Assembly (NCBI GenBank): GCA_947561715.1
Contig: OX387205.1
Location: forward strand, 12,777,001-12,841,000
DNA from: Ascidia mentula
Lineage: Eukaryota > Chordata > Ascidiacea > Phlebobranchia > Ascidiidae
DNA: 64,000 nucleotides
Direction of reading: 5' to 3'
In this document: positions 1 to 64,000 of the stretch, piece after piece
How positions within the stretch are numbered: the stretch's first letter is position 1
How the letters are laid out: each line of letters opens with the position of its first letter
Made by a program: the position numbers and the translations under genes
The notes under the pieces: model-generated
What the model was told of the DNA's origin: nothing
The model's input: only the letters and a program-made list of their open reading frames with translations
Databases searched by the model: none

Positions 1-2836
1 CAAAAGAACTTGTGTGTGTTGTCTAAATCAGAAAATTGTGATGGAAAGAATTTATCATACATCCAATTTCTCATCACCAAATACTTCGACAAATTAAAAT
101 TTCTTTTAAATTTTCATGTAAGTTACTTCTTACAAATTACTTTCGGGTTGTTTACACGCCAATAAATTCCAATTAAACAGTTTGAATGAGCAAGTTGTAC
201 CTCATCCTATTTCCCCGGGGTATTCCTGCTGGACAGCGTGTAGTTTTTAAATTGACACGATTTGTTACAACATGGCCTGTATTGTATTTTGTTTTGCTTC
301 GCAGTGCATGGCATTTTTGACCAAAACTTAAACTGACTTTCCATCGCAAAAACAGCAAAAAGCCTTTAACTAACATGATTAATTTAGCAACCAAAATAAC
401 TACCTTGACATAGACAAGGCACAATGCCAATGTTAACAAAGCTTTGTCTAAATTAAATATTTCCGCATGGCCGAGTTGCTACATTAGTTCACTAAATTCA
501 TGAAAAAATCCAGATCTTCAAACAAAACTTCAAATTTTACATATTGGTTGACTTCAAACCTGATCTCATGCTTCGACAGCAGTGACAGGTTAAACTTTGT
601 TAAGACCTACAAACCTTTGGGATTGAATCTGATGACTCTTCAATCAAGTCGACCTTCACCTCAAACTTTAATTACCAACATGAACAATACAGCCTGTATA
701 AATGATGACAAATTCATTTCGAGAAACGTTTCAGTTGTTTCTACAACTATTCTCACAGCACTACATGCACTTTTGGATGATCTTTACACTAGTTACATTG
801 ACTGTATTCCTTATTCAAACTGTCCCAAATTTAGTTATGTTCAGATTTTTCTCAGAAATTTTAAAAGTCCGCTTTTTTTATCAAATCCTTCGCAAACCGA
901 AGCCTTGTTGTTTCCTCCTTACTGCACTGAGCAAACTGTTCTCTAAGCTCTCTTAAAAGGGTTTTTGTCGGGCGCAGTTATCATTGACAAAAATGCATCA
1001 TCCCGATAATTAAGTATGACTTGACAGCCACGATAACCATCGTGGAGTTCACAGTTACCGCATAACGTGCAACATATACTGTAGCTCACGGGTCACCCTA
1101 ACGCCACGCTGAAAGGCGGGCATGCAAAAAAACACCCAAATCCATCGCCTAAATAAAACATAAGCCCGATATGCCAGCCACTTTACGCTTCCAAAAATCA
1201 CCATTTAATATTCCGCACGATATGTAATCTAACACAGTCTTCATATTGCAAACGTTGCTCTAGGAAAGGCATCAAATGTGATATCTTCCCAACACTATAA
1301 TGACACATATATAGCAGATCGATGTGCTAGATGATTTAAAATTAATAAGGGACATAATGCACGCTGTTTATAGCACCACATATCAAACGCCAATACTCGC
1401 TAAAATTTTAACTTACAATTTAAAACTTATTCCTCGTAGAAAGATGATTTTATATTCGTAAAAATGCTCCCATGTCATATTTTCAGCAACAAACTATCCA
1501 TTTATTGCACTTTCGTTGGCAGCAAAATTTATTTTTTAATAACATGCTCCCAATTATTTTTCTCAGTGCTCATTGGAGCCAATACATTATTCATATCCAA
1601 TCACCGCTCGAAATCCGCAGATGTTGCATAATTGTTGTATCATACCTAACAGCGCCTAAAAGTCCTCAAATAAGTTGTTTTGGTCTTCGTGATTACGTTA
1701 AACCCACATTGCGTTCTGGACCACCAATAGCACACCTCATCGGTCATCCAATGACTCGTGACTCGTTGATCTGTTGATCGTTGACTCATTACCTAACTAT
1801 AGATGGTAGTTTGATAAAAGCAAAGTTCTGTTTTGTTTTCCGCCGCACGTTTACATGTAAATTATTTACTCCCAATCTGCATGTCATGCAATTGTCATGA
1901 ATGATTTAACTGGGTTAGAGGCAGGCCTCCTGAATGCTTAGTGGTCGGAAAAGAAATACTCGACGCAAGGTTTAGGATGACGTCATGTGTGTATTTGTTC
2001 TTTGGCAATAAGAATCGATCCATACTTTTTTAATGTTGTTTGTACCGCACATTGCGTCACAAAATTTATGCTTCTCGGCGGAAAACTTTTATGACGTAAT
2101 TCAAACATATGTGTAGACATCATATACTAACAACGTTAATAGACGCTTATGATAAATTGCTGCGAGATTCAACAACGGTCGTAAAGAGTACGGCGATCGG
2201 TTTAAAAAAGATGCTGATGTTTCTCAGACATAGGATCATGTTGTCAAACACCGGGGTACATTTTTTACACTCGAAATCTTTTTGAGCTCGGATCCCTACT
2301 TGATAATCGGCGAATTGTCCCCGATCGCGACTTGTCAGCTCGTTCTTTACTGTCTGAGATCGTTTACTTCTTTATATCGAAAGTTCGAATTACTTCTATT
2401 AATTTCATTTTACCGACGCGGTAGTTCATACTTCTTTGACAGTATTTTCATATCGTTTGGCGTCGACGTTTGACGTTAGTAGTATTTACGTGGTGTTTTG
2501 AAATCATATGTAAATGTGCAAAATACATCACTACGTCACCACTCAACATCGCCATTTTTCATGTTTTATTAAATTAACAACAAGATTTCAATGTTGTGTT
2601 CGATGTTTCACGTGACTTTCATCAAATTGGTAAAACCTTTGAATCGAACGTCTGGAAATCGGTAAAAAGTAACAGTAATATCTTTTTAGTAGTTAATTTA
2701 TTTTTAAGTATTCGATATTGTAGTTTAGCAATAACTTAACAATGCAAATCTACCAACAACTTGTCAATTCAAAACATATTTACTTGTTGCAGTGCTTTTA
2801 TGTCACAAAAATCTCGTGACGTTTAAAGATCTTACT
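1..2836. repeat. Left-edge part of the ~6.4 kb tandem A/B unit, non-coding
   Basis: No gene is supported here. The first ~2.2 kb repeats with small differences at about 6,400-8,600 and 12,870-15,070, so the window opens inside a tandem array that probably continues to the left. An open frame of 148 codons at 500-946 is broken by a stop in the other two copies, which argues against coding. A conserved upstream block (about 1,671-1,785, containing cgttctgg, CCAAT and catcggtcatc) and a TGACGTCA-type site near 1,980 recur in the other units. A minus-strand AATAAA (2,565-2,570) lies downstream of gene A1. Confidence 0.75.
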
Positions 2837-3444
2837 TTACTCCTCAAGGAGTTGATTCAGATCGAAGTCATCATCGTCCTTGGTGATCTCTTCGTTCATC
2901 TTCTTCGCATCCATCTCCATGTCGTGCAAAAGTTGGTCGATATCTTCGTTATCCTCGAAGTCCATAAGTTCTGGAGCGGTAAAAGATTATTTGTATCTTT
3001 ATAATAAATTTACAATGCCAGACGAAAGAATGTTGGCGTATTTTTTTATACACCCGTGAGAAATTTGTCACTAAAACGGTAAAATTTTCTAATCACTGTC
3101 CTTCTGAACCTGGAAGTTTTCAGTTTTTATTTATCTATTCATTTTTCTAATATTACCAACCTTGTTCTCCAATGTATTTGGGAAATCGAACTCTGCGTAT
3201 AAAAAGAAGATTAACTTGATTTTTTTACCAAACGCTTGCACTACGCAACCGTGTCTAATTTGACGACATACCCGGGAGCTTTAGCAAAATTTTTTGGATA
3301 AGCGCCCCATTGAGTCATCATTTTATTGAATCTACGGGGCCAAGCTCTGGCTCGGCCACGACGACGACGGCGTCTTCCCCATGCGTCAGTGTCGACCAAT
3401 AGGAGGACAGAGAAAATAAGGGCAAACAGAATAAGTTTATTCAT
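2837..3444 (-). CDS. Gene A1: secreted Arg-rich cationic peptide precursor (antimicrobial-peptide-like)
   Basis: Exons 3444-3272, 3192-3161 and 2970-2837 join to a 112-aa precursor. Introns begin GTATGT and GTTGGT, end in CAG, and are in phases 2 and 1. Residues 1-21 are a signal peptide ending VDTDA. The next segment is WGRRRRRRGRARAW, followed by a short basic stretch with Trp, Tyr and Phe. Exon 2 reads roughly VRFPKYIGEQ, unlike the acidic SPEDM-type exon 2 of genes B3-H. Exon 3 is acidic (starts ELMDFEDNE, holds DDDD, ends LLEE). A cationic peptide with an acidic propiece is the layout of ascidian antimicrobial peptide precursors, so the role is inferred from layout rather than from a recognised orthologue. 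It is almost the same as A3. Confidence 0.8.
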
Positions 3445-5312
3445 GGTTTAGTTTCTGTTTGAATAGTAAAGAAAGATAATATATGTTGATTTCAGCTTAT
3501 CATGGCACGCATTTACACGGATGCCAGGCTACAGAGTTACGGATAATACAAACATTGCACATTTTCAACTGTTCAACCAACAAACTCTACTAAAAAGACT
3601 CAACTATCTTTCTAATTTCGTGGTCAGGTTTTATAGCTTTCGTTTCTATGTTTGTTTATGCTCAGGTCAGGGGAAATGAGTAATTTTGGCTTTCATGAAA
3701 TAACTTGCCCACCCGCCAGCTGTTGCTTCGGCGTGTTTTGTATAATACATGTCTGAGCATATGCCTTCGACATAAATAGTTACGTGTGGTTTATTCTATG
3801 TACCGGGAAAGGCATGCAGTCACTGCAGACGCACGAATTTATAGTTTCATTTACATCAAATACCACAAAATTGTTGAGTCGAGCACACGTATATACGTCA
3901 TATTGTTGTTGTAGCATCAAGATATGCCCCCATGTAATTAATAATGCACTGAGAACTGCTTTAATTGCACTGAGAACTGCTTTAAAGCAATTATTCTGTT
4001 TGACGTTCGGTCAGTTCGGATACAAAATACTTTTATTATCCGCATAACCTATAAATATCCGGATTTTTTTTATTTTAAGTAACCGCCAAACCGGATAATA
4101 AACGGTAGTTATCAGACAACCGGTTATCCCCAAATCGACTGTTTGTGAAAAATAACATAGATTTCTTCTCTTATAAACGCTAGTGGTTCTTATTTAGCAA
4201 CTGTGGATCCACCCTTGTTACAAGAAAGTTTTTGACATTGATCTCGAAGAAAGTTATCCTACAAAGGTATTAATCTCAAGCATTTGTGCTCCATTCCGAA
4301 ATCGCCATATTTTTCGATTGAATCCTATTACCTTCGTTGTAAATCAACTGCTTAGTTATAGTAAACCTTTAGAATCTACAAACAAAGAATATGCAGACCT
4401 AAAATAAATTCACAAACTGTAAAAACGCATCAAAAACTTTTTCATTTTATTATCGCGCTCACCAACAAAGCAAAACTAGGATATCGGATACCTCTGTTAA
4501 TCTGTTTACCGGTAAATCGTTACCCGGTTAGTTCGTCCTGAGTTGGACATTTTGTCAAAAATTGATTTTTCCGTTCCTTTATTAGCTTTCCATTACTGGT
4601 GTTTTTTGTTTACTCTTAAAATATTTTAGCTTCCCATGGCGTAATCAGTGTTAACGTATGATGTCAAAGGCATGTTACGGCAATGTGGTTAGTCGACATT
4701 TCATATCACTGCATCTTGTTAGTGCTTATAGCGTTTAAAAAGTATTACTTGCATGAAAAGTTTAGACGAATTTCATGTTCTGCGCATGAAGGAATTTAGG
4801 TGGTGAATTTTTGTATGCAACATGACGATACCAAGCGTCTTAACATAACCAAGCGTAACTCATGTTTTATTATCTGGAAACGCAAGTTTTTGATCACCCG
4901 GATTAATCTGATATCTTTTACTTCTTTAAATCGAACATTTGCTTTCATCAACAATGATAGTCGATATTTCCTTTACAATATTTTCACGTTGTTTTGCGTC
5001 GACGTTTGCCGTTAGTAGCATATATATACAAGATCTGAATATTGTGGTCGATGTGTCACGTTGACTTGTAATCCTGCATCAAATTGATGAAATCTTCAAG
5101 TCAAAATTGGTAAAAACCATCAAGATTCTTTTCAAAAGACAGCATAATATCTTTTTACTTGGAGAATACTGTAGTATAGAAATAACTTGACTAAACAAAA
5201 CTACCAACAACTTGTCCATTCTAAAAAATGTGGATTTACATTCACTTGTTGTAGTACTTTACCTCACAAAATTTACAATACGTATCTAGGTCGTACTTTA
5301 CTCCTGTATAAG
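3445..5312. repeat. Spacer between A1 and the B1 remnant
   Basis: Contains the A1 promoter, a direct repeat of a 20-bp motif (cactgagaactgctttaa type, about 3,949-3,986), and a stretch rich in CCGGATA/CCGGTTA motifs at about 4,040-4,130. From 4,489 on, the sequence appears identical to 10,956 onward. No gene seen. Confidence 0.65.
3629..3635 (-). promoter_or_regulatory. TATA box of gene A1
   Basis: On the minus strand this reads GCTATAAAA, 185 bp upstream of the A1 start codon. The same sequence at the same distance precedes A2 and A3, and related boxes precede B3, C, D, F and G. Confidence 0.65.
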
Positions 5313-8306
5313 TTAATCCAGATCGATGTCATTATCGTTTGTTGCCTTCTTTCCATTCCTCTTCTTCGAATCCATCTCCATGTCGTGCATAAGTTGTTCG
5401 ATTTCCTCGTTATCCTCGAAGTCCATAAGTTCTGGAGAGGTAAAAGATTATTTGTATCTTTATAATAAACTTACGATGCCAGAAGAAAGTAAGTTAGTCT
5501 ATATTTTGATACGTGCGTGAAACATTCGTGTTCTTTTCACTAAAATGGCCAATTTTCTAATCACTGCCCTCATATACCTGGAAGTTTTCGGTTTTTATTT
5601 ATCTTTTTATTTTTTAAATTTTACCAACCATGTTCCGTCATGTCTTCGGGAGATTGATCTCTGAATACAAGAGGAAATGCAATTAAAATGTATTTCTAAA
5701 CACTTGCACTTCGCATATGTGTCCAATTCGGCGACGTACCTGGAAACTATGGGGAATTTCGGTGCGTTGGCGTCCCAGTTAAGAAGACTGTGCAAGAAAT
5801 AACGTATAGTTCCGACTAGGCGGCGGCGGCGGCAGAACATGTGCGTGAGTTACACTCAATTGACACGACTGTAGGGAAATATATACGAACCCATATTTGT
5901 GATATCACACGGATTTTCCAAAATTCACGTTATCCCAATTTCAATCTTTACTTTCGTACAACTGCCTTCTTTGGCCACATATATTTTTAATGGCCCCATA
6001 TAACAACCGTTGCGCATCCTTCTCTCAAAACAAACTCACTAAATGAAACTTTATACAGTTACAAACCATATAAAGAACAAGCTTCGCGTCCATTTGAAGT
6101 GAACAGCAACAACCCTTCGCCACTCTGACATAACTGTTCATCGTTAAACAAGAAGTAAAAAAAAAACCTATGGCATAATACGGCTTCGTGTCGCGTATTT
6201 GCAAAACACCAAATGCATCTCGTTACATAAAGTTTTCAAAAATGACCACTCACGGTCGGCACACGATGGAAGTATCAATAATTTATTTGCTGGCTGTGAA
6301 ACAAATTGACCTCTTCTGCACAAGCAGTCACAAGATATTTTTGCCAGCCGTGCCAAGGCATCAATGGGGTCTACACCTGTAGCCTACTTGCAAAGCTTCC
6401 AAAATAACTTGTGTGTGTTGACTAAATCAGAAAATTGTGATGGAAAGAATTTAACATACATCCAATTTCTCATCACCAAATACTTCGACAAATTAATTTC
6501 TTTTAAATTTTTGTGTAAGTTACTGTTACAAATTACTTTCGGGTTGTTTACACGCCAATAAATTTCCGATTAAACAGTTTGAATGAGCATGTTGTATCTC
6601 ATCCTATTTCCCCGGGGTATTCCTGCTGGACAGCGTGTAGTTTTTAAATTGAAACGATTTTTTACAACATGGCCTGTATTGTATTTTGTTTTGCTTCGCA
6701 GTGCATGGCATTTTTGACCAAACTTAAACTGACTTTCCATCGCAAAAACAGCAAAACGCCTTCAACTAACATGATTAATTTAGCAACCAAAATAACTACC
6801 TTGGCATATACATAGCACAATGACAATGTTAACAAAGCTTTGTCTAACTTAAATATTTCCGCATGGCCTAGTTGCTACATTAGTTCACTAAATTCATGAA
6901 AAAATCCAGATCTTCAAAGAAAACTTCAAAGTTTATATATTGGTTGACTTCAAACCTGATCTCATGCTTCGACAGCAGTGACAGGTTAAACTTTGTTAAG
7001 ACCTACAAACCTTTAGGATTGGATCTGTTGACTCTTCAATTAAGTCGACCTTCACCTCAAACTTTAATTACCAACATGAACAATACAGCCTGAATAAATG
7101 ATGACAAATTCATCTCGACAAACGTTTCAGTTGTTTCTACAACTATTCTCACAGCACTACATGCACTTTTGGATGATCTTTACACTAGTTACATTGGCTG
7201 TATTCCTTATTCAAAATGTCCCAAATTTTGTTATGTTCAGATTTTTCTCAGAAATTTTAAAAGACCGCTTTTTTTATCAAATCCTTCGCAAGCCGAAGCC
7301 TTGTTGCTTCCTCCTTACTGCACTGAGCAAACTGTTCTCTAAGCTCTCCTAAAAGGGTTTTTGTCGGGCGCAGTTATCATTGACAAAAATGCATCATCCC
7401 GATAATTAAGTATGACTTGACAGCCACGATAACCATCGTGGAGTTCACAGTTACCGCATAACGTGCAACATACTGTAGCTCACGGGTCACCCTACCGCCA
7501 CGCTGAAAGGCGGGCAATGCAAAAAAACACCCAAATCCATCGCTTAAATAAAACATAAGCCCGATATGCCAGCCACTTTACGCTTCCAAACATCACCATT
7601 TAATATTCCACAAGATATGTAATCTAACACAGCCTTCATATTGCAAACGTTGCTCTAGGAAAGGCATCAAATGTAATATCTTCCCAACACTATAATGACA
7701 CATATATAGCATATCGATGTGCTAGATGATTTAAAATTAATAAGGGACATAGTGCACGCTGTTTATAGCACCACATATCAAACGCCAATGCTCGCTACAA
7801 TTTTAACTTACAATTTAAAACTTATTCCTCGTGGAAAGATGATTTTATATTCGTAAAAATGCTCCCATGTCATATTTTCAGCAACAAACTATCCATTTAT
7901 TGCACTTTCGTTGGCAGCAAAATTTATTTTTTAATAACATGCTCCCAATTATTTTTCTTAGTGCTCATTGGAGCCAATACATTATTCATATCCAATCACC
8001 GCTTCAAATCCGCAGATGTTGCATAATTGTTGTTTCATACCTAACAGCGCCTAAAAGTCCTCAAATAAGTTGTTTTGGTCAACGTGATTACGTTAAACCC
8101 ACATTGCGTTCTGGACCACCAATAGCACACCTCATCGGTCATCCAATGACTCGTGACTCGTTGATCTGTTGATCGTTGACTCATTACCTAACTATAGATG
8201 GTAGTTTGATAAAAGCAAAGTTCTGTTTTGTTTTCCGCCGCACGTTTACATGTAAATTATTTACTCCCAATCTGCATGTCATGCAATTGTCATGAATGAT
8301 TTAACT
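4489..8306. repeat. Recent segmental duplicate, copy 1 (~3.8 kb)
   Basis: Reads the same as 10,956-14,773 at a constant offset of 6,467 bases; every open frame compared is identical in position and translation. Mismatches appear immediately outside both ends (for example c at 8,307 against a at 14,774). It covers B1-psi and its flanks. Confidence 0.8.
5313..5833 (-). pseudogene. B1-psi: 5'-truncated copy of gene B3, no signal peptide
   Basis: The 3' part of exon 1 (5833-5740), exon 2 (5660-5629) and exon 3 (5431-5313) match gene B3 (18292-18903) closely, splice sites included. Homology stops abruptly inside the run of CGG triplets that encodes the Arg stretch. Upstream, the signal peptide and promoter are replaced by unrelated sequence with an in-frame stop just before the only ATG. 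A product could not be secreted as in its relatives. The same break occurs in B2-psi, so truncation came before the duplication. Confidence 0.75.
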
Positions 8307-9298
8307 CGGTTAGAGGCATACCTCCTGAATGCTTAGTGGTCGGAAAAGAAATACTCGACGCAAGGTTTAGGATGACGTCATGTGTGTATTTGTTCTTTGA
8401 CAATGAGAATCGATCCATACTCTTTTAATGTTGTTTGTACCGCACATTGCGTCACAAAATTTATGCTTCTCGGCGGAAAACTTTTATGACGTAATTCAAA
8501 CGAGTGTGTAGACGTCGTATTCTAACAACGTAAATAGACGCTTATGATAAATTGCTGCGAGATTCAACAACGGTCGTAAAGAATGCGGCGATCGGTTTAA
8601 AAAAGATGCTGATGTTTCTCAGACATTGGATAACGTTGTCAAACACCGGGGTACATTTTTTACACTCGGAATCTTTTTAAGCTCGGATCCCTACTTGATA
8701 ATCGGCGAATTGTCCCCGATCGCGACTTGTTAGCTTGTTCTTGACTGTCACATGGTCTGTGATCGTTTACTTCTTTATATCGAAAGTCACTTTTATCAAT
8801 TTCATTTTATCGACGACGCGGTAGTTCATATTTCTTTGACAATATTTTCATATCGTTTGGCGTCGACATTTGACGTTAGTAGTATTTACGTGGTGTTTTG
8901 AAATCATCTGTAAATGTGCAAAATACATCACAACATCACCACTCAACATCGCCATTTTTCATGTTTTATTAAATTAACAACAAGATTTCAATGTTGTGAT
9001 CGATGTTTCACGTGACTTTCATCAAATTGGTGAAACCTTTGAATTGAACGTCTGGAAATTGGTAAAAAGTAACACGAATATCTCTTTAATATGATAAGCA
9101 ATGTGGAGCCAATAATATGAATTGTGTATAAGCTGCATCTTTTTAATAGTTAGCATCATTTCTTTTTACGTAGCCCATATTGTAGTTTAGCAATACCTTA
9201 ACAATGCAAATCTACCAACAACTTGTCAATTCAAAATATATTTACTTGTTGCAGTACTTTTATGTTACAAAAATCTCGTGACGTTTAAAGATCTTACT
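5834..9298. repeat. Spacer from B1 remnant to A2
   Basis: 5,834-6,390 replaces the missing 5' end of the B copy and occurs again at 12,301-12,857. From about 6,390 the sequence repeats the left edge of the window. The conserved upstream block recurs at about 8,066-8,181 and a TGACGTCA site near 8,372. Near 9,090-9,150 there is extra sequence absent from the A1 and A3 units. No gene seen. Confidence 0.65.
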
Positions 9299-9900
9299 TT
9301 ACTCCTGTAGAAGTTGATTCAGATCGACGTCATCATCGTCCTTGGCGATCTCTTCGTTCATCTTCTTCGCATCCATCTCCAGGTCGTGCAAAAGTTGGTC
9401 AATATCCTCGTTTTCCTCGACGTCCATGAGTTCTGGAGCGGTAAAAGATTATTTGTATCTTTATAATAAATTTACAATGCAACACGAAAGAATGTTGGCG
9501 TATTTTTTGATACACGTGTGAGAAATTTGTCACTAAAACGGTAAAATTTTCTAATCACTGTCCTTCTGAATCTGAAAGTTTTCAGTTTTTATTTATCTTT
9601 TCATTCTTCAAATATTACCAACCTTGTTCTCTAATGTACTTGGGAAATCGAACTCTGCATATAAAAAGAAGATTAACTTGATTTTTTTACCAAACGCTTG
9701 CACTACGCAACCGTGTCTAATTTGACGACATACCCGGGAGCTTTAGCAAAATTTTTTGGATAAGCGCCCCATTGAGTCATAATTTTTTTGAATCTAAGGG
9801 GCCAGGCTCTGGCTCGGCGACGACGGCGTCTTCCCCATGCGTCAGTGTCGAACAATAGGAGGACAGAAAAAATGAGGGCAAACAGAATAAGTTTATTCAT
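9299..9900 (-). CDS. Gene A2: secreted Arg-rich cationic peptide precursor
   Basis: Exons 9900-9734, 9654-9623 and 9432-9299 give 110 aa with the same phases as A1. Compared with A1 and A3, the Arg stretch is two residues shorter (WGRRRRRRARAW), the signal peptide has LLLFDTDA, and exon 3 has several replacements (VEENE, HDLEMD, ends LLQE). The reading frame and all splice sites are intact. A2 is the most diverged of the three A copies although it lies between the other two. Confidence 0.8.
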
Positions 9901-11779
9901 GGTTTAGTTTCTGTTTGAATATTTAAAAGAAAGATAATATATGTTGATTTCAGCTTATCATGGCACGCATTTACACGGATGCCAGGCTACAGAGTTACGG
10001 ATAATACAAACATTGCACATTTTCAACTGTTCAACCAACAAACTCTACTAAAAAGACTCAACTATCTTTCTAATTTCGTGGTCAGCTTTTATAGCTTTCG
10101 TTTCTATGTTTGTTTATGCTCAGGTCAGGGGAAATGAGTTGAGTAATTTTGGCTTTCATGAAATAACTTGCCCACCCGGCAGCTGTTGCTTCGGCGTGTT
10201 TTGTATAATACATGTCTGAGCATATGCCCTCGACATAAATAGTTACGTGTGGTTTATTCTATGTACCGGGAAAGGCATGCTGTCACTGCAGACGCACGAA
10301 TATATAGTTTCATTTACGTCAAATACCACAAAATTGTTGAGTCGCGCACACGTATATACGTCATATTGTTGTTGTAGCATCAAGATATGCCCCCATGTAA
10401 TTAATAATGCACTGAGAACTGCTTTAATTGCACTGAGAACTGCTTTAAAGCAATTATTCTGTTTGACGTTCGGTCAGTTCGGATACAAAATACTTTTATT
10501 ATCCGGATAACCTATAAATATCCGGATTTTTTTTATTTTAAGTAACCGTCAAACCGGATAATAAACGGTAGTTATCAGACAACCGGTTATCTCAAAATCG
10601 ACTGTTTGTGAAAAATAACATAGATTTCTTCTCTTATAGCTAAACGCTAGTGGTTCTTATTTAGCAACTGTGGATCCACCCTTGTTACAAGAAAGTTTTT
10701 GACATTGATCTCGAAGAAAGTTATCCTACAAAGGTATTAATCTCAAGCATTTGTGCTCCATTCCGATATCGCCATATTTTTCGATTGAATCCTATTACCT
10801 TCATTGTAAATCAACTGCTTAGTTATAGTAAACCTTTAGAATCTACAAACAAAGAATATGCAGACCTAAAATAAATCCACAAACTGTAAAAACGCATCAA
10901 AAACGTTGGCATTTTATTATCGGGCTGACCAACAAAGCAAAACTAGGATATCGAATACCTCTGTTAATCTGTTTACCGGTAAATCGTTACCCGGTTAGTT
11001 CGTCCTGAGTTGGACATTTTGTCAAAAATTGATTTTTCCGTTCCTTTATTAGCTTTCCATTACTGGTGTTTTTTGTTTACTCTTAAAATATTTTAGCTTC
11101 CCATGGCGTAATCAGTGTTAACGTATGATGTCAAAGGCATGTTACGGCAATGTGGTTAGTCGACATTTCATATCACTGCATCTTGTTAGTGCTTATAGCG
11201 TTTAAAAAGTATTACTTGCATGAAAAGTTTAGACGAATTTCATGTTCTGCGCATGAAGGAATTTAGGTGGTGAATTTTTGTATGCAACATGACGATACCA
11301 AGCGTCTTAACATAACCAAGCGTAACTCATGTTTTATTATCTGGAAACGCAAGTTTTTGATCACCCGGATTAATCTGATATCTTTTACTTCTTTAAATCG
11401 AACATTTGCTTTCATCAACAATGATAGTCGATATTTCCTTTACAATATTTTCACGTTGTTTTGCGTCGACGTTTGCCGTTAGTAGCATATATATACAAGA
11501 TCTGAATATTGTGGTCGATGTGTCACGTTGACTTGTAATCCTGCATCAAATTGATGAAATCTTCAAGTCAAAATTGGTAAAAACCATCAAGATTCTTTTC
11601 AAAAGACAGCATAATATCTTTTTACTTGGAGAATACTGTAGTATAGAAATAACTTGACTAAACAAAACTACCAACAACTTGTCCATTCTAAAAAATGTGG
11701 ATTTACATTCACTTGTTGTAGTACTTTACCTCACAAAATTTACAATACGTATCTAGGTCGTACTTTACTCCTGTATAAG
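9901..11779. repeat. Spacer between A2 and the B2 remnant
   Basis: Near-copy of 3,445-5,312, with a few substitutions and a 4-base insertion near 10,640 until 10,956, then exact. Holds the A2 promoter and the same CCGGATA-rich stretch. No gene seen. Confidence 0.6.
10087..10093 (-). promoter_or_regulatory. TATA box of gene A2
   Basis: GCTATAAAA on the minus strand, 187 bp upstream of the A2 start codon. Confidence 0.65.
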
Positions 11780-14773
11780 TTAATCCAGATCGATGTCATT
11801 ATCGTTTGTTGCCTTCTTTCCATTCCTCTTCTTCGAATCCATCTCCATGTCGTGCATAAGTTGTTCGATTTCCTCGTTATCCTCGAAGTCCATAAGTTCT
11901 GGAGAGGTAAAAGATTATTTGTATCTTTATAATAAACTTACGATGCCAGAAGAAAGTAAGTTAGTCTATATTTTGATACGTGCGTGAAACATTCGTGTTC
12001 TTTTCACTAAAATGGCCAATTTTCTAATCACTGCCCTCATATACCTGGAAGTTTTCGGTTTTTATTTATCTTTTTATTTTTTAAATTTTACCAACCATGT
12101 TCCGTCATGTCTTCGGGAGATTGATCTCTGAATACAAGAGGAAATGCAATTAAAATGTATTTCTAAACACTTGCACTTCGCATATGTGTCCAATTCGGCG
12201 ACGTACCTGGAAACTATGGGGAATTTCGGTGCGTTGGCGTCCCAGTTAAGAAGACTGTGCAAGAAATAACGTATAGTTCCGACTAGGCGGCGGCGGCGGC
12301 AGAACATGTGCGTGAGTTACACTCAATTGACACGACTGTAGGGAAATATATACGAACCCATATTTGTGATATCACACGGATTTTCCAAAATTCACGTTAT
12401 CCCAATTTCAATCTTTACTTTCGTACAACTGCCTTCTTTGGCCACATATATTTTTAATGGCCCCATATAACAACCGTTGCGCATCCTTCTCTCAAAACAA
12501 ACTCACTAAATGAAACTTTATACAGTTACAAACCATATAAAGAACAAGCTTCGCGTCCATTTGAAGTGAACAGCAACAACCCTTCGCCACTCTGACATAA
12601 CTGTTCATCGTTAAACAAGAAGTAAAAAAAAAACCTATGGCATAATACGGCTTCGTGTCGCGTATTTGCAAAACACCAAATGCATCTCGTTACATAAAGT
12701 TTTCAAAAATGACCACTCACGGTCGGCACACGATGGAAGTATCAATAATTTATTTGCTGGCTGTGAAACAAATTGACCTCTTCTGCACAAGCAGTCACAA
12801 GATATTTTTGCCAGCCGTGCCAAGGCATCAATGGGGTCTACACCTGTAGCCTACTTGCAAAGCTTCCAAAATAACTTGTGTGTGTTGACTAAATCAGAAA
12901 ATTGTGATGGAAAGAATTTAACATACATCCAATTTCTCATCACCAAATACTTCGACAAATTAATTTCTTTTAAATTTTTGTGTAAGTTACTGTTACAAAT
13001 TACTTTCGGGTTGTTTACACGCCAATAAATTTCCGATTAAACAGTTTGAATGAGCATGTTGTATCTCATCCTATTTCCCCGGGGTATTCCTGCTGGACAG
13101 CGTGTAGTTTTTAAATTGAAACGATTTTTTACAACATGGCCTGTATTGTATTTTGTTTTGCTTCGCAGTGCATGGCATTTTTGACCAAACTTAAACTGAC
13201 TTTCCATCGCAAAAACAGCAAAACGCCTTCAACTAACATGATTAATTTAGCAACCAAAATAACTACCTTGGCATATACATAGCACAATGACAATGTTAAC
13301 AAAGCTTTGTCTAACTTAAATATTTCCGCATGGCCTAGTTGCTACATTAGTTCACTAAATTCATGAAAAAATCCAGATCTTCAAAGAAAACTTCAAAGTT
13401 TATATATTGGTTGACTTCAAACCTGATCTCATGCTTCGACAGCAGTGACAGGTTAAACTTTGTTAAGACCTACAAACCTTTAGGATTGGATCTGTTGACT
13501 CTTCAATTAAGTCGACCTTCACCTCAAACTTTAATTACCAACATGAACAATACAGCCTGAATAAATGATGACAAATTCATCTCGACAAACGTTTCAGTTG
13601 TTTCTACAACTATTCTCACAGCACTACATGCACTTTTGGATGATCTTTACACTAGTTACATTGGCTGTATTCCTTATTCAAAATGTCCCAAATTTTGTTA
13701 TGTTCAGATTTTTCTCAGAAATTTTAAAAGACCGCTTTTTTTATCAAATCCTTCGCAAGCCGAAGCCTTGTTGCTTCCTCCTTACTGCACTGAGCAAACT
13801 GTTCTCTAAGCTCTCCTAAAAGGGTTTTTGTCGGGCGCAGTTATCATTGACAAAAATGCATCATCCCGATAATTAAGTATGACTTGACAGCCACGATAAC
13901 CATCGTGGAGTTCACAGTTACCGCATAACGTGCAACATACTGTAGCTCACGGGTCACCCTACCGCCACGCTGAAAGGCGGGCAATGCAAAAAAACACCCA
14001 AATCCATCGCTTAAATAAAACATAAGCCCGATATGCCAGCCACTTTACGCTTCCAAACATCACCATTTAATATTCCACAAGATATGTAATCTAACACAGC
14101 CTTCATATTGCAAACGTTGCTCTAGGAAAGGCATCAAATGTAATATCTTCCCAACACTATAATGACACATATATAGCATATCGATGTGCTAGATGATTTA
14201 AAATTAATAAGGGACATAGTGCACGCTGTTTATAGCACCACATATCAAACGCCAATGCTCGCTACAATTTTAACTTACAATTTAAAACTTATTCCTCGTG
14301 GAAAGATGATTTTATATTCGTAAAAATGCTCCCATGTCATATTTTCAGCAACAAACTATCCATTTATTGCACTTTCGTTGGCAGCAAAATTTATTTTTTA
14401 ATAACATGCTCCCAATTATTTTTCTTAGTGCTCATTGGAGCCAATACATTATTCATATCCAATCACCGCTTCAAATCCGCAGATGTTGCATAATTGTTGT
14501 TTCATACCTAACAGCGCCTAAAAGTCCTCAAATAAGTTGTTTTGGTCAACGTGATTACGTTAAACCCACATTGCGTTCTGGACCACCAATAGCACACCTC
14601 ATCGGTCATCCAATGACTCGTGACTCGTTGATCTGTTGATCGTTGACTCATTACCTAACTATAGATGGTAGTTTGATAAAAGCAAAGTTCTGTTTTGTTT
14701 TCCGCCGCACGTTTACATGTAAATTATTTACTCCCAATCTGCATGTCATGCAATTGTCATGAATGATTTAACT
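10956..14773. repeat. Recent segmental duplicate, copy 2 (~3.8 kb)
   Basis: Partner of 4,489-8,306 at an offset of 6,467 bases. It spans B2-psi and flanking non-coding sequence. The abrupt edges fit a recent duplication or gene conversion; an assembly duplication cannot be excluded from sequence alone. Confidence 0.8.
11780..12300 (-). pseudogene. B2-psi: second 5'-truncated copy of gene B3
   Basis: Exon 1 remnant 12300-12207, exon 2 12127-12096 and exon 3 11898-11780, identical to B1-psi. Signal peptide and promoter are missing, with the breakpoint in the CGG run. It lies inside the exact 3.8 kb duplicate. Confidence 0.75.
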
Positions 14774-15698
14774 AGGTTAGAGGCAGACCTCCTGAATGCT
14801 TAGTGGTCGGAAAAGAAATACTCGACGCAAGGTTTAGGATGACGTCATGTGTGTATTTGTTCTTTGGCAATGAGAATCGATCCATACTTTTTTAATGTTG
14901 TTTGTACCGCACATTGCGTCACAAAATTTATGCTTCTCGGCGGAAAACTTTTACGACGTAATTCAAACAAGTGTGTAGACGTCGTATTCTAACAACGTAA
15001 ATAGACGCTTATGATAAATTGCTGCGAGATTCAACAACGGTCGTAAAGAATGCGGCGATCGGTTTAAAAAAGATGCTGATGTTTCTCAGACGTAGGATAA
15101 CGTTGTCAAACACCGGGGTACATTTTTTACACTCGAAATCTTTTTGAGCTCGGATCCCTACTTGATAATCGGCGAATTGTCCCCGATCGCGACTTGTCAG
15201 CTCGTTCTTTACTGTCTGAGATCGTTTACTTCTTTATATCGAAAGTTCGAATTACTTCTATTAATTTCATTTGATCGACGCGGTAATTCATACTTCCTTG
15301 ACAATATTTTCATATCGTTTGGCGTCGACGTTTGACGTTATTAGTATTTACGTGGTGTTTTGAAATCATATCTAAATGTGCAAAATACTTCACTACGTCA
15401 CCACTCAACATCGCCATTTTTCATGTTTTATTAAATTAACAACAAGATTTCAATGTTGTGTTCGATGTTTCACGTGACTTTCATCAAATTGGTAAAACCT
15501 TTGAATCGAACGTCTGGAAATCGGTAAAAAGTAACAGTAATATCTTTTTAGTAGTTAATTTATTTTTAAGTATTCGATATTGTAGTTTAGCAATAACTTA
15601 ACAATGCAAATCTACCAACAACTTGTCAATTCAAAACATATTTACTTGTTGCAGTGCTTTTATGTCACAAAAATCTCGTGACGTTTAAAGATCTTACT
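12301..15698. repeat. Spacer from B2 remnant to A3
   Basis: Repeats 5,834-9,298. The conserved upstream block is at about 14,533-14,648 and a TGACGTCA site is near 14,840. After 14,774 the sequence is closer to the A1 unit (offset about 12,862) than to the A2 unit. No gene seen. Confidence 0.6.
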
Positions 15699-16307
15699 TT
15701 ACTCCTCAAGGAGTTGATTCAGATCGAAGTCATCATCGTCCTTGGTGATCTCTTCGTTCATCTTCTTCGCATCCATCTCCATGTCGTGCAAAAGTTGGTC
15801 GATATCTTCGTTATCCTCGAAGTCCATAAGTTCTGGAGCGGTAAAAGATTATTTGTATCTTTACAATAAATTTACAATGCCAGACGAAAGAATGTTGGCG
15901 TATTTTTTTTATACACCCGTGAGAAATTTGTCACTAAAACGGTAAAATTTTCTAATCACTGTCCTTCTGAACCTGGAAGTTTTCAGTTTTTATTTATCTA
16001 TTCATTTTTCTAATATTACCAACCTTGTTCTCCAATGTATTTGGGAAATCGAACTCTGCACATAAAAAGAAGATTAACTTGATTTTTTTACCAAACGCTT
16101 GCACTACGCAACCGTGTCTAATTTGACGACATACCCGGGAGCTTTAGCAAAATTTTTTGGATAAGCGCCCCATTGAGTCATCATTTTATTGAATCTACGG
16201 AGCCAAGCTCTGGCTCGGCCACGACGACGACGGCGTCTTCCCCATGCGTCAGTGTCGACCAATAGGAGGACAGAGAAAATAAGGGCAAACAGAATAAGTT
16301 TATTCAT
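15699..16307 (-). CDS. Gene A3: secreted Arg-rich cationic peptide precursor
   Basis: Exons 16307-16135, 16055-16024 and 15832-15699 give 112 aa. The only residue difference from A1 noted in exon 1 is Leu for Pro after ARAW; exons 2 and 3 look the same. Surrounding non-coding DNA is also closest to A1. Confidence 0.8.
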
Positions 16308-18291
16308 GGTTTAGTTTCTGTTTGAATAGTAAAGAAAGATAATATATGTTGATTTCAGCTTATCATGGCACGCATTTACACGGATGCCAGGCTACAGAGT
16401 TACGGATAATACAAACATTGCACATTTTCAACTGTTCAACCAACAAACTCTACTAAAAAGACTCAACTATCTTTCTAATTTCGTGGTCAGGTTTTATAGC
16501 TTTCGTTTCTATGTTTGTTTATGCTCAGGTCAGGGGAAATGAGTAATTTTGGCTTTCATGAAATAACTTGCCCACCCGCCAGCTGTTGCTTCGGCGTGTT
16601 TTGTATAATACATGTCTGAGCATATGCCTTCGACATAAATAGTTACGTGTGGTTTATTCTATGTACCGGGAAAGGCATGCAGTCACTGCAGACGCACGAA
16701 TTTATAGTTTCATTTACATCAAATACCACAAAATTGTTGAGTCGAGCACACGAATATACGTCATATTGTTGTTGTAGCATCAAGATATGCCCCCATGTAA
16801 TTAATAATGCACTGAGAACTGCTTTAATTGCACTGAGAACTGCTTTAAAGCAATTATTCTGTTTGACGTTCGGTCAGTTCGGATACAAAATACTTTTATT
16901 ATCCGGATAACCTATAAATATCCGGATTTTTTTTATTTTAAGTAACCGTCAAACCGGATGATAAACGGTAGTTATCAGACAACCGGTTATCCCAAAATCG
17001 ACTGTTTGTGAAAAATAACATAGATTTCTTCTCTTATAAACGCTAGTGGTTCTTATTTAGCAACTGTGGATCCACCCTTGTTACAAGAAAGTTTTTGACA
17101 TTGATCTCGAAGAAAGTTATCCTACAAAGGTATTAATCTCAAGCATTTGTGCTCCATTCCGAAATCGCCATATTTTTCGATTGAATCCTATTACCTTCGT
17201 TGTAAATCAACTGCTTAGTTATAGTAAACCTTTAGAATCTACAAACAAAGAATATGCAGACCTAAAATAAATGCACAAACTGTAAAAACGCATCAAAAAC
17301 GTTGGCATTTTATTATCGCGCTCACCAACAAAGCAAAACTAAGATATCGGATACCTCTGTTAATCTGTTTACTGGTAAACCGTTACCCGGTTAGTTCGAC
17401 CTGAGTTGGACATTTTGTCAATAATTGATTTTTCTGTTCCTTTATTAGCTTTCCATAACTGGTGTTTTTTGTTTACTCTTAAAATATTTTAGCTGCCCAT
17501 GACGAAATCAGTGTTAACATATGACGTCACAGGCGTGTTACGGCAATGTGGTTAGTCGGTATTTCATATCACTGCTTCTTGTTAGTGCTTATAGCGTTGA
17601 TGACAATTTGCTTTAATAGGGATTACTTCCTGTTGTTTGCATGGAAAGTTTAGACGAATTTCATGTTCTGCGCATGAAGAATGTATGTGGTGAATTTTTG
17701 TATGCAACATGACGATACCAAGCGTCTTAACATAACCAAGCGTAAGCGTTACTCATGTTTTATTATCTGGAAACGCAAGTTTTTGATCACCCGGATTAAT
17801 CTGTTTTTTTTTACTTCTTTAAATCGAACATCAACAATGATAGTCGATATTTCCTTTACAATATTTTCACGTTGTTTTGCGTCGACGTTTGCCGTTGGTA
17901 GCATATATGTGGGGTTTTGAAATAATATCTTAAAGTGCGAAATACTTGATAAAATCACCACACAACATCGCCATTTTTCAAGTTTTATTAAATTAACAAC
18001 AAGATCTGAATATTATGGTCGATGTGTCACGTTGACTTGTAATCCTGCATCAAATTGATGAAATCTTCAAGTCAATCGCCTGGAAATTGGTAAAAACCAT
18101 CAAGATTCTTTTCAAAAGACAGCATAATATCTTTTTACTTGGAGAATACTGTAGTTTAGAAATAACTTGACCAAACAAAACTACCAACAACTTGTCCATT
18201 CAAAAAGTGTCGATTTATATTCACTTGTTGTAGTACTTTACCTCACAAAATTTACAATACGTATCTAGGTCGTACTTTACTCCTGTAGAAG
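16308..18291. repeat. Spacer between A3 and B3
   Basis: Resembles 3,445-5,312 but with more differences after about 17,340, including extra sequence near 17,595-17,640 and 17,910-18,000 that the truncated-copy units lack. A minus-strand AATAAA lies at 17,984-17,989. No gene seen. Confidence 0.6.
16492..16498 (-). promoter_or_regulatory. TATA box of gene A3
   Basis: GCTATAAAA on the minus strand, 185 bp upstream of the A3 start codon. Confidence 0.65.
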
Positions 18292-18903
18292 TTAATCCAG
18301 ATCGACGTCATCATCGTTTGTTGCCTTCTTTCCATTCCTCTTCTTCGAATCCATCTCCATGTCGTGCATAAGTTGGTCGATTTCCTCGTTATCCTCGAAG
18401 TCCATAAGTTCTGGAGAGGTAAAAGATTATTTGTATATTTATAATAAACTTACGATGCCAGAAGAAAGTAAGTTAGTCTATATTTTGATACGTGCGTGAA
18501 ACATTCGTGTTCTTTTCACTAAAACGGCCAATTTTCTAATCACTGCCCTCATATACCTGGAAGTTTTCGGTTTTTATTTATCTTTTTATTTTTTAAATTT
18601 TACCAACCATGTTCCGTCATGTCTTCGGGAGATTGATCTCTGAATACAAGAGGAAATGCAATTAAAATGTATTTCTAAACACTTGCACTACGCATATGTG
18701 TCCAATTCGGCGACGTACCTGGAAACTATGGGGAATTTCGGTGCGTTGGCGTCCCAGTTAAGAAGACTGTGCAAGAAATAACGTATAGTTCCGACTAGGC
18801 GGCGGCGGCGGCTGCGAAGGCGACGGCGTCGTCCTTTCAACGCGTCAGTGTCGACCAATAGGAGGACGGCAAAAATGAGGGAAAACAGAATAATTTTGTT
18901 CAT
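18292..18903 (-). CDS. Gene B3: intact secreted Arg-rich cationic peptide precursor
   Basis: Exons 18903-18719, 18639-18608 and 18410-18292 give 111 aa, phases 2 and 1, first donor GTACGT. The signal peptide (MNKIILFSLIFAVLLLVDTDA) is followed by LKGRRRRLRSRRRRL, then a hydrophobic-aromatic helix-like stretch (VGTIRYFLHSLLNW) unlike the A or C-H mature regions. Exon 2 has the SPEDMTE motif. Exon 3 stops early after VDLD: the TAA is followed by what would be LLQE in frame, so the acidic tail lacks its last five or so residues. It is the intact parent type of the two truncated B copies. Confidence 0.78.
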
Positions 18904-20831
18904 GGCTTCGTTTCTGTTTAAATGTTTAAACGGTAATTTTTTTTGTTATTTTCTTATCATCACACACACCTACAAGCATGCATAAAACTACACGCATGCA
19001 TTGATTGTCCTGTCATCACAAATGCCTTTTTAGACTACAGAATTGCTGATACTAACAACACTGCACGCAAAAAAAAAACTTATCCTAGAAGTATGTTCTG
19101 TTTCAACTATTTAACCTACAAGCGCTTGTAGAAATTAAAGTCGCAAGTGACATTCTGATTTCGTGGTCAGCTTTTATAGCTTTCGTTTCTATATTTGTTT
19201 ATGTTCAGGTCAGGGGAAATGAGTAATTTTGGCTTTCATGAAATAACTTGCCCACCCGGCAGCTGTTGCTTCGGCGTGTTTTGTATAATACATGTCTCTG
19301 AGCATGTGCGTCCGACATAAATAGTTACGTGTGGTTTATTCTTTGTACCGGGAAACGCATGCAGTCACTGCAGTCTGACGAATTTATAGTTTCATTTACG
19401 TGAAATATCATAAAATTGTTGAGTCGCGCACACGTATGTACGTCATGTTTTTGTTGTAGCATCAAGATATGCCCCCATGTTTATTAATAATGCACTGAGA
19501 ACTGCATTAAATTGCAAAATGCAACAAAATTGCCATCTTAACGCCGTAATCATTTGTGCCAAAACGTAAGCAATTTTCTCAATTTTCCTGTCGACGTAGG
19601 ATTTACAAATCCAAACGCGTATATTGTTGCTATAGTTGTCAATCATGCTTGTACAAACGGAACGTTTGACAGTTTGTGGAAAACATATAGATGTCTTATG
19701 TTTCAAACCTCAGTGTTCTTGTATAGCTGCTGTAGATCCACCCTTGTCACAAGAAACTGTGTTTTCGCATTTTGTTTGTTTCGTAATCGCAGAGAAAGTA
19801 ACGATACAAGGATTCTTTTTCAATGGATTTAACCTCGGCTGCTTAATTGAAGTACACATTTAGAAACTTGTGTTTTCTTCGAAAACATTTTATCTGCGCA
19901 TGACGTAATTAGTGTTAACGTGTGATGTCACAGGCACATGTTACGGCAATGTGGTTAGTCGACATTTCATATCACTACATCTTGTTAGTGCTTATAGCGT
20001 TTATGACAATTTATTTTAAAAAGGGATTACTTCCTGTTGTTTGCATGGAAAGTTTAGACAAATTTCGTGTTCTGCGCATGGAGAATGTGGGTGGTGAATT
20101 TTTATATGTAACCTGCCGACGCAAAGCGTCTCAACATGACCAAGCGAAAGCGTTTCGTTTGTTAAACTGTGTGGGATCCTATTTCCTTTTTAAAATTCGG
20201 AACACTTGTCAAACGCTGCGCCAGGTGGTGAATTTTTGTATGTAGCATGACGATATCAAGTGTCTTAACATAACCAAGCGAAAGCGTTACTTTTGTTAAA
20301 CTGTGTTGGATGCTTTTTATAATATTATTCGTCAAGTTCGGGGCCAGATTCGATGAACCGGCGAAATGTTCTTCAAAATTGGATCTTTCTAAATAGACAC
20401 ATGGTCAGAATCGTTTACTTCTTTAAATCGAAAGTTTGATTTATCAAAGTTTCGTCAACGAGGCAGTTTATATTTCCTTTGCATTATTTCTTGCCGTTTT
20501 TGTCGTCGACGTAGGATGTCATTAGCATTGATGTGGGTTTTAAAATGATATCTAAATGTTTAAACTACATCATATTATCACCACTCAACATCGTCATTAT
20601 TCCTCGTTTTATTATTTAACAAGAAGATCTGAATATGGTGGTCGATGTTTCACATGATCAAATGGGTGAAACCTTAGAACCAAACGTCTGAAAATTGTTA
20701 AAAAGTTAACATAATTTATTTTTTCTTAGCCGATATTGTAGTTTTGCAATAACTTAACTGTACAACACTACAATATTCAGTTTTGCTCATTACTTACTCA
20801 CAAAAATCTAATGATACATAAAGATCTTACT
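18904..20831. other. Spacer between B3 and C, partly repeat-derived
   Basis: Contains the B3 promoter and diverged copies of the spacer seen left of A1-A3 (for example around 19,180-19,470 and 19,920-20,140). A 107-codon open frame at 19,922-20,245 overlaps this repeated DNA and is not supported as a gene. A minus-strand AATAAA at 20,608-20,613 serves gene C. Confidence 0.55.
19172..19178 (-). promoter_or_regulatory. TATA box of gene B3
   Basis: GCTATAAAA on the minus strand, 269 bp upstream of the B3 start codon and in the same local context as the A boxes (tggtcagc preceding on the plus strand). Confidence 0.6.
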
Positions 20832-21456
20832 TTACTCCTCAAGGAGTAGATCCAGATCAACGTCATCATCGTCTGTTGACATCTCTTCATTCATCTTCAT
20901 GGCATCCATCTCCATGTCGTGCATGAGTTGGACGAATTCCTCGTTATTCTGCAGGTCCCTCAGTTCTAAAGAATAAAGTCTGTATTATTCTAGTCTTGCG
21001 CTGTCAATAGAAACAGATAAGCATGCATTACACTTGATAAGCACGTGGGAAATTTTACGGCAGCTATGTCTAATTTCTACCCTCTAATACAAGAAGATTT
21101 TCAATCTTAACCATTTGCAAAGTATATCCTATGTTACCAACCTTGTTCTGTCATGTCTTCGGGTGAATGATCTCTGCATGTAAATAAGCAACACAAGTTT
21201 TTTAACAAACACGGCACTGCCCATCTGAAGCCTAATTGGCGACTTGCCCGAAAATTCCAAGCCATTTTGAGACGTGTCCGGCCCACTTGACAACGTGGCC
21301 AGCCCATTTCGTGGCTTTACCGACCCACTTCTTAACACCACGAATGAAGCCACGACGTCTTCGGCTTCTTCGGCGACGACGGCGTCTTCCCCATGCGTCA
21401 GTGTCGACCAATAGGAGGACGGCGAAAATGAGGGCGATCAGAATAAGTTTGTTCAT
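20832..21456 (-). CDS. Gene C: secreted cationic precursor with Trp/His heptad repeats
   Basis: Exons 21456-21248, 21173-21142 and 20965-20832 give 124 aa. After the signal peptide come WGRRRRRRRSRRRRGF and four consecutive 7-residue repeats: KKWVGKA, TKWAGHV, VKWAGHV, SKWLGIF. Such a segment should form an amphipathic helix. The first intron starts with GC, not GT (exon-GG|GCAAGT), at exactly the position and phase of the GT donors in its relatives, so a GC-AG intron is likely. Exon 2 carries SPEDMTEQ. Exon 3 is acidic, with MSTDDDDVDLDLLLEE at the end. Confidence 0.8.
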
Positions 21457-22706
21457 GGTTTTACTCTAAATTTGAGCACAAAACCTAATTGTTCCCAACA
21501 ATGACAAACCGAACTGGCTGCAATGAAAATCAATGTCAATGTAATGCGGTTCGTAGATGTGTCAGCGTGTAGCAAAAATTACAAACCTATTCCAACACCT
21601 ATATCTGCTTATCTTACTTTTCAGTTAACACGGCCTTCTAAAATGATAGTGAATTCCTGATATCCGAGATTCGCCTTTTATAGCCTTTAGCACTTTGTTT
21701 CCTATTGTTAAGCCGTCATGGACGCAACTCACGCGGGGATTACTTTAACTTCAATTCTCTTTGTTTGTTTCGTGACTGCACAGCATCTCCAATACAATGG
21801 GAGTTTCCAAACTACTGCACATAACGACGCTTTGGTCATCTTCATTGCTGCACGTTTGGACCAGTAAAATTGTTCTCATACTTACGGTTGTTATGTGAAG
21901 CCTGCTCCCGCTCAGATGCAAAATTGACCAACTTTTCTTTGGGGCAATATTTATTTATATGTTGGAAGACTGTACATTGTTCACTTGAGTCTGTTAGTTT
22001 CTATCTGCATCGAAACACCGTTCAAAATCCGCATATGTCACACAACTATTGTTTTTAACAACCATGTTTGTATGTAAGAGAGTCTATATGTCCTAAAATA
22101 AGTTGTTTTGGTCTTTGTGGATGCGCTAAACATAAATTACGTTCTGGCGCACCAATAGCACACCTCATCGGTTATCAAATGACTCTTCCAACCTGCGAGT
22201 CACGCATTGTCATGATTGATATAGCTCGGTTAGAGGCAGGTCTCCTGAATGCTTGGTGGTGACGTAAAGTTAAAGTTGACGTCATGCGTGTATTTGTTCT
22301 TTCGTTATGCGAATCGATCCATGGTTTTGTGTTTGTCGTCGTAAAAGACACGGGGACCTATAAAATATTGGCTGATGACCCTCCGACTTAATTTGACTCT
22401 CGTTACTGCGTACTTTACTTTTTAATTAAAATGAGCAGACAAACGATATTCATTGGCGTGTAGGGCGAATATCGCGTGGCATTGGTGAATATTGTTTGTC
22501 TGCAACCTGTAATTCATCAAACACAAATGCATTTCTCATATTTTATTATTTGAAATGAAAATTTCCGGTCGTTCCGAATATACTGGTGGGTTTTCGGTGG
22601 CTTGCGACAAACGCAATCCTGTAAAAAAAACGAATATATTTACAACTTTATTTGGCAAAAAGTGTTTTTTTTCATATAAATTACAATTATCTGCTTTAAT
22701 CTTGCT
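21457..22706. repeat. Spacer between C and D with conserved upstream and downstream blocks
   Basis: Besides the C promoter it has the conserved upstream block (22,097-22,195), a TGACGTCA-like site followed by tgcgtgtatttgttc near 22,278, and a downstream block (22,511-22,609, from aattcat to ttttcggtggc) that recurs after genes E, F and G. Minus-strand AATAAA at 22,647-22,652 lies 55 nt past the D stop. Confidence 0.65.
21676..21682 (-). promoter_or_regulatory. TATA box of gene C
   Basis: GCTATAAAAGG on the minus strand, 220 bp upstream of the C start codon. Confidence 0.65.
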
Positions 22707-23298
22707 TTACACCTCAAGGAGTTGATCCAAATTGACGTCACCGTCGTCTGTTGACATCTCTTCATTCATCTTCATCGCATCCGTCTCCATGTCGTGCATG
22801 AGTTGGACGAATTCCTCATTATTCTGGAGGTCCATTAGTTCTGGAGTTTAAAAATATCAATGACAATGTATTTTAGCTGCCAAAACAATGTAAGTAGGTC
22901 CAAAATATTTGTGTTTTTTAATCAAAACAGCGTCAATCTCAAATTACTAACTCCTTGAACCAGGAAAGTTTTGTATTATTTTACTATTTCGGTTGAGTTT
23001 ACCAACCTTGTTCTGTCATGTCTTCGGGTGATTGATCTCTGTATGCAAATTAACAAAATCGTTTTTCAACGAGCACTTATAGCACTGCCCATCATTTTTA
23101 GCGACTTACCTGAACATTAGAATCCATCTTGCGACGTGACCGGCCCATTTTTTTTGTATGATGAACCCACCTCTTAACAACGCCAATGAAGCAACGACGT
23201 CTTCGGCTGCTTCGGCGGCGACGGCGTCTTCTCGACGCGTCAGTGTCGACCAATAGGAGGACGGCGAAAATGAGGGCGATCAGAATAAATTTGTTCAT
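22707..23298 (-). pseudogene. Gene D: frameshifted member of the Trp/His-repeat family
   Basis: Exons 23298-23110, 23038-23007 and 22840-22707 are all recognisable with good splice sites. Exon 1 encodes the signal peptide and SRRRRRRRSSRRRR, then leaves the family frame at a run of eight T on the plus strand (23148-23155). After the run, the family W-A-G-H-V motif is readable one base out of frame. As written, exon 1 ends in phase 0 rather than 2, so exon 2 is misread and a stop comes early in exon 3, removing the acidic tail. This is either a real frameshift or a homopolymer sequencing error. Only about three 7-residue repeats are present. The promoter TATA box is intact. Confidence 0.7.
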
Positions 23299-24725
23299 GG
23301 TTTTACTCTAAATTTAAGAACAAAACCTTGACGTTAGATTAAAGTTGTGTTGAACAATATCTGTTTACAAAATCCTATCTGATTTAACCACTGAATCCCT
23401 TTTCGATGGCATTTTTGTTCCCAGCAATGACAAACCGAAATGGCTGCAATGAAAATCAATGCAAACGTATTGCGGGTGGCAGATGTGTTAACGTGCCACA
23501 AAAGTACAAAACCATTCCAACACCTTCATCTGCTTATTTTACTTTTCAGCTACACGGCCTTCCGAAATGATAGTGAATTTCTGATATCCGAGATTCCCCT
23601 TTTTATAGCCTTTAGCACTTTGTTTCGTATTGTTAAGCCGTCATAAACGCAACTCACGCGGAGTTACTTTAACGTTAATTCTCTTTGTTTCTTCCGTGAC
23701 TCCACAGGATCTCCAATGCAATGGGAGCTGCTGCGCATAGCGACGCTTTGGCCATCTTCATTGTCGCACGTTTGGACCAGTAAAATTGTTCTCACACTTA
23801 CGGTTGTTATGTTAAGTCTGCTCCCGCTCTGACGCACAATTGACCAACTTTTCTTTGGGTCAATATGCATTTAAATGTTGGAAGCCAGCTGTACATTGTT
23901 CGCTTGAGTGTGTTTGTTTCAATGTGTGTAGAACCACCGCTTAAACTCCACATATGTTGCATAACTATTGTCTTTAGTAACCGCGTTTTATACGTAAAAG
24001 AATCTGAAAGTTCTAAAATAAGTTGTATTGGTCTTCGTGGATACGTTAAACACAAATTACGTTCTGGCGCACCAACAACACACCTAATCGGTCATCAAAA
24101 GACACGTGACTCGTTACCTAACTATAGATGGTAGTTTGATAAAAGCAAACTGTTTTGTTTCACAGTCGAATGCACGTCTACGTGTGAACAATTTACTTCC
24201 AACCTGTATGTCACGCAATTGTCATGATTGAAAAAGCTCGGTCAGAGGCAGACCTCATAATTGCTTAGTGGTGACATAAAGTTAAGGTGTCATCATGCGT
24301 GTATTTGTTCTTTCATAATGCGAATCGATGAATGTTTCTTTGTTGTTTGTCGTCGTAAAAGACACGGGGACCGATAAAAATGGTTGATAACTCTTCGACT
24401 TAATGTAACTTCTATTACTGCGTACTTGACTTTTTAATTAAAATGAACAGACAAATGATATTCATTGGCGTGTAGGCCCAATTTCGCGTGGCATGGGTGA
24501 ATATTGTAAGCTTTGTCTACAACTGTGAATTCATGAAACACAAATGCATTTCTCATATTTTATTACTTGAAATGAGAATTTCCGGTCGTTCCATATATAC
24601 TGGTGGATTTTCGGTGGCTTGCGACATTTGCAACCCTGTGAAAAACGAAACGAATGTAATCACAACTTTATTAAGTAAAATGTGTTGTTTAGATATAAAT
24701 TACAATTATCTGCTTTAATCTTACC
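23299..24725. repeat. Spacer between D and E
   Basis: Parallel in order to 21,457-22,706: D promoter, conserved upstream block (24,017-24,120), a decayed CRE-like site (gtcatcatgcgtg near 24,290), downstream block (24,527-24,628) and minus-strand AATAAA at 24,667-24,672. No gene seen. Confidence 0.65.
23601..23607 (-). promoter_or_regulatory. TATA box of gene D
   Basis: GCTATAAAAA on the minus strand, 303 bp upstream of the D start codon. Confidence 0.6.
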
Positions 24726-25402
24726 TCACTCCTCAAGGAGTTGAACCAGATCGACGTCATCATCGTCTGTTGCCATCTCTTCGTTCATCATCATAGCATC
24801 CATCTCCATGTCGTGCATGAGTTGGACGAATTCCTCGTTCCTCTGCAGATCCATCAGTTCTAAGGTGTAAAAATTCTTATACTCCACTCGTAGTAAAAGG
24901 CCAGTATACTGACCTATAGGCTTATACTCTGATTCGCATGTTAGATTTTTAATTTCTTGCAAAAGCACAATTCTTCATACAATGGATTTTTCTTTTGCGT
25001 CCATGTGCTCGTTTAAACCATGAAAGTCATTTCTATGTCGTCTCCTAACTTTTCGCATTGATTAACATCGTAATTTACGGATACTAACCTTGTTCTATCA
25101 TGTCTTCGGGGGAATTATCTCTGCACGCAAAGAGAAAAATAAATGACATACATTATTACTTGCACCACACATCATCAAGCTTTGCTGTTTTACCGGGAAA
25201 TAGCATCCGATCTTGAGACGTGTCGGGCCCACTTTTGAACGTGGACAGGCCATTTCCAGGCTTTATTGTCCCACTTCTTAACATCGCGAATGAAGCGACC
25301 GCGTCGGCGTCTTCGGCTGCTTCGACGGCGCCTTCCCCAAGCGTCAGTGTCGACCAATAGGAGGACGGCAAAAATGAGGGCGAACAGAATAAGTTTATTC
25401 AT
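24726..25402 (-). CDS. Gene E: secreted cationic precursor with decayed heptad repeats
   Basis: Exons 25402-25194, 25120-25089 and 24859-24726 give 124 aa, phases 2 and 1, first donor GTAAAA. The signal peptide is standard. The Arg stretch is GRRRRSSRRRRRGRF. The four heptads are eroded: KKWDNKA, WKWPVHV, QKWARHV, then SRSDAIS, where Trp and Lys are lost and Asp appears. Exon 3 is intact and acidic (ELMDLQRNEE to VDLVQLLEE, stop TGA). The position equivalent to the TATA box (about 25,759-25,766) has changed to CTTCAAAGG on the minus strand. The gene may be weakly expressed or decaying. Confidence 0.75.
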
Positions 25403-26696
25403 TGTTTAGTATCTTTATTGAATTTGATCCAAAAACCATAGAAATTTAAGCATAAAACGTTAGTGATAGATTTCAGCTATATTGAAGAATATCCTTGTAT
25501 AAAAACACGAGACTTTTTAAAACCGCTCGATTCCTTTGCGACGGCGCCTTTATCGCTTATTTATTCCCTGACAGATAGCAGAACAGACTGCTAATAGTTA
25601 TGTAGGAAATCCTTGTAAAAGTTCTTGTCATTTGGGATGGTAAAAGTGCCAACGTATAGCAAAAGGTACCCAACTACCCTGACACTACATTCTGCTTTAA
25701 CACTTCAATCATCAAGCACTTCCATCAGCACAGTGATTTACCGATATTGAAGATTCATCCTTTGAAGCCTCAACCTCTGCATTTCTATTTTTAATCCGCT
25801 ATGAACGCAACCCACGCGTCGGTATCAAAAACTTTAGTGGGCCCTTTATTTCCGAGACTGCATTGAAATATGATGGATTTTTCAAACTGCTGTTCGCGGG
25901 GATGCGTTGGATACCCTTACTGATGTACGTTTAGACCAGTGAAATTGTTGTCATATTTACGGTTGTTACGTTAAGCCTGCTCCCGCTCTGCTGCACAATT
26001 GACCAACTTTTCTTTGGGCCAATATGTATTAAAACGTTGGAAGCCTGTACATTGTTCACTTGAGTATGTTTGCTTCAATTTGCGCACCGCTGAAACTCTG
26101 CAGAAGTTCCACAACTATTGCTTTTACCAACCATGTTTTATACGCATGAATATGTTAAACCCACATTACGTTCTGGTGCACCCATAGCACAGCTCATCGG
26201 TCATCAAATGACACGTGACTCGTTAGTCTGTTGAATCGTTACCTACATATAGACATAGTTTGACAAAAGCAAACAGTTTTGTTTTACAGCCGCATGCACG
26301 TTTACATATAATTTACTCCCAACCTGCATGTCATGAATGATAATACCCAGTTGGAAACTTTTACCCGTACCATGTTAGTTATATCACCATACCCACACCT
26401 GGCCAAACGGACATTGCCTATATGCCTGGATTTTATCGCGAAAGGTAATGTCCGGCTGTACATGGCCATGCCATAGTACACCTGGTGAAACCCGATGATT
26501 TGTGGTAAATTTACGTAAACATCTGGTTTAATGCTGCATTATCCACGGTTAATGTCTGAATTATGCACATACCTATTTTACGCGCGTGTCCCTAGTCTAA
26601 AGGAACCGCAACACACAAAACATACAATTTTGTAGTTTAATTTCAAAACAGTGTCATTGTCCACAATCCATGAATCATTAGAAAAGGCTCCCTGTC

Positions 26697-26776
26697 GGAT
26701 CCACTCGAACCCGCCTCTGTGCCGGATCCACTCGAACCCGCCTCTGTGCCGGATCCACTCGAACCCGCCTCTGTGC
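26697..26776. repeat. 27-bp tandem repeat, three copies
   Basis: The unit starts ggatccactcgaacc and ends ctctgtgcc; three near-perfect units lie head to tail inside the non-homologous insert between the two upstream blocks. Confidence 0.85.
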
Positions 26777-27288
26777 TTGCGATGGTTTCCTTTCGTCGCC
26801 GGTTTCTGCCATGGTTCCAGTCACTAGCCTGGCTTAGTACCAACTTTACTTCATTTCCAACAGCTTCATAAGAACTATTTTCAAATGTGGTGTACTGCAC
26901 GTTTGCATGCAAATATACTGAAGGTTGGTATGTTCAGCCTGCTCCCGCTCTGATGCACAATTGGACAACTTTTCTTTGGGCCAATATTTATTTAACTGTT
27001 AGAAGCCTGTACATTGTTCCCTTGAGTCTGTTTGTTGTAATTTGTATCGGACCACTGCACAAAATCCGCATATGTTGCATAACCATGTCTTATACGTAAA
27101 GGAGTCTTAAAGTCCACAATTAAGTTGTTGCACTTTGTGGATATGTTAAACCAACATTACGTTCTGGTGCACCAAAAGCACAACTCATCGGTCATCAAAT
27201 GATACGTGACTCGTTAGTCTGTTGATCGCCGACTCGTTTCCTAACTATACAAAAAGTGGCTGATCCCGTTTGGTTGCAATGCTCTGGC

Positions 27289-27402
27289 TGCGAAGCCTGC
27301 GAAGCCTGCGAAGCCTGCGAAGCCTGCGAAGCCTGCGAAGCCTGCGAAGCCTGCGAAGCCTGCGAAGCCTGCGAAGCCTGCGAAGCCTGCGAAGCCTGCG
27401 AA
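27289..27402. repeat. 9-bp minisatellite (tgcgaagcc)n, about 12-13 units
   Basis: A perfect head-to-tail run of tgcgaagcc. It is open in both directions (Cys-Glu-Ala on plus, Arg-Leu-Arg on minus) only because the period is a multiple of three. It lies just past the second upstream block. Confidence 0.9.
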
Positions 27403-28223
27403 CCTTTTGATCAAAATACGAGCGCTGAGATCGCAAATATGAAGGGGCCTGCGCAGTGGAGCGTTCCTGCCTTGCTATACGAAAGAATGGTAATACTTTT
27501 TCGTTGTCTAACTATATAAAATATAGTTTGATAGAAGCAAACTATTTTGTTTTACAGCCGCACGTTTGCATGCAAATAATTTACTCCCATGCAATTGTCA
27601 TGAATGATTCAACTCGGTTAGAGACAGGTTTCCTGAATGCTTAGTGGTGAAGAAAACTTAAGGTTGGCGTCATGCGTGTATTTGTTGGTTCGCAATGCGA
27701 ATCGATCCATGTTTTATGTTGTTTGTACCGCGTGTTGCGTAGCAAAATCTAAGCTTATCGGCGAGAAATTTGTATGACGTATGTAAACCAAATCTATGCC
27801 CATCATATTCCAACAAGGTAAAGAGACGTTTTTGATAAATTGCCTGGCGATACGAGATCAACCGTAAAAGACCCGGGGACGGAATAAAAAAATTGCTGAT
27901 GACCCACCGAATTAATTTGACTTTCGTCACTGCGTACTTGACTTTTTAAGATAAATGATATTCATTGGCGTGTAGGCCTAATACCGTGTGGCATTGGTGA
28001 ATATTGTAGGCTTTGTCTGCAACCTGGAAATTATGAAACACAAATGCATTTCTCATATTTTTTTATTTGAAATGAAATTTTCCGGTCATTCCGAATATAC
28101 TGGTGGGTTTTCGGTGGCCTGCGACAATCGCAATCCTGTAAAAAGCGAAACAAATTTACTCACAACTTTATTAAATAAAATGTGTTGTTTAGATATGATA
28201 CAATTATCAGCTTTGATCTTACT

Positions 28224-28895
28224 TTACACCTCTAGAAGTTGAACCAGTTTGGCGTCATCTTCGTCTGTTGACATCTCTTCGTTCATCTTCATAGCGTCCG
28301 TCGCCATGTCTTGCATGAGTTGGACGAATTCCTCGTTCTTCTGCAGGTCCATTAGTTCTGAAGTGTAAAATGTCGGTCTTATACCCTACTCGTAGAAGAA
28401 GTTCGTTGGTTTATACTCTGAATCCCAGGTTAAAATTTTAATTTCTTACAAAAACTGCAGTTCTTCATACAATGGATTTTTCAAATTTTTCGATCATGGC
28501 CTCTTTTAAACCAATAAAGTCATTTCAATGTCGCCTCATTACTTTTCGCAGTAATTAACACGGTAATTTACAGATACTAACCTTGTTCTGTCATGTCTTC
28601 AGGCGACGTGTCTCTGCATGCAAAAATAAAAATAAATGACATTCATGATTACTTGCACCACAAGCTCTTTGCCGTCTTACCCGAACCATTTAGTCCATTT
28701 CTTGACGTGTCCGGCCCACTTGTGAACGTGGCCAGCCCATTTCTGGGCCTTATTGGCCCACTTCCTAACACCGTTAATGAAGCCACCACGTCTTCGGCTG
28801 CTTCGGCGGCGACGACGACGGCGTCTTCTCCAAGCGTCAGTGTCGACCAATAGCAGGACGGCGAAAATCAGGGCGAACAGAATAAGTTTGTTCAT
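28224..28895 (-). CDS. Gene F: secreted cationic precursor with Trp/His heptad repeats
   Basis: Exons 28895-28681, 28613-28582 and 28357-28224 give 126 aa. It has the longest Arg run of the family, nine in a row after the Trp that follows the signal peptide. The heptads are RKWANKA, QKWAGHV, HKWAGHV and KKWTKWF. By my count the mature part of exon 1 has about 20 Lys plus Arg and no acidic residue. Exon 2 reads TSPEDMTEQ and exon 3 ends LVQLLEV. Splice donors are GTAAGA and GTTAGT. Confidence 0.82.
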
Positions 28896-30377
28896 GATTT
28901 TGTTTCCTTAATGAATTTGATCAAAAGATCCTTGAAATGTAGGCTTAAAACGTTAGTGAAGAACTACAGCCATACGGAACAATGACCATTTAGAAAACAC
29001 GATATTTTTCGAAAACGCTCGATTCGACCGAACTTTTTTGTCCAACAAAAGAAAAATTACAATTTGTTTCATGAGAAATCCTTGTAAAAGTTCGTGCCGT
29101 CCGTGATGGTGCGTGCAGCAAAAGTACCAATCTATCCTAACACTTTCTTCTGCGTTAACCCTTCAGCCAACATGCTCTTCCGAGAGCACAGTGATTTTCT
29201 AATATCTGAGATTCATCTTTTATAGCCATGACCGCTGTATTTTTGTTTTGATTCGCCTTGAACGCAACCCACGCGTCGATTACTCAATCTTCAACTTGCT
29301 CTTTTCATTCCATGACTCCTCTCTAATATATCCGGACTTTTCAACCTGCTGTTCGCAGGGACGAGTTTACTATCTTGATCAATGTACGTTTAGACCAGTA
29401 AATTGTTGGTATACTGATAGTTTTTATGTTAAGCCTGCTCCCTTTCTGCTCAAAATTGCCCAACTTTTTTTGGAGGCAATAAGTATTTAACTATTGGAAG
29501 CCAGTACGTTGTTCATTTGACTCTATTTGTTTCAATTCGCATCAAACCACCGCTCAAAACCGCATATGTTGCATAACTATTGTTTTTAGCAACCGTGTTT
29601 TATACGTAAAAGAATTTAAATGTCCAACAATAAGTTGTTTTGGTCTTCGTGAATACGTTGAACCCACATTACGTTCTGGCGCACCAATAACACATCTCAT
29701 CGGTCATCATATGTCACGTGACTCGTTGGTCTGTTGATCATTGACTCGTTACCTATAACTATAGCAGATATTTTGACAAGGCGAACTGTTTTTGTTCTTT
29801 CGCAATGAGTCACAAAATTGAGGCTTATCGACGAGAAACTTTTATGACGTAATTCAGACAAATCTATAGACATCTTATTCCAACAACGTAAATAGACTCA
29901 TATGACATGTTTCTGTGCGATACGAGATCAATCGTTAAAGACACGTGGACCGATTTGGAAAACAAATTGTTTATTTCCGATTTAATTTGACTTTTGTTAA
30001 ACTGTTGAGGACCCTTTAAAAAACATTCATTCGGTTTTATTTTGTTTCAGATTGATTTATTAATGTATTTTAACCACAATGCATATTTGCTTTTTTCAAT
30101 TAAATATTCGGCGAAATGATATATTGATTTGCTATATCGTGTAGCAAGGGTGGTTTTTTAGGCATTGTCTGCAACCCAGAATTCATGAAACACAAATGCA
30201 TTTCTCATATTTTATTATTTGAAATGAAAATTTCCGGTCGTTCCGAATATACTGGTGGGTTTTCGGTGTTCAGCGACATTTGAAATCCTATGAAAAAAAA
30301 AAACAATAGAATCACAACTTCATTTGTCAAAAACTGCTGTTTACATATGAGTCACTATTATCAGGTTCTAACTTACT
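28896..30377. repeat. Spacer between F and G
   Basis: F promoter, conserved upstream block (29,627-29,757), and downstream block (30,178-30,275). Gene G has only an AATGAA variant (30,319-30,324) at the place where D, E and F have AATAAA. No gene seen. Confidence 0.6.
29218..29224 (-). promoter_or_regulatory. TATA box of gene F
   Basis: GGCTATAAAAG on the minus strand, 323 bp upstream of the F start codon. Confidence 0.6.
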
Positions 30378-31031
30378 TTACTCAAGGAGATGATCCAGAT
30401 CGACGTCATCATCGTCTGTTGCCATCTCTTCGTTCAGGTTCATCGCATCCATCTCCATGTCGTGCATGAGTTGGACGAATTCCTCATTATTCTGCAGGTC
30501 CATCAGTTCTGAAGTGTAAAATGTCAGTCTTATACCCTTCTCGTAGAAAAAGGTTAGTAGGCTTATACTCTGATTCGCACGTTAGAAGTTTGGTTTCTTA
30601 CAAAAATACAGTTCTTTATGTAAGCCTACGTCCTTTTGCCTTATTTCAACCAGAATAGTCATTTCAATGCTGCCTGATAACTTTTCGCAAAACATCATAA
30701 TTTACATATACTAACCTTCTTCTGACATGTCTTCGGGCGACTTATCTCTGCATATAAAAAGAAAATTAAATGACATTTATCATTACTTGCACCACACATC
30801 ATAAAGCTCTTCGCCGTCTTACCCGAAAACTCCAATCCATTTCTTGACGTGTCCGGCCCACTTGACAACGTGGCCAGCCCATTTCTTGGCATGACCTACC
30901 CACTTCTTAACACCACGAATGAAGCGACCGCGTCGACGTCTGCTTCTGCGACGACGGCGTCTTCCCCAAGCGTCAGTGTCGACCAATAGGAGGACGGCGA
31001 AAATGAGGGCGAACAGAATAAGTTTATTCAT
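30378..31031 (-). CDS. Gene G: secreted cationic precursor, clearest Trp/His heptad repeat
   Basis: Exons 31031-30823, 30747-30716 and 30508-30378 give 123 aa; phases 2 and 1; donors GTAAGA and GTTAGT. Residues 1-21 are the signal peptide. WGRRRRRRSRRRRGRF is followed by four regular heptads: KKWVGHA, KKWAGHV, VKWAGHV, KKWIGVF. Counting by eye, the mature exon 1 part carries about 19 Lys/Arg and three His, while exons 2-3 carry about 21 Asp/Glu and one Lys, so the precursor is nearly charge-balanced. This fits a propiece that keeps a membrane-active peptide quiet until processing; that role is inferred from known ascidian and fish precursors. No cleavage site is evident beyond the signal peptide. 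Confidence 0.83.
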
Positions 31032-32364
31032 GGTTTAGTTTCTGTTTGAATATCTTAGAAGATAAAGTATTTTAATTTTGGCTTATCATTGCACACAACT
31101 GCACGGATACATAAAAACTATTGCATGAGATATGAAAAACAATTGTATAGTTTTGGTTGTCTCGTTATAAGAAACGCATTTCCAGACAAGAGCTATATTA
31201 CACCTTAAAAAAACACACTGTTTTTCCCATTCTAGAAGCTGATCCCTTTTCAAATCTTACAACCAACAAGCGCTTATAGGAAGCAAAGGCGCTAGTGACT
31301 TTCTAGTTTCTGGGTCAGCTTTTATAGCTTTCGTTTTTACGTTTGTTGTTGTGCTGGACGGGAATAATGTGTTGAGTAATTCTTGCATTCATAAAATAAC
31401 TTTCCCGCCCGAGTCGACCGTTTACTCACACGTGGTTTCTCTTTTATGAATGCATTGCACGTTCTGTGACTGAATTGTGTATTCAAAAGAAAATGAATGC
31501 AGCGAAACCAGGCCATATTATTAAAATTCGTTAGATCCGCGTCGGGAGCTGTTGCCAAGATGTGATTTATTTTTTTATAGACAACCACTTTCATGTGTTT
31601 GAGCATATGGTCTCGACATAAATAGTTGTGTGCGGAATATTCTGTGTACTGGGGAACGCATGCAGTCACTGCAGGCGAACAAATGTATATATATAACATG
31701 ATTCATGCCACATGCACAGTATCTTTCATTAGCATCAATATATAGCCCTTAATATTATTCAAAATATATCAGAAACTGTAATGTTTTTTCCAAGGCAACA
31801 AAACAACTATTATTAACAAAACTTTTTGGTCCGTGTGACGGTTTAATTGATTTTCTATTCCCTGTTATATCTTTCCCATTACATATTGCATGTTTGCTCT
31901 CAATGCATTTTAGCTGCTCATGACATAACATTATTTACGTTTGACGTCACAGGCACATCACGGCAATGTGTTTAAGCGATACGTCATATCACCGGATCTT
32001 GTGAATGTGACAATTTGTTGTTTGATTGAAACTATTTCTTGGGGTTTCCGTGGAGAGTATGGACGAATATTGTTTTATGTTTCTTGGATTTCTTGAACAT
32101 AGAGATTTCTAGGTACATTTTAACGACACAAAGTGTTTTGACATGACCATGCGAAAGCGTTTATCATATTTTATTCACTGAAAACGCAAAGTTTGTATTT
32201 TCTGTGTATATTTGGAGCTTTCATTCCTATCCGAACCTCGTAGTTCTGCAAAACAATGTGGCATTTATTGACAAAAATATAAGTTGCATTCTCTAGGTCA
32301 AAACTGCTTTTTGCAGCTCATACTACATTTTAACGACGAAGATCTCACTTTGCTCCTCAAGGAG
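31032..32364. other. Spacer between G and H
   Basis: Contains the G promoter and stretches related to the A/B spacers (around 31,310-31,390, 31,590-31,690 and 31,910-32,180). A minus-strand AATAAA at 32,264-32,269 lies 96 nt past the H stop. A 120-codon minus frame at 31,337-31,699 lies in this repeated DNA and is not supported. Confidence 0.5.
31320..31326 (-). promoter_or_regulatory. TATA box of gene G
   Basis: GCTATAAAAG on the minus strand, 289 bp upstream of the G start codon; its flank (tcagcttttatagctttcgttt on plus, read in part) matches the A and B promoters rather than those of C, D or F. Confidence 0.6.
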
Positions 32365-32985
32365 TTAGTCCAGACCGACGTAATCATCGTCTGTAGCCAA
32401 CTTTTCGTTCAGTTTCATCGCATCCATCTCTATGTCGTGCATGAGTTGGACGAATTCGTCGTTATTCTGGAGGTCCATTAATTCTGGAACGAAGGAATAT
32501 GGATGAAAATGCATTCGCTTGAAGGTTTTGTTAAACTTAATTGTGGTTGGGTGTTTATACTAGCTTTAGTTATCCGATCCCCTTTCAGGTTTGCCCCTGA
32601 CGAATTTTGTGTGGTTATGATTCCCGATTTGAATATAATAAAGCTTTTGTTCTGTATTTACTCTTCGTAAATGTCTTTATTTTGTACGTTGGGTGTGTTA
32701 TATACCAACCTTGTTGTGTCATTTCTTCTGGCGATCGATCTCTGCATACAAAGCAACACAGTTAAAACAAATCTCTGACATATATCCAGTCAAAGTTGTT
32801 CATGTACCCAATCATCATTACATGACTCACCCAATCCATTTGAAGACGTGACCAGCCCACCTGACCACGTGACCAAGCCATCTACTACCACCCCCGCTGT
32901 GACTTCTACGTCTTCTTCCCCTAGCGTCGGTGCCGACAAGTAGTAAGACGGAAATAATAAGGGTGAACAAAATTCGTCTGGTCAT
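32365..32985 (-). CDS. Gene H: shortest secreted cationic heptad-repeat precursor of the minus cluster
   Basis: Exons 32985-32831, 32741-32710 and 32483-32365 give 101 aa; exon 1 alone is too short to stand out as an open frame. The signal peptide is diverged (MTRRILFTLIISVLLLVGTDA). The Arg stretch is reduced to RGRRRRSHSGGGS. Three shortened heptads follow: RWLGHVV, RWAGHVF, KWIG. Donors are GTGAGT and GTTGGT. Exon 2 reads DRSPEEMTQQ. Exon 3 ends early at a TAA where most relatives have a sense codon before LLEE. A TATA box like those of its neighbours is not evident; a TAAATATATA stretch near 33,050-33,060 is possible. Confidence 0.72.
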
Positions 32986-35177
32986 GGTTTTGTTTTTCTT
33001 AGAAACACGATCTTAACCTTCGAATGTTAAGTTTGTGTTTAATGATAGCATACATATATATTTAGCGGATTATCAGGCTACTGTTCCATGTACCACAGTT
33101 AAAAATAATTCATAAGGGCAAGAATCCCCTCCTTAACATTATTTTTTCGGGGTTTAAACATTATCTTTTCGGGTATCATATATCGTTCTGGGGTGGTTCT
33201 GTTTTTTTTGCCAAATTAATGTCGCTAGTGTGGATCATTTCTTATTCATTTGTGGTTTCGTTCTGGAGATTAGTACCAGTAGCTGGTTTTCCTGTGTTCG
33301 TGCCTTTAGTACTTTGTTTGTGTACGTGCGCATTCCTCTTACAGCCATGGCAGCCGCGGACCGTTCCATACGGGATGCACGCGATATGAATCAACGGAAG
33401 CCAAACAGTCGGGAGACGTGCGTTCAGTTTCCCAACGTTATATGATATTCTTTAAACAATGCCGTTTTTTGGAAATGAGAATTCATTAGTGCATGTATAG
33501 GTATTTCACTATGAGGGAGCTACTATTATGCCTGAATGCGAGTGCAACCTACAGCGTCATAGAAGTTTATTGGTCCTGAGGCATTTGCACTTGCAGCAAA
33601 GGCGAATATGCAACCTTAAATATTATTTGAACACATATATTTGAAAGAGGAACAGCACTAAACGTCAACAATCTAAATAATGCCCGTGCTGCAAATTATT
33701 TTTAACAGCATAAAACACTCCCTATAGTAAGACGTGTAGTAAGACAGTCGCTAACAGAAACAATGAAAGTTTTATCTGCTCAAGTCATGGCATGCTTCTT
33801 TCCTCAAAACATTGAATCTCAATAGAGGATGCGCGTTAAGTGACTCTCTCGCAATAGCGACGGAGTAGTTCCGTTTCCTTTCCGCAAATACTATTTTGTT
33901 TTGAAAATAGCTCTTCCCGATAAAATGATTCAGGCACCGACCATATGGCGGCTCCAAGCCTGGCGATGTTTGTTTTTCATTTATGCGGATGTGGGAGGCA
34001 TCAAGTCGACGCTAAGTGGGCGTTTCCTCACACACAAAACGTTTTGTGAGCACGAGCGAATGTGGCTAACACGACTGCATCACTTGCCGTTTCTACACAA
34101 AATTATACCAAAGTGTTCATGTATTTTGAAAGCTACATCTATAGATGGCCACTGTTTCGTCCTGCAAAATGCAACGGTTGCAACTTGTTTGGTGCCAAAT
34201 GTTTGAAAATTAATTGAGATTTAAATAATGCTACCAAATTAATTTGACAGGTGTTTGTTTAGTCTCCACCACAACTATATACCACATATTTGCACGATTT
34301 CTATGATCACAATTGCCTACCTAGCTGTGGGGTGGTTATTTAGCATCTACCCACGCCAAGCTGCACCGATGAGACCTAGTTAATCGTAACAGTGGCCATC
34401 TGTAATCAGCTCGCAAAGTTCATATTATTAGCTCCATGCTTATGTGTAGATGCATGTTCAAAACATTATATTCTAATACCCGTGTACCCCCCAAAAAACT
34501 GTTAATTGCCACGCAAGTTTCATACACACGTAAGATTAAACAGGCAGTCACCTGTTTGCGTTGCAGAGAGGCTGCACCACGTTTAATAATTTCGAAGATT
34601 TGCTACTTCCAATTAGCGCATTCTACGATCTAACCGCGAGGTGGCGTTGTTTTTGTTGGGTTTAAAATATTTTTGGCGGGAGAGGGCAGCATCGACCAAG
34701 GCTCTTAACCGCTTTTCCTAACAGATAGCAAAACCGACACCAAAATCTGAAACATAAATCTACACCTTGCCTCGCCTAACAGTGCGGCGTTTTCTTGATC
34801 AAAACAGTCGCACGTTTTACTTGAAAAATCTTCAACTGCCAGAACAACAGATGCCGGCCGAACGGGCTCTTGTGTAGCTATATATATGTCATTACAACCA
34901 GGCGTTTTACTTTAAAATGACGGAGGTGTCCATTGATGGTGTTTCGCAACTATTTACCAAAAAGAGCGATTTCCTTTGTTAGCACTGGACAAACTTTCCG
35001 GCGCGAAACCGTTGACACAGGCGAAAGTTTTTGTTCAAATGAGACAGGATGGTGGATCCCGGCGTTTGAATAAGGCTTTCACTTTCTTAGGCCTGGATTT
35101 TTGTACAGGGAATTTCAATCCGGACTTATGGCCTCCGGATCAATGCACTGTTTGCGTTTCATAAACCTGTTATCACA

Positions 35178-35603
35178 ATGTATGAAAAAATTTCTGAAGC
35201 TATCTTATGCTCAATGCTCTATTCAATAAACGAAAAGAAAACCGAATGCGGATGTTTGAATGGTGAGTGTTGTGCAGAACGAAACCGGTGCATTCAATTA
35301 CCGGATTTCCCGGAATCCGGAGAAGAAATAGATTTTGAGTGGATGCGAAAATACATTGTTTCAAATTTATTCTCGAAAGTTTTACTCCAAAACCATATTA
35401 ACTCGGTATGTACTCGCTTCCTACGTGTGAATTTCGATCCATTTGTCTCGAAACCTATAAACTTGATGTATTTTCATCGTGCCTGTGGTTCTCGTGCAGA
35501 TGTATGCAGCGTCAGCCAATCACGTGTTGGTTATCGCAACGTTTCAATTAACAACCAGGTGGAAAAAGGTGTTATATATGAGTGGTATGTAGCACGGGTT
35601 TAA
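35178..35603 (+). CDS. Unrecognised 141-aa open frame (weak candidate)
   Basis: Uninterrupted frame of 141 codons with a Cys-rich start (CGCLNGECC, about residues 28-36) and a hydrophilic, mixed-charge body. No signal peptide, membrane segment or family motif is recognised, and no splice sites or TATA box tie it to neighbours. The length is unusual for chance in this AT-rich DNA but not decisive. It could be a chance frame. Confidence 0.25.
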   Translation: MYEKISEAILCSMLYSINEKKTECGCLNGECCAERNRCIQLPDFPESGEEIDFEWMRKYIVSNLFSKVLLQNHINSVCTRFLRVNFDPFVSKPINLMYFHRACGSRADVCSVSQSRVGYRNVSINNQVEKGVIYEWYVARV

Positions 35604-35675
35604 ATCCACGGGGTGGCATGAAAATTGTGCCCGCAAACATTATTTTAACACTGGGCGCCTAAATGGCCACACTAG

Positions 35676-35683
35676 TATTTAAG
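35676..35683 (+). promoter_or_regulatory. TATA-like box of gene I
   Basis: TATTTAAG about 60 bp upstream of the gene I start codon. The same octamer precedes gene J. Confidence 0.5.
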
Positions 35684-35741
35684 TATAGGTCCTGACTTGA
35701 CTAATTTCTTGCAGTCGTATTTACTGTAAACACTAAGAACC

Positions 35742-36354
35742 ATGAAGCAATCATTGGTAATATGGGCCCTCGCGTTGGCGATCCTCGTCGCCAGCGTAGA
35801 CTGCCGCAGGAGAAGGAGAAGTAGAAGTAGAAGAGGACGACGATTCTGGAGTTCGAAGTCAAGAAGGTCACAGCGAAAACCGAGGTGGGGAAGTGGCCGA
35901 TCAGCTCTGTTTAGGCAAATGGCGCACTATCTTCCTGAGTTGATGATGATGATTTCAAGTCCAAGAAGGTTGGTTTTCTGTATTTCGTATTATACGATGC
36001 TTGTACGATACAGAGTATACATACATTTTGTTTATAGGGGAATGGGAAGCAAACTACAGGGGCAGTATTACCCCCAGCAAGGAGAAGGATACAGAATGCA
36101 TGGTAACGGAAGTTGACATAAGTGAATACGCAATACTGTCCTGATATTTCTTTACTTAAAAGTTATGCCGCGCTATATTTTTATTTAGTAGTCCCTTAAC
36201 CGACTTCTCCTTTTTGCATTTCGATTTATTTTAATGCAAATGAAGTTGAAAGATGTACAATTCGACTAAACCCCTTTATTACGTTACAGGGATGGAAGCA
36301 CTCCATATGAAACCCACACAGGATGAGGCAGGAAATGACATCATTGATATGTGA
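35742..36354 (+). CDS. Gene I: secreted Arg/Ser-rich cationic peptide precursor, plus-strand group
   Basis: Best model: exons 35742-35968, 36038-36102 and 36290-36354, 118 aa, intron phases 2 and 1 as in the minus cluster. The signal peptide (MKQSLVIWALALAILVASVDC) is followed by RRRRRSRSRRGRRFW and further SR/KR-rich sequence with two Trp. Exon 3 is short and mildly acidic (QDEAGNDIIDM). The first intron is only 69 nt and, being a multiple of three without stops, can be read through, so a longer exon 1 product is possible. AATAAA lies at 36,400-36,405. An alternative donor (AG|GTGGGG near 35,884) cannot be excluded. No detectable identity to A-H beyond layout. Confidence 0.65.
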
Positions 36355-37557
36355 CATCATGGTTTACGATGGCACGCCAACTGGCGAGCAAAATTCGAGA
36401 ATAAAAAAGTTTAATTTCCACGTATCGTCGTTGTAGCGCAAAATTAGGAATTGTTTTGTCCGGTTTGTTGACTTCTACACCTAGGTTTAGAATTGCTTCA
36501 CGAGATTGAGTAATCCGAAATGTAATAGGGCTTTACTAGGTATGCGTCAACACCATAAATATACGACAATGTGGCCGATTCAGAATACCTACATTAAGTA
36601 TTATCGCCGGACTCAAAACGTGGTCATGTCGTAAAACGTCACATGTACCATTTGTGTTTTCGCTGCAGCGATATAAATATATTTTAGTGACGTCATTCTT
36701 GCACTAATTCCCTTGTGTTTTAATCCTACAAACCCCCGTTTTGTACACAAACGCGCGATGCTAAGCGCCGTTGTCTTGATTTGAGTCCACGTAATGTCAT
36801 GTAGGATTAGTTGTTCGAATTGGAATGCGGCCAAAATTGAAATATGCGTAGTCCTACTTGGGTTCAGCCCGATACATCACTACGCTTTATGTAGTTTGCG
36901 TATGATATATATTAGCTTTGCATATAATATATATGGTCCAGTATCCACCCGAAAGATTTAATACCATTTGCTCTGGACTGCTCACAACAAACACTGTGGA
37001 TAGCAGTATAAGCATTTGATATTTGAGACCCAGCTTGAATGCGTTTTGATCGAAATTTTGATTTTATGGATTGCCGGATTTTCACGAGCTTTTTGTGAAA
37101 AGACAATTAAATTTCCCGTTTCTAAGCTTGCAGTGAATGAATGAATGCGAGCGAAATATACACAGAAGTAAGCTTTGTGAGGAAAAAAAAAACTTATTGT
37201 TTGATACGAAATTGGTATCGGGTTTTGAAACGGTGTCCGGTGCACGAGAATGCAAGCTGTGCGAAAAACGAAGACGCAGAAACCATACGTGTGAAAGTTT
37301 CAAGGTTATTTGTAATAGACGTGGGGGGAAATCCTGTTGGGTTGCTCTATTGTTTTGAAATCCGGTATCAGTGCTTTGCTTATTTAAGCTGGGAAGACTA
37401 ACGTAGAACACACCATAAGTGCATCAAAGCAGCAATGTAGGCAGAAAGATACATGAAGCTGCAATCAATGCGATATATTTCGAAACTTGTTAATTTTCAA
37501 CAATGATAATTTTTTTTTTCAGTTACTGGTTTTGTTTCAATACACCTGCAAATCGAA
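36355..37557. other. Gap between I and J
   Basis: Holds the I polyadenylation signal and, near the right end, the J promoter and a pyrimidine-rich acceptor (tttttcag, about 37,514-37,522) that probably ends a 5' UTR intron of J. Overlapping frames on both strands at 37,082-37,411 show no family features. Confidence 0.5.
37381..37388 (+). promoter_or_regulatory. TATA-like box of gene J
   Basis: TATTTAAG, about 170 bp upstream of the J start codon with a likely 5' UTR intron between. Confidence 0.45.
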
Positions 37558-38228
37558 ATGGCAAAATTTGTGTTTATCATTGCAATCAGTCTGGCCCTGT
37601 TGCTCAACGTTGACTGTCTTTGGTGCAGGCGCAGGAGGGCACAAATAAAGAAAGCTATCCACAAGGCAGGGCAACTTGTCAATGAAGTGAATCGTTTGTC
37701 GGCCTACATAGGAAGATTGCATGTGTACGTTCACCGTTTCTATTGCTACAAATCCCTGTAGTTTTTACTATATTGTTGTTAAATCATTGATGCGTCATAC
37801 TTTACGAAGGATTCTTTTTTACTATACTATTGTTACTACTACTTATTTGAGATATATTTATTATTTTTAATTCTATTTTTCAAATCTAGCGCCATAACAT
37901 ATATTTTATCGTTTTGCAGACCAAAGGTGAAGGGCCAAGACTCCTCAGATGACAGTAAGTACTTGTCAGTAAAATGTTTGTTAGTTTCCCAAGCATTCTC
38001 TGTTTTTTAAGTTGTAGTCGTACCTGCGGCCCGTAAAGACACACTTAACACATCACAGAGATCTCATACATTTTATTTCGGTTTAAATCAAATGCGTTTA
38101 AATGCATTTTGCTCATTCACAACCCAATATGTAATGTTACACAATACCTTATGGCAGGAAATGAAACGGAGGAAGAAGATAACGATTTGGAGGACTTGGA
38201 CGCGCTCCTGGACCTTGATTCAGAGTGA
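37558..38228 (+). CDS. Gene J: secreted short cationic precursor with acidic tail, plus-strand group
   Basis: Exons 37558-37724, 37920-37954 and 38158-38228 give 90 aa. Phases are 2 and 1; donors GTACGT and GTAAGT. The signal peptide (MAKFVFIIAISLALLLNVDC) leads to LWCRRRRAQIKKAIHKAGQL, a basic amphipathic-looking segment ending near RLHV. Exon 2 has QDSSDD. Exon 3 is almost wholly acidic (NETEEEDND, then LEDLDALLDLDSE). AATAAA lies at 38,317-38,322. The layout copies the minus-strand genes with unrelated sequence, and exon sizes (35 and 71 nt for exons 2 and 3) equal those of gene K. Confidence 0.75.
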
Positions 38229-39150
38229 CCAGCACTCCGTGAGACAACACTAACTTCGACACAAGATCGGAAGCCTGTGTTTGTGCAACTATTTGTGTAC
38301 CTGCGTTTTCGGTGTCAATAAAAACAAACGGACGATAAACTCCGCATTGCAATTGTGCCATAACCCAGATGGAAATAAAACTCCATTGTTGGCAACGTTT
38401 ATTTTGACAAAAAACATTCAATTAAGTCTAAAGCAATGGTGATTGTTAAAAGAAACAAAACACATGATTTACATCTGCCGTACGGCCGCTTTCAACGTTT
38501 TTCATTTAAAAATATCAGACATAATTATGGCCACGTGACTCACGACAATAGGTGTAGAAAACGTTATCACAATGGTTGAAACTTTTTTGTTTTCGCCCAG
38601 AACGTTAAATAAGATTTGCTAAACGGGTTCAGCTCATTGTAAAACTGGAGTGAATGAGTATCGTTCAGGAAGGGAGTGCGAAACTGAGCGTTGGTCTCAT
38701 TGCTAAACGATACTTACCGCATCCTGTACTTTAACGTGTTACAATTGAAACTTATGGGATGTTGCAGAGTAGGCGAAAGCATCCACAATCAAACGAAAGG
38801 TTTTGTTAATTGTTTAGTAGCAGAACCGATAATTCGCACAATGCTATATGGGGGTATCGTCTTCATTCACACGGCACTACTATCGCTGGTTTCAACACAG
38901 TTAGTGGCGCCAAGTTTCGTTACCTATATCGTGATTGTATAAATTCAAACCTACGTGGCTGCTTAACTACTAGGGTACATACAATCAAGTTGTCTGCATC
39001 AAGCTGTCTACGTCAAGTATACCAGTAAGTATTAGTTTTATTGCTAAAAATTTTGACATTGCTTTCATCAATTTTACCAAAAATCTTTCTGGAGGACCGA
39101 TGCCATCAATTATTAGTTCTTTACAAACTGTTACATAGGTTCACAGAGTC
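38229..39150. other. Gap between J and K, with K promoter and 5' UTR
   Basis: A TATAAAT box (38,938-38,944), a likely 5' UTR exon ending at about 39,024 with donor GTAAGT, and an acceptor at 39,136-39,138 just before the K start codon. No other gene seen. Confidence 0.5.
38938..38944 (+). promoter_or_regulatory. TATA box of gene K
   Basis: TATAAAT about 30 bp before a likely 5' UTR exon whose donor (A|GTAAGT, 39,025) and acceptor (39,138) bracket an intron ahead of the K start codon. Confidence 0.5.
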
Positions 39151-39734
39151 ATGGGAAAGATTTCATTGCTCCTTATCGGCCTCGCGCTGATCGCAAACAT
39201 AGAGTGTTACATGACAGAAAATGGGGTTCTCATAACTCAGACCGAAGAGCAAGCGCGCCGCATTTCCAAGGGGCTAACCACTCTTATGGGACTGTTGTAC
39301 GCCGCCCATGAGTAAGTTGAACTTGTGTATGTTTTCAACTGTTTTTGTTTCTAATCGTTTTATCGGACGCGTTTGCTCGGGTCGAACGTTGGACTTTTAT
39401 TTTTGGGGGATAAAATGTAGTAGAGGGAATATTGTTTATTGAATGTATTTTATTTCTCAGCGAGGTCAAAGAACCCACCGGATTCTCGGAAGACGGTACG
39501 TGACCCTTACAATCCTCCGTTGCATATAGTTTTGCCAGATCATACTCTGGTTTGTGGAAACATTGTCCAAAAGCATAGTTTTCCCTGTTAGTTGTTTGTG
39601 ATTAAATAAGGAACAAAGCAACAGATATTTTAAATTTTGAAAAGGTTTTTGTTTCGTCTACAGATATGGAGTCACCTGAGGCGGATAGCGATCTGATGGA
39701 GTTGAACGAAATGTTGCAACGTTATATTAACTGA
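39151..39734 (+). CDS. Gene K: secreted non-Arg-rich member of the three-exon precursor family
   Basis: Exons 39151-39311, 39461-39495 and 39664-39734 give 88 aa; phases 2 and 1; donors GTAAGT and GTACGT. The signal peptide is MGKISLLLIGLALIANIEC. The mature part begins YMTENGVLITQTEEQARRIS and continues into a short hydrophobic helix-like stretch (GLTTLMGLLYAAHE). There is no Arg run; net charge is about neutral or slightly acidic. Exons 2 and 3 remain acidic and match J in length (35 and 71 nt). AATAAA lies at 39,763-39,768. The gene shares structure with the cluster but its product may do something else, or may act by a non-cationic mechanism. Confidence 0.7.
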
Positions 39735-40548
39735 ATTGAGTCGTAATTTCCTCGTCACTGTCAATAAATTCAATGTACCGGGTGATTTTCGTCATTGTAT
39801 GCGGTAATCATACACACCGAGCATAATGGAAGAATAATGATAAGGGATAAGTACAGACTTTGTATAGCATCCATAGATCCGCGAAAAACAAAAAAAAGAT
39901 TTTACATGCTGCATTGCAACGTTATACACTTTCACCAAAACATAAACAATAAATAAATCACAATATCTACAATGTATTGTCCATAATTGCACCACTCTGA
40001 CGTTGACAAACTTAACCCGTGGATAAAAATAACAATAAAAGAAGGTAAGCATACACCCATTCAGTTGGAGTGTTGTGATTCTAATCGCGCGGTTCGTATT
40101 GACACGAATTTACAGTCGACATTTTAATTGGAACTTTGTCGAGTCTGGAAGGTTGTAACACTGAATTAAACGAGCAACTACCGGGCACAATCCACGCACG
40201 CTGCACATGATTGCCGGAGTGATGAATTTCCTGCCATTTTCCACTCAAATCCTTCAAGCACGTCCTGAGCTAAAATCGCCTGTGGGCTAATTGTGTCGCT
40301 TTACATGCGATTATCTTACCGTGATTGACTACGGCGACACTTATTAGACGCCTGATCCGTTCTACCATAATCGCAATAATATCGTTTAGGCAGAAACCTG
40401 AAATGACCAAAACGTGCTTGGTTTAAAACAAGACAGCCCCTGTGTTTCATCGTTGGACAGTTGATACTGTATTTGAAACATCAAGTGGGTTTTTACTGCA
40501 AAAGTGTGACGCGGCATTGTGGAGTATTAGACGAAGTTTAGCATCATA
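39735..40548. other. Gap between K and the receptor gene
   Basis: Polyadenylation signal of K, then about 780 bp with no gene seen. A run of A near 39,884-39,897 is the only low-complexity feature. Confidence 0.5.
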
Positions 40549-43500
40549 ATGGACGAAGTTGCAAATGTTTCAAACGAAAGGTAATCTCACCTTGATATAA
40601 CATGTCTTAGTAACACTTTGAGAAATGTTTATGATTTGTTATCACAGTTGTGAGGTGTAATTTTGTCCCCCTCCGATGGTTGTAGCGTTCATTGGTGTAT
40701 CATATTTATTTCAGCATCTACAAACGCCCGTTTAGTGACGTTGCAGTGGCGGTGACGTCATCAATTCTTTTGCCCCTGTGTGCGTTCGGCCTGGTTGCCA
40801 ATCTAACCACTATCGTCGTTATCGCAAGATCGCAAAAACTCAAGTAAAAATCCCTGCGTATTAACATATTTCTTAATCTTTGAGCACCTAAACAATTGAA
40901 ATTTACAGGACTGTGTTCAACTGCATGATAATGAGCTTATGCGTATCCGACCTCCTTTCGGCTGCTGTAAGTCCCTTATTTCTTTACCGACGGACGTGGG
41001 GTTTCGACGAATGGAACGCATCGTGCTTCCTTTGCAAGGTAAGTAGGAGTTTGCTTGGAATAATTGTGATACACATGTTTTGAGCATAAATACAAAGCCT
41101 AAAACAAAGGTTAACAAGCAAGGAAACAGTTGGTTTTGTAATATTAAGTTCCAATACTTGCTTGTTAATTTTGAGAGAATTTGGCCTTGGTTAGGTATTG
41201 TCTGTTAATCTGCGATATCAAGTTACCGCAATAAGAATATGTTTTGAAGCAGCAAGTCTCATTTATGTCAGTAGATTTAGTTGTTAACACTGGTTAATAC
41301 AGCAGGTTAAACAAGCCTAGTATCATTACTGGTTTAAACAAGGATGCAAGACGATCTTCGGAAAAACATCAAGTCTCCTATATCGGAGCACAAAATTCAT
41401 TTTATTCAGCCCGAAAAGCCTTTTATATCCTGTCCGAAAATAATGGTTCAAACGTTCGTGTTCACATTAATTTCTTTACCATTAGTTACTGCTGATTTAG
41501 ATATAATTTTTTCAATTATTTGCAGTTCATCTGGGGTGTTGATATATGGACTTCCTACGTAACATCAGCGCACATTCTTCTCTTTGCCATCGTACGATTT
41601 CTGTCTGTCAAATCTCCGGGTCATTACTACAAAATTAAAAGGATTCACATCAAGGTTTGCGTTTGAATGTTGAAAATAATTTGCCAGAATAAGATACACT
41701 TTGGGTCAATACACGCTTAACAGTTACTATTGGCGTAATTGGCATTTAAGTAACACCATTTTTGTTGTTTATTTTGTGAACGAACCCCTCATATTCCAGC
41801 CACTCTCGCATATTCAACAAAAAGCTGCATAACACACTAAATAAGATCGAAAAATGGCGTGAAATTGCCCAATGTGCTGTAAAATTCACCTGAAGATTAG
41901 TAAGTTCGCAACCAATTTTTGTTTTCGCCAGGTTACGATCGCCTGCATTTGGTTTGCCATGTTTCTGATTGGCTTCATACCTTTTTTTCTCTGGTTCGGA
42001 TCGAGCACTCGTGATCGAAGTGTCAATACCGTTGATGCAAAATGGCCTGCGTGTACCCTGATTTTAGAGTGGTGAGACGTAGATCAATGTGTACCAGAAC
42101 TGCTGCATAGGATCGATATTTTCTATCAAATATACCTCCATACTCAGACTATATAAATGTCTTACTATATAAAGAGCATCGCTGACATACAGGAACAAAG
42201 CTTTTGCATCTCGGCTAAACCGGGCATTCGAATCCATGCTATCCATTACGTGTTATACAATCACAAATCGTAGCTAAACATTTATAATCGGTTATTATCT
42301 CAAACAATTCTATCCTCTATTGTTTTTGTTCCCTTGGAATATTTGTTTACAGCATTCCCTAATCGCCTTATACATATTGGTTCATTTCAGCGTTGCTTCT
42401 TTCCGCTTGTACACCAACATCGTCTACAGCATCATGTTCTATTTTCCAATGCTAGCACTGGTTGCCCTCTCCATCGCCATCGCGTGTGTGCTGTACGACA
42501 AAAGAAGAAATAGGAATTCGATAATCAGTAAGCGCCTTCGTCTTTCATGGGCTGCAAAAAATGCAAAGATACTTGCATTTCTATGGCTCAGTATTCCGTT
42601 ATTCTCATGCAGCGCGCATGAAAGTTTGCGTTATCGGACTTTATAACAGACAAACACTTGATAACAGGGTTTGTTCGTCTTACAAGGTACTTAGATATAT
42701 ATACATATTTTGCCTACTCATAGGAATCATCAGTATCACTTATTCAAAGTACTCTTATGCAGGGCGGTGTCGTGAAACGTTATTCCAGCCCCCATTTATC
42801 GGCACACGCGCCTGTTCATACGTAATAAAAAACGCTTAACTGTTTGACTGGACTTTACACTTAATTGTGAGCCCGACTCTGTAATTATTTGATGCTTCCT
42901 GTGACGTCAAACTTACTTTGCCAGGGGCTGGTTACGCAAGGCTTTTTTTACTGAAAATCCCACCTCATAAATATTTTTCTTGGAAGATTCTTGCTTTAAC
43001 ATGCATTTATTTTGTGGCATAAAAAAGATTTGTATATTACGCGAAAAAGTTAGGTCACGTTGATTTTTGCGCGAAGATACCAAGTTTAATAGTTATTTTT
43101 ACCATTACAAAAAAGTTCTGCATGTTGCAGTCAACTAGAAAAAAGATTTGGCGACTGCTACAGATAACCACTGTTGTAGGAGTCAAAAAATCATTAATAA
43201 ACAACATTACGTGTGTACACTTAAGCACGAGCTGGAGGAAATGCGTCAAACCGTTTGCCGAAACTAACACTGGAGCTAAAACGAAGAAAAAAGGAAAAGC
43301 AGATCATGCTCCAGCTGGGCCTCATCGTCGGTTCGTTCTTGGTCGGGTATTTTCCGCAGACAGGTGGGTGGTAAATATGTTGCTCAGACTGGGATACCGC
43401 GACGATAACTGTTGATTTGTTTGAAACCAGTCAACACACAAAAAACTGGCAACTATTACGTTATGGAGGTAATCTGGCTACACTGTCGTTGGTCATAGAA

Positions 43501-44153
43501 ATATTGCCAGTCGCACTATTTGCTGCGCTGAAAGAAAATTGCTTCTTGCTATTAATAACAAGGATATTTTTTATTGCACTTAACGAAGCGTTAATTATTC
43601 ACTTAGTTATGTATTGCATTGGGTTGTAATGGGTCATTGATCCTTTTGTTTACAGTTTATCATTTTTACACAACCGGTGCAACAATAAAGACACAATCAG
43701 CGAAAGAATTAGATTGGGCTTTTGGAACAGCTACGTATATCTGCCTACGCATGAGTGAATGCCTCAATCCAGTCTTCTACAACCTAGCTTCGAGGTAGAT
43801 ACTTGACTTCCTCCCTTTCGGGAAAACGTGATTACGCCTGGCCTAAATTTTAACAATTATGCCTGAGGCACTAAGTAAAAATAATTATCGCAGTATTTCG
43901 ACGATAAGTGTGAAGGTAATTAAGGATTGAGTAAGTTTTGTAGATATAAAGTAGAGTTTATTCATGTGAACTTTGAAATACACTCTAAGACCTGTTGTAA
44001 TTTTGCAGAAAAATGCGTAAGGAAACTGCGGCTATTGTATGTCATTGTTGCGGATCTGGCTATACCGCAAAATCCCAACTCTCCCTGTCTCAAACAACGC
44101 CCCGATCAGGAATGCCGAATGTGTCGCAATCCAGAGACAATTTGGAGATGTGA
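40549..44153 (+). CDS. Class A (rhodopsin-like) G-protein-coupled receptor, nine exons, ligand unknown
   Basis: Exons 40549-40580, 40715-40843, 40909-41038, 41526-41654, 41932-42071, 42391-42527, 43226-43363, 43656-43794 and 44009-44153 join in frame to 372 aa. The N-terminus is short with an NVS glycosylation site. TM1 has GLVANLT (conserved Asn). TM2 has LCVSDLL (conserved Asp). The extracellular Cys pair is likely CFLC before TM3 and WPAC in loop 2. TM3 ends AIVRFLSV in place of the usual D/E-R-Y. TM4 has IACIWF. TM5 has FYFPMLAL. Loop 3 is basic (LKRRKKEKQ). TM6 ends GYFP in place of CWxP. TM7 ends CLNPVFYNL, the NPxxY motif. The tail has CHCC, a possible lipidation site. This is a seven-pass plasma-membrane receptor signalling through G proteins; the altered TM3 and TM6 motifs leave subfamily and coupling open. 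Confidence 0.88.
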
Positions 44154-45012
44154 ATGTGAAGCAGAATAACAAACAAATACCTCATACTGCAGTTTGCAAA
44201 TTTTACGAATGAAGGTTCGGAATCGAGACACAACATTAATCGGAATTCACTTCAAAGTAACTGTAAATGACTGGAAGTAGTTGGGGCCAAAAATAGCCAA
44301 AGTTGAATGCCTTTGATTTTCTCTCACATTTCTTGTCTTTGTTCTATTTCTGCCAATACGTGAGCGCGTTTCTTATTGAAAACACATTTGTGATTTGTGG
44401 TAAAATTTGTAAAAATCTCAGTGGACTCGACATGTTTTTTTAGAATATCCTAAAACGTTTCAACTGGAAATAGCAAATATAGCATTGTGACTTGAGATTT
44501 TCTTTCGGCCTGGAACCGGACATTTTTGTTTTGCCCCAAATCCGGAAAAACGGAAAGGAGTTAGCCTTGGATGGTATAAAAAAGTTGTAGCTTTCAGTGA
44601 TATTTGTATTGTGACTGCATAATAAACACTTGCTCGACAATTGCAAATTTGTGAAACAAAGGGCCAAGGTCAAAGATTCTTTATTTGGGTCCAATGCTAA
44701 AATAACTCATTCATTTGAAAATGAAACAGCTCAAAAAATTCACAAATTGTCCAAATCTTAGTTATCCTTGAGTTCATCTGGGGTCACATCCATCTTCATG
44801 CTTCCGGCCGGTGAAAAAAACATTCCTGGGACAGTTGGTACCAAATATCCACTTCAAACGCACTATAATGTAAATGATTTAATGTATAATAATGTGAGTG
44901 CAATACTTTTTACCAAATTGCCAGTTAAAATTATCTGGCAAAACAGTAATTGCATCCTTCCAGAATAGAAAGCTCTTTCATCCAAACTAGAACAATATAA
45001 ATGTACTTACTG
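44154..45012. other. Intergenic stretch after the receptor gene
   Basis: Contains an isolated satellite fragment (44,507-44,570) and, at the right, a candidate last exon of an unidentified minus-strand gene. Nothing else seen. Confidence 0.5.
44507..44570 (+). repeat. Isolated fragment of the 187-bp satellite
   Basis: About 64 bases, from cggcctggaaccgg through aatccggaaaaacgg to ttagccttgg, match the middle of the satellite unit at 52-57 kb with a few differences (gccccaaatc, aaggagttag). It lacks the CCGG palindromes and lies 7.4 kb away from the array. Confidence 0.8.
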
Positions 45013-45141
45013 CTGTGAGACTGACCACCACAGTAGATGCTCCAAGGGCAAGCATTGCATTTGCACTCAATTCCAAAGGTTTAACTTTGAGGGGAGGATA
45101 TTCGTTGAATCCTGAAGATCTTCTCAACTGGGTGTGGGAAA
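44760..45141 (-). CDS. Candidate last exons of an unidentified small membrane protein (weak)
   Basis: A minus-strand exon 45141-45013 has good splice sites (TTTCAG before, GTAAGT after) and reads SHTQLRRSSGFNEYPPLKVK and then a hydrophobic stretch (ANAMLALGASTVVVSLTA). A further frame ending near 44,759 reads LVPTVPGMFFSPAGS and MDVTPDELKDN before a stop. The two do not join in frame with the acceptor I can see (TTATAG near 44,865), so the model is incomplete. The composition suggests a small organelle membrane protein, but I do not recognise the family. Confidence 0.3.
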
Positions 45142-45715
45142 CTGAAATAAAAAAACTTGTGTTAGCAGTATTACAATAAAACTCAGCAATACCAAATGGC
45201 TTTGAATGCAACAAAGCCAAATCAAAGCCAAAGTAAACAAAATCAACATTTTCACACAACCTATTGTTGCTGTGTTACTCAAAAGTAGGTGGATTGTCTG
45301 TGCACAATCAAAATCAAACCATTTTTGTTTACATTGGACTAGAACAAAATCAACAAGACCTATCAGTAACAAAATGGCATGGGCACAAATGAAGGCACAG
45401 ATACACGATGAACGAAGTGCTGCAAGACAATTTGTGACCATTCTTTTGCATGTTTACATTTATAAAATACGATGGAAGTACTTGGAACATTACAACAACA
45501 TCAGTCACGAAATAATGGACACTAAGCCCCGTTCATAAAGAAAGATTTGGGAAAAAATTATAATAAAAGCGAGTTTTTTATATCTTTTGTAAGTAAAACA
45601 GGGAAAATATATTTTAAAATATTTCGCATTACTTCTATTGGGCCATAATTACTGTTGGAAAAATAGCCAAATTTGACTTTTCATGAATAAGTTTGACACG
45701 CACGGTAAATAGTCA

Positions 45716-45823
45716 TGACGTCACGTCCAATCAGCGTTCATTCGAAATCTCGTGGAATTCTCGAACAAAGCCATTTGAAGGTTACGTTGGTAGCGAACGG
45801 AGGTGGAAGTTGTGTGGCAAAAG
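45716..45823. promoter_or_regulatory. Likely promoter, possibly bidirectional: CRE, CCAAT and a 5' UTR exon donor
   Basis: A perfect TGACGTCA (45,716-45,723) is followed by CCAAT within a few bases, then by a GC-richer stretch ending in AAAAG|GTAAGC at about 45,823, a strong splice donor on the plus strand. A minus-strand candidate gene lies to the left, so a divergent promoter is possible. Confidence 0.45.
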
Positions 45824-47160
45824 GTAAGCATCCTATTTAATAAACAAACTGGCTAATTAAACAGTATTTTGTTAGCGTGTATGTTTTGCTTAAGCGTGTC
45901 CATAGACTTTGCATTTATCGTTATCTAATTTTTATGGCAAAGTTATTAATGTGTGCAGAATAGCTGAATTAATCCCAATGAAAAGCGTGGTGTTCGTATG
46001 AAACAAATTGCTATTAGACATATTTTTATCAGATCTGTCGGATCGAAGCAGGAGCTTCCACTGCTTTGTGGACAGACCTCCGATAATCCCCACACACAAG
46101 AAATTTTCTGCCAACAATTTGAGGTGATTTTGTTAAAATAGTGAATTATCATATTGAACTATATATTGCTGCCACGCACATTACAATTAAATATAGACTT
46201 CGGAAGAATACAGTACGTTAATTTTATGCCATAAGATCAAGAGTAATTTAAATTTAATTTTAAACATGTTTGTCCATTTTGAGATCCCGTGTTTTACAAA
46301 TAGTTGCAAACAAAGTCTTGGCAAAGCAAGATATATAATACTAAACACTCGGGCACTTGTGGCAGCAGCGCGAAGCCGCTGGAGCGCTTGTGTCGTAACA
46401 AGGAGCGCTTTTGTGGCGTAACAATCAGCGCTTCTGTGGCACGCCTGCAGAACTGATCAGCCACGTGGTTGTGATTCGAGGAATTCGCGCTTTTATAATT
46501 GATCGTGGTTAGATCAGTGCGGTGAAGCAAATTGTGGATTGATTGTTTTTTTTGCTGCAGACCTTCAGTCACACGGGAATGGGAACAGCACTGGAACTTT
46601 ACGCTGAGAAAACGCATTCGGACATTTGACGTTTTGACGTTTTGACATTTATTTCAATGCGCGCTTTGCGCCTCCATGCGGTTGCATGATGAAAGGTTTA
46701 TAGCAGAACAGTCAGCGCAATTTAGATAATTTACAGAAATATTTGAGTCAGTTGTAAGTCTTTAAACGGTGGTCGTTTATGTTGGTTGAATGCATAAAAT
46801 ATGTTTATAAGTCAGTGCACGGGCTTTTAAACATATATTTGCTGCTGATCCCATTCAAGCTGCCACAAGGTTAACTTTATTTGTCAACAGGGCAATTTAA
46901 ACAGACATTACAGCCTAACAATGTCAGGTTAGTTTATAGTTGACACTATACTTAGCAAGTCATTCGCAAGGTAAAACTAATTAGCATGTAGTCATAGAGA
47001 TGATGCAAGGAGTTCATCTGCAACCGCTTTTTTGCGTTCTTTTCTCACTCATTTTTACATATTGTAAACGCGCGCGACGGGAAGGACTTTTGCGCTACGT
47101 GACGTCACAATCAAACGAACGCTGGACTCGATGACGTCACAAACAGTACTGCGCCCCGCC
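45824..47160. other. Stretch without a supported gene
   Basis: Includes three short related motifs of the form gcgcttNtgtNNcgtaac at about 46,385-46,440 and a possible tiny exon (acceptor acattacag, then ATGTCAG|GTTAGT, 46,906-46,927). Two CRE palindromes (47,100-47,107 and 47,132-47,139) lie at its right end. Confidence 0.4.
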
Positions 47161-47211
47161 AGGAAAATTAATCATCCTGAAAAACAAGAAACGTCAATCG
47201 CCGTGACGTCA
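47100..47211. promoter_or_regulatory. Three perfect CRE palindromes (TGACGTCA) within 112 bp
   Basis: TGACGTCA at 47,100-47,107, 47,132-47,139 and 47,204-47,211. The spacing and number suggest a CREB/ATF-bound promoter for a plus-strand transcript whose candidate first exon ends at about 47,288. Confidence 0.45.
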
Positions 47212-47212
47212 T

Positions 47213-47695
47213 CGCCAAGCCATTGTACAAAGTCTCAAAGATAGGAAGCAAGAAAGTGGATGAAATGGACTCCCCAAGTGGTACAAGGTATGTTGGTAAA
47301 TTACAAACAGTTTGATAAAATATAACAAAAAAGGTTGGTTGTTTCTCGGACGAAATTATATAACTTTTAGCAACGTCGTTGGTCCTGTCTGCGCAGTAAA
47401 TCAAATATTTTTTTTAACGCCATCAACACATGTTTTGTTTTGTTGTGGTGTTTTTCGTGACGTCTTGTACACATTTTGGGATTAGTTGTTTTTATTATTT
47501 TTATCCAGATTCACCCCGTTGGGGGCAATGGAAATCATCCCAACCAACCAACACCATCCTTCAACCATCCATCCATCCATCCATCCATCCTTCACCAACC
47601 AACCATCCACAACTTCAATTATTCTCCAGTCTGTTACTAGGAGTCGGTCGTGTGATTCACCCGGGGTGGCAAAATCTAGGCTTAACTTAGGCTAA
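47213..47695 (+). CDS. Candidate two-exon gene downstream of the CRE cluster (weak)
   Basis: An open stretch to about 47,288 ends in ACAAG|GTATGT and reads GSKKVDEMDSPSGTR. It joins in frame (phase 2) to an exon starting at about 47,511 (acceptor tatccag) reading FTPLGAMEIIPTNQ, then a His/Pro/Ser-rich stretch over an (atcc)n microsatellite, and stops at 47,695. The splice signals are good, but no family is recognised and part of the frame is simple repeat. Confidence 0.25.
47564..47590. repeat. (atcc)n microsatellite
   Basis: About six head-to-tail atcc units. Confidence 0.85.
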
Positions 47696-49985
47696 CTTGC
47701 ATAGGGTGAGTGACCTGCTCTCCCCCAATTCCCCTGGGTCTCAAAAACTTTTCTCTCCCCCCACGGCCTTCACACAATAATTGGTGGGCGGAGCGGGTCC
47801 AAGTCGCTAGGAGTGCCACCATTCAGTTATTGCCCTAGGTTTACAACTACGATGGCACTCTTTTAATTAAGGGTAGCGTAGATAAAGTAGGTTATATTTT
47901 TGGGTTCGCGCGCCACTAGGGACCTTAGTTTATTTCGTTCTCTGTAGCTAAGGGTGGCGCGTTGTCAAATGGCCTTAGTTTTAAATGTAGGTGGCGCTTA
48001 GAACCACTTGGCACGGCTTTCCACCGCATTGTACTGGCCGCGGTGCAGGCTGACCCAGTAGGGACACCCGCTACTCCGACTGCATGAAATGCCATTAACG
48101 TTATTGCAACGGCGTCCAGTTTTGGCACGTAGTGTAGAAGGGGCCGGCATAGCATTGCTCCCGAACGGTTGGCGAGCCACCATTTTAGGACGCAATTTCC
48201 ATTCGATAAAGTTGTTATTCCACCACCACAGCGTTGTCAATCCTTTCGTTGGGAGGGGGGTCTCGATGGGCAAGGGTCAGTGACTTGGGGATGATTTTCA
48301 GTTATACGCTTTAAAGTTGCTGGCCCTTTTATAAACCTCTCTATTTGCGCCTATGTTAAACGTAAAATTAGGGAGCGGTGTTTGAGCGTTCGGGTTTTGG
48401 CCAGATCGTTTACTGGAGGCGTGTACATGTGGGAAGCGTCTTTGTGTAAAAGGGTTTAAGGGTGCAAAGTAATTTTTTTGAATTTTTTAATTTACAACTT
48501 TTGAACGAGTTTTAATGTGTGTACATGTCCTTCTTGATCTGGTCATGCCCTTATTTGTATTTTTGCCCCACACTATTTTTTAGCTTAACTTATCTTAGTT
48601 CTAATCAATCTTCAATTTTCGGTTTTGTCGCTTTGGGGGAATCACCACTGAACAACTGGGCGGGCGGCGTTCTGTAAGAACTTCGTTTCTCCCAAGTATT
48701 CTGTGGTTAAAAACACACCGACTCACTTTTTACTTTGTTGCTAGGCCTAAGCGGTGCATATATTCAGATCAGTCAGTTCGAGGCAAGATTCTATTATTAT
48801 TGTTTACTTCGCTCCCGCGCAGGGACGTCGGCGGTTCCACTAATATTTATGTTACAGAAGCCGTTTTCGACCATCTATCAGAAGAATGGACTTTCTTCAA
48901 GCTTCGTATAAAATTACGCAGAATTAATAATGCCTTTTTTGTGGGTTATCAAAACTTAATAACTGTTAACGGACATTTTGAGAAAATTTGGGTCCAAATA
49001 ATCTTTGATGCAATTACTTCTCAAAACAAACCTAATGAACCCAACCACAGTAAACTAAGTGCTTGTGATCGTGTTCACGTTTCTTTGTCGTTTTCCTCTT
49101 CAAGCAAATTACTGATATATCAGTTCTATCCTTTTCACTTCCATGAATATTCAGACCAGTTCTCGGGGGGTGTTGTGCCTTACTAGATCAGCCGACCAGA
49201 GTGATTATTTTATTGTGTTCTTTGTGTTCTGAAACTGTACGCGTTTCTTAATGTTGTGGACCGCCGTCGTCAGTTTTACGAGATTTTCAAAACCATATTC
49301 CACAGTTGGTAGAGACAGAATGGCAGATTTCCAGGCAGTTGTTGGTTTAAAATGTTGGCTACGTGTTCATGTATTTTATGTAAAGAATTTGTTGCATGTT
49401 TCATCAATTTATTTTAAAATTTTTAACTTGTTTTGTTTTGCAGACCCCCTATCGTGGGATTTGAATACCCACCAACAAATGACGCCCAATTCGGGCCAGT
49501 CTGTTTTCCTCGTTTCGGTTGTGGTTCTGCGCCGAACGAGGGTCTCTCTACTGACTTAGATGAGACCCACCGCGCGGGTTGGTACCTTGACGTGGTGCGG
49601 TGGCTTTTATACCAAGTCCAACTCCGCAGAACCAAATAATAAACCAATCCAATAATCTTTAATATGAACAGAATAGCCAATACAGTGCTATCCAATAATG
49701 GGAAGTAGTCCCTCATGGGCTTTAATTATTTGAAATATTTTAGACGTCAACAGCAGGGACTGCAAATGCTATCGCAAGATGGGGCTAATGATACGAGTAG
49801 TTTGCGAATAAGTCCAGCTGTCAAGCTGTCGGAAATTAAAACAGAAACGCATTTAGAGGGCTTGCGCTGGAGGACGGTTTTGAGATTTAAATCTATGGTA
49901 AAAGTAGGAATTTTTTTTACAAAAACGAAAGGTATTCAGATATTTGGTTTGATTTCTTAAGCGCTTAACAAGCAGTGCAGTAGAT
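47696..49985. other. Stretch without a supported gene
   Basis: Relatively GC-rich at 47,700-48,300. Open frames of 128 codons (48,800-49,186) and about 68 codons (49,433-49,639, followed by AATAAA near 49,638) lack recognisable domains or clear splice partners. It may be old repeat DNA, but I find no terminal repeats. Confidence 0.4.
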
Positions 49986-50243
49986 GAGGGGGTTTCTCCA
50001 ACCTTATGGGCTCACGGCACACGGTTTGGATCTTTGAATTTATTTGCGGCACACCAAACTATTAAGGAAAAAACAGGTGGTCCTGCATGGTTAGGTGAAC
50101 GAAATTTCTTTGATTCCTGGCTGCTTTTACTTCCGAACGTTGTTTATTTTCAATTAGTGTCAATAAGGGAACCGACAATTGCAGTGGAAGTCTATGAGAT
50201 TTTAAATCAAGTTCTTGCGGCACACACAGTCTGAGAAATCCTG
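49986..50243. mobile_element. Short non-autonomous hAT-like element (MITE), 258 bp
   Basis: The ends form an imperfect inverted repeat (gagggggtttctccaacc at left; caggatttctcagac when the right end is reversed), with the gcggcacac motif seen near hAT ends. It is flanked by a perfect 8-bp direct repeat, cagtagat (49,978-49,985 and 50,244-50,251), the target duplication size of hAT transposons. No transposase is encoded. Confidence 0.65.
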
Positions 50244-50696
50244 CAGTAGATGTCGTTTCGCTTAGTGATCCCAGTCTTCCAAATTCTATGTACAATTTAT
50301 AGTTTCCGAGTGGAGTTTGACGGGACAAGAGGCACACACGATAACGTTTATTTACCTGGTGTTTGACGTAACAAATATGTAGAAGATAATAGAGCACTTG
50401 CAAACGATGAAATGACACAGCAAGCGGAACGTGTGAACAGAATTTGAAAACACTAAACGGCGTTGTCGCTAGCATTAACACGGTATTCGCTAGTGACGTA
50501 ATATTATGGCTATCGTGCACACATTTGTGGTGGTAATTACCAAATACTTGCAGTTATGTTAAAACTATGCAGAACACAGTTCCAGGATGAAATCTTTGCT
50601 CCTTGACCGGGACGGCATAAATTTTTGTGACTAAGATCTATCCCTAACTTTGTTTCCAAATGAAAAGGTGTTGAAATTCCCCTAAATGGTCTAAAT

Positions 50697-51092
50697 CAGG
50701 GTTTTCCAAACCTTTTTGACCGCGGACCCCATTTTGTGAACCTGTTTTTTCTCGGACCCCCTGTCTTACGTCACATCATTTTGCAACGTAATCAGCGTTG
50801 AAAATGCCACAAACTATATCAACAATATCGATAAGGGTGAATTCTTTCGACGCGTAGTAAAAGAAACGAAAGAAAGAATTGTAAACAACTTTTAAAATCG
50901 TAAGATGCAACGATAGTGCAAGAACGATTCAAAAATATGTACAATGAACGTATTGATAAGCTTACGAAACCAATCCAGTTATGAATTACTGCTGTGATTA
51001 CTGCTTACGCACTGCATAAAACGTAATGTTTATTTTTGGTATCATTACGGACCCCCTTGCAGTCGTTGAGGACCCCAGTTTGGGAACCCCTG
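50697..51092. mobile_element. Non-autonomous hAT-like element (MITE), 396 bp
   Basis: Left end cagggttttccaaacc and reversed right end caggggttcccaaactgg form a terminal inverted repeat; ggacccc motifs follow at both ends. Perfect 8-bp target duplication gtctaaat at 50,689-50,696 and 51,093-51,100. There is no coding capacity, so movement would have needed a transposase from elsewhere. Confidence 0.85.
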
Positions 51093-51100
51093 GTCTAAAT

Positions 51101-52003
51101 GTCCTGGGCTTCACTTACATTTTCCCTACTCAACATATTTGTTCGGTCGGTAACACGGACTAAGCTTCCGGGGCATTTTCTTCATCAGACACAGTAAGAT
51201 TACGTGCTTTTTTGTGGTTTAAATTGTTAACATTGGCGGGAGTAGGTACTGTTGATCAGATTTTGGGCGCGCATGTTTTATTTCTCAGATACATATGACG
51301 TGTGCAGATGATTTGTGTTGGGTTGGGCAGACGATATTAATAGGAGCCACATGTGGATCTTTAACCTTTTCTTATGGTTCCATAGAGATGACCAGCACAT
51401 TTAGAAAAAACTTGTAATTGAAATAAGAAACAATTCAAAGATATATTGCTCTTGGCTGTTCCTGCAGGTTTTTGCAAACCGAAAACGTACAGTGACCATT
51501 AATTACGCAACAATGCGCCATTATTTCGGAACATTGGTTCTTCGTTAAATAATAACAGCAAATAAGAATATTTTGTAAGAACATGTAGTGACGTTCATTA
51601 TGTTTCGTGTGCGTGAAAAGGTGAAAATAATCCCTACCAACTATTGTTTTTTTTGCGGCTCCCAACATTTTTTGCTTGGAGTAGCGTGACTGGCTCTTCG
51701 TATGCCAAAGGTTGCTGACCTTGCAGTAATTTTTAATATAGGCTGACAAACTATCAACCAACGAAAACCAGTAAGGAAAAGGGCCAACGGAAAAACGACA
51801 TAAAAATACAGTTAGCCTGGTGATACCGTAGAGACTGTACACTGTATTTCTTGTTAAGATTGGTTCCGCTTGAATGCACCTGGCAACTTCGCGGCAGTTT
51901 CAAGGAAATGCGTAGGAGGAAGTGTTGAAGAGGCTATTTTTCGTATTCGTGTGGTTTGTGGTCTTTTTAATTTTGTTTTGGACGTTCGTACAACTACTAG
52001 AAT
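51101..52003. other. Stretch between the MITE and the satellite
   Basis: No gene supported. A 135-codon minus frame at 51,435-51,842 has no recognisable domain. Confidence 0.4.
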
Positions 52004-55000
52004 AATTCCGGTTTAAACCGGTTTGGAGGTTCGAGAGGCTGCTGAAACCGGCCCCAACCGGTTTGAAACCGGAATATTCCGGTCAATTCGACCTGGAACC
52101 GGTCATTTTTGTTTTGGCAAAAATCCGGAAAAACGGAAAGGGGATGGTGTTTTTTCGAATATCGACGGAAAATTTCACGTCTCCAATTCCGGTTTAAACC
52201 GGTTTGGAGGTTCGAGAGGCTGCTGAAACCGGCCCAAACCGGTTTGAAACCGGAATATTCCGGTCAATTCGACCTGGAACCTGTCATTTTTGTTTTGGCC
52301 CAAATCCGGAAAAACGGAAAAGAGTTAGCCTTGGTGTTTTTTCGAAAATCGACAGAAAATTTCACGTCTCCAATTCCGGTTTAAACCGGTTTGGAGGTTC
52401 GAGAGGCTGCTGAAACCGGCCCCAACCGGTTTGAAACCGGAATATTCCGGTCAATTCGACCTGGAACCGGTCATTTTTGTTTTGGCAAAAATCCGGAAAA
52501 ACGGAAAGGGGTTAGCCTTGGTGTTTTTTCGAAAATCGACAGAAAATTTCACGTCTCCAATTCCGGTTTAAACCGGTTTGGAGGTTCGAGAGGCTGCTGA
52601 AACCGGCCCCAACCGGTTTGAAACCGGAATATTCCGGTCAATTCGACCTGGAACCGGTCATTTTTTTTTGGCAAAAATCCGGAAAAACGGAAAGGGGTTA
52701 GCCTTGGTGTTTTTTCGAAAATCGACAGAAAATTTCACGTCTCCAATTTCGGTTTAAACCGGTTTGGAGGTTCGAGAGGCTGCTGAAATCGGCCCAAACC
52801 GGTTTGAAACCGGAATATTCCGGTCAATTCGACCTGGAACCGGTCATTTTTGTTTTGGCAAAAATCCGGAAAAACGGAAAGGGGTTAGCCTTGGTGTTTT
52901 TTCGAAAATCGACAGAAAATTTCACGTCTCCAATTCCGGTTTAAACCGGTTTGGAGGTTCGAGAGGCTGCTGAAACCGGCCCCAACCGGTTTGAAACCGG
53001 AATATTCCGGTCAATTCGACCTGGAACCGGTCATTTTTGTTTTGGCCCAAATCCGGAAAAACGGAAAGGGGTTAGCCTTGGTGTTTTTTCGAAAATCGAC
53101 AGAAAATTTCACGTCTCCAATTCCGGTTTAAACCGGTTTGGAGGTTCGAGAGGCTGCTGAAACCGGCCCCAACCGGTTTGAAACCGGAATATTCCGGTCA
53201 ATTCGACCTGGAACCGGTCATTTTTGTTTTGTCCAAAATCCGGAAAAACGGAAAGGGGTTAGCCTTGGTGTTTTTTCGAAAATCGACAGAAAATTTCACG
53301 TCTCCAATTCCGGTTTAAACCGGTTTGGAGGTTCGAGAGGCTGCTGAAACCGGCCCCAACCGGTTTGAAACCGGAATATTCCGGTCAATTCGACCTGGAA
53401 CCGGTCATTTTTGTTTTGGCAAAAATCCGGAAAAACGGAAAGGGGTTAGCCTTGGTGTTTTTTCGAAAATCGACAGAAAATTTCACGTCTCCAATTCCGG
53501 TTTAAACCGGTTTGGAGGTTCGAGAGGCTGCTGAAACCGGCCCCAACCGGTTTGAAACCGGAATATTCCGGTCAATTCGACCTGGAACCGGTCATTTTTG
53601 TTTTGTCCAAAATCCGGAAAAACGGAAAGGGGTTAGCCTTGGTGTTTTTTCGAAAATCGACAGAAAATTTCACGTCTCCAATTCCGGTTTAAACCGGTTT
53701 GGAGGTTCGAGAGGCTGCTTAAACCGGCCCCAACCGGTTTGAAACCGGAATATTCCGGTCAATTCGACCTGGAACCGGTCATTTTTGTTTTGGCCCAAAT
53801 CCGGTTAGCCTTGGTGTTTTTTCGAAAATCGACAGAAAATTTCACGTCTCCAATTCCGGTTTAAACCGGTTTGGAGGTTCGAGAGGCTGCTGAAACCGGC
53901 CCCAACCGGTTTGAAACCGGAATATTCCGGTCAATTCGACCTGGAACCGGTCATTTTTGTTTTGGCCCAAATCCGGAAAAACGGAAAGGGGTTAGCCTTG
54001 GTGTTTTTTCGAAAATCGACAGAAAATTTCACGTCTCCAATTCCGGTTTAAACCGGTTTGGAGGTTCGAGAGGCTGCTGAAACCGGCCCCAACCGGTTTG
54101 AAACCGGAATATTCCGGTCAATTCGACCTGGAACCGGTCATTTTTGTTTTGGCCCAAATCCGGAAAAACGGAAAGGGGTTAGCCTTGGTGTTTTTTCGAA
54201 AATCGACAGAAAATTTCACGTCTCCAATTCCGGTTTAAACCGGTTTGGAGGTTCGAGAGGCTGCTGAAACCGGCCCAAACCGGTTTGAAACCGGAATATT
54301 CCGGTCAATTCGACCTGGAACCGGTCATTTTTGTTTTGGCAAGAATCCGGAAAAACGGAAAGGGGTTAGCCTTGGTGTTTTTTCGAAAATCGACAGAAAA
54401 TTTCACGTCTCCAATTCCGGTTTAAACCGGTTTGGAGGTTCGAGAGGCTGCTGAAACCGGCCCCAACCGGTTTGAAACCGGAATATTCCGGTCAATTCGA
54501 CCTGGAACCGGTCATTTTTGTTTTGGCAAAAATCCGGAAAAACGGAAAGGGGTTAGCCTTGGTGTTTTTTCGAAAATCGACAGAAAATTTCACGTCTCCA
54601 ATTCCGGTTTAAACCGGTTTGGAGGTTCGAGAGGCTGCTGAAACCGGCCCCAACCGGTTTGAAACCGGAATATTCCGGTCAATTCGACCTGGAACCGGTC
54701 ATTTTTGTTTTGGCCCAAATCCGGAAAAACGGAAAGGGGTTAGCCTTGGTGTTTTTTCGAAAATCGACAGAAAATTTCACGTCTCCAATTCCGGTTTAAA
54801 CCGGTTTGGAGGTTCGAGAGGCTGCTGAAACCGGCCCCAACCGGTTTGAAACCGGAATATTCCGGTCAATTCGACCTGGAACCGGTCATTTTTGTTTTGG
54901 CAAAAATCCGGAAAAACGGAAAGGCCTTGGTGTTTTTTCGAAAATCGACAGAAAATTTCACGTCTCCAATTCCGGTTTAAACCGGTTTGGAGGTTCGAGA

Positions 55001-56958
55001 GGCTGCTGAAACCGGCCCCAACCGGTTTGAAACCGGAATATTCCGGTCAATTCGACCTGGAACCGGTCATTTTTGTTTTGTCCAAAATCCGGAAAAACGG
55101 AAAGGGGTTAGCCTTGGTGTTTTTTCGAAAATCGACAGAAAATTTCACGTCTCCAATTCCGGTTTAAACCGGTTTGGAGGTTCGAGAGGCTGCTGAAACC
55201 GGCCCCAACCGGTTTGAAACCGGAATATTCCGGTCAATTCGACCTGGAACCGGTCATTTTTGTTTTGGCCCAAATCCGGAAAAACGGAAAGGGGTTAGCC
55301 TTGGTGTTTTTTCGAAAATCGACAGAAAATTTCACGTCTCCAATTCCGGTTTAAACCGGTTTGGAGGTTCGAGAGGCTGGTGAAACCGGCCCCAACCGGT
55401 TTGAAACCGGAATATTCCGGTCAATTCGACCTGGAACCTGTCATTTTTGTTTTGGCCAAAATCCGGAAAAACGGAAAGGGGTTAGCCTTGGTGTTTTTTC
55501 GAAAATCGACAGAAAATTTCACGTCTCCAATTCCGGTTTAAACCGGTTTGGAGGTTCGAGGGGCTGCTGAAACCGGCCCCAACCGGTTTGAAACCGGAAT
55601 ATTCCGGTCAATTCGACCTGGAACCGGTCATTTTTGTTTTGGCCCAAATCCGGAAAAACGGAAAGGGGTTAGCCTTGGTGTTTTTTTGGAAAATCGACAG
55701 AAAATTTCACGTCTCCAATTCCGGTTTAAACCGGTTTGGAGGTTCGAGAGGCTGCTGAAACCGGCCCCAACCGGTTTGAAACCGGAATATTCCGGTCAAT
55801 TCGACCTGGAACCGGTCATTTTTGTTTTGGCAAAAATCCGGAAAAACGGAAAGGGGTTAGCCTTGGTGTTTTTTCGAAAATCGACAGAAAATTTCACGTC
55901 TCCAATTTCGGTTTAAACCGGTTTGGAGGTTCGAGAGGCTGCTGAAATCGGCCCAAACCGGTTTGAAACCGGAATATTCCGGTCAATTCGACCTGGAACC
56001 GGTCATTTTGAGGTTCGAGAGGCTGGTGAAACCGGCCCCAACCGGTTTGAAACCGGAATATTCCGGTCAATTCGACCTGGAACCTGTCATTTTTGTTTTG
56101 GCAAAAATCCGGAAAAACGGAAAGGGGTTAGCCTTGGTGTTTTTTCGAAAATCGACAGAAAATTTCACGTCTCCAATTCCGGTTTAAACCGGTTTGGAGG
56201 TTCGAGAGGCTGCTGAAACCGGCCCAAATCGGTTTGAAACCGGAATATTCCGGTCAATTCGACCTGGAACCGGTCATTTTTGTTTTGGCAAAATCCGGAA
56301 AAACGGAAAGGGGTTAGCCTTGGTGTTTTTTCGAAAATCGACAGAAAATTTCACGTCTCCAATTCCGGTTTGAACCGGTTTGGAGGTTCGAGAGGCTGCT
56401 GAAATCGGCCCAAACCGGTTTGAAACCGGAATATTCCGGTCAATTCGACCTGGAACCGGTCATTTTGAGGTTCGAGAGGCTGGTGAAACCGGCCCCAACC
56501 GGTTTGAAACCGGAATATTCCGGTCAATTCGACCTGGAACCTGTCATTTTTGTTTTGGCAAAAATCCGGAAAAACGAAAAGGGGTTAGCCTTGGTGTTTT
56601 TTCGAAAATCGACAGTAAATTTCACGTCTCCAATTCCGATTTAAACCGGTTTGGAGGTTCGAGAGGCTGCTGAAACCGGCCCCAACCGGTTTGAAACCGG
56701 AATATTCCGGTCAATTCGACCTGGAACCGGTCATTTTTGTTTTTGCCCAAATCCGGAAAAACGGAAAGGGGTTAGCCTTGGTGTTTTTTCGAAAATCGAC
56801 AGAAAATTTCACGTCTCCAATTCCGGTTTAAACCGGTTTGAAGGTTCGAGAGGCTGCTGAAACCGGCCCCAACCGGTTTGAAACCGGAATATTCCGGTCA
56901 ATTCGACCTGGAACCGGTCATTTTTGTTTTGGCCCAAATCGGGAAAAACGGAAAGGGG
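52004..56958. repeat. 187-bp satellite array, about 26 units
   Basis: Head-to-tail units with very high identity. Each holds two perfect 14-bp palindromes, CCGGTTTAAACCGG (for example 52,008-52,021) and CCGGAATATTCCGG (52,069-52,082), plus AACCGGTTT and tccggaaaaacggaa motifs. Units fall into subtypes by the bases after tgtttt(g): gcaaaa, gcccaa or gtccaa. A few units carry deletions (for example near 53,699-53,871 and 54,900-54,925). Every unit has a 67-69 codon open frame, but the period (187) is not a multiple of three, so consecutive frames overlap and shift; coding is unlikely. Confidence 0.95.
55923..56673. repeat. 457-bp internal duplication within the satellite (fused short monomers)
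   Basis: A short fused monomer with the junction ggtcattttgaggttcgag occurs at about 55,923-56,029 and again 457 bp later at about 56,380-56,486, with matching neighbours. This is a second-order duplication at the right end of the array. Confidence 0.75.
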
Positions 56959-57933
56959 TCATAATCGAAAAATTTAATCTGGTTTAATGTTATTCTATTA
57001 TGTGTTTCTCACATGATAATATTATTAACAACTGCTGCTGAGTAATTTTTTGACGTAAAAACTCTATTGCCACTCTTTGAGGACTTGATAATGGATTTAT
57101 GGCGATACGGAGTACTTCATTATAGATCGACAACGCATATTTACAAACGCTCATCAGAAACACAAACCACAAAGATAGCTGGAAAGTGAAATACCACACA
57201 GTGTACAAGCTATCGTACGCTGGAACGAAACAGTTGATTTTCCATCTTTGAACGACAAAAACAGAAGATACGGGGCACATGTAGTGGTTTCATACGCATT
57301 GGTTTACATTGAAAAGTGCAAAGACCCTTATTCAAGGATTAGAGTGGAGATCATACACAACCAGTGCTCATACTTTTAACAGTGCACACACACGAAGAAG
57401 AAAGGCTACTCGACATTTCAGTGGCTAATCACCCTTGACTTGCAGACAGAACACGTGTTCTTTGACCATACATAGAATAGGTGATGTGATCAAATAGATT
57501 TAACTAACTTACCAAAATAACAGTTTAATTTATCAGTACTCGCAGCGCTTGAGTGTTTGGTTAATTATGGAAACCGCCACCTTAAATTCCAGGAACAGAC
57601 TTCACCATAGAGAATCTTACAGTCAATTCCCAGCGAAAGAACAAAATACAAACATTGCAAAATTCGATACATATAAATTATAAGAAAAGTATAAGAAGGA
57701 AGGCAATGTATAGCAATCTAACCATATCTGTATGATTCAATGGATTATGAAGCGAAAATCGGTGGGCAGTGATCCGGTCCAACGTTCGGTAACTCCAATT
57801 GGCAAAACAAGGTAGGGGGTTGGCAATAAATTGCGGCGATTACTGACTTTGCAAAAATATCAGAAATGCCTGCAATTATACACCACAGCGCAAATGCAAA
57901 ATCATTAACGCCGCCACATAAATGCGTTCCAAA
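56959..57933. other. Stretch between the satellite and the supervillin gene, probably its 3' UTR in part
   Basis: No gene supported. A 96-codon minus frame at 56,990-57,280 has a hydrophobic stretch but no recognised family. A clear minus-strand AATAAA for the supervillin transcript was not found. Confidence 0.4.
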
Positions 57934-60900
57934 CTAGAAAAGATTCTTTTCCTTTCGCAGATTTTGTTGCTTCCAAGAAGGCAGCTTATAAAATTCTTCT
58001 TTGTCCATGTCGAAAAGCTCGGCAAAGTCCTTGACTGAGAGGTAGGTCTCAAGGTGGTTGGGGTCGACTCCCTCAGGTAAATTATCGGTGGCCCGAAGTT
58101 CTTCGAGGCTGTATGTCAGACGCGAAACTGTCTTCAGGATGTCCTTGACAGGCACGGGCTTATTGACCCTCTAAGAATGTTTGAACAAAACAAAACGTAA
58201 ATTAAAGTTTGGATTTTAAACACCGTGTTACTTTGATAAATCAGTGAAACGTGGATGGATTCAAGATGATAGGCTTTAAAAAATTCCATTTATAGTACAT
58301 ACGCATGCATCAATTAAACAGCAGGTGAATAAAAATTGCTGTATAATGTGTCGTGTGATAGCAAGCATGAACGCATATAATTCAAAACACTAATCCATTC
58401 CGTTTTGCTCTCACCCTTTGCTCGATAGATATTTTGTCATCAGAAACTCTCCAATATGGAAAGGAATTTGTAAATGGTAGAGGTTCGTGGTTTTCGTGGA
58501 TCAGGATTGCGTCACAATCCGGCCTGTGTTCTGTAAGTAACAACAATATTAAACTCCCAGATGACAAATCGATTCACAACTTACGAATAATTTTATTTTT
58601 TAAATACTTAGGGTGTGTTCAATAGCCTATACGTACCCTAATGGAGCAATGCCATATTAGAACAATAAAAAATGGAATACTTTCTTGTTTAATCTACGAA
58701 ACTTTCAGTAGCGACAATCGTTTACTTCGTCTTAAAATCTTAATATCCCTCTGACAAATTATTAAAAACCAACAGTAAACTTGACCCTGTTCAACAGGAG
58801 GAGAAACAAACCTTTGCAAAAGTCAATGGCAGTTTCCATTGCAAGCCGCTTCGTAATGTCGAGCTGACGTTTGGCTGATCCTTTGACGTCATCTGGAATT
58901 AAACTCATCCAAAGAAAGACGCCATCGAAACCATCGACTATCACGAAGGCTGAAATAGATGAAATAATGAAGGTGCTTTTCAACACACCACTGTCAAAAT
59001 ATAAAGGTCCTCGGTACGTTTTTGTGTAAACACTAGTGTTGATGCAATGTGTGCGGGTGATATACGCAAAAGTTCTCACAGTACATCTCAAAAATGATGT
59101 CCTTTAAATGACATTGGCGCGTTTTGGCAGTTCATTTACGCAAAACTACAATCAGTATCGAATTAACCATTGGGAAAGCAAGGCACAAATGCCTTAACGC
59201 CAACTAGAAATCCAGGTCACCTAAATAACTTTATGATGTAGATTCTGGGATAAGAGGCTGAACGATCCACACATTGGAAACTAATCTTTTACTGGCTGGA
59301 CTCCCAAAAAATATTGATAATATTGTCACTTTTCTTTAGTGTTTTTAACCTTTTTCTTGGAAAGCGCAATATATGTGTATTTTCAGGATACTTTCACAAA
59401 TATAACCTGGGCCAGCAAAGCAGCACTGGTTATAATACAATAATTTTCTGGAAACATCTCAGTTGTCAATCAAAAGAACAACCCCAAACCAATTTCTAGC
59501 CAGGTTTATGTTTACCTGGTCGGGTGGGATCTTGCAACTGTTCGTAAACCAATGGATAAGGCTCGGAAAATTCACCCATCGCCTTTGCGACCGGCGGAAA
59601 CTCCTGGGCCACAAACTGGTCGCCAGAGGGCAGCAGATTCCACGCACGTGGATGGGAAATCTTTGGCACTTCGACTTCAAGCAGACTGACGTACTTGTTG
59701 CGGCGAATTCGTAACAAGGCTACAAAACATAAAGTTTTCCTTGAATGTTTCACATTTAGGCATAAACGTAAAATTCAAATAGAATAACTGGAAATGATTT
59801 TGCAATTACCAACGCAATGATCAGTCGAATATAGTTTTACGAACGTGCTACGTAAGTTTGTTCAAAATAAGACGGTACGACGTTTAAAATAGGTGGTTAA
59901 TTGTTGTAGTTCCAAAGCGAACTATTTGGTACAGTTTACAGACAGACTAAACGCTGTGTAAGTGTGTAAACAGGTCACAAAATTGATCAAAGCAATCACT
60001 TCACAAACAACACTGCTCAGCCAGTCGAAAGTTTACCTTCGGTGAAGTCTTCAGTTTCAGATCCTTCTTCGCAAACGCTCAAATCAACTGATTTGCAGCT
60101 GGATCGAAAACCAAGACACGCACGTTTGTTTTCCTGGATCTGAAAAATTTGCAAAGAACGAGTTTGAAAATCTGTAAAAAATTTCAAGGTGTTCCCTGTG
60201 AAAATAAAGCATGACATAATGATTCCACTACTTATGGCGGAGACACGTCAAGCGTGTTATTTGCGAATAAAATCAATTTTTTTAGATGAGTGAATTGTGG
60301 TTTAAGAGATTTTGGTTACTTTGCCGTACGGTCGCAAAACTGCTAGGTATTCAAAAGCAATCGGTTTCAAATGATATTGTGGATTCTGTACGACTGACGA
60401 CATTAAAACGTGATCAAATGGGGAACAGGATTAGCCAGAAAGTCAACCATCTCTCACAAGATTACATCACATGATTACTACAATACCTAAACCACCACAC
60501 ACTCTTCAAAAACATTTTGTACGTAGCAGTAAATAACCCGCATCATTGTTTACTGCATATACGTACTTTCGTAGCAGCAGTTTCTGCGATATTTCGTGAG
60601 TGTTCAGAAGATGCACAACCGTGCCATACTACGACCTTCGCTTGACGTGCGTTTAGAGCAACCAATGACGATCGCGAACGAAGGGATTGACATTCGCATG
60701 GAACCTAAAGATTAAAAAGTGGATTGTTGCTTAAATGAACTAACCTTAAGAGCCTTTCAGAATTCAATTAACTAAAACATTAGGGGCAGTATATGAGTTA
60801 CCATAATATTTAACCATGAGAAAATGTATGCAATAGTCACTAAATGCAATACTTATATTCAGGGACATTTAACAATTTAAAGAAGGGGTTGTATCACAAA

Positions 60901-63900
60901 CTATGAATATTAGCAAATATATATATATATTAGCAAGGTTGCAATGTTTAACAACCGGTTTTTTATTCTTAATTCTTAAATGTAGCCAAACTCTATGAGA
61001 AAAATAACCAGGAGTTTCGTTTGTGAACGATTCAAAGGCCATAAACGCCCACCACTGCGTATGTGACCGATTTAAAATGAAGCTTAAATTTATTTTACAA
61101 CTGCAAACTGTAATAAAAAAATTACCTGATGCAACGATGCTTCGTCCGTCGAGTTTCCACGCACAGCGAACAACTTCCAGCTGTATGAAAACAAGTAGTA
61201 TGAGTGTCAAAGTGCCCAAAACACAAACCAAGCCATGCAAACCTGTAGTATCCACTCCTCTGGCCCTGCTTGCCGTCAACGGTCACCATCGAACCTTTGA
61301 AGCATTGCGTCAAAGCAGGTGGTTCCTTCCCTTCGGTCACAATCACCTGCCAAGTGCAGCAACCAGTGAGAAACAATGTAAGTGAATACGTATGTTGTTT
61401 CTATTGGTCGGGTTTGACACTCACTGAAAACTATTTTTAAACTCATTTGGCGGATACGCATTACTTTTACGTGAGAACTTGTAACACCAAGGGTAAAAAC
61501 CTAAACAAAAAACGATGATCCTGATAATGTTGTTTCGAGTGCTGGGGTTTAAACACATTATCAGCTCAAATAATTTCTCGATACTTTATCACCTCAAATA
61601 ATTAGGCGATACTTGGTAACCTTGAAAAAATGTCGTGAACAAACCTGGCTTCCCATTTCCTTGTCTATCTCGGTTGCCATGAGGGCTGACGCTCCTTTTT
61701 CATTAACAGTCGAGTCTCGTCCGGCCCACAAGAAATACGCGGTTCTCTCTCGACCGATCGGCTCCTTTTTTCCTTCGTTTTTCTCGCCTTCTTCGGCCGA
61801 CCACTTGCCAGTACTAGAAACTGCGTAGCGCCATCTAACGACGTACGTGTCGCCCCTGAAACGCAGATAACTTGAGGTTTTAAAAAGTAAACTACATATA
61901 ATGTTGCAATTGAATGGGCTCCCATTTGTTTACGAAGGTAAATAGTCAACACTAATACGTGAGCCGACAACACAGTGGCAATCTCATCAACAGGAAACAT
62001 TCAGTACTCCAATCAAAGAAACGTTTGATAATCAGAATGTATGTTTAAAAAATGTCCAGGTAACTGTATGCATCGAATTAAAAGAAGTACTATGCGTCTA
62101 CAGGAGTATAATAAAATAATTTTTAACAATAAACATTTCTAGGCGTGAACGGTCATGGGCTATCCCGAAAATACCTAATAATGGCCTGGGATTTCTGAAA
62201 CCATATACGTTACATATTGTTGTACCTGTGGAAAACTCCGAAATCGTTTTCATCGATTTGTTCGATATTCTTATCGGTCGCTTTCCAACAGAAGACAGAA
62301 CTTGAGACGACTTCTAAACCTCGCCCGTCTTCGTCGTACATCTCTCCATAACCACGCCATAAGTTAAAACCTTTTGAAATACAACATTTTATTGACCAAC
62401 ACCAGAAAATGCGTGATTTTACACGAGGAGTGTGTTAAGCAAAGTAATGCATTTGTTTTTATAATGAGCTGTAGACAGTGGCACTTTTTCAACCTAATAA
62501 GGTCTCTTCAGTGCAACTTGCCAATCCATTTGTGTAAGACATATATGAATGTAACATGATGCATCTACAAAAGAAGGAAATACCTTCCAGCACAACAGGT
62601 AGGGGTTTTGTTTTCATCTCCACCATCATTTTCACATCGCATTTCGTCATCTCGGGTCGAATGTTTGTCTGAACAAAACAGAATGTTCTATTTCGTTTTT
62701 TTTAAAGAGGACAACCCTATAGGGTTATATATGGTAATCAATAAACTTGAAATATGTGATGCAGCAAAGACGCAATGCAAACATTGACAACTTATACGTT
62801 GCCACATCATGTTTCGAACCAAAGTTGTTCTGGTTACCGATTTTAATCAGGTTTTCTTCTTTGTTTTCGCATAGAGCGTCATAACACCTATGCTAATCTC
62901 GGGTTTGAAAATCTATCGTCTTGCGCCTCACCTTGGTGACCATTTCGCTTGTAACTTCCCCTCTAGATGTCTCCTTAAGCACCTTTTCGCGTTCCCCGAC
63001 TTCGCGTTGAATGTTGGACCAGTCTTCAAACTTTTCTTGCATCAGAGCTGTTTCCAGATTTTCGTTTACTCTGCATAGAAATCGAATCAGTTTTGAAATC
63101 CTAGCATTGCATTCGATTTGCTTACAAACAAATCATGGGAAAGGTACATAACACATTTTCATTTAATGATTATCTTAATCTTCCATGGATAAACTGGCGA
63201 CTCTACAAGGCGGGCATTTTTCGTTGTTACTTTTTATGAAAAAAATTAAACTTTACCTGGCGAACAGACCCCATTCGGGCCTGGGGCCTTGTAGCGAGGT
63301 TGAAAGTTGGCTTAACGGAGCAAATGGGCAAAACCCAATATCGGTGTAATCGTATCCTTGATCCCAAAGAGCTTTAGCAAGCTTAACTGCCAGTTGTCGA
63401 TCATCAAAAGAAACCTGCATAAAGACAAGTAGTAAGCTAAGGCCACACAATGTTGACCAAACCACCGTTGATATGGTCAAACCACAGGTGTTAAGCTTCA
63501 ACAAAAACATTCAATCTTCAATCAAGTAACTAAAAACAGCCAATATAACGAAGCAGACATTTTAACCCAATTCAGACAAAAAATCACTTGCAATAATGTT
63601 TATTATTATGAACTGCTCTGTAACTGAACTTATTTTCACGAACCTCTTTGCCTTGCCAAGTATACATTTCCGCACCAAAGTCGAAAACATACGTTCCTGT
63701 CGTCTCAAGCATTCCCATTGTAGGGAGTTTGCCCCAGGCTTCTTGAACGGGGACAAGCTTGGCATCCTACAATAAATACGAGCATAATAAAATTATTGCC
63801 AGAAGATCCTTTTTATATTGATAATATGCTTGGAAGCATCAGTAGTAAATTGAATACGAGTACGTTTTACAAAGTGTTTCTATTCATTTTCATAGGTCAG

Positions 63901-63999
63901 ATACGTCAAGAACCGCATTGTACCAAAATACATGCAGAAAAGCATATAAGCATTTCTACGTTATTGTAATCTTTTATCGACACAAGGTGAATGCTTACC
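57934..63999 (-). CDS. SVIL: Supervillin-like protein, C-terminal part (gelsolin-like repeats plus villin headpiece), 14 exons, 5' end outside the window
   Basis: Exons, 5' to 3': 63766-63644, 63414-63257, 63070-62932, 62668-62584, 62370-62226, 61855-61645, 61346-61243, 61180-61126, 60704-60567, 60139-60037, 59719-59516, 58949-58812, 58530-58415, 58170-57934. All join in frame, giving 651 residues. A donor (GGTAAGC reversed) at 63,999 shows a further exon at the edge. Gelsolin-like features include FDFGAEMYTWQGKE, RPEWGLFAR, GDTYVVRWRY, RTAYFLWAGRDSTVNEKGA, TEGKEPPALTQCF, VVVWHGC and VFLWMSL. The last exon is a headpiece: LPEGVDPNHLETYLS, then LPSWKQQNLRKEKNLF at the terminus, with the KKEK-type actin-binding end. 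Supervillin links actin and myosin II to membranes; the order of motifs fits it better than villin or gelsolin. Introns are short (about 60-860 nt). Confidence 0.87.
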
Positions 64000-64000
64000 A

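Follow-up and report, generated by a model that had tools for sequence, protein, structure and literature searches.

Marks of the styelins are haemocyte expression, DOPA/bromo-Trp modification, and antibacterial activity. Styelins of Styela clava (PF17562) and botryllin of Botryllus schlosseri are described as precursors with a signal peptide, a cationic amphipathic helix, a Gly donor, a cut before Asp, and an anionic propiece (PMC8659048, PMC7387483, PMC9966394). The styelin precursor carries its Gly as the amidation donor, and the mature S. clava peptide is reported directly after the signal (PMC8659048); styelins are reported to be cleaved before Asp (PMC7387483), and the botryllin pro-form and furin are placed in morula-cell granules (PMC9966394). 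Clavanins and clavaspirin, also from S. clava, are described as His-rich helical haemocyte peptides that are enhanced by acid, cut before Asp-Asp, and amidated (PMC10608444, PMC2866484, PMC7387483). The Ciona linear cationic alpha-helical antimicrobial peptides (Ci-MAM, Ci-PAP, KH.C7.94, and KH.C1.640 among them) have conserved signals and divergent payloads, several bear Arg runs, and synthetic peptides are active (PMC7387483). Within the Phlebobranchia, the literature covered describes Ciona peptides and no styelin.

The array of precursor genes described here lies on chromosome 9 of Ascidia mentula, an ascidian, in a stretch of 64,000 nt that was analyzed as a whole (the window). A literature search for this species and antimicrobial peptides returned one review, which is unrelated, and the cluster is undescribed among the literature matches listed, with subscription journals mostly outside the scope.

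A minus-strand array with a constant exon plan

An acidic exon 3 is present at 12 minus-strand loci in the window, nine of which (g1, g3, g5, g6, g7, g9, g10, g11, and g12) have intact three-exon models. All nine have a phase 2 and then a phase 1 intron, an exon 2 of 32 nt, and the order signal peptide, cationic part, acidic C-terminal propiece, with signal peptides called by eye and hydropathy. The precursors span 101 to 126 amino acids (aa) and lack Cys. The order of parts is that of the Ciona peptides, for which the published screen covered 50 to 100 aa (PMC7387483), a range that excludes the window precursors.

A-type precursors are encoded by g1 (2837..3444; exon 1, 3272-3444; exon 2, 3161-3192; exon 3, 2837-2970; 112 aa), g3 (9299..9900; exons 9734-9900, 9623-9654, and 9299-9432; 110 aa), and g5 (15699..16307; exons 16135-16307, 16024-16055, and 15699-15832; 112 aa). 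Their exon 2 reads VRFPKYIGEQ, as opposed to the acidic DxSPEDM. The sole intact B-type gene is g6 (18292..18903; exons 18719-18903, 18608-18639, and 18292-18410; 111 aa). Two 5'-truncated B-type remnants, g2 (5313..5833; exon 2, 5629-5660; exon 3 extending to about 5313) and g4 (11780..12300, outer ends approximate), have neither start nor signal peptide because their identity to g6 ends within a run of GCC triplets. They break at the identical base, and the two truncations are copies of one event. The A and B gene pairs are borne by three tandem units with a period of about 6.4 kb (164..18800; outer limits approximate, and the left limit may fall outside the window), whose repeat families are 93 to 100% identical between units.

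The heptad-type genes follow: g7 (20832..21456; exons 21248-21456, 21142-21173, and 20832-20965; 124 aa), with a GC donor that makes its first intron GC-AG; g9 (24726..25402; exons 25194-25402, 25089-25120, and 24726-24859; 124 aa), in which the heptad pattern is partly lost; g10 (28224..28895; exons 28681-28895, 28582-28613, and 28224-28357; 126 aa); g11 (30378..31031; exons 30823-31031, 30716-30747, and 30378-30508; 123 aa); and the short, divergent g12 (32365..32985; exons 32831-32985, 32710-32741, and 32365-32483; 101 aa). At the heptad-type locus g8 (22707..23298; exon 1, 23110-23298; exon 2, 23007-23038; exon 3 to about 22707), the frame of exon 1 is shifted, with a different end phase followed by an early stop. 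All of these loci lie on the minus strand.

A plan finder requiring an ATG, a hydrophobic start, a basic exon 1 that closes at a GT in phase 2, a 32-nt exon 2, and an acidic exon 3, with settings derived from the minus genes themselves, gave 10 matches in the window, each the start of one of these minus loci, g8 among them, and none elsewhere in the window. There were no matches in 10 Markov-simulated 64-kb windows or in eight other 3-kb loci of the genome. The finder reached g7 and g8 through sites other than those of the models, because only GT donors were allowed. The three-exon layout at the minus loci exceeds chance.

Three similarly laid-out neighbors on the plus strand

Three plus-strand genes complete the region, which runs from 2837 to 39734, the positions at which the stop codons of g1 and p3 end. 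They are p1 (35742..36354; exons 35742-35968, 36038-36102, and 36290-36354; 118 aa), an Arg-rich gene of secreted type; p2 (37558..38228; exons 37558-37724, 37920-37954, and 38158-38228; 90 aa), which contains Cys; and p3 (39151..39734; exons 39151-39311, 39461-39495, and 39664-39734; 88 aa). The exon plan and phases are common to the trio and the minus genes, with exon 2 lengths of 65, 35, and 35 nt, respectively. The plan of p1 is doubtful, and its first intron is unproven because it is 69 nt long, open, and in frame. The plus genes were out of the finder's reach, since its settings, including the 32-nt exon 2, came from the minus genes. Charges of the basic part and the tail are +18/-2 in p1, +8/-12 in p2, and 0/-10 in p3, so that the p3 payload is not cationic.

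Neither in its acidic tails nor in its signals does the trio bear a convincing likeness to the minus genes: against g11, shuffle z scores are 1.6, 0.2, and -0.2 for the tails of p1, p2, and p3 and 3.2, 1.6, and 0.4 for their signal peptides. Among themselves, the trio signals are alike (z 4.5 to 6.5), as are the tails of p2 and p3 (z 3.3). Genome searches with single plus-strand proteins at E ≤ 10 returned their own exons only. When p2 and p3 tails were compared with Ciona tails, one of six comparisons, that of p3 with Ci-MAM-A, reached P 0.03 (z 2.2); the tails of g11, g1, and g6 gave z -1.3 to 1.2 against three Ciona tails, with low power for such short sequences.

The first-pass annotation had reported a two-sided cluster of 15 loci sharing one plan, with phases 2 and 1 throughout. 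The acidic exon 3 stands for 12 minus loci, and the full plan with its phases for the nine intact genes, but the phases do not stand for exon 1 of g8. With three minus loci defective and the three plus loci unproven, neither the two-sidedness nor the total of 15 is secure; the trio keeps plan and phases, and its tails and signals do not demonstrate homology to the minus genes. What the data support is a proven array on the minus strand with three plus-strand neighbors of like layout.

A chassis common to styelin-like genes on the same chromosome

A styelin-like cluster lies at 10.908-10.942 Mb of the same chromosome, about 1.83 Mb from the window. All six spliced precursors tested from this cluster pass PF17562 (28.4 to 34.1 bits; cut-off, 27). 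Pfam scans of the 12 intact window precursors (six at E ≤ 10 and six at E ≤ 0.1) gave none over any cut-off, Styelin included. The acidic tails of the two clusters match in a profile comparison (hhalign, 95%; E 3.5e-8). In single-sequence comparisons with the styelin-like gene s1, z scores over composition shuffles are 10.1 for the g11 tail and 6.1 for the g6 tail; the A-type tail, represented by g1 (z 0.4), is not alignable with the styelin-like one. The styelin-like signal peptide matches that of g11 (z 9.9). The 32-nt exon 2 and phases 2 and 1 also fit the styelin-like genes, on a by-eye reading and with a model builder restricted to that plan.

Payloads behave differently. Between window and styelin-like genes of this genome, none of five pairs rose above shuffles (z -1.1 to 1.5), in a test that is weak: 20 published residues of styelin A reached only z 0.7 and 1.2 against s1 and s6, -0.9 against g11, and 2.2 (P 0.049) against g1. 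Since the payload test is weak even for styelin A, the styelin link rests on the Pfam model. Three other members of the 10.9-Mb cluster, represented by exon 1 only, had no Styelin match, and exon 1 of true members scores only 15.5 and 16.4 bits. These low scores also mean that little can be read into a genome search with the Styelin model, which returned no true member and one place at E 3.8, below the cut-off. Judged by sequence, the signal, exon 2, and acidic tail are common to the styelin-like and window genes, and the payloads differ. The likeness to ascidian antimicrobial precursors noticed in the first pass is thus borne out by a cluster on the same chromosome that has the same chassis and passes the Styelin cut-off. 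An apparently unrelated array of Arg-rich heptad repeats is thereby tied to styelins through a common gene chassis. Unlike S. clava styelins, the window genes have an Arg run between signal and helix.

Further gene groups in the A. mentula genome bear comparison with the window. On another chromosome (C67, 5.73 Mb) lie genes whose payload is alignable with that of the window heptad genes (z 6.6 to both g11 and g7). They share phases 2 and 1 by eye but differ in an exon 2 of 47 nt, also by eye, and in their signal peptide. A 7.86-Mb cluster, a possible relative, compares with the window at a profile probability of 8% (E 0.004) and at z 5.1 and 4.7 for g11 in single-sequence shuffles. For k2, k6, k8, and s8, the first donors selected by the automatic model builder were poor, and these four models were excluded from the dN/dS sets and the charge table; by-eye readings of the k2 and k8 tails and of the k2 payload did enter the tail and payload comparisons. 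Together, there are about forty candidate peptide genes in this one genome.

The heptad payload had no match outside the A. mentula genome in Pfam and one PDB search, in keeping with the earlier remark that the heptads and Arg runs could not be matched to a described peptide. For the Arg runs, the remark fails: Ciona peptides with RRR or RRRR runs are published, among which KH.C1.640 and KH.C7.94 are active (PMC7387483). PDB searches gave nothing informative, with one hit at E 2.4 for the g11 precursor and none for one styelin-like payload. Clavanins, at 23 residues, are set apart by description from the window heptad type, in which an Arg run precedes repeats of Trp/Val/His.

Payload divergence and selection

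Diversifying selection had been proposed for the variable middle part. In the heptad genes, dN/dS is 0.78 for the payload, where the interval of pN-pS spans zero, 0.06 for the signal peptide, and 0.32 for the acidic part; payload values are 0.58 for the A type and 0.42 for the styelin-like genes. Positive selection on payloads is therefore unsupported by dN/dS. In the heptad signal and acidic parts, pN is below pS with intervals that exclude zero, matching the expectation for coding sequence. These sets omit g2, g4, and g8; the seven-gene set also omits g5 and g12, the small sets g6 and g12, and the styelin-like set s5 and s8.

Introns provide a second yardstick. Between A and B neighbors, the payload is unalignable, with introns on both sides 68 to 80% identical. 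Payload change in excess of intron divergence is demonstrated for A versus B only. Across six pairs of A or B with heptad genes, intron 2 aligns in none and intron 1 in three, so the test is little informative there; for g9-g11 and g10-g11, the payload difference about equals the intron difference. Conversely, g7 and g11 have payloads 90% identical and introns about 60% identical, which argues that selection keeps at least these two genes. The A/B contrast is a concrete case of a likely immune effector whose active part has changed more than its introns while the carrier was kept, and it makes payload exchange testable in other Ascidiidae genomes.

One tentative explanation is that the run of Arg codons after the signal could be a swap point, at which recombination drops new cationic payloads onto a fixed chassis. 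That chassis, for secretion and neutralization, might consist of the signal start together with the 32-nt exon 2 and the acidic exon 3, and one frame may have served for styelins, for W-H heptad peptides, and for the mutually unrelated A and B peptides. We hold this explanation to be rather doubtful. It is supported by the A/B introns conserved around an unalignable payload and by the single truncation copied in g2 and g4, which breaks within the Arg-codon triplet run. A genome DNA search for a donor of the A or B payload returned window copies only, and very fast point change is therefore another way to arrive at A and B.

Proposed working of the precursors

Cationic and acidic charges nearly offset each other in g11 (+19/-20) and in others (+18/-19 and +13/-15), and net charge is within 3 of zero in seven of the nine intact minus genes. 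The two charges correlate at Spearman 0.74 (P 0.02, n = 9) in these genes, 0.58 (P 0.047) in the 12 intact window genes, and 0.55 (P 0.02) in 17 modeled genes, figures that overstate the number of events because paralogues are not independent. The balance is broken in g10 (+20/-14), p1, and p3. Whole-payload amphipathicity exceeds shuffles at P < 0.05 in seven of eight minus payloads (g6, P 0.07), and the best 18-residue stretch does so in six of eight, with payload borders chosen by the analyst and g5 left out. The formula reproduces all four published Ciona rows checked; g2, g4, and g8 were dropped from the charge and moment tables. Single-sequence AlphaFold models predict helix at 9-47 of the 48-residue g11 cationic part (mean pLDDT, 68.7) and at 5-30 and 38-42 of its 43-residue acidic part (pLDDT 73.7).

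We favor, at a probability of roughly 80%, the reading that the minus array is an expansion of precursors of linear cationic alpha-helical antimicrobial peptides on a styelin chassis with other payloads. The data show how the genes are laid out and related, their charge matching and amphipathicity, the predicted helices, and the chassis held in common with styelin genes; expression, processing, amidation, and killing are inferred. The precursor would enter the secretory path, and its signal peptide would be cleaved after ...DTDA. The acidic, helical C-terminal piece, whose charge nearly cancels that of the cationic helix, may keep this helix inactive during storage in haemocyte granules and on release would be cleaved off at the exon 1/exon 2 junction. 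This junction is Gly|Asp, as reported for styelins, in g7, g10, g11, and g12, which are four out of five intact heptad genes and the only such cases among the nine intact minus genes, and in 7/7 styelin-like models of the same genome; it is Gly|Val in the A types and Arg|Asp in g6 and g9. The Arg run might be trimmed away by a furin-like enzyme or else stay on the peptide as a charged head. The freed helix, built of K-W-A-G-H-V heptads with Trp and Val on one face, would disrupt microbial membranes, an action that His could strengthen in acid.

The near-neutral net charge and the predicted helicity of both halves of g11 would also fit an unprocessed polyampholyte of Arg run, helix, and Asp/Glu tail that condenses the contents of granules or serves as material for extracellular traps or tunic matrix, without acting as a killing peptide; the styelin-like pro-form of Botryllus has been located in morula-cell granules and traps (PMC9966394). 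We think this improbable: in the family that includes the styelin-like sister genes, the mature peptide is described as excised and able to kill (PMC8659048, PMC2866484), and the heptad payload is the least constrained part, whereas the sticky part of a scaffold should be conserved. Slightly less probable still are Arg-rich carriers or other secreted peptides, for example in metal handling through spaced His. His does recur every seven residues in the g11 and g7 payloads, and A. mentula haemolymph is cited as vanadium-accumulating (PMC11109543), but the same chassis carries no His in the A payloads and one in the B payload, and charge and amphipathicity fit membrane-active peptides. A mostly relic array, left by a burst of tandem duplication with few working genes and relaxed constraint, would account for the three broken minus loci, the heptad payload dN/dS, the decay of g9, and the intron-like divergence of g9 and g10 from g11, but is very unlikely given the constraint on the heptad signal and acidic parts and the g7-g11 payload identity.

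The motif TATAAAAG occurs five times against 0.5 expected in the sequence upstream of the genes (13 stretches, each of 600 nt), which counts for the favored reading; NF-kB-like sites, which would have done the same, show no enrichment (1 observed versus 0.36 expected).

Minus-strand gene models

Twelve copies of the acidic exon 3 lie on the minus strand of the window (loci g1 to g12), and at nine of these loci complete three-exon precursors of 101 to 126 aa can be modeled, with a 32-nt exon 2 and intron phase 2 followed by phase 1. Exon 1 carries a predicted signal and a cationic payload, which is of type A in g1, g3, and g5, of type B in g6, and of heptad type in g7, g9, g10, g11, and the short g12. 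The first-pass annotation had extended this plan and its phases to every locus; it holds for these 9 of the 12, but g2, g4, and g8 are defective. g2 and g4 are B-type copies lacking start and signal, and their identity to g6 stops within a run of GCC triplets; because they are identical to one another across a 300-nt repeat, we regard them as copies of one event. Exon 1 of g8 closes in a different phase and runs into an early stop. All models are based on the sequence of one genome, on short repetitive sequences, and on paralogues that are not independent. A plan-finder, whose settings were derived from the minus-strand genes themselves and are blind to the plus-strand genes with their other exon 2 lengths, matched 10 signal-bearing window loci, including g8, and nothing further in the window, in 10 simulated windows, or in 8 other loci; it reached g7 and g8 through sites other than those of the models. 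The first intron of g7 (exon 1, 21248 to 21456) has a GC donor (GCAAGT).

The A and B genes are carried by three tandem units of ∼6.4 kb each. The 214 nt directly upstream of g1, g3, and g5 (3468 to 3681, 9926 to 10139, and 16331 to 16544) are 100% identical, which may reflect recent conversion or a conserved promoter; most other repeat families of the units differ by ∼1 to 7%. A short tandem repeat with a 9-nt unit (plus-strand reading CEACEACEA) lies between g9 and g10, at about 27290 to 27400.

A styelin-type carrier with other payloads

The window spans positions 12777001 to 12841000 of C73 (chromosome 9), and a cluster of styelin-like genes, s1 to s8 among them, is located at 10.9 Mb on the same chromosome, its near end ∼1.83 Mb from g1. 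All six spliced precursors tested exceed the 27-bit cut-off of the Pfam Styelin model, PF17562 (s1, 28.4; s6, 28.8; s2, 30.5; s3, 30.7; s4, 29.9; s7, 34.1 bits), and the match begins at residue 30 to 33, directly after an Arg run. Exon 1 alone scored 15.5 bits in s1 and 16.4 bits in s7, so the match requires the part from exons 2 and 3; three more members gave no Styelin match with exon 1 alone, a length too short for the cut-off in s1 and s7. The 20 residues of published styelin A were not above shuffles against s1 (z, 0.7) or s6 (z, 1.2), and the styelin assignment thus rests on the Pfam model.

None of the 12 window proteins matches that model. On the other hand, exon 2 reads DKSPEDMSEE in g11 versus DKSPEEMTDE in the 10.9-Mb cluster, and the acidic parts of window and cluster align (hhalign, 95%; E = 3.5e-8; 34 columns); in a comparison of tails against composition-matched shuffles, g11 (z, 10.1) and g6 (z, 6.1) resemble a styelin-like tail, whereas g1 scores only z 0.4. 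Since exon 2 reads alike and the acidic parts align while the Styelin model goes unmatched, the window genes have the carrier of a styelin gene but not its active part. A relative of the heptad payload is found in genes at 5.73 Mb on another chromosome, chromosome 4 (z, 6.6 to both g11 and g7).

Among ascidian peptides, 22 have been predicted and 5 newly tested in Ciona, mostly with the same order of parts as the window precursors (PMC7387483). Morula cells make the styelin-like peptide botryllin in a pro-form (PMC9966394). Because the Ciona peptides and botryllin share the layout, this kind of peptide gene is already known; what is new is the heptad payload and the use of one chassis with different payloads. 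The first-pass likeness to ascidian antimicrobial precursors is therefore upheld by the Ciona part order and the styelin carrier but not by the Styelin model, and its view that the Arg runs lack a described counterpart fails, since several Ciona peptides have them, e.g., KH.C7.94 and KH.C1.640 (PMC7387483). No description of the window cluster was found among the literature matches listed, from a search with most subscription journals outside its range.

Four parts are encoded by styelin cDNAs: a signal, the mature peptide, an amide-donor Gly, and a 26-residue propiece (PMC8659048). In styelins and clavanins, cleavage takes place on the N-terminal side of Asp or Asp-Asp (PMC7387483). A Gly|Asp pair falls at the exon 1/2 junction in g7, g10, g11, and g12 and in 7/7 styelin-like models; the A types have Gly|Val, and g6 and g9 have Arg|Asp. 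Cationic and acidic charges nearly cancel in g11 (+19/−20), g7 (+18/−19), g1 (+13/−15), and s1 (+16/−16), a balance broken in g10 (+20/−14) and in the plus-strand genes p1 (+18/−2) and p3 (0/−10). With a formula that returns four published Ciona rows exactly (PMC7387483, Table 3), the whole-payload hydrophobic moment was above shuffles in seven of eight minus-strand payloads tested (g6, P = 0.07), as was the best 18-residue stretch in six (all but g6 and g9). AlphaFold, run on a single sequence and with middling confidence, predicts that the cationic part of g11 folds into a single long helix and its acidic part into a helix and a second, short one. If the minus-strand genes are expressed, the precursor would be cleaved and its payload amidated, and the freed payload might kill microbes.

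Payload evolution

Diversifying selection had been proposed for the payloads. In the heptad genes g7, g9, g10, and g11, dN/dS is 0.06 for the signal, 0.78 for the payload, and 0.32 for the acidic part, and the pN-pS interval of the payload includes zero (−0.167 to 0.063), a sign of weakened constraint that falls short of proof of positive selection. Between A and B the evidence of change is stronger: the payloads of g1 and g6 are not above shuffles (identity over the longer, 0.49 versus 0.52; SW z, 0.5), whereas their introns are 0.68 (intron 1; z, 13.5) and 0.80 (intron 2; z, 58.6) identical over the longer, their signals 0.87, and their third exons 0.78. Heptad pairs are level or reversed: payloads versus introns stand at 0.90 versus near 0.60 for g7-g11, 0.75 versus 0.81 and 0.69 for g9-g11, and 0.81 versus 0.80 and 0.75 for g10-g11. 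Judged from these comparisons, some payloads have been kept and others have drifted, with a single replacement (A versus B). The same test of A or B against heptad genes is little informative because most such introns have also diverged. When the genome (195.8 Mb, 79 contigs) was searched at the DNA level, no donor turned up for either the A payload or the B payload.

Plus-strand genes and right neighbors

A two-sided cluster of one plan is borne out only in part. p2 and p3 share the phases of the minus-strand genes, with a 35-nt exon 2, but in the shuffle test p1 to p3 show no clear resemblance to those genes, p3 is without a cationic part, and the p1 model (exon 2, 65 nt) is doubtful because its first intron is open and in frame. 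The trio's signals resemble one another at z 4.5 to 6.5, values that overstate homology because signal peptides share composition order for functional reasons; the p2 and p3 tails give z 3.3. Single-protein genome searches with the plus-strand proteins returned only their own exons.

Further right, a dispersed repeat occupies 51997 to 56673, in which open frames appear repeatedly on either strand (GLEVREAAEIGPNRFETGIFRSIRPGTGHF...); a single piece was scanned and had no Pfam match at E ≤ 0.01. Adjoining p3, two exons of a rhodopsin-type receptor (about 40713 to 41000) score under the 7tm_1 cut-off (28.7 versus 30.5 bits; E = 1.2e-6) and above that of Srsx (27.0 versus 24.1 bits).

Related clusters in the genome

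Family searches that took g11, g1, and three relatives as queries, and whose scores identify first-look candidates only, located exon 1 at 14 places on C73 (chromosome 9) at 10.908 to 10.946 Mb (one only at E 0.18); on C67 (chromosome 4) at 9 places at 7.860 to 7.885 Mb (with one further exon 3, at 7.887 Mb, for which no exon 1 was found), 4 at 8.230 to 8.237 Mb, and 2 at 5.73 Mb; and on C2 (chromosome 2) at 2 places at 1.915 to 1.918 Mb. With the 12 window loci, the candidate family totals ∼43, leaving out five weak, isolated places, of which C73 and C2 have two each and C69 has one. Complete models were attempted at 13 outside loci, and 4 were poor. The 8.23-Mb and C2 groups have poor E values (0.014 to 6.5) and were counted because their open frames repeat the signal and Arg-rich start.

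The four genes at C67:8229754-8237630 have MNKS..LLL signals and parts rich in Arg and Tyr, and RRRSPVY repeats occur in one of the genes; by eye they are like Ciona KH.C7.94 and KH.C1.640, and their signals are like the Ciona consensus MNKSALLXLLXXGLXVLXEXXXA (PMC7387483). On C2, the two first exons (1914986 to 1915180 and 1917769 to 1917963) have the same translation, with nine Arg followed by a His/Gly-rich part.
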